64,000 bases of DNA from Nereocystis luetkeana. Taxonomy: Eukaryota; Sar; Phaeophyceae; Laminariales; Laminariaceae. The stretch is from assembly GCA_031213475.1 (NCBI GenBank), contig JARUPZ010000002.1, positions 6,209,049-6,273,048 on the forward strand, written 5' to 3'. The notes under the pieces are model-generated. The model had not been told where the DNA came from, did not search any database, and saw only the letters and a list, made by a program, of their open reading frames with translations. Shown here piece after piece: positions 1-64,000 of the stretch; the stretch's first letter is position 1; each line of letters opens with the position of its first letter. Made by a program: the position numbers and the translations under genes.

Positions 1-3000
1 GGCATCGGGGGGGGGGGGGGGGGCGGTTTTTGTTGGCTATATAATCTAAACTCGCCTGTGGACAGACAGATAGTACATGTACTAAATGGGACGACAATAT
101 AATAAGTGCTACCTGGTACTATTGACAGAGTAATGGCGGCTGGATCGTCTGCTGCTCACCTTTGAAAATGTCGCCGAGAGATTGGTAGTCCATCTCGGGG
201 GAGCAGTTGAAGACGTAGCAGCACTTTCCGAGAGCTGCCGCAAGGTCTTTCGTTGTTTCAGTTTTTCCTGTGCCCGCTGGACCTGCCGGAGCACATCCCA
301 TTTTCAGGTGAAGCGCCTGCGCAAAAGAGAACGATGCGCGGAGACGCACAGATTCTCACGCAGACTTCTCGTTTACCTCAGGAACTGCTACGTATTAATA
401 TTACGGGGGACCATAGTTGATAGGACCTATGGTATACATAAAAACCTATACATTTAACCTTTTTTTACTAACAATATTTGGTCCTATTAACTATGGTCCC
501 CCGTAATAGTAATAGTGGAGGATTTACAGTTTCTACCAGGTATTCAATATTGATAGTACGCACAGGTCCAACCTATTCGCCTGCAATTTGGCCTGTCTCT
601 CTATTGCGACTACTACTACTACTACTGCAGTACAACTGACTTTTACTACTTCTACCTACTACTATGAATAGAGAACACTGGGAGTATGATATCGGATTGG
701 TGGCTGCATGTGCAGGACTTGAACCTCTTGATGACGTCGTTCCTTGTCCGATGTCAGCAGTCATTCCGCACCGGTATCCGCACGTATACTGTCTATCTAT
801 CTGTGTTCGTATGGTGAACTGACACATGGCCTATCGACAGTGAATTGAAGACTGACGACGGCGAAGACTGATGACAGTGAATGAAGACTGACTACAGTGA
901 AGACTGACGACAGTGAATGAAGCTGACCTGAGTGGCCGTGACGTAAATCCTGTCGGTGAGGGGCGTGATCACGAGCCGAGGTCCGTTTCCGAGGAACTCG
1001 AAGCCGTACTCGAACGAAGCGTCTAGTATGTCGATCGTTGCCATGGGCAGTTTAGGGTCGGACGAGTGCCCCGAATCCCCCCTCAGCCGTTGCTTGAGTT
1101 GAGAGGCCCACTGAAAGTCCGCCTGCCACCAAAATAAAACAAAATGACAAAGGCTATTCTAGTACGGCGACTTTATGGAGAGCCGGCACGCTCTGTTTCA
1201 TACATCGCGTACCCTTCGGAGTAGACGGTTTGTTACAAGGTGCATTTTGATGCAAAAAGATAACACGTCACAACAAAAGACAACAGTGCACGTACGGGGA
1301 AGTCGTGGTGCACCACCACCTTGCATACTGGCAACCTCACCTTGTCGGTGACTCCCTCTCGAATCAACATCAGCACGATGTCGCGAGCGTGGGCATCCAT
1401 CGTGATGAGGCTCATGATACGTTGACGGTCGTCTCGCTTCAAGTCCGACCTCGTCAACTCGATCAGTTGGTTTAGTTGGTTCACCTATTGATAAACAGTT
1501 GGTATGCATGAGGGTGGAGGAAAAAAGTAGCGGGCGTTAAACCAAAACGTGCATCATGGGATCCAACAGGTAAAGCGTTCATTACATGGAAACTTTTTTT
1601 GCTTCCACGTTGTGGATTTATCAAGCTCAGTTTTTGGACGCTAATCGAACGCCACTAGACATGCAGCGCTTCGATACTATGGTAGATATAGGTGAAAACA
1701 GCACGTCGTGGCAAAATATGTTGACATCACCTCTACCGTAGCAAGACATGTGTCACCCCCTATGGTGTGGTGTGGTCTTCAGTAGGTAGTGGCGTTGTGG
1801 TACAATAGCAGTCAAAATTTCTCACTTGAAGATCGTGGTACCCGTTGAGAGCGCTCATGTCTCCTGAATCCACCCGCTCCAAAGTTGCTTCGACCTCCAG
1901 CACGTAGTTGATGCCAGCCACGAGAAGAGCCACCTAGAAAAAAAGAGTCGACGAGGAGAACCACTGCTTTATACCTGGTCTACCTTGTCAGATCCCTAGA
2001 CTCGCTACTGCTGTGCAACGTTCACTAACTAGCAGGCACTACTGTACGTGCACGCGAGCGGTTGTTATCGAAGCATCATGACAGTTTCACCCTTGTAAAG
2101 ATGACCCCACACTATTAACAGTCCAAACTAGTTTTCTCCATATAAACGTGCAGTGATTTGTGTAACATGTTGTTCGAGTAGATCATACAGATATACCCCA
2201 ACCCCAACCCTGGGGAGATAATTCTTAAGGACTCGTATCCTGTAACAACCCTCGACCTGTGCAGGATCGCTCTTTTTCGCCGAACCGGGCGGATCCGCGT
2301 CCATGAGCCATTCCACGCGAGCCTGGTTTGGGTAGCGACCGATTGATCGGTTGAGAGTGTTTCCCAAGGTTTTCCTTTGGCTATCCAGCACGTGTTGGAG
2401 GTAGATTTCCACCTGGCGCGAGATGGTTGCGACGTGGCGACATACGACAGTCTGGTGAGATGGTGTAACCGCCTACTATTAATAGGCGTTTAGGAGCACG
2501 ACGGGCATGTCGAATGTACGGTGATATCGACCGCTCGTTACAAGATACGACGAATATCTAACAGACCCCCGGCCGGCAACCTGTTTTGACTTGATAGCAC
2601 GAGCAGACGCACTACATAGCACCAGAATCTACTACGACTGTAGCTGCTGGTCTCTGTCTACATACCATAATTCGTGCCTACGAAGTGGTGATAAATTGTT
2701 TGTCTTAATGTTGTCAGATGTCCCACGACTACAGCAGTATCCACCAGTACCTACCTTGCCCTCCAAGAATACGGCGGGCTCGAAGTCAATGATTTCGTCT
2801 CCAACACCCGCCTCGAAGTGAACAGCCCGGGGGCGGTCGCTGACATTTCCGGGAACGGTCTCGAGTTTGAGGGTTTTAGTGGAGAGCATGATCTTATCGA
2901 TGTGCGGCATGATCTTGCCGGGTTGGTTCCCGTTCGAGAGAATGTCGAGGAGGTCCGCCTCGCTGGTGAAGTGAAACCTTGGAAATACGCGTTTCTTTCC

Positions 3001-6000
3001 GCTGCGGAAGGAGACAAGCAGGCAAAAAAAGCGAGGCATCAGCAGTATTGCGCTACGTACGTATCGTACAACACGTACTGTCGAGAGTACATTTATGATG
3101 TGTGATGTGTGATTATACTTCGGGTATACGATGAAACCTTCACCGTGTGGGCCACGCGCTAGCTTCGGCGACGTTCGAGTATTAGTCCCCCCCCCCCGCC
3201 ATACACCGCTTCCCGACGAAGAGCTTCTCCGTGGACGAAGCGAGATTTTTTACGTTTTCGAAAGCGCTGAAGAAATGCTGGAGCAAATTTATTGTCGATG
3301 GCATCGTCGACGTACCTGAGGTACTCGCTCAAGGACTTCTTGCATTTTTCTAGCTCCGTAACGATAATCTCAAGCTGGGGGACAAGGCCCGGTTTGTTGC
3401 ATGCCGCCTTCACCTGCAGTACGGTAGAGACGATTGAACATTACCAACAGCATCAACAACAGCACCAAAGCATAGACCAGGTAGAAGATGAATAAGACCG
3501 TGCCGGGCATATCACGGCAATACAAAACGTGAGCACACACCTCCATACACCGTTGACGTACGTACTCACCAACATTTGGTTTGTTTGGCGCAATTTTTCA
3601 GTTGAGCTTAAAGGATGGTTCCAGTTACATCGCGCCTGATTCATGGTTCAGATTGCTAGGCTTTCGCTATAGAGGCATGAGGGGTGCGGTGCAATATGTA
3701 AAGCGGCTGCCCTCACCTTCTTAACCTTCCAGAGTTCGGTTAGCGTTGCTTTGACCTCTCCATCGATCTTCTCGAAGCGCTTCGTGTCTAATGGCAGTTC
3801 CTTCTTCACCTCGTCGGACTGAATGAACAAAGGCTCCAAGTACCTCCACATTTGCTGCGAAGTCGCCGATACGAAGGGCACCCGAACCCATCAATGGCTT
3901 TGATTGGTTGTTTTTTCTGTTTCTCGTAGTGATGTGTCCAGTACTTTTCTCAAGGCAGATCCCCGAGTCACAAGGTAGGCCTCCCCCCCACCCCCTGACC
4001 TATTACCACACCTCCTGCTTTTTTTTTACTCGTGATGGGCCCAACGCTCCCAGCGCTCGTCTACTTGCGTGAGCTTCTTGTAACTCACGCTGGGCGACTT
4101 CCACGCGGTACTGTATCGACGTCGAGGTATTGTATCGCGTTATGTGAAGCTAGAAATATCAACTACATGCGCGCGTTGTGTCACTAGAAGAGCCGACAAT
4201 AGCAAGAGGCTCGAGCCTATGATAAATCCTGAAAGACTGACCGCGAACATACCGGGTCCTGCGGTCAACGTCTACATAGTGTGCATCGTGTGAATCGTGT
4301 ACATCGTGTACATCGTGTACATCGTGTACATCGCTGGGGCGGAGCTGACTCGCTCGCCGGGCGACGGAGGCCATGAGAGCAGGGAGACAGCGCGACGACC
4401 CCATCGTTGCGATTACGCTGAAGTGCTAAGGTCAAAAACACGTCACGGCCACCCCACTGGCCCCTCGGATGGAGGATTGTTTCGAGTAAACAGGTAAACG
4501 AACTGACCTGAATACCGTTGAGCATGGTCATGACATCGCTGACGAAAGATAGCGACCGCTGCCATTCTAACGTCTCTTTCTTGAAGTGGGTGTAGCGCGA
4601 CGCCACCATCGACTGCACAACTAACATGTCCGATTCCAGCGTCTGAAGGTGGGCGGGCAAAAAGCACAGCAGTGAGGCAAAGCGCCAATCCGATTAAAAA
4701 CCGTCGTTGATTTTACTCTATCCGCAAGAGTGTGTGGAAACTCTGTACAGACAGGTATCGCTGCTGCCATAACCGGCCAGAATGGAGCATCAGCATTCGC
4801 GGGCAGATTTCCCTTTATTGCTGCTATATGGCGAGCACGATCGAAACACGAATATTCACAGGAAAACATGCCTCAAGGCGAAGCTCCTCATCCCCAACCT
4901 ACCTCAAGGTGCTCCTCGCTCAATTTGACCAGCGGGACTTCCATGTCACCACTGTTGCTCGTGACGCAGAACTCAACCCTGTCCCAGGTAGTCTCTAGCA
5001 GCATAAGAGATGTCTCTTGGTGGGCCTCTTTAGTGGCCTTGTCGGCGATGGCTTCCACATCGGAAGCCATAGCAACCAGATCCAGACCCATCAAGTCCTG
5101 TTACGGATAACAATTTCGCGAAACCCAATAACGGGCGGGTTTATCTCCGATGCGAGGAAACTAGTTGGCCTGGTACATGGAAAAGCTTGATCTAAAAATG
5201 TCTACTCGAGAATAAGTTCTGGTTCTATTAATAAGTGCCTGCGACAACCGTCGAATATTTTAAAACTCTGACGAAAAATGTACGGCAACACATACGATAT
5301 ACAATGGAGTCTCCGACCTTGCAGGTACCGTGCAGTACAGTCACACTTAAGGCATGCTTCGATTATCAACAAGAATCTGCAACCACCTCCAAGTTGATCA
5401 AAGCAAGGAAAATACATACGTAGCGTGTGGCATTGAGGATGCTCCAGAGAGAGGCTCGGGCACGACTTAGCACAGGACACCCTACAAAAGAGGTTGATGC
5501 ACGCCTACTTTGATTGACGACACCGCTGTCGCGCGCGAACGTCTGCATTTCTACCTCGTACCTCCAGTCGAAGAGAATCTTCGACATTGTGGCCCGGAAA
5601 ATTGGGGGCGTCTGCGTTGCTAGCTCTGAGGAGCTCTTGCCAGTGACGATGCGACAGCTTCGATCGTTTCAAGCTTCCCACAAGTGGACACGCGGACATA
5701 AAGTTCTTCACTAGGGCGGACAGGCCTTTGTACGCGTCGGTCTCGTGAAGAGACTTCGGAAGTTTCTTGACCTGCAAAGCAGGAGGAGGACATGAAGCCG
5801 CCGTGGTTCGGGCGTGGTTGGTTGCATGCCAACTGCCGAGGAGGGAAAAAAAAAAGTTGTTCTTGACGACCGAAAATCATTTCTGTGTTTTTACTCGCGC
5901 GTGTGTGGGTGGTCTTCGCCTACCATGGACATGAGTTTGGTAGCGGTATCCTCGAAGCCTTCCGGAATTAGATCCTTCCACTTGATGGCCTTGGAGAACT

Positions 6001-9000
6001 CGATCATCTCGCTGCACGTGCGAGCTTCTTGCCACAGTAGCGTGAACGACCCGAAGAGGTCTTCAACCTGATGGAAACAGACAAAGTGTGCTCGTTCAGG
6101 GATAGTGTTTACAGAATATACTTACAGTGTGTGACACTGCCCTGGATGTGCCCGTTTCTCCCCCTCTACCGATGTTAAATTCAACCATTTGTAGTCATGT
6201 GATTCGCTCTCCTTCGGTTTGTTCACGGTTCGATCGATAAACTACTAGTAATATTAACTCGGTACAATCACGCAAGGGGGGCGAACTATCGTAGCATCGT
6301 TTACCAACAGTGTCTCAGTGTAGGTGTTGATGATGCCACATTAGGGCACACGGACGCCTCCAAGAAGGTAAAAAAAATCAGTACCCCCATGCCTGGTGAT
6401 ACGCTTTACGGCGGGCGCGCCAAAAAATGACACCTACCTGCCTCGTAGGGCTGTGTTGTCGCCTAGTTAGCGGTGGAATGACAGACGTGTCAGTTCAGCA
6501 CTTGTACGGAGGGTAGGTTAGACAGCGGAACCTGCCGGGCATAACGCTTGTGAAACCGATTCACGGCATATCATTAAAAAAAAGGGGGTGGTTTCCACCT
6601 GTGATATGAGTAGACGCGACTTGACCAAGTCGCCCGATATTTGGAAAACCTGCGCCAGTGCATCGGCCTCCTTGGCTTTGTCTCTCTCCACGTCAAACGC
6701 CTCGTCGGCAACCTTGGGAACGAACGACCAACACCGCGGCGTGGTTTATAAGGTGATGCGTTTCACGGCAACAAGCATGCGTGCCGCAACAGGCGACCAT
6801 AGAAACGACCGACCAAGGCACGGCGTGGTTAATGAGGTGATGCTTTTCACTGCTACTGGTATGTGTGACGCAACAATCACTAACCGGCTACGTGACAAGT
6901 GACGTGGCTACATGCCCTATTTTGTGTAATGCCGCCCAGGAAAAGGGTCACTTGGATGAACAGAAACGAATATGACAACTCTGCGCAGTGCTGTGAGCAC
7001 ACGACAACGAATGCCTGCGGCAGCTGTACAACAGACACCCCCCTCAAAACCCCCACGGACATTAATGCAGAATCGCCGGAATATACAATCCGAGTACTCG
7101 TACATGTTGAATTGTTGTAACTGCACCACGCACGTTCGTTGTGCTTTTTCTCACCCGCAACATGTCCAAGGCGGCCTCGGGCCCAGCGGCCCACAGCGTG
7201 TAATCCCCGAGGGCAACCGCATTGCACCGTTCTTGGAGAGCTTTCTCCATTTCTAGAACGTCAGCCTTCAGCATCGGAGCTTGGGCCTTGTTGTAAACGA
7301 GCAAATAAGTAACGTGTTGTGTTTAGCGTTCGGTGCAGGGTCCTTAAAAATAAAATAGTTATCGTTGCCGAAGAGCCACACGAATCGATTAGAGGTCAGC
7401 TCTCGGATTACACAAGTAACTAAACTAAACGTTGTCGGGAGAAACGACAAGAGGCGGTTGATCGGAAAAAAACAGAAGGTAGATCTTAGTTAGATTGGCA
7501 GTCACTGCTGGTACATCGTATCGGGGTGCTTGCTGCGGAAGTATCGACGGCAGGGATACTACAGGGTACTACCCTGGTATACGAGAGCAAGTAGTATACC
7601 TTACCTTCAATAAAGGACCCATCTGCAGCTCAACCTCGGGCACGACTCGCTCGAGATCACCCATTAAAGAGGTTGCTCGGCTTGCTTGCACTTCAACCTC
7701 GGCCACCTTGGAAACGCCAACATGACGGTACGAGACGCGGAAAGCATCAACGCTGGGTACAGTATATGAAAATTCTGCCACGGCAAACTCGGCAGGGGTA
7801 GGTAGGTAAGAACTGCGGGTGTGTTCGCAGACGTAAGGTAGCGTAGGTAGAGGGCAAGTTCTTCACCAATATATACATTCCGGTACCTTTGTCTGTTCCT
7901 TCCGCATTTGCGCCAGAACGGCAAGGCTCCTGTCCATGAGTAGCTGCATGCTTGCTTTCCTCTCGTGGAAGTGTATAAGTTGCCTTTGTACCGACACGAC
8001 GGCGTCGAACACCTCGTTTTCATCCCCACCCTTCACAATCTTCCGTTTTATTCCTTCCTTCGCCTGGGGGGAAGCACACACCAGGCAAGGTATTTTTTAT
8101 TTTGGCTGGCGCTTTCTGGGCAATAATACTGGATAGTAAAAGTCAGCACGAGTGATTACTGTTACCATTAATAGCAATACTATGTATAGGTAACTCGGGT
8201 GCGAGCGCCACACACCGCCTCCTGTTTGATGTTGTCTGCAAGCAAATCGTGTAGATTCCACAGTCGAGACACCCCACACAACCTTCAACCAGGATTAGGA
8301 TATTCGTCACACCTAAATGCATTCATCGTACTCAAAAAGCTCGCCAGCGAGCCTGGATGCTACTACTGATTGCGTCACAGTAATGTAATGACAAACACAT
8401 GTGGGGCGCGCATCACAGCAGTTATCACGACCATAATCATCACCACCGCATCATCGAACAAACCACCGGGCCAAGAAAGTCTTGCAGTAACACCTTCGGT
8501 ATCAACACCCAAAATTGAGTGGGCCCTCGGGTGGGACCCTCGTATCGATCCAACTAGCCGCGAGTATCAGATGACTGTCCTCACTGACTGATCGCAGCGA
8601 CTGACCTTGCTGACTGACCTTAGTGATTGACGCCGGTAATTGACACTGACCTTAGTCGCGAACTGCAGGAGAGTGGCTACGTCTGCTGTGGTTTTCTTGA
8701 TCATAGCCGGTCCCGACATGGTGTTATTCTCGGCTGGCTGGCCCTTCTGGAATTTAGCCGTCACGGGAGATCCTCTCACTGCCCCTGCCACTCCACCGAA
8801 CGTCCCCTTGAAATTGACAGATATTTCGTAGTCTCCAGGGGCAGGAGGCACCCAGCTAACGACGTACGTGCCGTCTTTGCAGTCTTCATTCCGCCGGACC
8901 TGTTATTAGATTAACAGAAGTGGTGGTGGTGACAGAAAGGGCAAACAGCAACAGCGAAAGGCATCGCATGTACTGTAAATATCCGGCAGCATGTACTAAG

Positions 9001-12000
9001 AGCAAGAACGTGTTTCAAGTTAACACCATGCCAAAAAGTATTCCCGTTGGGGCTGGCTGAACCCGGGTTCTACGACCGCCGAGCTTTATATTGTACCAGG
9101 TACTTCAGATGTATGTTAATCCAAATTCTGTAAATTAACCAACGCACACAACTTGACGACTCATACAAATATCCTTCTGCGCGAATTCCTACGAGCGACA
9201 GCTATGAAATATTTTAAGCCCTGTGTTATTGATGATACTGTACACGCAGCCCTGCATTATCCTGCTACTGCTATGCACCGGTTTGCTGTTTGTAGCCTAG
9301 GGAAACAGATCTCGAAGAGTTCAAGTTTTAAGGAAGGCTTTTCTCACGGTTATTCTGGATCTCTGGGCCTCGTCCTCCGCCGCGGCGGCTTCGGCTTCAA
9401 AATCTTGGTCGTTCGCACCAGTTTCATCGTCCTCGGCGTACTCGTCTCCCATCACGAAATACACGTTAACCTCGAATTCATCGCCCCCGAACTCGCGGTC
9501 GTTGTTGCTTCCATCTCGCGCCTGTGATATCGGGTTGGTGGTGTGCGGTAAGCAAGGCACGTCGTGTTGCAGTGAGCTAGGACCGCGATTCGTCGCCATC
9601 TAGCGAGGCAGCCCAGACGGCAGACGACGCATAACACACACGCAAGGAGTGACACACGTAAGGAGTGGCGAATACAAGTCTGGCACGCCTAGAGAAAACA
9701 CGAGAGCAAAGCACACCCGGCGGGGTTCGCCAGACGCCAGCCGATGTTAAGAGATACAAAGCAAACAACACTAGGAAACCAGAAACTACGTGCACTATAT
9801 ATAGCATGCTGACCTGGATAACGAAGGTGGTTTCTCTCTGGGGTACGCCTTCCTCTAAGAGACCGGGCCCGTAGATAAAGCTGCAGTTGGCATCGGTAAC
9901 GGGGAAGAAAGTAAAATCTGCCTTCGTTGTCGTGAAGCTCTCGCCCGCAAGACAAACTCGGACGTCCACTGTGCCCGGAGGGATGCCGGTTTCCGTAAAG
10001 TTCGGAGTCAAGCAGGTGAGACTGGTCTGGCTGATGAACGTCCCTTGCACATCTACGAAGAGCTTGCGCTGAGAGAAGCGTATCTGAAAAGCAAGAGCAA
10101 GAATAGAACACGCGAACGTTCGTGCGCTTGTTGAAATGTGACGGCGGACGTCTACCAGCAAGATGCGCGAGCAAACACACAACTTTGCTGACGTTCACGT
10201 TCACGGAATGAATTCACACCATAGCTAACCGGCTGCTCGATCGTGATTGTTTGGACATTGCTGCGTGGGGTGAAGACACCTACCGCCTACCATGCTTGGC
10301 AGTCGTCAGTTCTTACTACCGTGCAATGTCTTACACGTAAACCGTGCTTTGCACCCTACCCTACCCTATGCTACCCTACCATGGTGGAATAGTTAACTCA
10401 CCACTACGTCTTCCGTGTTGATGAAGTCGATGCCGTGGATGTTTAGCAAAGTTTCGCCCGTGATGGGTCCGTGGTTAGGAGTCAAATCCATCACCGCGTA
10501 CGGTGGCCCGACAATGGAACCCACGTCGAGAGTGAAGCCGTCGCTGAACCAGCGGTTTGCCCACCCCCCGTAGAGAAAGAGCTTCCCTCCCTTCATGTTC
10601 ATGGTAAGGACGAAGGAAAATAGAGTCAACGCAAGCTATCAGTCGGCTTTAGACGCTCCGGCAGCATAATCGAACACACTGCAGAAATTACTGCCGCGTT
10701 GTATCTCTATCGCGCAAATAAATCCGAAGTTTCGAGGCGTGATCGTTTACACTATCAAATGAATAATTTTGGGTCAACGTCACACCTGATGGTAGTACTC
10801 GAGCTGCATGTCACCTCTGGGCAACGGTGGGTCTCCCTGGATAGCCGGTCGCAGCCAGCGTTCCGTACCCGTGTCGAATATGGAAACGTCGTTCATAAAC
10901 GTCCCTTGTCGATTGGTGTCCGTGATTTCACCTCCGATACCGCCGAAAACGAAGATCTTCCAGTGCGGTACCGCTTGCACTGCGTATGTTGCATGCAACC
11001 AGCGGGGCACGTCCATTAGCCCCTGCTCCACCTGCATGCCATACGTAGAACATAGCTTAGCACAGCACAGCCACAGCCACAGAAGGCAGTAACTATTGCC
11101 GATCTGGTGTGCAAAAGGTCTAACAAAACCAAGGATACTCGTGTGGTTGGGACGTTAATATTTCCGAGTGTTGTTTACGTTAACAATGGAGGAGAATATA
11201 GGAGGCCTGCTACAACTCATGCACCTGGCGCAGGCCGGGATTTCAATAAAAGTAGGAACTAAACGTTTCGTACGTACATAAGTTAGTTTTTTACTCGAGC
11301 ATGCTTCCCTCACCTCAGTCCACACGGGGGGGTCGACTTCGGTGTCCAGCACAAACATGTCCTTGAACTCTGCTGTGGTGGAACGACCACCGATGACGAA
11401 CATCGTGCCGTCCACTGCCACCGCACTGTGCTCCGATCGCCGCCCAGGTCCACGGCCTTTAGGCGACACCTGACGCCATCCAGTACAAGTCGCGTTACAT
11501 ATGAAGAACGAGCCGACACCGGGGGTGGGCAATAGGATAGAAACGCGAAGTGTTGCGGGTACCTCAATCTTCTACTAAAAATGTGTTGCAGTGGGATTTG
11601 GGACGCCGTGATGTCGTTCACTCGGAGTCCACATGGAATGCTATGAGGTCGTTCGCTTAGAGTCCACATTCACCCGCACCTTCGCCCAGTTCCAAGTTTC
11701 CAGGTTGAGGACGCACACGTCGTCCAAATCTTTGCGGCTGTAGAGCGCCCCGCCGTACCCACCGTACACCCAGAGGCGGGAGCCGATGCAACACGCGGAA
11801 TGCCCGCCTCTAGGCAAGAAAGCGGTCGCTCGCTGGCCGGAAGGTGGCGTCTTGTCTTCCCATTGCCGGGAAACGACATTGTACACCCAAACGTCATTCA
11901 GCCGCTCGCTAGACGACAGGAAGCCTCCAATGACCAGTATCCTGGAAACATGATGCAAACATTTAATCTACGAATGCTAACAAAAACGGCGAAGGTCGGT

Positions 12001-13358
12001 AACGTTTACGCTCATATAATACATGCTGATATAGCGTAAAATGCCCAGCAGACACACTTTGTCGAGCATACGACTGCTGTGCTATTAATAGTGCTGCTGT
12101 GATATAACTATGAATAGTAATCATGAACGGAACCACGTCTTCTGTGGCGCCAAAAGCACGCGCCCTCAAACGCTACCTATCGTATTGATGCTACTGTTTG
12201 GCTGACCATTCGACTGTTTGAAGGTTTAAGTGAGGGTGGAATTCGCGTTCGATTTTCTTTGGGAACGGCAATCACGACAGCCTATCGTCAAAACAGCATC
12301 AGTTTTACGGGGGACCATAATAAATAGGACCCACGATACACACAAAAACCTTTATAATTACCTATTTTTACTATCAATATTTGGTCCTATTCACTATGGT
12401 CCCCGAAATAGTAAGTACTGGTAGAGGTTGCATTGACTGCATTAGAGCTCGTTTCGGTACTTCACCTACAACACTGTACTCTGTAGAGTCATCTCTGCGT
12501 GAGCGCTCTCTGCGGTTTAGTGAGAGCCAGCGAAGATATTTGAAGATATGTTGCTTCTTGTTTTTTTGCTGAGACAACCCTGAACGGGCTCGCTGGAGGG
12601 CTTCTATCCTACTGGTACGTACCGTACGTATTCACAGGAATATCCACAAGCTTGCCACCGGAGAGGTGTCATTCGATCATGTGACTATTCAGATCATAGG
12701 AGCATGCGTACCTGTTCTCCTGTATGTAAGTGGCGGTGTGCCTCCACCGAGCACAAGGCCAAGCAGGCGTGTTCGCCGCCGTTGCGTCAACACAACCCGT
12801 GCTGCTTGGAGAGACTTGACGTGAGGCACCCACATCCACCTGGTTGCGTGAGCAGTGGGCGACGTAGAGGTTCTGTTGGCGGAGGCAAATGTCGACGGAA
12901 GCATTACCTCGACTACATACTTCGTCAAGCGCTCTACGATATCAACTACTGGCACAAGCGGTTAGCACCAGTATATCTATGTACGTTGGCATGCCATTCC
13001 TTGTGGTACGCCGTCATAAGCTCTTACGAGTATTTTCAATGGATACACACCCTTGCCAGCCTGCCAGGGACTACCACAAGACGTTGTGGACAAACGTATA
13101 CCGCACCAGGTATCTAGCACACCAGGTATGTGTTCTGCTCACTTTCTTCTCGCAGGTGTGCCACTCCGCGTCAGTGGAGCTCATTGTAAGCAGCCACATT
13201 TCGTCTGTCGGGCCAGCAGGCGATGCGCCCTCGAGAAGACCACCGAACATGTAGACATTGGGACCCATAGCAGTGACGGTGTGGCCTGACCTTCCTGCAG
13301 GCCTCTTGCGTTGACATTTTGCTTCCTTGATCGGAGCCCATTCCAGATTTGGGCTCAT
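1..13358 (-). CDS. Outer-arm (alpha-type) axonemal dynein heavy chain, N-terminal half, truncated by the window edge
   Basis: Motor subunit of the flagellar outer dynein arm; the window holds the tail, the linker and the start of AAA1. Exons with matching GT-AG sites and phases: 13143-13358, 11674-11941, 11314-11469, 10786-11031, 10402-10590, 9814-10083, 9348-9521, 8651-8899, 7887-8063, 7605-7706, 7155-7286, 6599-6712, 5924-6067, 5562-5771, 4903-5097, 4508-4642, 3717-3854, 3316-3413, 2755-3001, 2257-2412, 1826-1933, 1341-1484, 928-1122 and 160-316. The ATG at 13358 opens directly into a Kelch blade (RPAGRSGHT). Further blades follow ([33 protein letters not shown]), then an IPT/TIG domain ([16 protein letters not shown]), a filamin-type repeat ([11 protein letters not shown]), the linker ([32 protein letters not shown]) and the AAA1 Walker [11 protein letters not shown]. 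One connecting exon between 11941 and 13143 was not found: the phases on either side do not match. Kelch plus Ig-like tails are known from the Chlamydomonas alpha chain. Confidence 0.9.
160..316 (-). other. Dynein AAA1 P-loop exon
   Basis: This 157-base exon encodes the first ATPase site. It begins [20 protein letters not shown], continues through the conserved [17 protein letters not shown], and ends in phase 1 at a GTGAGC donor. The exon before it (928-1122) ends with the conserved [17 protein letters not shown] segment, which joins directly to ALHL as in other dyneins. The remaining AAA domains, stalk and C-terminus lie to the left of the window. Confidence 0.93.
401..506. mobile_element. 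MITE family copy 1 (TIR TTACGGGGGACCATAG, TA target)
   Basis: This 106-base element has near-perfect inverted ends of about 28 bases, TTACGGGGGACCATAGTT against its complement, and is flanked on both sides by TA. It sits in the dynein intron between exons 928-1122 and 160-316. Three relatives lie at 12305, 43805 and 59566. The TA duplication and small size suggest a Tc1/mariner-type non-autonomous element (inference). Confidence 0.85.
833..927. repeat. Degenerate minisatellite, GAAGACTGACGACAGTGAAT-like units
   Basis: About five imperfect units of roughly 18-24 bases run from 833 right up to the splice donor of the dynein exon that ends at 928. On the gene strand the array repeats GTCAGTCTTCA-like words that resemble the authentic donor GTCAGC. 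Confidence 0.7.
4281..4332. repeat. Nine-base tandem repeat (CGTGTACAT), about five units
   Basis: A short minisatellite with unit CGTGTACAT, the first copies being diverged. It lies in a dynein intron (3855-4507). It has no spacers and no array architecture beyond simple tandem repetition. Confidence 0.8.
8580..8650 (-). repeat. Tandem splice-donor-like repeats at the start of a dynein intron
   Basis: On the gene strand the authentic junction ACTAAG|GTCAGT (exon end 8651) is followed 32 bases later by the same ACTAAGGTCAGT, and 13 bases after that by CAAGGTCAGT. Using the third site would add exactly 15 open in-frame codons; using the second would shift the frame. Alternative use is not shown, only the repetition. 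Confidence 0.6.
12305..12408. mobile_element. MITE family copy 2
   Basis: A 104-base relative of the element at 401-506, with the same inverted ends and internal TATTTGGTCCTAT block. It is more diverged: the right end reads CCCCGAAA before the flanking TA. It lies in the first dynein intron region. Confidence 0.8.
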
Positions 13359-15458
13359 GGCTGAAGCCCTATACTACAGTTTACTTGCAACGACAGCACC
13401 TACCGTAGAGGAGAACTTTCGCGGGCATCTCCATCGCGCCTCCTCCATCTCTGTCGAGAGCGAGCCTCTATTACTGTCGAGAGTGAGTTCAGAATGCTCA
13501 GCAGTCTACTTTCGCTGTCGAGAGTGAGTCGAGATCGGGTTCTAATAATAATTGCGCCGCATCGGTTTCACGCATGTTACCCTTCGGCAACCTTGGGCAA
13601 GATCACGCCGCTACACCCTACACCGCACCTCTACCTCCACACCGCCACACACCCACTGCCCCCGTTCGTGAAGGGCAGCACTGAAATAACATATATCTAT
13701 ATATACGTCAGTATCATCAGTATTGCCGTCTACATGATACCAGGGGTGCATGTGTTTCTTGCATGTTGCTAAATCGAAAGATCGGAAAAGTATCAAGGAT
13801 CGATCTTATTTGATGACGAGTAGAAAGCTTGGCTCGCTGGTTTCTATTCGTCTGATTCTCTGGATCTCGATCGAGTATGTTTTCGGACTCGCTCGTTCAT
13901 GCGTAGTCCTGCGCAGTCACGCCAGACGTCCTCGCTCGTGGTTCTTGTTATATCAAACCCACCCACACTTGACGTACTTTAGTAACTGTTTGCCAGCTCG
14001 AGACACGAGCTGCGAGAAATCAAGACCTAAACTCCACGATTGCTGGGCTGAAAAATGGATAAAAACCCACACAACAAGAAGTCCAGAGTCAGCACAACAG
14101 TTTAGTTTTAGTCACAGAAAATGCGGTCCTCCAATGAAATTGGCGAAATAAAATGTACCAGGTATGATACGCTTGAAAAAAATCGGACAGACGGCCATGA
14201 GACAGCCTATCAGTTCGTGCGTTGGCATCACGCACGCATACATATATACGTTTGACCTATTAATAATATGCCGCACCGTGTCCGGCGGCCTCGCCTGGGT
14301 GCCATTCCTGCCCACGGAACATGCCACACACCCAATACTTGTCGTTTTAAAACCCGCGCATCCCCGAACAACGCGGTCGTTTTCTACTATAATGCATATT
14401 GAATGGCGCTATTAATGATATGTATGTACAAGTTACCCTCGGGTATATACCTGGTACATGACACTCTGTACGAGTGCGTGTTTGAAAGAAGGGCAGACAG
14501 ATCTGTCCTTGCCTCAACATTGACATTCGCATTGACATTCGGATGGTCGAGGCCGTGCTACAGCACCTCTCTGTATAAACAAGACACATGTTTCTCTTCC
14601 ACTCGACAGTAGACCCTCATGTCGTGGTGATTGGCATTCGGATGGTGGAGGTACGTTAACTACCTCTCTCTGCATAAATAACACACTGTTTCGTGTTCCA
14701 CTCGGCAGTGCGCCATCAATACTCACTCTTAATCTCCCAAGCATGTCCCTTACATACCATAAGGTGTACATCGGTCGATATTCACTTACTGCACACGGGG
14801 CCAGCAGCCAGCATCGTGGCCCTACAGCAGTACACTCGTACTGTGCACACAATCGCATCCCCCATGGCATATTGTACAGTACGCTTGTACCATACATCCC
14901 GTGTTTCGATACGGGGAGGGGGTAGTACCCAACGGGCAAGTCGCGCGGTCCCTTTTTTTTGTCAGTAACGTGCGACTATTTCCTCGTCATATACCACACG
15001 GGTCTGTTGAAAAAATGATGGAGCGCAGAACGGAGCAACACAACTACAATGTGGAAAGCACCCCGCCGAATTTACCCAATTCGGCCTAACATTAAAATCG
15101 AGTGGAGGGAGGGGGGCGAAGCGACTGGCCCCGAACGATGGAAGAACCACAGTAGGCATCTACCTACGGTTGCATTGTGTTCACTTTGCTGCTTGCAACA
15201 ATGTACGATACCTGGTACTGCTGTACCTCGAGACGGTCACTTGCCAAACGTTCAAAATATTCGAACTGAAGCAGAACAGTAGTGACACACGGCTTCACGC
15301 TTCAAGAACGAACTACCGACCAACTGTTGAAAACCACTTTGATCCTTTTAAGACTACGTTAGTAATCCTGAATAATAGGTTGTTCTTCCAACACGTCCTG
15401 CAAACGTATACGCGACAGTGCAATCACGGAGAGCCTAGGCTGTTGCTAGCTAGCATCG
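13359..15458. other. Interval between the dynein start and the 3' end of the C2/coiled-coil gene
   Basis: No exon with splice support was seen. The interval would include the dynein promoter. It holds three CTGTCGAGAG-type short repeats (13454-13524), a diverged tandem duplication (14526-14708) and one TACCAGGTA word at 14157. Confidence 0.5.
14526..14708. repeat. Diverged tandem duplication, about 100 bases
   Basis: Two adjacent copies share GCATTCGGATGGT-type starts, a CACCTCTCT/CTACCTCTCT middle and a TTCCACTCG(A/G)CAGT end. The copies begin near 14530 and 14631. They differ by many substitutions, so the duplication is not recent. Confidence 0.65.
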
Positions 15459-18400
15459 TCACAGATGCCCTGCTGGCATCGCCACGGCAGTACCTATCTC
15501 CATCTCCATCACGCGCATCTTCAAAGCTGCAATTTCGTCGCCGGCTGCCTTGGCGTTCGCAACCATCTGCGGGCAAAAGGTATGTGTGATGCGTACACCC
15601 ACAGAATAAGTGAAGGGAGGAGTAGCCACCAACCAGTACGCGAGGGCAATCATCAGAGAGTTTACCAGGAGCACAGAACTGAACTGTGCGCAAGGCAAGG
15701 CATTCGTCTTCACAGAGCGCAAGCCGCGCACCACAAAAGGGTGACCCCTACAGTATATACGTGCCCAGATTATCGTTGCGCTCCTACTAGAAACGGAAAC
15801 AAGATGAGCAACTGCAATCGTTTTGTACGACATTTTGGGAGTTACGCTACAGTACAAAAGTTCAGCAAACAATATACGAGCTTTTAGGTATGCTCTAACC
15901 TCTAGGTCTGTGAGGCCGCGGTACTTGACGGCCACCTGTTACTACCGTAGCTGGGGGGGGGGACAAGCCAGCTAACTGATTTGCTGTAGTATTTATTTAT
16001 ATCAAGCGCAAGTGGAGCCACAAACGCACCAAGTCGGATGCAACCACGCAGAACTCGCAAAAAAAGTCACGAAACGAACTGCAATACTCAGCCAAGTAAT
16101 ACTACTGTAATACCTAGTCGGTGATTTCTGCAGCAGTACTACTGTAGTAAGCCAGCTCACACCCCATACCTGCTCTTCAAGGATCCGAATCTTGGAGTCT
16201 TTCATCTCCAGCAACACGCTGACATCGTCTGTGACGTGTCCCGGTACATCGTTTCGCTTGGTGCTGCCTGCCATAGCGAGTCTCCATCGTAATTTTGCGT
16301 TCTCTTTCCTGAGCCTGTCGACCTATGGCATGAGCACAAGAGCAAACACGTTGACTAGCTCCGGGGCAATGGAGGTGTCGCGTGGTACACGAAATATATC
16401 GTTTCGCTCTACGAAACCTGACCAGGCTGGGGTTGCTCCCGCAAGCATGTTTCTACTTTAGACCAACGCCATACCTGGTATATAGTTACCACATACTGCC
16501 ACACCAGGGGCCTGGCCGACTAAAACATGTAGGTCCTGCCTCGTCCCTGCAGCCCTATATGCATATTACATCGATTTCGTGCGAACGTATGTATCACAAC
16601 GTAAGCCACAAGCATCTGGAGGGGTGCGGATGAAGCACATACAATTGACCGGACACTGGTTATCTTATTTTATCAGCCTCCTGGGCGGGTTTAATGTAGA
16701 TGGTTGGCGTGTTCGTACCTCGCGTCCTCTCCGTTGCTCATCTGAGGGGGGAAATTTAAGACCTCCTCCGGCGGCATCCTCGGCGCTGCCAGTTATTGTG
16801 CGCACCCTGTCATCAAGGCAAGGGGCCAATTGCACGTGATGCGCGGGGGGAGGAACGACAGCATTGAACTGTCTTTCTTTGTGGATACGTGTGATCTTAT
16901 GATACCTGCCTCTAAGAATCGCTCGGCCGCGTGCCGCGCGTCACAAATCCAACATAACGTACACACGGTACGAAGCGATATGCCTAACTATTCAATCGAG
17001 ATGGGAGAGCGAAGATTGGGCCAACAAAAAATTGACAAGAATATTACTAATAGCTGTGCTGTGTGCTATCCTAATAGTTGTCAGCCCCCTTTTTTATGAC
17101 GGCACGCTCATACAGCTCATACAGCTCATACAGTACGTGGTGTAGTAGTGTTTACTCGGTGTTTCCGGTGGATGGAGGTTGACGGCCTGACAGCAGCGCC
17201 TCCAGCTTGGCAATGACTTTCTCTTGCATCTTCACGGTAGATTTGTACGCGGCCACCTGACGATACAAGCAATCGTACAGCATATACTATCAATTGATTA
17301 TTGAATGGTGGGGGGATTTCCGTGCTGAGCGTGTGCTATTGGCGATAGAAGCATCGGGGGAAGCCTGTACCTTACATCGAGAACGGACAGCGAAATACCA
17401 TAAATCAATAGTATAGTCTTACATATAAATAAAATCACATAAAACACGTGCTGAGTATCAGTATGCAGTCGGATCCAGATGTTTTTTCCACATTAAGAGT
17501 GCTCGGGGGCTCAACACTTAGCGCCTTGTTTGCAGTTTTCCCCCACCTTTCCTGGAAGCGCTTGCATCTTGCGGATGTAGACAGCCTGCACGTGTTGAGT
17601 TTTCTTCATTTTCTGCATCTCAGACTGCACCAAGGGAAGGTACAAACGCAGCCAGCGAGCGAGTGAACAAACCGAATGAATCAATGCATTTACCCGATTG
17701 TGCCGTCGTCGGAATCCCTTCAATCGAGTATGCACTTCTTAACCTGGACTACGAGTATCACCATAAGATGACAGTAATATGCAGTCCTCAAAATGCATCA
17801 ATACACCAGGTATCATGGTACTGTAGTCCTCAATGCACCGCTGTGTTCATACACGACGGCCAACTCCCCTCATTCGTGATATATGCCTTGCCTGTAACGC
17901 GGCTGCTTGCCATCGCTCGTGCGCGGAGTCTTGCGCAACCCTGTGCAGCGTCTGCCGATACGACGACGAGAAGGCACGCGTACCGTACGAGTACCCCATT
18001 TTGATGGTGTGTGAGAGAGCAATGTAGCATTGTTCGAACACACCGCCAATCAATATTGCGGGGAACATGCAATGCGCGGTACTTCAGTATGTGATTGTGT
18101 GCTCGAGACTGAAGAATTCTTCGAAGATAAAACCTGGCTGCTAAAGCCTTGCTGAATGAACATTTGCGTAATTACAGTAGAGGAATACGACATGTCTGAA
18201 TATTTCATGGCCGAAGTTCAATCGACCGTCGACTTTTTCGTGGGGTTGAAGTTATTGTTTGGAACTCAGCAGCTTGTTTTTCGTGACATGAGCAACTGCC
18301 TGAAGCTCGTAACAGCGCCAGGTACAGTAGAGCAGTTCCCTTGTCTTTGTGCGAGCGCGAGGAGCTCGGGCAGACGCGAACGCGAACAAAACTATCGCTT

Positions 18401-21400
18401 GATCGTCGATCGCTTGATCGCTTGTGACAATTGCGAAGTTTGTGCTACACTCCATACCAATCCTACTGGTGTAGCGCAATTCGTGCATAGCGTCTTAACT
18501 AACGTATACGGCTTCCCTTGTACCAGGTATCTCACTTTATTCTCTTCTGAGAGCATTATGCACCGCTTGGCCAACGCTCGTGAGTGGCGACCGCCCCCAT
18601 CCCCGTCGAATCCACTGACCGAGGCATCTCCCTCCATAGCCTTCATCACTCGATTCACTTCCTGTGGAGTGGTTGAGACTTGAGATCATGTTTCAACACT
18701 GCATTCGACAGTCAACTTGACTTCGTAGCTCACATGTCCTATGATTCACGCCTGCTGTGCGGTATTTCCTCCCATTCCCGTCAATGCATGAGACGCCTGA
18801 TCAGCGATCGTGACATGACTATTCGTATGCCCATTAATATGGCTACTGCAAGGGATGGCTGATAGGCAACACACACCGCGGAGGTGCACGTATTGACACT
18901 GCAATACAGCGAAAGTCATCAACGGCTTAGTTGTCAGAGAGGATTGAAACATTGAACGCAGTGGCCATTTCTCCACCGTCGACTATGTGTAAGAATGTGC
19001 TATTTTTTTAATTAAGTCATCCCAAAGGAACGCGTGGCAAAATATCCGATTGTGTCGGGAAGAAGCGTTGCTGTGAACGACCTCGACCTTTCCTACCTTA
19101 GGCTGGGGGGACCATGTTTTACGGCCTTACCTTACCACAGAGAGAGCCGTTTTCGACTACTGTACTACACTACAGTACCAGGTACATGACAATCAGTGGC
19201 CTTTTTTTCGCAAAAAACAGCTCTGACTTCGCCCAAGATTACCCCTAGTGCAGCCCCTCTTCCCCCTGTTACTGTAGGTGGTTCCATGACGGAGTAGCAA
19301 ATCGTGTATACAGTACTCCGCTATATGTGGCGCAAGCGGGGGGGAAATGAGCGCTTTTGCCTCACCATCTCAGCTCCGGCTGTATTCATGTGGAGGGCCT
19401 TGAGCTGTGAGTCTAAGCGACGGCGTTCTTGATCGATGACTTCGATGTGCTTCCTCAGCTTCACGATCTCCGCGCCGCATTTCCTTATTGCATGAGACCG
19501 CTTGTCCACTTGCTGCAATTCCAATGCGTGAAAAACGACGAGGCAGGCGCCAGGCGAGCATATTTTGGCAGAGGGTGCGAGCCATTAAACTCGTACCTGA
19601 TATGACATGGTTATCCAGCGTACAGCGGGGTGATTAGCTGGCACAGTACAAGTGATACCGACTGTGAGCGATACAAATTGAGCTATCTAGCTGCATAATC
19701 TAAGAAAATATTCCATGCGACTCGGGTCTCACCTCCGAAAGATGGACCACGATGGATTGCTTTTGATCTGCCTCAGCACGAACGGCTTGGAGTTGGCCAT
19801 GAAGAGACCCGACTTCGTTTTCCAGGACCTCAAGTCTGTTTGTTAGGCGGCCCAGGCCATGGGATTGTTAGGTTCAAATCCGGCCTTGCAGAGGAAACCT
19901 ACAGTACCTTGTGCAACAGCTACTAGTGCTACAGCAATTTTTTTTTTTTTTTTTTTTTTTTTCTTCCCATTCATTATCTTCGCACATCTTCTCTCTCTCC
20001 TTCCAACTCGTAACTCAGATCCGGGGTCACATAGCAGGCTCTTCTCCCCCCTTCCCGCTACGGTACGTGCCTTCATTTTTATCGCGAGAAGATTTCAGCC
20101 TTTTCTTCCCTCGTCGACTCGCATCGAATTGTGCCTACCCACGCTGCAAGGCGCTCTCAACAATTGAATCCCTTTTTTTTTTTATTTTTGCAAATAAAGT
20201 CAAAGTCCGACCCTCCTGGGGCTCGAACCCAGGACTCAAACAAGTAGAATTCGAGGTTAACCACTTGAACCACCGGGGCGACCGGCAATAGACTACAGTA
20301 GACTTAAAGTGTACCTGGTATACTAATGAAATAATTTCAACGCTATCCATAGGCACCGTGCGCGGTAGAGGAGAGCTAAAGTACCACGTACCTGGTATGA
20401 AACATCAAGCACACTTGGCACGGCTTGGATAGCACAGAATGATAGAAGGCTCACTTTTCTTTGTCTTTGGCGTTCGTCATTGACTCTTGTGCGCCCTCGC
20501 TCGTGCTGATTTGCGACTCCGATCCTTTCTTGGAGGCTATTGGTAATTGTTTTTCCTTCTCCTACAGTGTATACACATTGAGTACGAAATGCGTTTTAGT
20601 GCCGCAGTAGTATCGTGTATGCGCAATCGACTTTGACATGGGGTCGCACGGCATTGAAAGGAGGAACGTTTTTATGGCTATGAATAGACATCGAGCGCGG
20701 CTTCCGTGAGTCGGTTGGAGTGGCGTTCCTTTCCACCGTCTCGTCAAAAGAATAAAAACAAACCACTGCTTGACGAGAATAAACATCGAAGTCGGAAGAC
20801 TAGCCACATGTTGAACAAAACCAGCGAAGAGCATGCTGCCTACGACGAAAACGTAGAACACATACATACGGTTGTTTTATATAAACTTCGATTTTCGAGA
20901 CCGTTCCACCTTCTTCCCCGTCTGCATAGGGTGAGTAGACCGATAGACCGAATATATAGACTGAATATACCGAAACGACTAAATATATTGGATATACTGA
21001 ATAGACCGAATAAAACGTCATACCTGGTACACTACAGTGACTTCTTGGGCGCTGCAGTATTAATAGTTGCTGCTATAACTTTTGACGTTACTGCATGTCA
21101 ACACCCATTAGCACACGCTAAGACGAAAATAAACATGGCACGATGCCTTCGATAAATAGTTTTTTTGATCAAGTCCTCGTTACATTGGCATGACCACCAT
21201 GATAACTGGTTGGCGCGCACAAACAGGCAACAACGTTTAGCCTACCTCGTCTTCCTCAGATGAACTGCTTTCTCGAGCAGACAGTGGAGGAGGGCCCGTA
21301 GCCTGTTTAGATACGAACGACGTGCCAAAAAATGTTAAGAAATTGGTGTACTGGTATGCCATATACTCGCATGATTGGATTATAAATAAAGGTATGCCTG

Positions 21401-24400
21401 GCACTACCAATCAAGGTATGAGTGCCCATAGTCGATCGAGCCAGTGGCTTTGACATGAAAGCTACTCGCATGCGAGCAGAGTGAGCCTTGGATGCATGAT
21501 ATTACCTTCAGATCGACGACGCATACTACATCCTCCAAGGGCTTGCCGTCCGGCGAGGTTAGATCTGCCGATAGCTCCGCCACACCCTCGTCTAATCGCA
21601 CATCGTCCGGTATTTCCAGCACCGCAAACCCCAAAGCGGTTGACATTTGGGTCTGAGCTTCGACGACGAAAAAACTCACGATGAAGGACACCTGTGGGCC
21701 AGCATGCCGAAGAGAGTGAAGGTATATATTTTGTGAGAATAAACATAGGTGAAGGTAAGGTGTATTAGTGCAATCTATGGCACCATGTCTGAAGAGTGCA
21801 TCAATCATATGACGGGGTAGCGGGGCGTGTGCCAGCTCCAACCGGGCGCTCAGGGAGGAAATGTAAACCGAAGTGGACAGGTCGCGTCTAGCCAAGCGGC
21901 ATAAAGACCCACCTGGCACACACCCCTCTCCTTTCCCTTGCCATATAGCTGTCGCGGGTAGGCCTTCGCGTGGGGCATGTATGCCCTTTTTACTTGCCGA
22001 CCTAGAGGAAACTCGATGCTCTCGTCCCATGTGACCCTATTTCGATGCAGAGAGTGATAGACGGACAGAGACCTAGGCTTTAGAAACCCCTCACCATGTT
22101 ACAAGGCATAAAGTACAATGATGTTGTACTACAGTACAGTAAGTTATCTACCGTAGATTGGCAAGGTCGAAGACTAGTCGGCGTGCCCGTTTTCATCCCG
22201 CGAGAGTTTGGGGTGCAAAGTCGAAAGGTCCAGCCGTATGACGAGAGAAAGACTTGGTCCGACCTCTTCGTAAAGTTAGGGGTGCATCGACATCTCGCCT
22301 CCAATACTTGTAGATAAATATGTCTATGGGTTTCGGGTGCTGGACAGTCAGTTGTGACAGTTCATCCTACAGTAGTAGTGGATGGTGAGGCAGCAGTTCC
22401 CATATGATTTAGACCCCCCCCGACTTGAATAATGAATAAGGGAGCGCGCAGATGCTCACTGGTCTTCTACGATGGCGACAGGAAGCGTGCTCCAAATGTG
22501 AGGGTTGCCTCCATCGCGGTCAGATTCTGGGACGCCAATTTCGATGATCTCTTCATCGGCAGCGTTGAAATTCAGCAAAGGTGGCTCCCGCTTTCTCGAA
22601 GCCTGCAGTGAAACGTCGTTCGCCATTCCCTGCCATGAGAAAGAGCCAGCAGAGAAGCAGCAGAGAAGCAGCAGAGACGCCATTTTTTATCACAGTAGTC
22701 GTCGCTCGCTGAAGCCCATGTATGTGGGCACCCGACCAGGAATGCATGGGAAGCCCACGTAAGTACATTATACGCCCACAAATAATAAGGAAGGAACCTA
22801 CCAGGTACCTGGTACCGTACAGCAGTAAGGCTCACTTTCTGGGGGACTCTGAACTGGATACTGCAATAAGACGTGCTAGGCCGCGAGCGCTACGCTAAAC
22901 CCTACCAGATATATTATACTGTTGATATATTAGTCTGTTGCAGGGTGAGGTAAACAAGAATGCGGTCAGCATGAGATTCTGAGGCTTGCCCAACTCAGGT
23001 CCATACTTTTTGGCCGACCCATACTCTAGGAGCTATAGTAGTAGCAATAGTAGTAGTAATAGTAGTATTAATAGTAGTGGAATGCCAGTTGACAAACAAG
23101 CGCCACATGTGCTCTCGATTCACCTTTACAATGCACTGCACAGTAGACTTTAGTGCTGCTCCAGGTTCTCTCTGGAGTCCAGAGAGAGGTGTGTTCTCGG
23201 GAAATGTGAGCAAGAGGGCCTCCAAGCGGAGTACGTGCTGAATCTCTGTCATTGGGTCGTCCACCACAACCAGGATGGACACTCGAAGTCGGACATCACG
23301 CCCCATGCCCACCTGTAAGTTCAATCATGTTCATTCAAGGCCGATCTGTAACTTATTAATCGCAATCAAGCGTACTGCTGTAGTACGTGTGACCAAAGTC
23401 CGCGCAAAGTTCGAAAGGAGCACGAACAGGTTTAATAATTAATCATTCGTTTGTTGTTGTCTCTCTCACATCCAAGTGGTAGCCATTCCAGGGCACAAGG
23501 TCGGCCATGTGGAAGGTGCATGCCTTCAACCCCTGCTCTCGCAAGGTGGCGTCCCTGACATCCAACTGAAGACAGCCATACTGAGCACCGCCAGCATCGA
23601 GTTCAAGGACGAGCTCCTCGTTCCAGGTTCCTACCCTGTGGGGAGTGAACATGAAGATTGGCCCGAGCTGTTGGCTTCTACGTAAAGTAGTGGGCATAAT
23701 CAGGGATCAGGAGGGGTTGTCCAGTACAAGAGGAAGTGGTGCCCGCAGTTTCCTGATTGGTAACAATGGATGTGAGTACCGGGCGGGGAGGATATACGAT
23801 ACCTGTGTCCTGTGAGCGCGGCTTGTCTAGAAGGCCGCCTAGGGTATAAAATCTCTCATGACCTGGGTGGTACAGAAAAAACGATGACTGAAAAATTGCT
23901 GCATGTCTACTGTGATGTCTATTACAGAGTAACAAATAAAAACAATCGCGATATTCTTCTGACTAAATATTTACGTACTTCGTAATAGTTTGTACTTCGT
24001 ATAAATACCTCGAGGGTTTGGTCCTGACAGGTTCCTCCAGTGGTTGTTCTCCGTCTTGCGTACAAATCTGTCACCGGAAGGAGGGGGCACAACTTGAGAG
24101 TCGGTACGTACAGTAGCCACTATCGCGGCCACCCGTATCCGCTGTTTTTGTCAAGCAATCACAGTATATACCCTGGTTACTGTAAGCATAGCAGTGCACT
24201 ATTTACATTTCTCTAATGCTCCAAGTTTGTTCTGGTGGCGGCTTTACCGACAGTGGGCGCCCGCAGATAAGAAACATTATTTTAAGAAAATAGGCTCAGA
24301 TCGGCACGAACAACAACAAAAGTGGGTTAAGAAACACAGCTCAACAGTGGGACCAAATCTAAATGCTACCAGGTATACAATACAGTTAGATGAAGATTGG

Positions 24401-25028
24401 GAATAAATAACACCTGGTACATTGAGCCTGGACACCAAAATGACGTTTCTCAACACCGGGCGCCCACGGTACAGTAAAACTGCTGCTACACAGCGCTCTG
24501 CTGTATTATGTGGAACTTCGGTCTCGGCGTAGGTACGTGCTCCAGCTGTATTTCGTACTCGTAACGCCGATGCATCATGAATCACTTAGTCACTTGCCAT
24601 TTTCAGCCAAGAAGACTTCAAACTGGTACTTCGTACTATTAATACAGTAGTACGTAGTACATATAAATCCGTCATACTCGTACATACGAGGTTGACCGTT
24701 GACCGTGCGTTATCTGACGCGGTTACACATACCGCCCTACCATTCGATTCAATTCTTACACGTACATTAAACGCAACAAGCGAGAGACACCGCCAGCCGC
24801 TTCATAGTGCTTGCGAAAGTTCGTGTGTCCTCTGTCAAAACTGTCACCGGTACAGCAGTACTCGACTCGTACGTAAACGTGCTCACTTGTTCACTTCCGG
24901 CAGATGATTCGGTTTCAGAGACTAAAATGTGTCTCCACTAGTTTGAAGAAGCTCACCTTGGCCTCAACGAACCAACTCGAATCTTCGCTTCCCCCTCTAC
25001 TCCGTGGCAGCGAAGCAGCTGAAAGCAC
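15459..25028 (-). CDS. C2-domain and coiled-coil protein, CCDC33-like (5' end unresolved)
   Basis: Exons with consistent phases: 24957-25028, 24009-24067, 23470-23677, 23124-23312, 22460-22602, 22152-22263, 21506-21691, 21246-21302, 20455-20561, 19733-19835, 19366-19512, 18536-18661, 17547-17624, 17184-17256, 16719-16741, 16170-16322, 15900-15935 and 15459-15566 (stop). The N-terminal part is beta-rich and C2-like (VLSAASLPRSRG, TWNEELVLEL, CLQLDVRDATL, VRLRVSILVVVDDP). A polar linker follows (ESSSSEEDE), then about 330 residues of coiled coil with the conserved-looking stretch VYIRKMQALPGK / STVKMQEKVIAKLEALL. Family knowledge: CCDC33 combines C2 domains with a similar C-terminal coiled coil; the match is from memory. 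The donor at 17184 (GTCAAC) is weak. If it is skipped, the frame ends at 17152, which could be an alternative terminus. Exons upstream of 25028 are probably missing from this model. Like the dynein next to it, it could be ciliary, but that is inference. Confidence 0.6.
17101..17134. repeat. Short tandem repeat CAGCTCATA
   Basis: Three to four exact nine-base units in an intron or alternative 3' end of the C2/coiled-coil gene, just past the possible alternative stop at 17152. Confidence 0.7.
19938..20284 (-). mobile_element. tRNA-derived SINE, copy 1
   Basis: Reading from 20284 leftwards, the head CGGTCGCCCCGGTGGTTCAA contains an A-box-like TGGTTCAAGTGG and a B box GGTTCGAGCC. A body of about 240 bases follows, ending in a run of about 25 A (T on the plus strand, 19938-19962). 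GCAA(T) flanks both ends and may be the target duplication. A second copy, mostly identical over its whole length, is at 61813-62156. This copy lies in an intron of the C2/coiled-coil gene (19836-20454). Confidence 0.8.
20932..21016. repeat. Degenerate ten-base tandem repeat (GAATATACCGA-like)
   Basis: About eight imperfect units alternating ATAGACCGAATA and ATATACTGAATA forms, in an intron of the C2/coiled-coil gene. Confidence 0.5.
23035..23081. repeat. (GTA)n microsatellite with AATAGTAGT interruptions
   Basis: Simple repeat of GTA/ATA triplets in an intron of the C2/coiled-coil gene, next to the donor of exon 23124-23312. Confidence 0.7.
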
Positions 25029-28000
25029 CTGCACCCGTACACAGGAATCTACGACCCCCGCCGTCGTCATACCATGCCCATAGATGCTGCAGCCACCCCG
25101 TGTCGAGGAGGATACGTGGCACAGAGGCACACAAAAACGCGGCGCAATTAAAAAACCCGTGGTCCTTATTCCGCCGCATATCCGAGCCGCTGATGTGCAA
25201 TGTGCAATCAAGTACCTCGAGGAACACAACCGCCGGGCCACCGATCGCCCGCCAGAAAAACTCTGCCACAGAGGGAACGCACTGTAGTATTATGTATATC
25301 CATTCCCCGTCATAATCGCACCACACCCACTATATCTCCGCGGGACCAAGATGTAGGATTCGTATGATACGTATGAACCGATGTACGTACTGCTGTGTAC
25401 ACGTACTGTAGTTATACTGAAGCATCGTCGTATTATTATTTCTCTTGCCATCCGACAATGTGCAGCATGATCTTCACAACAGTATTATTATCGTATCGTA
25501 TCATATCACATCCTACGTACAAGTACGCGCATATGTGCCTGCTTCTCCAACGTTCAGCAGAATACTTAGTTCGGGGCACAGAGCGCAGGGGCGTACGACT
25601 TCGAGACACAGCACATACATAGTACAAGTACGCACACTCGGTCAAGCGAGGGTCTATTCGATTGCAGCGGGCGAATGACAATAAAAGAGAGCCTGGCGAA
25701 TACCACTGAGATCCAAGCAATCTTGGATCCAAAAGATGGGGACGAAATTAGTGCGTCCCCGAGGTTGGGGAAGCCCCGGCTTTGTATCTTAGTGAAAGAG
25801 AGACGGCGGATACTACTTCCGTCGTGATCGTGCCGACAACAACACGGGAAAGTAGGAAGCGGCTAGGGAAATAGAGACCACCCTTCTCACCTTTCGTTGG
25901 GCGCGAGACACGCCAACGAGATTCTGTTTTCCTTTGTAGTCTACTGTTCTTACCTGAGCAAGTACTTTCTGCGACTAGGTGCCACATTGAGTGTCCTGGG
26001 AATCAACGCGGGGGTACTGTAGTAGCCCTGGGCGACAGTTTCGGCTGAGCACAGCAGGGAGGCCTCATTAATAACAACTTGTATACTTCGTTCGAATTAA
26101 AGCGACGACGGAATGGTACAACCGTACCTGGGGCCTGGTATATATCAGCGTCCTTTGTTTAAAGCAGGAAGAGTCTTCCGGGACTTGATCGAAACTAATT
26201 ACGCTATGAGTTAGAATGGTCCCGCTCCCGCAACCGCATCAGCTGGATGCGGCGGAGTCGCGGTGCCCCCACCGATGAACCCTGTGAAAACAACATCATT
26301 ATAGGTGCCTCCTCTGTCGGCACCCTAACAGGTGCTCCACCAAAAGGAGCTCCCCTAGCGGGCCATCTATCTTTATCAACAAGCCGCTCAAGGGCAAGCC
26401 GGCATGGCACAACCATTGCATGGCCGCCTGTTGGTCATCAAGCTGCAATATCAGCAACCTAAACAGCAACCCACAACAAAATAGCAACAGCATCAAAACC
26501 ATCTGCACCGTCCGTAAATCCACACCGGCAACACAATAGCAGCCACTTCAACAATACTAGCGACCAACTTGAACCTTCACGCTTCCAGTGCGCCACCTTG
26601 CAACTCTGCGCCCAATGGGTGCCCCGGGCGCGGTTGCGCCGGGTCAACTTCTGCGGAGCGGCCAAGAGTGCCAGCTGCGCGAGCATATCGCGCAGCTTGA
26701 TGGGTAAAGACGCGTCTAAGCGGGGGCTGGAGCTACGAAGCGAAGAAAGAGAAGTCCGACTGTCTTCGTCGTGCGCCGCGGGCACTCTGCCACTTTGAAC
26801 CTCTTAGCGACCACGCTGACAGACCGGGTTCGCAAGGGTGGCCGGTCTCAACGGCAACGCGACCAACGCCTTTTGGTGCAAACTTCCGCGTTGCCACGAA
26901 GCACGTCGTCGAAGTATTTTGAGATGCGAATTACTTGCGCCCGTGATGCGTTGTTCTACAAAACGTTCCGCCTTGCTGTGAGTCGTGTTGTCCCCGGGAT
27001 CCAAAGGTCTTCTCTTGGCCGTCACCACCTTGCCAACGGCAATTTGCAGCCAGACCTTTAGGACGTAGGACGGCGATCTAAATCGGGGCTGAGAAGGAGT
27101 TGTCCATCCGGTCCACGAGGTTGTGCCTATGATCGTCATTCGCCAGACAGGTTATAGGCGTGCAACCCGAGGAGCCCGCACGGGTTATACCACCAACCGT
27201 TGACCGGCGCCTTGAAGACATGCGCCTCCTGGATCGGAGCGCTCCCGCGTCATCACGAAGCTCGGTGATAAAATACTCTAGAGATCCGCATTAACGCCCT
27301 GTCGCCTCTGTTGTTGTGCCGAGCTTCGGAAAATTGGACATATGGAAATACGTTTGTGCATTCGAAGTTATAACTGACCAAGCGTGACATGTACTTTTTG
27401 CGAAGGACCGGCTCTCCTAGTCAGATCAGTCCGAAGGGGGGCGGCCAGCTTGGCACTTTTTCCCGAGGGTCGAAAGGGAATCAGAAGAGAGACGGAGCGA
27501 AATTGTCAACAGAACAACAGTAAGGGCAAGGCGAACGACACCGGAAGCGTTGTGGTGTAGAATATTGAGAAGCGGTACAGTACGTAGACATTTTCTTCCA
27601 CACATTCTCGAATTGCACTACGAGTAACAGTTGGGGGTTCACGCGCCGAGAATGCAGGCCATGTTCCGCACGGGGTCGAAGTATATCTCCCGTACGAAAC
27701 GTAAGCGACCGGTGCTTCAGGGATCCCACTGTACATGCAAGTACGTAGCAGTCTGGAGGAGGAATCCTCAGCAGTTCGCGCTGCAACCAGGATGGGTCGG
27801 GATAACAACGCGCGTGGTGAGGTGCGGAGTGGAAGTGCACACCGGCCAGTGAAAACCAACCACATGTGAGGTCTATGACAAAGCAGGGACGGAAGGGGCA
27901 TAATTCGTGTCGAGAGCGCTGACAGACGGAGTACCCATTCAAGGAGAGGAAGGAGCTTAACATAGCAGATGGTGTATCGGACTGTCCTAGTGGACTAGAG

Positions 28001-29897
28001 ATGCCACGCTCGAGGAGGAAAGAGCATCACAGTACGACAAGGTTGTTATTACGATATTATCCAGTGGAGTCGACGATAACAATTCGCAATCACGACATAG
28101 TATCGTCCTTTGGGTACAAGAACGATACAATAGTATTGGTACCCATTTGGACCCGATGACGACGGTACGTCATCACGAGACCACTAACAACTATGGTGTC
28201 CGTCGGCAGCAGTAGCGCGGTGAACGTATAATATCGGTAGACCCACTATTCACGAAGGCAGAATTTCGCGTTGTTCTAGTCACGCGCGTTACTTGTCTAA
28301 AAAGGGGGGGCGAGGGGCGGGGGTGATGGGATATGGATACCACGCCCCCTGTGATGTACTGGGCATAGTAACTACCTGCGCCGGGTGGGCATCTAGAAAC
28401 CGATCCTCGCGGCCAAGCTCATACGTTAGGCACGCAACGACACTTCGTCCCTCGAAAGTTAGTCTGCACATGCGCAGAGGGGGGCAGGTGCTTCAGCGCA
28501 TCCGAGTTGGTTGGTTTTGAAGAGTGGGTACGCATGACGCCGAAAGAAGACTGCCTGAACAGAACCGAAGCATGCCGAACTTGAGTGTATATCAGATCAC
28601 AGTGTGCCGTGTGCTTGAAACGCCTATAGTAAATGACACTGCCAGGCGGCCTCGCAACGTGGGTGAGTGGATGTGTAGCACGGTCATGTACGTAAGAGAA
28701 ACCCAAAGTCACCCGCAACGAAAGAATACAGTTAATAATATCAGCGTGAAACCCCTGAAAAAAGGCAGTCCACCCGCCACGCTGAGGTAGGAGCATACCG
28801 TAGAGATAGATAGAATCTCACCAGGGAGCGGGTTCTTTGGCGTTTGGCGATGGTCTTATATTTCGGTCATAAACTAGACGACTGTTGTACGTAAGAGGTT
28901 GCTGTACATATACCACCGGCGGTGACACAACCAACATACGGACACAAGAAGACAAAAGACAAAACAAGGTAAGAGAATACTGCACACTTTGAGCACTTGG
29001 CAGAACAAAAGCTATCTCTTGGGCCGAGAGTGTTGGCAATATTCACATCGACGAGGGGAAAGCGCCGAAATCGGACGGATTGGACCGGTTGGGGTGACGC
29101 AGAGTTGGACATGTTCGGTGGGAGGATGGTCGATGGGTCTGAGGTGTGGGGTCCTGTTTAATGTGAACCGCCGTCGTACCGACCAGCGATCCAAAAATGG
29201 ATTATTATATGGTTTCATATCTCGTCGATCAAGCCTTGACAAAAGAAATAGCTGGTAAACTTCTACTTCGAAGTATGAAAACAAGGACACACGCCCATGA
29301 ACAAAAACTAGGTCATGAGCTTACCACCCTGTGCATGCTTCTGTGCGGAAGGTGCTTTAATCCACTAAAGTACGTACTGCTGAACCATAGTATACCCGGC
29401 CCTTACAAGAAAGCAGGCAACGACCACCGGAAAAAGCGCACTTTCAGTAAACCCACCAATTCACCATGTGCACTATCCATGTACACCATGTACAGCTCCG
29501 CACCCCCCCCCGGCACACACCGGAGCAGCCTCGCAACCTGATAAGGTACCGCTAAGTGAAACTGCAAGGCCAATTTTCTGCATGGGGTCCGCTCAATGGC
29601 GGCCGTCGTATGTACAGTACCAGGTATCGCTACTTTTCTACATGTATCTATCGTTTGATTCCCCTTACAGTAGGTACAGCTTGAAATAAATGGCCGAAAC
29701 AACACAAGGCAGCACAACGGGAGAGAAGGGGAGCACTCCACATGAAAATCACGCGCGCGCGCACTAGAGCCGCGCACAACAAACATACTTAGAGGGCCTA
29801 ATCGTGGTGCACTGGCGGCGACAGTTGCAGTATACTATCAATAATATTATTTGATACGTAGTTGGTGCACGATGTTCTTCAGCACCGCCAACCCCCG
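25029..29897. other. Unassigned interval with no recognised gene
   Basis: May contain the 5' exons and promoter of the C2/coiled-coil gene. A more GC-rich stretch at 26.2-27.1 kb has open frames on both strands but no motif I recognise. Open frames at 25.08-25.29 (plus) and 27.5-27.96 (minus) have no supporting splice pattern. Nothing here could be named. Confidence 0.4.
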
Positions 29898-30014
29898 TTA
29901 CGGCGTGCGGTAGGAGTAGGCGGCCAAAGCGATTCTTGCTTGAGTGTCTGCATCCGACAAGCTGCGCACGTCTCCGGGTTCCCCAACGACTTTGACAGCT
30001 CGGAAGCACAGAGT
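29898..30014 (-). CDS. Orphan exon candidate, C-terminal, unknown protein
   Basis: A TCTCCGCAG acceptor at 30015 opens 38 codons in phase 0, ending at a TAA at 29898. The peptide contains CFRAVKVVGEPGDVRSL and ends LAAYSYRTP. Its mixed composition looks more like coding sequence than the surrounding frames, but no partner exon was found upstream. It could be the last exon of a minus-strand gene between 30 and 31 kb, or chance. Confidence 0.25.
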   Translation of the reverse strand, partial: TLCFRAVKVVGEPGDVRSLSDADTQARIALAAYSYRTP

Positions 30015-31198
30015 CTGCGGAGAACACACGTACAAAGAGTGCGCAAGGTAAACGAGGCGTAGTGCGGCAAGTAATAATAGTGACGACGCTTATGAAGCAT
30101 TCAGAGAGCCTACCCGCCCATCGCAACGCGTTGAGACAAGCAAAGTGTCCACAGCCCGGAAACAGCGATTTCTACGCAGAATTGGTACGCCAGCCGAAAC
30201 GCACTATACATATTAAGGCCACGGGTCGGAGCAGGCACGTTTTGTAGTGCCGAAGCGAGTTAATAAAATCGGATATTCCTCCGATTTCATGTCGATAATC
30301 GAGTCACGGAGTTCCAAAAGAAGAGGCCTTTGCTCAAAAGTCTTCGCCACAAGCGGTCAAATCAGCCTTTTCAGACGTAGAAATGAGGCGATGCCAGAAG
30401 CGAGGGCACGCGGCATCGGAGAAGAATCTGCATGTTCCAGGTGTGACCACGATGTGACACATGTACATGTTGCACCATGACACCAGGCAATGGTTCACCC
30501 TAGTTGCTTGTTTCTAGGAGCTGCGGGTCTCGCGAACGGTGCGTCGGAGTCAGACATTAGTTTCGTTGCTGTATTCATCTTTCTGGCAACAAAATACACG
30601 ACGCACCACACATCAAAACAGCGATTCGATCATTTCTGCTTGCCGACGACGGACGACTTGCGCGTATCATAGCACTCCTCTAACACACCACCGGCGGTGC
30701 CACACACAACCTGCGGTGCTCTTTTGCGCGGCTTTTGGTCGCTTTTGTGGTTTGCGGGCTGCCATCCGTGCCTCAGGTCGTTTTGAACAGACTTAGTTTG
30801 TTTGAAACTTTTTTTTTTTCGGTTTGGAAAGCATCGACTCCGAGGGACACAGGTCTACTCTACGCGTAGTTGACTCATCATCAGTCGCTACAAGGGGGAA
30901 AGCCCCGCCCCGTACCAGGTACCAGGTACGTCGCATGGAGTTCAAGACTACTGTAAGATTCCGCAACGATTATGGTGACACTTTGACAGTTTCATTGCTT
31001 GGGAATTACGAAACAACTGTTGTACTCTTTTCTTGCCAAAATCAAGAACATTCCATCATAACGCCTACTGGTACACTCGTACCAGTGGCGCAAAAAAAAT
31101 AGCGGGGATCGCGGCCCATTTCTCTCAGCCTATACCCCAGGTGCGTATGGTGTGCATACCTACCCCTGGTATGTTGCAAGAAACAAGGGAATGAGGAA
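30015..31198. other. Unassigned interval
   Basis: No supported exon. It contains a T-run at 30808-30820 and a doubled TACCAGGTACCAGGTA word at 30913. Confidence 0.4.
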
Positions 31199-31972
31199 TC
31201 AAATATCCGACTCGCGGCCTTCGGACGTATATACCTCATTTGAGTGTTCTCGAAGGGCTCGCTGTTCCTCCTCTAGCGTGCGTCCGCTAGATTCAAAGGT
31301 AGCTCCAGCTGAAGTATCGGCGTAGTCATGCTCGTGCACGTGCCCGTTTGGTCGAATCGTGTCGTCGCCAGCCATTCCAGCTCCAGCACCTGTGGTACTA
31401 CTATTAACATTAACGGCACTGTTGTTAACAGTACTAGCAGCGCGCCTCTCGACAGCGAGGCGTCTCACCACTTTCCGGTGGAAGTTCGCGACCTATTAAC
31501 GTGCGCGCGAAACATGAAGGGGTGAAATTAATAGATGTCTCAAGGCAAACGCGCCTGTCCGCACCGCCCCTCTTGCTGTGTTACCGATGCAACGCTGTAA
31601 ACGTTCTTGGTACTGGTACTTCCTACAAGAAAGTGATATTTTTGCAGCTTCGTTCGAGGAACTAACGGGCTTGGAGGCTAAATCAGTACGAGACACAAAT
31701 CGCTAATTGCAAGCTGCACACGATCCAGGGACACATGGCATACGTAATATGAGCAGGCTCACGTGATCAGCCTTGGTTCTGAGCTTCTCTTTGGTCCTCT
31801 CGCTCTCAATCGTTGCCAGCTCTGCAGCGCTTAGAGCATACGATCCTTCCTCGCCAGCGGATACAACAACATATCCGCTCACGGGGTCTGCCCTATTGGA
31901 TGCTAAGAGGCTGCAATCAGCGTCACGCAAGGAACGGCCATCTCCTCGGACGTTGGACTCGATGAGAGACAT
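31199..31972 (-). CDS. Hypothetical protein, 167 residues, two exons
   Basis: Exon 1 runs from the ATG at 31972 to 31763 and exon 2 from 31492 to the TGA at 31199. The junction DH|VANF is in phase 0 with a CAC|GTGAGC donor and a TTAATAG acceptor. I do not recognise the family. Residues about 45-90 are charged and probably helical (IESERTKEKLRTKADHV, FHRKVVRRLAVERRA). The C-terminal 75 residues are low in complexity and likely disordered, rich in Asn, Ser, Thr and Gly, with a His/Asp patch and a final acidic, Arg-rich segment. There is no signal peptide or membrane segment. The frame stays open upstream of the chosen ATG, so an earlier start or upstream exon is possible. It is divergent from MIC10, with 216 bases between the start codons. 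Confidence 0.55.
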
Positions 31973-32188
31973 GTTCCCTATCCTCCTGTCCGTTGTCGCG
32001 TCTCGGGTTTGAATCGTTAGCTCGTCATTTTTAGTTAGCGTGTCAAGAGTTTTTAATGGTACATGGAAGGCTTGCCAATGTAGGGGCATGCACAAGAAAT
32101 ACTTGCCTCGTGTGACTGCTGTTGAGCTGGGCCCACTGCTCGTGCTGTAAGACTGTGCCTCACCGTGCGGCGCAGAGCTTTTACTATC
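31973..32188. promoter_or_regulatory. Putative bidirectional promoter between the hypothetical gene and MIC10
   Basis: Only 216 bases separate the two divergent start codons (31972 on minus, 32189 on plus). No TATA box or other element was identified; the call rests on geometry alone and depends on the chosen start of the minus-strand gene. Confidence 0.3.
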
Positions 32189-34121
32189 ATGGCAGAGGAC
32201 AAGCAAAAAAATGTGAGTGCCATGATAAAGATGCAGCGAGTGAATCTTTGCGCTGGTTGCTGCGGCCCAAATTGGCAATGGTTCGATACTCGAATTTACC
32301 CTAACCATGTCCGAGTGATAAAAACGTACTCGTACGAACAGCTGTGGTGTTTTTTGTACTGCTGTATCACGTACCTGGTATCACACACCACACCTCGTAA
32401 TAGCAGAGCGTGGTACTCTGTGACCCAGCCTACAGCAGTACGTGTTGAACCTTTTGTGACCCAGGTATAGCAGTCAAGTAGATGGTAGGTGAGGTGTTAT
32501 CAACCATACAGCAGTGTGACCGTACAGTGGTACAGCAGTACAGGAGTATTGATTGCTGAACTGCTGTACCAGGTACTGCTTACCTGGTACCTGGCTACTG
32601 CTGTACTTGTCCCGAGCGTAAGCGTTGGTATGCAATACGACGTGGTTGATACCTGGTATTAATATTAATAGTTGAGACTTGAGATACAACCACCAAGCCT
32701 TGCTCAACATTTTTTCTTCTTCCCCCAAAAGCGCGAGCCATAACCACACTTTACTCCATTGCCGATCGCAGCAGATGTCTGGCGATAAACGAGGGATAGA
32801 TCTGTAACGTGCCCGATCCCAACGTATTGGGGCCACAACAATGTCCTTCATTGAGATCGACTGCTTGACCGCTCTTTGACAGGTACCCTCAGAGTTGATG
32901 ATCGACGAGAAGTGGGATACCTGCCTCGAGCGGACTGTGATAAACTTCGGGATCGGACTGGTGTCCGCGGGAGTGGCTGGAGTTGTGCTCACACGTGAGA
33001 ACACGGTGATACCCAACCTTTAGAAAAAAACTTGAAGTAAAGTCTCACATACCATCGGTTGTCCTGTATTTTCCAGCGACAGCAGCACCAAATAGTTGCT
33101 GATACATGTCTACGTAGCGCTGTACTGACTGTACCAGGTAGTTGACAGCTATTGCTGTGATTTTGATATGTGGGTTTTATTGAAGCTCAGGGAGTATAAT
33201 ATATTTGTACCTTCGACGGACGCTCACCGAGAGAGCAAGACTGACTGACTGCTGTGTTCTGCTGGGTTGCGTTCAACTTGGTCCATTTACTTGTACCACA
33301 TATAGATTAAAGCCTACTGGTGCCAGATACCATGGTACCAAGGTCTAACTGATGCGTTACTAATATTAATAGTAAAACTTGAGACCTTTGCGTGGGCGAT
33401 ATCTAGATGTTCTTTGCCGGGTGTTTCTCTTAACCCTTTGACCTCGCGCTGAAGCAATTAAACTCTTAATGTCTAAAAGTGCGCCCATTAAACTCTCCAC
33501 GTAGTACGTCATTCAACGCGCAAGACTGCTTTCATCGCCGCCTTTGTGTTTTTGTGTCATAGTTTCCTTAAGTCAGTGGAGCTGTCACCTCCAGCTCCTC
33601 TCCTCCTTTCGTAGCAGCAGCAGCATAGACAGCAGCAGCACAGCAGCAGCACAACAGTAGCGAAGAGAGGAAGAGATTTTGCGAAGATCGCTACTCATTA
33701 TATGCACCTTCCCGCGCCCGCCAATTTTCTGCGAAAAGCGCCACTATTTACTGCTGTACCAGCGGAAGAGTTTTGTTTTGAGTTCGGAGGGGGTGTTTCG
33801 TGCTGGATTCTTCCTTTTCAGCTTTCGTACGAGGTTGGGTGCTTCGCTCGCGCCTCCACGGACTGTATTCAATTTGCTGATATTGTGGATGTTGCAAGCG
33901 ACCCTGTGATTTTCATTGATTGGACTTGAAACTAGACTCTGTTATTCCGCAACAGTAAAATTGGTGAACATGGATATTAAAAACTCTCTCGATGCTGACT
34001 GCCCCGACATCCAATTTCTTCAGGTGCGCCGGGCATGCGAAGGGCGGTCATGGGATTCGGCGCAGGGTGTGGAGTGGGTTCCAGCTGGGTAATTTGTAGC
34101 CAGGATTTTACGAAGAAGTAA
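32189..34121 (+). CDS. MIC10: MICOS complex subunit MIC10 (MINOS1 family)
   Basis: Small mitochondrial inner-membrane protein that bends the membrane at cristae junctions. Exons: 32189-32212, 32883-32994 and 34024-34121, giving 77 residues, the normal family length. Exon 1 is MAEDKQKN with a GTGAGT donor (phase 0). Exon 2 carries the family signature DEKWDTCLERTV and the first glycine-zipper membrane segment (INFGIGLVSAGVAGVVL), ending in phase 1. Exon 3 carries a short basic loop (RAPGMRR) and the second glycine-zipper segment (VMGFGAGCGVGSSWVIC), then SQDFTKK and a stop. The two GxGxGxG-type hairpin segments and the KWD motif are diagnostic. Exon 1 is assigned by phase and position, so it is the least certain part; a start at the Met in exon 2 is the alternative. 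Confidence 0.85.
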
Positions 34122-34204
34122 CGATAGGACTACAGACTTGGCGCAATGTAGGGTCTCAATACGAGGCGTCGTGATCTACAATCATAGTTGTCTCCAAGCT
34201 TACC

Positions 34205-34744
34205 ATGCAAGAAGCGAAATTGGACGCTTGTGGTCTGGTTGATGTTGTTGAGCAAGCCTTGGAAGTTACTATTGGCGCGTGTTGCGTTGGGGTCGTCGAC
34301 TCATGTTTGGTCACGTCCATTTGTTGTGACGTACTCCTGGAGCCACCTAGCCCACGGCGAGCAACCATCGCTAAATCTGGAGTGGGCTCAGATATAAAAG
34401 GGGCGGTTCGTGCTTTTGTAGCCGTTCGAAAGGTTTCGTGTGTCGCTAGGACACCAAAAGGCACGCCACCGGGTAAAAGGGGGCCACGGTCGGCTGTGAA
34501 ACGGGGAGGGAGGCGCGATAAAACACGTGATGTACCAATACCGGTGAACAACATAAAATCGCTCGAAGTTGCCGTGTCCAACGTGCTCAAGCGAGAACAG
34601 CAAACGAGCCGTTGCTGTTATGCCCAGCAACACAAACACGCTTATGTCGATGAAATTCCCCCATATATTGGCATTCAATCAGCGGCAGCCAAGCTATCAT
34701 TGTACAAGAGGAAACAAAGAACAGCCGGGAGTCTGGAAAGCTGA
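34205..34744 (+). CDS. Open frame of 179 codons, strand uncertain
   Basis: An uninterrupted ATG frame starts 84 bases after the MIC10 stop. The opposite strand is also open here for more than 400 bases and has a good donor (ATG|GTAAGC at 34206). The plus protein is basic with a K/R-rich centre (KRGPRSAVKRGGRRDKTR); the minus one is Ser/Thr/Pro-rich. Neither resembles a family I know, so coding on either strand is unproven. It could be an exon of a further gene between MIC10 and SmD2, or chance. Confidence 0.22.
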   Translation: MQEAKLDACGLVDVVEQALEVTIGACCVGVVDSCLVTSICCDVLLEPPSPRRATIAKSGVGSDIKGAVRAFVAVRKVSCVARTPKGTPPGKRGPRSAVKRGGRRDKTRDVPIPVNNIKSLEVAVSNVLKREQQTSRCCYAQQHKHAYVDEIPPYIGIQSAAAKLSLYKRKQRTAGSLES

Positions 34745-35099
34745 GCACTGACTGACCAAATGTTTTGGGCGACGCCCTGGGGTTCATACGATTTTCAGCG
34801 TTATTAAACCCCTCTGAGAGAGGTCCTGATAAATCTCATGCAATATTACCACCAGCGCAAACCGTGTTTTAGCGACGGGTTTCAATTCCCGACATTGCGA
34901 AACTGCACGATGATTCGGCAAGCTACCCATCACGACACTGCAGATGTACGTATTACAGGCATGGCCCCATGGTGCCCTGGAAAAAAGTAAATCGAATCAG
35001 GCTTGCACCAGTATCCCAGAACCGACCGTCCTTCGTTGTTTGGTTTCCACCTCCACTAACGTTTTTTAGTGCACTTCTCCTATGATATATATTGGCGTA

Positions 35100-38000
35100 T
35101 CATGCAGGGTTGCGAAGCACAAGCACGACGGAGTCGCCGCGCAGAAACATCTTGCTGACGTAGCGGTCCTTGTTTACCGCCTTCGCCTTCTTCTGACCCT
35201 TCCCTGTTTTGGGTTGCTCTGTCCACATTTCCTTGACATCGGTCAATACCCTGTGCAATTCAAATGGGGAGCGAACCGGATATACATACAAGCGGACAAG
35301 AGCGCGAAGAGAATAGTCAAGCCTTTTCATTCGAAGCCCTCCTGTAAACTGGTGGGTTTTCTTCTCCTCGCCACTTGCACGTGCCTCATACGCACTACGG
35401 GTGAATGCGAATGACACACCACGACGCTGAAGTTTAAGAAGCAAAGTGAGAGGTGGGTACGGTAACAAGTGTTTCGTTTACATCTTGAGAACGTAAAAAA
35501 ACACTCGTCGCCTGTCACATGGTATTTGGTACTCAACGAACGATCAAGCGAGAGCGAAACGGATGGCGCCCGGTTTATACGCAGAACAAGGGAAAAAACG
35601 AAGCTATGAAATCGAAAAAAAACTTGAAACTCATCTTTGTACATGTGAGACAATTAATGCCGACCGCGAACTGGCAACCAACGCGCAATCGAAGAAGAAA
35701 AAGTGTAGAGTACCTGGTAGGATATATCTGTTGTTGTTGTTGTTCTCACATTAACTCACAATACAATGCAGTCCGTGGTCGCAGGACAGGCTCCAATAAC
35801 TCTGGAGTGGAAGAAATACCTCAAGTAAAACAGAGGCAAAAACAAAAAACAAGCATACGCACTCCACCACTGCGGACACCAGGGAAGCAAAAAGGAGACT
35901 ATTAATAGCAGACAAAAACCTAAAAAAGAAGATGAAGCGAAGCAAAAAAACAGAACAAAACAAAAACAGAAGCAGATAGCAAAACGCAAAAAAAGGCAAA
36001 ACGGATCATACTAACAAAGACACAAAGAGGTACAAACGGGAACGAAAGAAAAATGAAAAAAAAAGAAGGGACAAAAAAGCGATAATCACGGGCGGGGGGG
36101 ACGGAAAATACGAAAGGCAGGCACTGGAGCATACAGACACGCAAAGTTGCCCAGATGGCACCATGCTAGTTACTTGGGCCCCAAAGAAGGGAGTGCATCA
36201 TGACGATGATGGCCATAACCAGGCTTCAGTCTGTTTGGCAGACCGCCTCCCCCCCCTCCCCCCCCATCTGTACATAGTGCTTACAGTAGTCCCTCACTGA
36301 CGTAAACACACCGTCAAGACTACGTACTCGTGGCCTATGACACAATAAGTCACCACGCGCGCGCACAACAACGTTAGAGTTAAAGAACAAAATTCCGTCC
36401 AATCACTAAACAATCGCTTCAAAACATATCGGCCGACATATTTTACAGGGGCCGTGTCGAGCAGACCAACACAAAATTCGGCTGTCGGTGCAAAAAGCCA
36501 GCTACGAAGATCCATTTTCCGCCATAAGAGCTGAAAGGTACCAGTACTGCTGACAGTCCAACAGCCAAAACAACTGCTCTTGGAGTCACGCAGTCACCAC
36601 GCTCGGCGCACCGCAGAAAACCTAGATGCAACCTAACAAAGCTCCAACATCGCGGAGTACGACCTTACACCATGCACACATATGCATTGCACTTAGTAGA
36701 AATACACAAATTGTGTCGGTTTGGCAATTTACTCGTACGTGCCGTAAACGCATCCCAAAGCAGCACCAATATTGCAGATGGTAACTCCGTGAAGTTAGCG
36801 GCACCGGTCGTCAGGAAGGCTACGGTTCAGCGAGCTTCATGGCCGGTCAAGCTCGTGAAAGGCAAGATTAGCCGACAAAGCGGCTAGACGCGTTTGCTAC
36901 CCATTTGGAAAGCTGAATAAGCGCACGCACGATACACGTATTTCTGTAGCCACCCGTTGGAAAAGGCACGAAAAACTGCCGTGCACGCCCGCAGACAGCA
37001 GTGTTGGATCCTTTGGGAGAAGAATCTTCAACTTTCTGTCGGTTACGCTACCGAGTGCAGGTAATGTGCATCGCAGAAGGTAATTCCTCTCGGATGTGAG
37101 AGCGATCCTCTCCTTACGAACACGGGCAACAATTTTAATACGCGCATTTCCTAAGACTTGCCGGAGACAGCAAAGAAACCATGAACGCTGAGTCAGAACA
37201 CAATAAGTAGCTTTAAACTTCGCAGTTGCTCGAATAACGGCAGAAAAAGCGAACCCTAACAGCAGTGCTTACGCTTCGCGCGTACGCTCGCAAATTCCAA
37301 TTCAGCAAAACAAAAACACACGGCTAGTCAGCAAGTAGTTGTCGCCACCCAAAAGATATCAAAATAAGGTACAGTATACAGGCAATATGGCTGCTCACGC
37401 CATCGCACCACGACAAGCACGAACCAAAGACGCTATGTACGTGCAAATAAAACACTTACATGTTGCAATGCCGATCGAAGGCCTTGATTCGCGCGAGCAG
37501 CTTGTGATTGTTCCGGACGTTGATGAGCACCTGGGTATTGTTCTTGACACTCTTCAATTGTTCAAGAGTGAAGAAGGCAACGGTGCGAGCGCGGATGATC
37601 AGATTGCTTGTGAATGGGACATCAAAACCAGGTACCTTCAATACAGCAGTATCGACGCGAAAAGCTGTCACATTTAAGTTCAGGCCTTCCTCGGGTGGCC
37701 AAACGCTGGAGCGCTGCACGCACAGTGCTTGGTCGAGAAAGCTTGCCGTGGGTCATGGCTCATACGAGGAAACGAACCATTCCTGCTTGGCCACATACCC
37801 TGGTATAGAGCAGCCGCAAAAGCCGTATCCGAGTCGATGGTTCCGGGCCTCTACTGGCTAGACGCTGTCATGAGTGCAGAAGAGAGGTACTGTATCTCTG
37901 CGCCAAAGAGAAGGCAATACACCCCACCCTCCACGGTTGGCAAATTGTACCGCCCACACATGAAACGCATTAGACCCGCTACTTACGTACATACCAGACA

Positions 38001-38689
38001 TCCGGTATCGTATCGGGCTTGTTCGAGGGTCTACGGCTGGTTGAGTCCAAAAGCTGTGCAAGCAAGTTTAGAGCCACCATGATCCAAACAATGTAGCATT
38101 GCCCAAGAAGCGACTGTGGACTACTCCTGTACTAATGCGTACCGAGCTTGGAATCAGAGTTGGGTACGGTATTACTTGCAGTGTTCGAGTAATCATCGTA
38201 CACACTCGTAGCTCGAGCCAATTACTACTGCTGTGCCTCCGTGCCAGTACGACATTGTCCGCGACTCCAGCCAGCGCTCATCTGACAGTCGTCCTCAGCA
38301 CGCATATGATATACCGCCTTTCGTTAGTTGCAGCTTCTCTCTGTAGTGGTTCCGGACTCAAAGAAATCATCCCTGAGCGAGCCCGTTATGACAGCAAACG
38401 CATTTCGCATAGGCCACCACGATACAGGTTTACTTACTCGTTCACTGGATGAATCCCTGGTACCAGGTACATAACAGGCACACAAAGACCAACTTCTCAC
38501 CACAGCTGACAGCAGTTACAGTATTGCTCCAAACAGCAGGAATACAAAATACCTGGGTGGTACAAATAAACAGGTCGTGAAACAGGTTTTGACGCTTACC
38601 TGCATGAGAAGAGAAAGGGGTCCCGTCGCAAACTCCTCATCCCTCTCCTCGTCCGGCCCCTTGACATTGTCTTCACCGTTCCTGTACAT
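35100..38689 (-). CDS. SNRPD2: Small nuclear ribonucleoprotein Sm D2
   Basis: Core Sm-ring protein of the U1, U2, U4 and U5 snRNPs, acting in pre-mRNA splicing. Exons: 38600-38689, 37460-37551 and 35100-35250 (TGA at 35100). Exon 1 encodes the acidic N-terminal arm ending [13 protein letters not shown]. Exon 2 encodes Sm1 ([19 protein letters not shown], then [12 protein letters not shown], split in phase 2). Exon 3 encodes Sm2 ([11 protein letters not shown], the Lys-rich insert [16 protein letters not shown], then [18 protein letters not shown]). All of this is nearly identical to the family. The start is taken at the ATG at 38689 (MYRNGEDN). A CAG just inside it could instead be an acceptor for an undetected first exon, since other SmD2 proteins begin slightly differently. 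The second intron (35251-37459) contains a LINE 3' end. Confidence 0.95.
35744..36262 (-). mobile_element. LINE 3' end, copy A (5'-truncated)
   Basis: This A-rich 3' untranslated segment matches parts of 40748-41160 and 41999-42330. Shared landmarks include AGACACGCAAAGTTGCCC, GGGAGTGCATCATGACGATG and CAGGCTTCAGTCTGTT. On the minus strand it ends in (AAC)n (plus-strand TTGTTGTTGTTGTT at 35730-35744). No coding part is left. It is inside the second SmD2 intron. Confidence 0.75.
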
Positions 38690-39394
38690 GTAGCGATTAT
38701 AAAAAGGGCGTACAAGTACAAAGCAGGTCAATCGTTCAGTGCCTTCCACCTGGTCGTACCGGCGTAGGCTACCGAGTACTATTCGTACTGCTGTGGCCAC
38801 ACTATCTGTGCTTTGGATGGGAATGGCGAGATATTCGAAAACGGCGCGCAGGCGCCAAACAGGTTATAACTTTCAAACTGCGATACCACTGATAGCCACC
38901 ATAAGGTTGCGGGGTGATCCATGGTTTCGAAATGCGTGGGGCAACGCGTGGTCGAAGTTGCAAGGACTACTGGCGCGTCGAAGCCAACAATACACGCGGG
39001 AGGACCATGCTCTTAGCTCACATGGTGAAGGCAGGTCAGATGTCCTTCTCCAATCCAGACGTAGGATTATAGATCCTCCACAGACTCTTCACCACGATAT
39101 CTTTCGACCACAAGCACGTGAAAAGACGTAGAGGTCAACACGGTCCAGGGTTGATGAGCTAGACGAAGAAGCTGCAGCAGGCAATCCTTCCTTGACAGGG
39201 TTGGTGTTGGTAATCCAGCCTGGAGGTTTTGTATATCATGGATGCGTGTTTTTAGCAATTGTGCGAGGGGTGAGGGGGCGCGAGATGCTGCTGTGGGCTC
39301 GTGCCCACCAGTGTTGCACTGCCCGCAAAACACAACATAGTCCGGACAACAAAGCCAATGGAAGCACGCCTGCCGCCGTTTTTTTCTGAGGACG

Positions 39395-39891
39395 TTTCGT
39401 TTTTCTGCTCTAGCTCGACCGTTCCCTACAAGCAAAAATTTGGCAGACCGGATATGAGCTGATTGGTGCACTCCCGTGATTGTACGGAAGCGACAGCACT
39501 TTTCGTGTCCTCCTTCATACCGGACCTTGTCGCTGAAGGTTGAAAATGTGGTTCCAGGCCCTTGAATTTTCGGTTTCTCGTACTGTAGCCAAGTATTTTT
39601 TTCTGCTGTAGAACGAGAGCTGGAGGAACCCAGGAGTCGTAACGAGTACGTTCCTCCTTCTCGTTCTACAGCAGAAAAAAATACTTGACTACCTGGTACA
39701 CAGTACAAGAAACCGAAAATTCAAGCACCTGGAACCACATTTTCAACCTTCAGCGACAAGGTCCGGTATGAAGGAGGACACGAAAAGTGCTGTCGCTTTG
39801 GCACACTCACGGGTGTGCACCAAGGAGGTCATATCCGGTCTGCCAATTTTTTGCTCGCAAGGAACGGTCGAGCTAGAGCAGAAAAACGAAA
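39395..39891. mobile_element. Foldback element: near-perfect 0.5 kb inverted repeat
   Basis: Left arm 39395-39629 and right arm 39649-39891 are complementary over their full length, with a loop of about 20 bases. The termini read TTTCGTTTTTCTGCTCTAGC and its complement. The right arm carries a nine-base insertion, GTACCAGGT, absent from the left arm. No clear target duplication and no protein were seen. The transcript would form a very long hairpin, so a small-RNA source is possible (inference). Confidence 0.85.
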
Positions 39892-40027
39892 TGTCGGTGA
39901 TAGCAATAGCAATAATAGCAGCAGCAGCAGCTCATTTCCTCGAAAAACTCCATCACCCGACATAATGTCGGGAGTACCGATGATGATGCTGCTGCCTGAT
40001 ATAGGTAGAGGTGCCGCCTTGAGCCAT

Positions 40028-40056
40028 ATCAAATATTCAAATATTCAAATATTCAA
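40028..40056. repeat. Short tandem repeat ATATTCAA
   Basis: About three and a half units, TCAAATATTC repeated, just to the right of the foldback element. Confidence 0.7.
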
Positions 40057-40747
40057 TCCGAGCATCACAGCAGCAGCAGAAAAACGACTACTATTAATAC
40101 ATACAGCAAGCAGTAAAAAATATTCGGAGTTAGAACCATCCCATACAAAAAGTCAATACGAGTAGTAGTAGGTTAATCAATATGCAATATTTATTTGTAA
40201 AATGAAAAGATTTCAACGTGTTGCAAAGTCATATTACCCTCCCTTATATCTGGGTATGTATATAGTATCAGTGCGCAGAATGACTACTACTACTACTATG
40301 TATATCGTCCTGTTGACCCGGGCAGCATCCAGGGGTGGAGTCACTGTGGCCTATATCCTTGACAAAGAAATACATAATAATATGTACCTGGTATATAGAA
40401 TACGCGCGAACGGCATATTATAACATTTGGAACGTAAAAATGGGATATATATAGACGACACATATTACGCAGCTTGCAAAGTTGAGTATCAACTACCAGG
40501 TATGTAATCTGTCGAACTCACAGCTGACGTGTTGCATAATTTTATTAAAAAAATTAGTCCAAAAGGGAAGAGAGAGAAAAAAGCCCAATTCAGGCAACGA
40601 ACCTAAAGAAACCAAGAAATCAAGAAAGGAAACACCCTACTCGTTCGTAGAGAATGCGCATATTTTTATATACCAGGTATATTTTTGCAGATTGCAGGCT
40701 CGCACGCTACGCGAGGGGTGTAGAACAGAGATAAGAACGAAAAGACA

Positions 40748-41975
40748 AACATACTATTATTAATGCGTACTCCGCCACTACTAAGAACACCAGGGAAACA
40801 AAAAAACTATTATTAATAATAGTAATAACAGACAAAAAACAAAACGAAATGAAGACGAAGCGAGAAGCAAAAAGCAAAAAAATAGAATATATAAAAAAAA
40901 AGCAAAGCGGAAGATACAAACAGAGACCCAAAGAGGTACAAAAATTTGAAAGCAGGAAACATGAAAGAAGGGACAAAAAAGGGACAAAAACGGGCGGGGG
41001 GGAAAGATGATACGAAGGACGGGAACTACTGGTGCCTACAGACACGCAAAGTTGCCCGGGTGGCACCACGCTAGCTACTTGGGTCCCACAAAGAAGGGAG
41101 CGCATCATGACGATGTGATGTGGCCATACCCAGGCTTCAGTCTGTTGGGTAGACCGCCCCCCCCCCCTTCCCCACTCCCCCCCCCCCCCCAATTCCCCCT
41201 CTCCCCCCTCGTCCCCCTTTCGCCCCCTCCCTCTTCCCTGCCATTCTGCGCACGTGCGTTGGCGTCAACGGTTGTAGTCAGTCGTGGTTGCAGCCATCCT
41301 GTGCCGTTCTGCCGATCGATGCCTCCTTCTCATCCCTACGCCATTTCCGCATGAAAACCTCCGCCCCTTCCTCGACCCGTCGAAACCATCTGCCGGCTTT
41401 CTGTGCTGCTTCGCGCCACCTTTCGAGCTTGATGCCAAACTCCTTGAGGCCCTCCTCAAGGTACCTCATCCAGTCCCACTCCTGTCCTCCGGAGTAGTAG
41501 CCCTTACCCCCGACTATCTCCCCAAACATCACCCTCTTCGGCAGACGCTCCTCTCCAATGCGTGTCACAAAGCCCGCGAACAATTATAGCCTACGTCTGC
41601 GTACCGTCGTCTCAACGCTCTCAGAGTTTGTCCTGAAAAGCGCGCTAGCACAGGATAGAAGGTGGTCTTCGCGCTTTCGTTTTCGCCAGCCGATGCATCG
41701 GAGGAGAGAGCATCTTGTGGCGGACCTCCCGTAGCCTACCGTAATCAGTCTTCTTGCTCGGGCTCCAAGTTACGCAACCGTAGAGCAACGTTTCGATTAT
41801 CTCGGCTCTCTGCATCCGCACCTTCAGGCGTAGGCGCACACCCGGGCGGTCATATATTTCCATCTTACCGATTATACCGTCCGAAGCACGCCCACATGCC
41901 CTCTGGGGTCGACGCGTTACCTCGACACTTCTGCTCGTCCAATCTGCGCTGATAACCCCGCCCAAAATACACAAA
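40748..41975 (-). mobile_element. LINE (non-LTR retrotransposon) 3' part, copy B
   Basis: On the minus strand, 41975-41645 encodes the end of a reverse transcriptase thumb region (RMQRAEIIETLLYGCVTWSP, then RLREVRHKML). 41583-41278 encodes its usual C-terminal tail (FAGFVTRIGEERLPKRVMFG, GGQEWDWMRYLEEGLKEFG, AAQKAGRWFRRVEEGAE). The two parts are in different frames, so the copy is decayed. The A-rich 3' untranslated region continues to about 40748, interrupted by a C-run at 41157-41235. The 5' part, including the catalytic reverse transcriptase core and endonuclease, is missing. Confidence 0.8.
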
Positions 41976-41998
41976 CAAACTCGGTCTATTATTTATTT

Positions 41999-42330
41999 TT
42001 TTCTCACATTAACTCACAATACAATGCAGTCCGTGGTCGCAGGACAGGCTCCAATAACTCTGGAGTGGAAGAAATACCTCGGTAGTAAAACAGAGGCAAA
42101 CACAAAAAACAAGCATACATACGCACTCCACCGCTCACTGCGGACACCAGGGAATCAAAAAGGAGACTATTAATAGCAGACAAAAACCAAAAAAAGAAGA
42201 TGAAGCGAATCGAAAAAAAAAAAAAAAAACAGAAGCAGATAGCAAAACGCACAAAAGGCAAAACGGGCCATACTAACTGAGACACAAAGAGTGTACAAAC
42301 GGGAATGAAAGAAAGAAAAAAATACGACAT
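41999..42330 (-). mobile_element. LINE 3' end, copy C
   Basis: Closely matches 35744-36040 (shared CAATGCAGTCCGTGGTCGCA and GGAGACTATTAATAGCAGAC). It lies immediately upstream of copy B in the same orientation, with an A/T-rich tail at 41984-41999. It is truncated at about 42330 and has no coding sequence. Confidence 0.75.
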
Positions 42331-42854
42331 GGTAAAGCACATGATTCACCACAAAAAAGTAAAAGGTAGATGGCCCGGACCCTCCCTTTGCACAACGATG
42401 CGGGCGCAAAACATCCTTTTTGTGGAGGCACAGTCAGCAATTATAGTTGTACACATACATGTACATGTAGCACATCATGAGGCACCGAATTGGGAGTGCT
42501 ATGATACTGCTTTGTATGAGGTTGAAAGCCCGGTAATTACCTGGGTTCTGGCACTGGGATCGTATTTGTAGTACTTGGAAGGCGTATCTTAGGTGGAAAA
42601 CCAGGGGCTTTCCAGAGAGGCACGAGCGTGGTCCCAGTCTCCGTCGTGCACGAAAGGAATAAAGTGGCTCTTCTATCTCTAAGCGAACATCAACGTGAGT
42701 ACCAACGAGTGCCGGCTTGATAGGCAGACCTGTCCAGGGATACAAAGTGTCCCGCTCTCCGTGATCTTAACAGGAGGTGGTTGTGGCCACCTTGTGGGGT
42801 TTGCTACAACTAAACCGAGTGAATGTTTACCCCGTACGTACAGGCGGTCGATAC

Positions 42855-42898
42855 GATCTTTCTTTCAGTATCGAGTCGATACTACTGAAGAAAGATCG
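42855..42898. repeat. Small inverted repeat, about 18-base arms
   Basis: CGATCTTTCTTTCAGTATCG pairs with TACTGAAGAAAGATCG around a short loop. A CTAT tetranucleotide repeat follows at 42908-42936. Confidence 0.65.
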
Positions 42899-43804
42899 CA
42901 GACACCTATCTATCCATCTATCTATCTATCTATCTCGTGTTCCTGGTCGATACAATTAACGGGCGAAAAACTACCAGGCAGGTATTATTACTACTCGTAC
43001 CATTAATACTAACCGTGCAGCCGTAGTACAGCACAGCAGCTAGTTGTATGTCTCTGCCCGCTGTAGACTACAAGTAAGTGGTATCATATTCTATGCTCCT
43101 ACGGCTAGCTCCTAAGAGTATGTTCTTCAGAGGTGGCCGGAACCCCCCCCCCTCCACAATGTGGGCGTAAACAAATCCATATTATGACATTGAGAAATAC
43201 AACAAACTCCACGAGCGGCACTTAATCTTCTCAATTCGGTACGCCTAATAATTGGTGTGCTAAATGAAAATGTCTCAAGTTTTTTTTCGCGCCCACATTA
43301 TGCAAGAAGGGAGGTCCCTGCCACCAGTGTTGGGTCCTCACATGTTTGGAATGGCTTTTCCGTCGCTCGGTTGAGTCAATTGCTATATACCAGGTATGCT
43401 ATATGGGACAACGGTATATGTATACGCATGTTTGTCAAATTTTCGTACTTTTGCCAACTTTTTTCTTCGTACCGAGCATTTTTCGGTATAATCAAGTATA
43501 ATAATAGGGGTAGCTTGAGGGGGGGGGCGTACAAGTCATGCCTGGTGCGAGCGAACGGCCCTAGCCGGACCCGAAATAATGACTTGAAGACAGGACAGGA
43601 AAGGAGTTAGTTGCCGTTCAAGATTCTTGAGAACGCCCGTATAATCGTACCACTGGGGGGATACTGGATCGGCGGCACCATACTGTACCCACCACGGTGG
43701 CACAGCAGGTGTCGCAAACACAAACGCCCACAGGCAGGCCGGGTATTATACAGGGTTATCGTTGCGCATTGGTCAGTAGAATGATATACCTGGTATAAAT
43801 CGTA

Positions 43805-43920
43805 TTACGGGGGAACATAGTAATCAGGACCAAATATTCTTACAGAGTAGTATAAGTACGTACCGGAATATATATGTTTATGTCTACATGATGGGTCCTG
43901 ATTACTATGGTCCCTCGTAA
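43805..43920. mobile_element. MITE family copy 3
   Basis: A 116-base relative of the 401-506 element with TA on both sides. The termini (TTACGGGGGAACATAG and its complement) are conserved, but the interior is unrelated to copies 1 and 4, which suggests a subfamily sharing ends only. Confidence 0.75.
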
Positions 43921-44813
43921 TACTGTAGTATAGTATCGTCCTCATCATAGAGAGAGTCCCGAGCGAGATTCGGGCAACGAAAAACAGCAAGCAGTGCCTC
44001 TACTACTACTACTACTGTATAGCTATACTTGTCGTGGTATGAAGGTAGCTCCAGGCTACGTATCAGGTACCAGGTATAGTATAAGATGGCACGCAAGTTA
44101 TAAAAACATTGAGGCTTGATTAGAGCATCCAATAGGCATCTAACTAAAAGACACAAGACCAGCAACAAAGCCGTAACGCACACCCTAAAGTTTCTACGCA
44201 CTCTACGCTGCATGACCAACAGACACAAAGTAACAACCAACAGAAACGTAACCCACACCTTGTTTTTTTACTCACTTACCCCGCGCTGCATAGCTGCAAG
44301 GCACGAATAAAGCAACAGAAACGCACAGCTTCATTCTTACACCCACTCCACGCGTCTTATTTAGTGACTCGAAGTATTACTCACCCAGGCCATGGAATAG
44401 CTCCCCGCCTGATGAGTTTTAGCCATCTGCATGATGAGCTGAACGCTACGAGCACTTCCAGGTATTTCATAGTGCAGTCCATGGCAGTATTGCTTGCAGA
44501 ATACAGTTTGTAGCGCTCGGCTGAGAACGAAAAAACGGCAAGGGTGAACCAATCACACTACTACGATATAAACCACGACCGACCGGCTACACACGGATCA
44601 CTGTAACCATTCGTGGATCCCACCGGTGATCTCCAAACAAAAGTATCTACACATTACTTACTAACGTAGCCCAAGCCTCCTCATGTGTAAAACGGTGACT
44701 ACCCAACTTTTTTGCCTTGCTAACTCGGCGCACGCCTCCCCTCCTAAAATGTGTGGCCTCTCCCTCGAAGCAAACGTTCGAATCCCACCAACATAAATTA
44801 TTGCACAAGGCTT

Positions 44814-58988
<14,175 letters not shown>

Positions 58989-59565
58989 GGTGAGTCCAAG
59001 GTATCCCAGCAGTCCTCCAGAACGCGGCTCGGTGCTAGGAAAGAGTTCAGTCGCGGTCAATCAGGTTGAACAACCAGGGGTCAAGATCCCGGTCACCCGA
59101 ATGCGGCGTGATTACAACACGATTTAAATTTGATCGTATCCTTGCAAATCACAGGTAAAAATCATAAAATCACACCCTCTGATATTTAATATTATTTATA
59201 TCCTGATTGAATAGGTAAAGTTGAGGTAAAAATCAAAAATATCAAACAAGAATATACATATCGTTCAGTTTACAAAAAAAAAATGAGAATACTTTACATC
59301 GTACAAGTACGACGTAGGATGAGGAGTACAGGTACTACTGGTGAAAAAGTGCGAGTACCCAATCTACAACAGAGACAGACGTGACATTGTATCTCGTTAT
59401 ATTATACCTGGTATGCGCATAGCCAAGATCCCAAGATCATCGGGCAATGCAAGAAGAAGGTTTGTCGATGTTGCTGTACGAGTAGCTATGAACTGCTTAA
59501 AACGATTTATCGTGCCAGACACCAGACAATCGTTGCGTACCTCGAAGGAAACTTGGAAATGTCTA

Positions 59566-59670
59566 TTACGGGGGACCATAGTTAACAGGACCTATGGTAC
59601 TCATAAAAACCTATATGTTTAACCATTTTTACTAACAATATTTGGTCCTGTTAACTATGGCCCCCCGTAA
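59566..59670. mobile_element. MITE family copy 4
   Basis: A 105-base element, closest to copy 1 (shared TTACGGGGGACCATAGTTAA type end and CATAAAAACCTATA interior), with TA on both sides. The similarity of copies 1 and 4 suggests this subfamily moved relatively recently. Confidence 0.85.
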
Positions 59671-60049
59671 TAGGATTTTAGGGTGTTTTTTTTGTAGCGT
59701 TGTACTGGTGTAATGTATGTATCGTTCGTAGGGTGTGGTGGGGTCCTTCTCCTTCTTCTACTGTCAAACAGAGGGCGTACTCAATCCATTCATGCTTGAT
59801 ACGTACCAGGTAGGGCTGACGCAAGAACCCTACAAAAATACCAAGTACTGGTAGTGAAGACGATCTCAACTTTACTACTACTACTTGTAGTATACCAGGT
59901 ATAGAGAAAGAGCGGCGGCTATAAAAATGTGGAGCTACAACAGCAGAGAGCCAGATGCGAAATATGACAATTTCGAACAGATGAGAAATTGTATCACGCT
60001 CGTAAAATACAAATAAACGCGGGCAGTGGCAGTGCTTTTACCTATAGCA

Positions 60050-61060
60050 ACGAGGGGGGGGGGGTGGGGCGGTCGCAAGGGACAGATGAGGCCGGTCGAG
60101 ATGATCTGGGAGGGGGTCACGAGCAGCCAGTGCGGGGAGAGGGGCTATATCACGAGTACGGGCGAAACCCCAGGCCCGGGGGCAATGCGCCACCCTGGTT
60201 AGCAGGCGGGGGCGGGATAGTGGGAGCGAACCTAGCAGAGAGGGGGGGGATAGTGAGGGTCGCGGAGACGCGGAAACTGGAGGGATGAGGGCTATTTAGT
60301 AGGGGACGGGGAAGAGAAGGAAGAGCGGAGAGCGAAATAAGCGGAGGGAGAGGAGCAACAATGAACGACAGTGGGCCTAAGATATCTGGCAGCAGCTAGA
60401 GATCCCACAGGCCGCCGGGGAAGAGGCCCGGGAACGAGACCGCGCTTTCTTGGTCGACATCCGAGGAGACGTGGCGTACGGGGTTGTCGTGTAACGGCTC
60501 CAGCTCGGACACCGGGCAGCATGTTTATCATGTGGGCAGGAGCACCACGTGCTCCACGCTCGTTGCGTGATTGGGGCCCTCGCGAGAGGCGCGCCACCGG
60601 CTCCACTCCGCTGCTCGGTCAACTGCGGAGCCCAGCATCCAAGACGGGGACGTACTACTGTGGGCAGTGGTTCAAGCGCACCCGAGTATTTGCAATCGGA
60701 CAGCGCGGATGGGAGGGGGGATCACAGGCGGTAAGGACCTACGAAGCCGGGGGCTTTGGTACGGACGGGATCAGAATAGCCTGGGTGTAGGGCCACTACT
60801 CCGTGCGGTTTCCTTGGATAAACTGCGGCAACGCTTCGCAACCAGCAAAACAATGCAGTCGCAGTTGGCAGGCGCACACGCGCGCCTGGGCGTTAGCTTG
60901 CTTGCCATATTCAACAACGCCATCGAGGCACGCGTCTACACTTGGACGAAACGGGGGGGGGGGGGTTGTGCAAGAATGCAGGTCGTGTCAAAAGGACCCG
61001 AGTTGTTGCTTTTTCGACGCGGTGCCAGCAGCACGGGTCTTCTCCAGCACAGCAAAAGCA
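60050..61060. other. G-rich high-GC stretch, origin unknown
   Basis: Strong G excess on the plus strand at 60050-60350, then balanced high GC up to 61060, with runs of eight or more G at 60055 and 60953. Composition is unlike its neighbours. Several frames exceed 100 codons, as expected from high GC. I cannot assign it to a gene or an element. Confidence 0.4.
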
Positions 61061-61598
61061 ACCAAGATACGCCTACAGTACGTCGGCGTGCACAAACACG
61101 AATGGAGCGTCGTTATTTTATGAAGCCAAGCAAGTGATAAGCATAAAATTAAGAGATGGCAGCAACAACAGCACTACTACTACATACATATAGTAGCACC
61201 AACCGTGCAAAGTTATTCGACACAGCATGGCCACAATGACCGAAACACCATCAGTCTCTGGCTCTCTAAAGAACTGCTATTAATACAGCTTTTTCCTCTT
61301 CCCGACGATCAGAGTCCCCAGCAGCGGAATGCCGTAGTCCTCCGTTATCTCTTACAGAACGCGACCCACATCGTCCAGAGCGAGCTCTAACTCTGCTCTT
61401 GTGCGTACACACTTCTAGGACAGTATGACAGCAGCAGCAGCTCCAGCAGCGGAAGCGGTGCGGTGTGAGGGCGCCGCGGTCTACCTTTCTTCCTTTGTCT
61501 CCGTGCTGATTGCACATCCGCTCCTCGTGCTTGTCATATCCGCATTCAAGCACAACACCAACGGACATATACTAGGGATGGAGGCCAGGACGTTTTTT

Positions 61599-64000
61599 TC
61601 ATCGCTGGAACTCTCCATCGAACCCGGTGAACCCCGTGAGCTGGAACATCGGAAAAAAAGGCTTGCTGTTGAGCTGCGAGCACCAATTCCATGCCGATGT
61701 CAACCGGCCGTCAATGCAACTGCACGGAAGCGTGGAAGGCGACAACGGCGGGGGGCGGGGGCGGGCGAAGCAAGAAAATAGTCAATTCCCGCACTGGGTA
61801 TATATCTGGTATTTATTTATTTTTTGCTCATCCCCATTTATTATCTTCGCACATCTTCTTCTCTCTCTCCTTCCAACTCGTAACTCAGATCCGGGGTCAC
61901 ATAGCAGACTCTTCTACCCCCTTCCCGCTACGGTACGTGCCTTCATTTTCATCGCGAGAAGATTTCAGCCTTTTCTTCCCTCGTCGACTCGCATCGAATT
62001 GTGCCTACCCACGCTGCAAGGCGCTCTCAACAATTGAATCCTTTTTATTTTTATTTTTGCAAATAAAGTCAAATCTCCGACCCACCTGGGGCTCGAACCC
62101 AGGACCCAAACACAAGTAGAATTCGAGGTTAACCACTTGAACCACCGGGGCGACCGACACCGGTATACAGTCAGTAGATTCATATTTTGACAAGTCGCAG
62201 ATGAAAAAATTCGGGGTCGAACGGGTGGATCTTCATGCTTGCGTTGAGAAAAAAGTATGCCTCATGTTAAAGCGGCGAGATGATCGGATACTACAATCAC
62301 GGGATATGTCGAAGCTACCCGCACTAGCTATATGCGCGGAGGGCCCAGAGCATGCGCGAGGGTCAAGCGGTCGGGCGCTCACCGCTGCACTTTAGTGGGA
62401 CGGGTACGGCAATCAGCCGTTACCTAAGGTTTCCGACATTCTGCAGCCAAATACACGCGGGATTAGTATACTGGGGGTCGGACATAACCCAAGTGATTCA
62501 AAACACGGGCCCGAGGGCAAAAGACGACCCAATGTCACGTATCACCGTTGTGCTTGTATATCGCACGCATCATGCGCATACTCCAGTACATCGTATCGTG
62601 CTGTCACGCTCGAATACTCGGTTTGCACTTGCGTAGACCTCGGAATTGTCTCATTCCGAGAAAAGGAAATTCTCCGTCCCGAGTACCGTACAGGGTACCT
62701 GGTAAACAAGAGCCCTCATGACAAGAGAGTGCCGACTAGGCCTGCAGTACAACGAACCCGGAGTGGACAAAAGGTGAGTGATAAATCATCCAACCTTAAG
62801 TCAGTCTTCAACATTAATGCAGTCGGAGTCATGCATGGGGTATCGTCGACACAACATAGCAGGTAATGGTCGCAGCGAGGAACATTTTCTCCACTGGGTC
62901 TACACACACATTGACCAACACGCCATACTTTCAGGCGAAAAGGACATCCCTCAAAAAGTCGAAGGCCGACACAACATACTCAAACGAAACGTTAAACAAA
63001 CCGCCACTACACATTCAGAAAGCGGGCAAGATGCTCATCTGAGGGAACATTTTCGGGCTTGACACGGACATAACCGGCGGACAAGACTGACACTGGTGTC
63101 GACTCCTAAGCGTGGTACACATCTGACCGAAAACTGCGACCACAAGCACGTCAGTAGCAATAGATGTGTTTAGCCTGTGGAGACAGTCTTAGTTAACTAA
63201 TGGTATAATAAATAATATATACCTGCCGGCGTCGAAGAAGTTGTCGGCGCCGCTACCGTCGAAAGCCGACCGGAAGAAATCGAAAAGGATGTCCTTCTTC
63301 AAAACCTCCAGACCGCCGTAGCCGGTATCGATGAGATGCTTAATCTGTTCATCCTTGTCATACAGCACGACAAGCTGCTCCAAGCACGAAACGATCGGGC
63401 CCAAAATCCGCGACACCTGCGGCGGCGGCGGGAAAAAAAAACATGCGCAAACATGGTGGGCGGAGTCGGACCAACGTCTGACCATGCACCAGCTGCGTAC
63501 CACCATCACAACCACGCGATATACGGCCCTGCTCGAGGCCTCCCTGAAATAAGGCCGACCCCACGCCGCGTACCGCTACGTAAATCGTCGGCTTTCACAG
63601 AAAACGGGGCTCGTAGCTGGCAATAACAAAATAACCTAACAGCGCAGCGCGGCGCTTGTATCGAAATGTCAGCAATATTTCGTGCGATGGTCTCCGAAAA
63701 CAACGCGCCTCTCTGCAAATTTTCCCAATGGTTGTCGTTGGGGACTTGTTGGCGATAGTGGCGAATGAGCCTGCAACACGCACCTGAGTGTACTTGTCGA
63801 TGAAGATGAGGGCGTTGGGCACGTTGTGGTCGCCAAGGTGAATGACGCTGCTCCCCACCCAGCTCTTCACGCCACGTTGCGCGTGGTAGAGAATCTCCTG
63901 CAGGTGCGCGGTTGGAAAGGCGTGCCCGGGTCAATTAGCGATACGGATAATCGCATGCAGGCACGATGTATCCGCACGCTTCTTAAAACTACCCACGTCT
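61599..64000 (-). CDS. DUF2009 (UPF0652-like) protein, C-terminal part, 5' end beyond the window
   Basis: Conserved eukaryotic protein of unknown biochemical role. Exons: 63784-63897, 63223-63416 and 61599-61719 (TGA at 61599), with matching phases 0 and 2. The first gives [20 protein letters not shown], then [18 protein letters not shown]. The second gives [20 protein letters not shown] and [20 protein letters not shown]. The third gives [20 protein letters not shown], then [20 protein letters not shown] and the stop. The [23 protein letters not shown] and [13 protein letters not shown] blocks and the near-terminal LTGF.GFDG are hallmarks of the family as I recall it. The last intron (61720-63222) is about 1.5 kb and holds a SINE and the second copy of the 0.4 kb repeat. 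Upstream exons lie beyond 63900 or off the window. Confidence 0.85.
61813..62156 (-). mobile_element. tRNA-derived SINE, copy 2
   Basis: Same head (A-box-like TGGTTCAAGTGG, B box GGTTCGAGCC) and body as 19938-20284, with few differences. The terminal poly(A) is shorter and interrupted (plus strand TTTATTTATTTTTT). It is in the last intron of the DUF2009 gene, in the same orientation as the gene. Confidence 0.8.
62278..62690 (+). repeat. Interspersed repeat, copy 2 (about 0.4 kb)
   Basis: Partner of 54485-54905, in the last intron of the DUF2009 gene, just right of SINE copy 2. Both copies have the same plus-strand orientation, antisense to the genes that contain them. Confidence 0.65.

Follow-up and report, generated by a model that had tools for sequence, protein, structure and literature searches.

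In the genome of the brown alga Nereocystis luetkeana, the word TACC(A/T)GGTA is present or absent, at TA sites, as a unit of seven bases. By analogy with known systems, this word and several shorter sister words are probably (we put the chance at roughly 70%) excision footprints of TA-targeting, Tc1/mariner-type transposons. The word consists of TA, CC(A/T)GG and a second TA, and occurs on both strands in the forms TACCAGGTA and TACCTGGTA; only five bases lie between its TAs, and beyond them there is no conserved sequence except a loose flank preference. The window (the whole 64,000-nucleotide stretch analysed) contains 42 exact copies, 23 of TACCAGGTA and 19 of TACCTGGTA (Table 1). The initial annotation, with about 41, had counted nearly right; its example coordinates are correct within 2 bases, and the doubled copy that it placed at 30912 is real, with further doubles found since. 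Markov models of order 1, 2 and 3 predict 0.38, 0.69 and 0.79 copies in the window, making the enrichment about 53- to 110-fold and bearing out the earlier figure of about 80-fold.

Table 1. The word in the window, as single and compound copies, with two MITE copies that are empty at sites filled elsewhere.
Feature	Position	Strand	Remark
TACCTGGTA word	110..118	-	
MITE copy, TIR TTACGGGGGACC, TA duplication	399..508	.	empty at TA filled in L028:7405
TACCAGGTA word	534..542	+	
TACCAGGTA word	9094..9102	+	
TACCAGGTA word	14156..14164	+	
TACCTGGTA word	14448..14456	-	
TACCTGGTA word	15209..15225	-	TA common to TACTGCTGTA word
TACCTGGTA word	16472..16480	-	
TACCAGGTA word	18521..18529	+	
TACAGTA word	19171..19184	+	TA common to TACCAGGTA word at 19176
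TACCTGGTA word	20312..20320	-	
Double	20382..20397	-	one-mismatch word (20382) and TACCTGGTA (20389)
TACCTGGTA word	21021..21029	-	
Double TACCAGGTACCTGGTA	22799..22814	.	centre bases differ
TACCAGGTA word	24367..24375	+	
TACAGTA word	29613..29626	+	TA common to TACCAGGTA word at 29618
Double TACCAGGTACCAGGTA	30913..30928	+	
TACCTGGTA word	32372..32380	-	
TACCAGGTA word	32567..32575	+	
TACCTGGTA word	32581..32596	-	then TACCTGG+CT (two-mismatch double)
TACCTGGTA word	32650..32664	-	TA common to TATTAATA word
TACCAGGTA word	33132..33140	+	
TACCTGGTA word	35711..35719	-	
Double	38454..38469	+	one-mismatch word (38454) and TACCAGGTA (38461)
TACCTGGTA word	39690..39698	-	in one inverted-repeat arm only
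TACCTGGTA word	40385..40393	-	
TACCAGGTA word	40494..40502	+	
TACCAGGTA word	40671..40679	+	
TACCAGGTA word	43388..43396	+	
TACCTGGTA word	43787..43795	-	
Double	44061..44076	+	one-mismatch word (44061) and TACCAGGTA (44068)
TACCAGGTA word	45401..45409	+	
TACCAGGTA word	46859..46867	+	
TACCTGGTA word	48369..48383	-	TA common to TATTAATA word
TACCAGGTA word	49322..49330	+	
TACCTGGTA word	52035..52043	-	
TACCAGGTA word	53666..53674	+	
TACCTGGTA word	59405..59413	-	
MITE copy	59564..59672	.	empty at TAs filled in L015:1744 and by 14-nt double in L028 (449/456)
TACCAGGTA word	59804..59812	+	
TACCAGGTA word	59893..59901	+	
TACCTGGTA word	62696..62704	-	

The excess is specific to these letters and to their spacing. 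Among 256 odd palindromes of the form hhhh[AT]rc(hhhh) compared in the window, TACC(A/T)GGTA stands first with 42 sites, ahead of two with 5; TACC-N1-GGTA occurs 43 times, and no other spacing of the half-words between 0 and 25 bases is seen more than 5 times. In 250 kb, 109 sites have A/T as their centre base and 6 have C/G. A genome-wide count, the check that the initial annotation had proposed, lies far above expectation: 182,395 sites in the whole 465-Mb genome versus 1,744 for the control, the same word read backwards, and 109 copies in 25 ten-kb genome pieces picked regardless of the word. The genome does have many microsatellites and TAC/GTA words; no support was found for chance, base composition or assembly artefact as the source of the excess. 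Chance and composition are refuted by the 105-fold ratio to the reversed word and by simulation (four sets of 60 at Markov order 3 to 5, averaging 0.7 to 2.1 copies and never exceeding 6), and the probability of an explanation of this kind is practically nil. Larger repeat units as carriers of the word are likewise rejected: a paralogous alignment within the window spans just 1 of the 42 copies, which also disposes of the earlier proviso that the word might always lie inside larger conserved repeats.

Comparison of paralogues within the genome establishes what comes and goes. In 338 kb of the alga's own DNA, 34 filled sites have an alignable paralogue; at 14 the word is missing from at least one paralogue, with a net difference of 7 nt, and a stricter count finds an exact bare TA in the paralogue at 9 sites. 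The 14 rows are not independent events: L015:1744, L028:496 and L039:8053 share one MITE position, L017:305 and L041:114 (rows among the filled/absent cases) are homologous, and several rows have a gap that lies away from the TA or a paralogue with further differences close by. The cleanest pairs of word and empty site are L041:1408 with L013, L028:7405 with window position 396, and L028:9879 with L029; further clean cases are L015:1744, set against several MITE copies, and the 14-nt double at L028:449. When seven-base insertions between paralogues are collected instead (288 kb), 11 of the 18 have the form TA-x-TA, and all 11 are TACC(A/T)GGTA, L028:498 and L028:499 probably being one site. 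The window's own case is a 92% identical inverted repeat (39391-39586 / 39700-39895) in which the TACCTGGTA word accompanies one arm and is absent from the other; here the gap is 9 nt, not 7. Within copies of one MITE the word occupies at least three different TAs, at one of which another copy has TTAA; the left TA of the MITE copy that begins at 399 is common to a TATTAATA word. The direction of change is taken to be insertion, not loss, because bare-TA copies occur in many paralogues.

The flanks of the word prefer a TA-centred palindrome, and the half-site T-R-N4-R, derived from the window copies, holds in 218 flanks outside the window (p 2e-40 against TA background). A palindromic context of this kind resembles an integration-target consensus, as would be expected were the word the preferred target, not the product, of an element with a 5- or 9-bp duplication. 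That reading deserves very little credence: empty paralogues have TA, not the word, at the site, and no word-flanked element was seen. The protein-binding site suggested by the initial annotation would be a palindrome, selectively kept, to which a regulatory or architectural protein binds as a dimer. The strict spacing and the extended 23-bp palindromic context would suit it, a binding threshold would also give the negative correlation between the scores of the two flanks (r -0.33 for the window copies), and the dynein/kelch region holds few copies (3 of 42 in the first 13.4 kb, p 0.023, with the boundary chosen after inspection). It is opposed by the presence or absence, in paralogues, of a seven-base unit at TA, by the intervals between window copies, which fit an exponential (p 0.94), and by a core of about 17 bits, which exceeds the 10.6 bits required to mark 42 sites in 64 kb; two dimers on a double would presumably overlap, and no constraint on the word relative to its surroundings, such as selection should leave, was found. 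Relative to the reversed word, the one control used, there are about 50 more one-mismatch copies per 109 exact ones, and about 39 of this surplus are transitions, an excess of the kind that neutral decay would be predicted to leave. We judge binding very improbable.

The suggestion that there are almost no decayed copies was rejected; it had been drawn from uncorrected one-mismatch counts and did not survive the use of flanks and the control word. Back-to-back splice sites (CAG/GTA) were also rejected, because the context shows symmetry and the two orientations are found next to each other. None of the 42 copies lies in the 2,256 bp of Pfam-anchored exon, where 1.5 are expected (P(0) 0.22, a comparison of low power), so that the exon avoidance noted in the initial annotation is compatible with chance. 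Pfam was the sole anchor for exons, and covered both strands for 20-40 kb but just the minus strand for 1-20 and 54-64 kb. There were no tRNA or Rfam matches, and the viral contigs compared gave no relevant match.

Adjacent copies may have a TA in common. Such doubles number 15,917 genome-wide versus 2 in the control. The centre bases differ in 19 of the 59 plus-strand doubles listed, which slippage alone could not have produced. In the other 40 they are equal, an excess that counts against the footprint reading. Different words in the window have a TA in common 7 times versus 5.0 expected, at most weakly more often than background; once the TATTAATA word is included, 9 of 84 sides are involved (p 0.01-0.03).

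Like TACC(A/T)GGTA, five further inserts between TAs, 3-6 bases long, are present in one paralogue and absent from another. The cores of the sister words are absent from a paralogue at 2/12 (CCAG), 1/9 (CGAG), 5/12 (TTAA), 4/24 (CAG), 1/7 (CAGCAG) and 0/2 (CAAG) alignable sites. The sister words TACAGTA, TACGAGTA, TATTAATA and TACAGCAGTA would then be the footprints of sister families, and a MITE with a TA duplication and termini TTAC...GTAA is a candidate parent for the TTAA word.

These facts accommodate a simple scheme. An element would insert at a TA within the loose palindrome T-R-N4-R-TA-Y-N4-Y-A, duplicating the TA, and would later excise through staggered cuts a few bases inside its own ends. 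Each flank would retain single-stranded bases from the element's end, and these would form C:G and G:C pairs on either side of a single A:A or T:T mismatch, whose repair would put A or T at the centre; the target TA would thereby gain seven bases, CC(A/T)GG and a second TA. A five-base CCAGG overhang would yield TACC(A/T)GGTA directly, and a four-base CCAG overhang would yield TACCAGTA if paired in register, or TACC(A/T)GGTA if the pairing slipped by one base. The scars would afterwards decay neutrally. The excision footprint of Minos is TACGAGTA/TACTCGTA, a word that is also enriched in the alga and absent from a paralogue at 1/9 alignable sites; with an overhang of four bases, CCAG would be accounted for, as would CC(A/T)GG after a shift by one, although no Minos-like element was found in the alga. 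The typical footprint of Sleeping Beauty, a member of the Tc1/mariner superfamily, is given as TAC(A/T)GTA (PMC3432063) and shares with TACC(A/T)GGTA the TA on both sides, the terminal C...G pair, the A/T centre and the TA target. It differs in having a core of three bases, not five, and in being experimental, with the element known, whereas in the alga, with some 182,000 copies of the word, no such element was seen. Tc1/mariner footprints share with the word the net insertion at TA with a second TA (14/34; 9 with an exact bare TA in the stricter count), the TA-centred palindromic target preference (the 218 outside flanks) and a self-complementary core with a mismatch-repair-like centre (A/T 109, C/G 6); their length is given as 2-4 bases (PMC7913693). 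The core here has five, and the word is therefore called footprint-like and not filed as a member of the class; pairing of a four-base overhang shifted by one would satisfy that length. Among the earlier suggestions, the footprint of an excising element thus fits best, by analogy and through the sister words, with the element itself still putative. A miniature insertion unit is supported by the seven-base coming and going at TA, but a footprint fits better, and the internal sequence between terminal inverted repeats that defines a MITE is replaced by five bases between TAs.

The parent element was sought in several ways. In 347 kb, CC(A/T)G termini beside TA (up to 3 mismatches) formed 124 pairs, 103 of them just two words, and none of the 124 continues in the manner of terminal repeats; a search of 288 kb likewise gave no parent. 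The sequences that follow TACC(A/T)GG show no recurrence of the sort expected at a terminus, and linked alignments yielded no candidate long TA-flanked insert among the matches listed. With zero parents found in 347 kb, the Poisson upper bound (95%) for a moderately sized parent, if evenly spread, is about 4,000 copies, and scars would outnumber such a parent by more than 40 to 1. Profile searches with PF13358 gave no match in the genome, and with PF01359 none in it or in any control genome; PF03184 (DDE_1) gave 28 matches, and two DDE_1 loci, searched for about 2 kb on each side, have no TA-flanked terminal repeats. Because 347 kb yielded no parent element, the choice of a footprint over another seven-base insertion process is one that we infer. 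In the competing account, which we consider unlikely, the seven bases are themselves the inserted unit, and an enzyme or repair process adds CC(A/T)GGTA at TA breaks with no longer element ever involved. The missing parent, the lopsided ratio of scars to parents and a product near-uniform in length and centre all favour it; the like behaviour of five or more further inserts between TAs, 3-6 bases long, as several transposon families would show, and the A/T-only centre with its TA-centred palindromic target, which is Tc1/mariner chemistry, speak against it. We know of no enzyme that adds a unit such as CC(A/T)GGTA. That a TA-specific enzyme, perhaps a domesticated transposase, adds the same five-base palindrome and a TA over and over, with more than 180,000 insertions to its account, is a rather doubtful proposition; if true, the reaction would amount to habitual or programmed micro-insertion, for which we know of no counterpart.

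HIP1 of cyanobacteria is also a short palindromic word that is very frequent across its genome; the alga's word comes and goes as a seven-base unit. Plant Stowaway MITEs and mariner-like elements, with their TA-type duplication, are described as leaving footprints that retain short element-end sequences (PMC4561436); unlike Stowaway, no short element with matching termini was found beside the alga's scars. For Ectocarpus, a brown alga of the same class, 17 Mariner-Tc1 families with almost 12,000 copies, most of them non-autonomous, and many intronic elements are reported (PMC12477816); the main text of that paper never uses 'footprint' or 'excision', and no comparable scars were noted in it. 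A literature search on the letters of the word returned no title on algal repeats among the matches listed.

If these words are footprints, one cut-and-paste family and several sister families would have contributed small insertions to a brown alga on a large scale, and most of the small insertions would mark sites that an element has left. The scars would form a large and lasting record of past insertions, from which past activity could be dated and which escapes repeat annotation based on surviving copies, and they make the number of jumps per surviving element copy a testable quantity. If they are not footprints, the alga would harbour a large-scale micro-insertion process of a novel kind.

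The word TACC(A/T)GGTA, a CC(A/T)GG core flanked by TA, occurs exactly 42 times in the window, 23 times with A and 19 times with T at its centre. Markov models of order 1 to 3 predict 0.38 to 0.79 copies, and windows simulated at order 3 to 5 reach 6 at most; the strong excess in the initial annotation (about 41 copies against about 0.5 expected) is thus real, and the positions quoted there are correct to within two bases. Among 256 odd palindromes of the same form, the word alone exceeds 5 sites in the window. The genome-wide count that the annotation had proposed lies far from expectation: 182,395 copies versus 1,744 of the control (the word read backwards) in an assembly of 465,085,209 bp and 1,987 contigs, of which the window is 64 kb. 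Twenty-five 10-kb pieces of the same genome, picked without regard to the word, hold 109 copies; a tandem repeat with a unit of ~87 bases fills most of one 10-kb piece (L021, 1-10000), which has none.

The word is gained or lost as a seven-base unit at TA. Paralogous copies were compared within 338 kb (the window and other pieces of the genome, L010-L042). An alignable paralogue exists for 34 filled sites; at 14 of these, one or more paralogues lack the word, with a net difference of seven bases. These 14 rows are not 14 events: L015:1744, L028:496 and L039:8053 are one position in a MITE, and L017:305 and L041:114 are homologous. At 18 sites the lengths agree; these are nine sites counted twice, once from each copy of a duplication (three duplications: L012/L013, L019/L036 and, within L028, a tandem pair). 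Two sites are ambiguous. A stricter count finds the exact bare-TA state in the paralogue at 9 sites; L041 carries TGTCGTATCTAGTACCTGGTATGATGACATGGC, and the corresponding stretch of L013 a bare TA. Gaps listed for 288 kb include 18 seven-base insertions between paralogues; 11 of these read TA-x-TA, and every one of the 11 is the word (L028:498 and 499 probably represent a single site). At window position 39690, an inverted repeat whose arms are 92% identical has the word in one arm alone; the difference there is nine bases, not seven, and the other arm may instead have lost its word through microhomology.

A 110-bp MITE (terminal inverted repeats TTACGGGGGACC / TTACGGGGGACCATAGTT; four copies in the window, 34 complete or partial ones in 338 kb, 24 of them long enough for alignment) serves as a landing pad. 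Across its copies the word occupies at least three different TAs, in one case as a double of 14 bases; the copy at L028:7405 is filled, and the first window copy is empty at the matching site. The TA that holds the word in L028:7405 holds TTAA in another copy, and further TAs carry CCAG, CAG and CTGCTG. One MITE copy is nested within another in L040 (5325-5540).

Repeats and other features of the window
Feature	Position	Remark
MITE	399-508	clear TA duplication
MITE	12302-12412	TA duplication not clear
MITE	43803-43922	clear TA duplication
MITE	59564-59672	clear TA duplication
Dispersed element	19987-20299; 61857-62171	two copies, 92% identical; contains GGCTCGAACCC, resembling a tRNA B box; may be a SINE; no match among tRNAs or in Rfam
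A-rich dispersed repeat	35727-36262; 40763-41173; 41985-42299	three partial copies
Hairpin	39391-39895	505 bp, near-perfect; arms ~230 bases each, loop 40 bases
AAGG microsatellite	52683-53105	long; open in several frames, giving false ORFs

Shorter TA-flanked sister words accompany the word: TACAGTA, TACCAGTA, TACGAGTA, TATTAATA and TACAGCAGTA all exceed second-order expectation in the window. In 250 kb, TACGAGTA, the Minos footprint, occurs 48 times versus 2 for its reversal, TATTAATA 55 versus 2, and TACAGTA only 90 versus 38. Sister words, listed here by core, are lacking in a paralogue at 4/24 (CAG), 2/12 (CCAG), 1/9 (CGAG), 5/12 (TTAA), 1/7 (CAGCAG) and 0/2 (CAAG) alignable sites; some rows go back to a single ancestral site (for CAG, L010 and L011; for TTAA, L015 plus two copies in the window). 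The A-rich repeat has related stretches in L015, L028, L032 and L033, of which the L033 copy is without its TATTAATA word. TACAGTA is identical to the footprint of Sleeping Beauty, TACAGTA/TACTGTA (PMC3432063).

We infer that the words are excision footprints of TA-targeting transposons of the Tc1/mariner type. Elements of this type duplicate TA, and the cut on one strand falls within the element, two to three bases in (PMC2170065); their footprints are reported as 2-4 bases (PMC7913693). A five-base overhang CCAGG paired in register, or alternatively a four-base overhang CCAG paired with a shift of one, would leave CC(A/T)GG, the A:A clash at the centre being repaired to A or T; CCAG paired in register would leave TACCAGTA, likewise found here, and the 110-bp MITE, with two-base overhangs TT and AA, would leave TATTAATA. 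The spacing between the word halves is very uniform, more so than end joining often yields, although Sleeping Beauty footprints are mainly canonical in some cell types (PMC3770610). A comparable genome-wide scar was not found among the listed papers on brown algae or transposon footprints, judged by titles and abstract openings, with subscription journals mostly outside the coverage.

Window words show a flank preference on both sides: R adjoining TA, R six bases out and T seven out. A matrix of these flanks, applied to 218 flanks outside the window (the two flanks of each word counted apart), scores far above TA background (p 2e-40); beyond this preference, placement in the window is exponential (p 0.94). 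The Tc1/mariner element ZB favours a palindromic AT-rich target (PMC7913693). TACC(A/T)GG itself matches the preferred half-site, which may be why TA-sharing doubles, TACC(A/T)GGTACC(A/T)GGTA, are common (15,917 genome-wide versus 2 in the control). Exact doubled flanks number 4 in the window versus 0.016 expected from flank preference alone. Among the plus-strand doubles listed, 59 in all, centres are equal in 40 and unequal in 19. Slippage of one unit cannot be the source of the unequal doubles; the surplus of equal ones is without explanation in the footprint reading. Triple words (two overlapping doubles) lie at C1:2158057-2158079 and C1:2471230-2471252 among the doubles listed, and TACCAGGTATACCAGGTA, two words with equal centres abutting as TA|TA, occurs 99 times genome-wide versus 0 for the reversed control.

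One-mismatch copies in 250 kb number 99 (57 transitions, 42 transversions) for the word and 49 (18 and 31) for the reversed word, the sole control for these counts, a surplus of about 50 per 109 exact copies, mainly transitions. This is the pattern expected from neutral decay, and selection on the word is disfavoured by the transition-rich decayed copies. Transitions account for 8 of 12 one-mismatch A/T-centred window copies with flank scores above zero and for 4 of 12 with scores below. The window has exons for dynein heavy-chain, kelch, DUF2009 and DUF543. No word (0/42) lies inside a Pfam-anchored exon, against 1.5 expected in 2,256 bp, too few to establish an exon avoidance that is likely because seven added bases shift the reading frame. 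The genome is very probably that of a brown alga: it has 1,714 candidates for the EsV-1-7 domain, of which 150 are scored matches, and this domain has proliferated in brown algae and is otherwise known mostly from giant viruses (PMC12477816). There is none in 14 control genomes, a weak control since those named are prokaryotes.

The parent, the element that left the words, was not found in 347 kb. CC(A/T)G termini next to TA form 124 pairs there; in 103 of these both members are complete words, and the other pairs do not extend in the manner of terminal repeats. No shared sequence was found after TACC(A/T)GG. PF13358 and PF01359 have no match in the genome, and DDE_1 has 28; TA-flanked terminal repeats are absent within ~2 kb on each side at two of these loci, a span that a longer element would escape. 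Finding no parent in 347 kb still leaves room for ~4,000 copies if they are evenly spread (Poisson 95% bound). By an estimate on assumed rates, the numbers of the word are not prohibitive: a few hundred elements at ~1e-4 jumps per copy per generation would suffice if the copies arose over tens of millions of generations.
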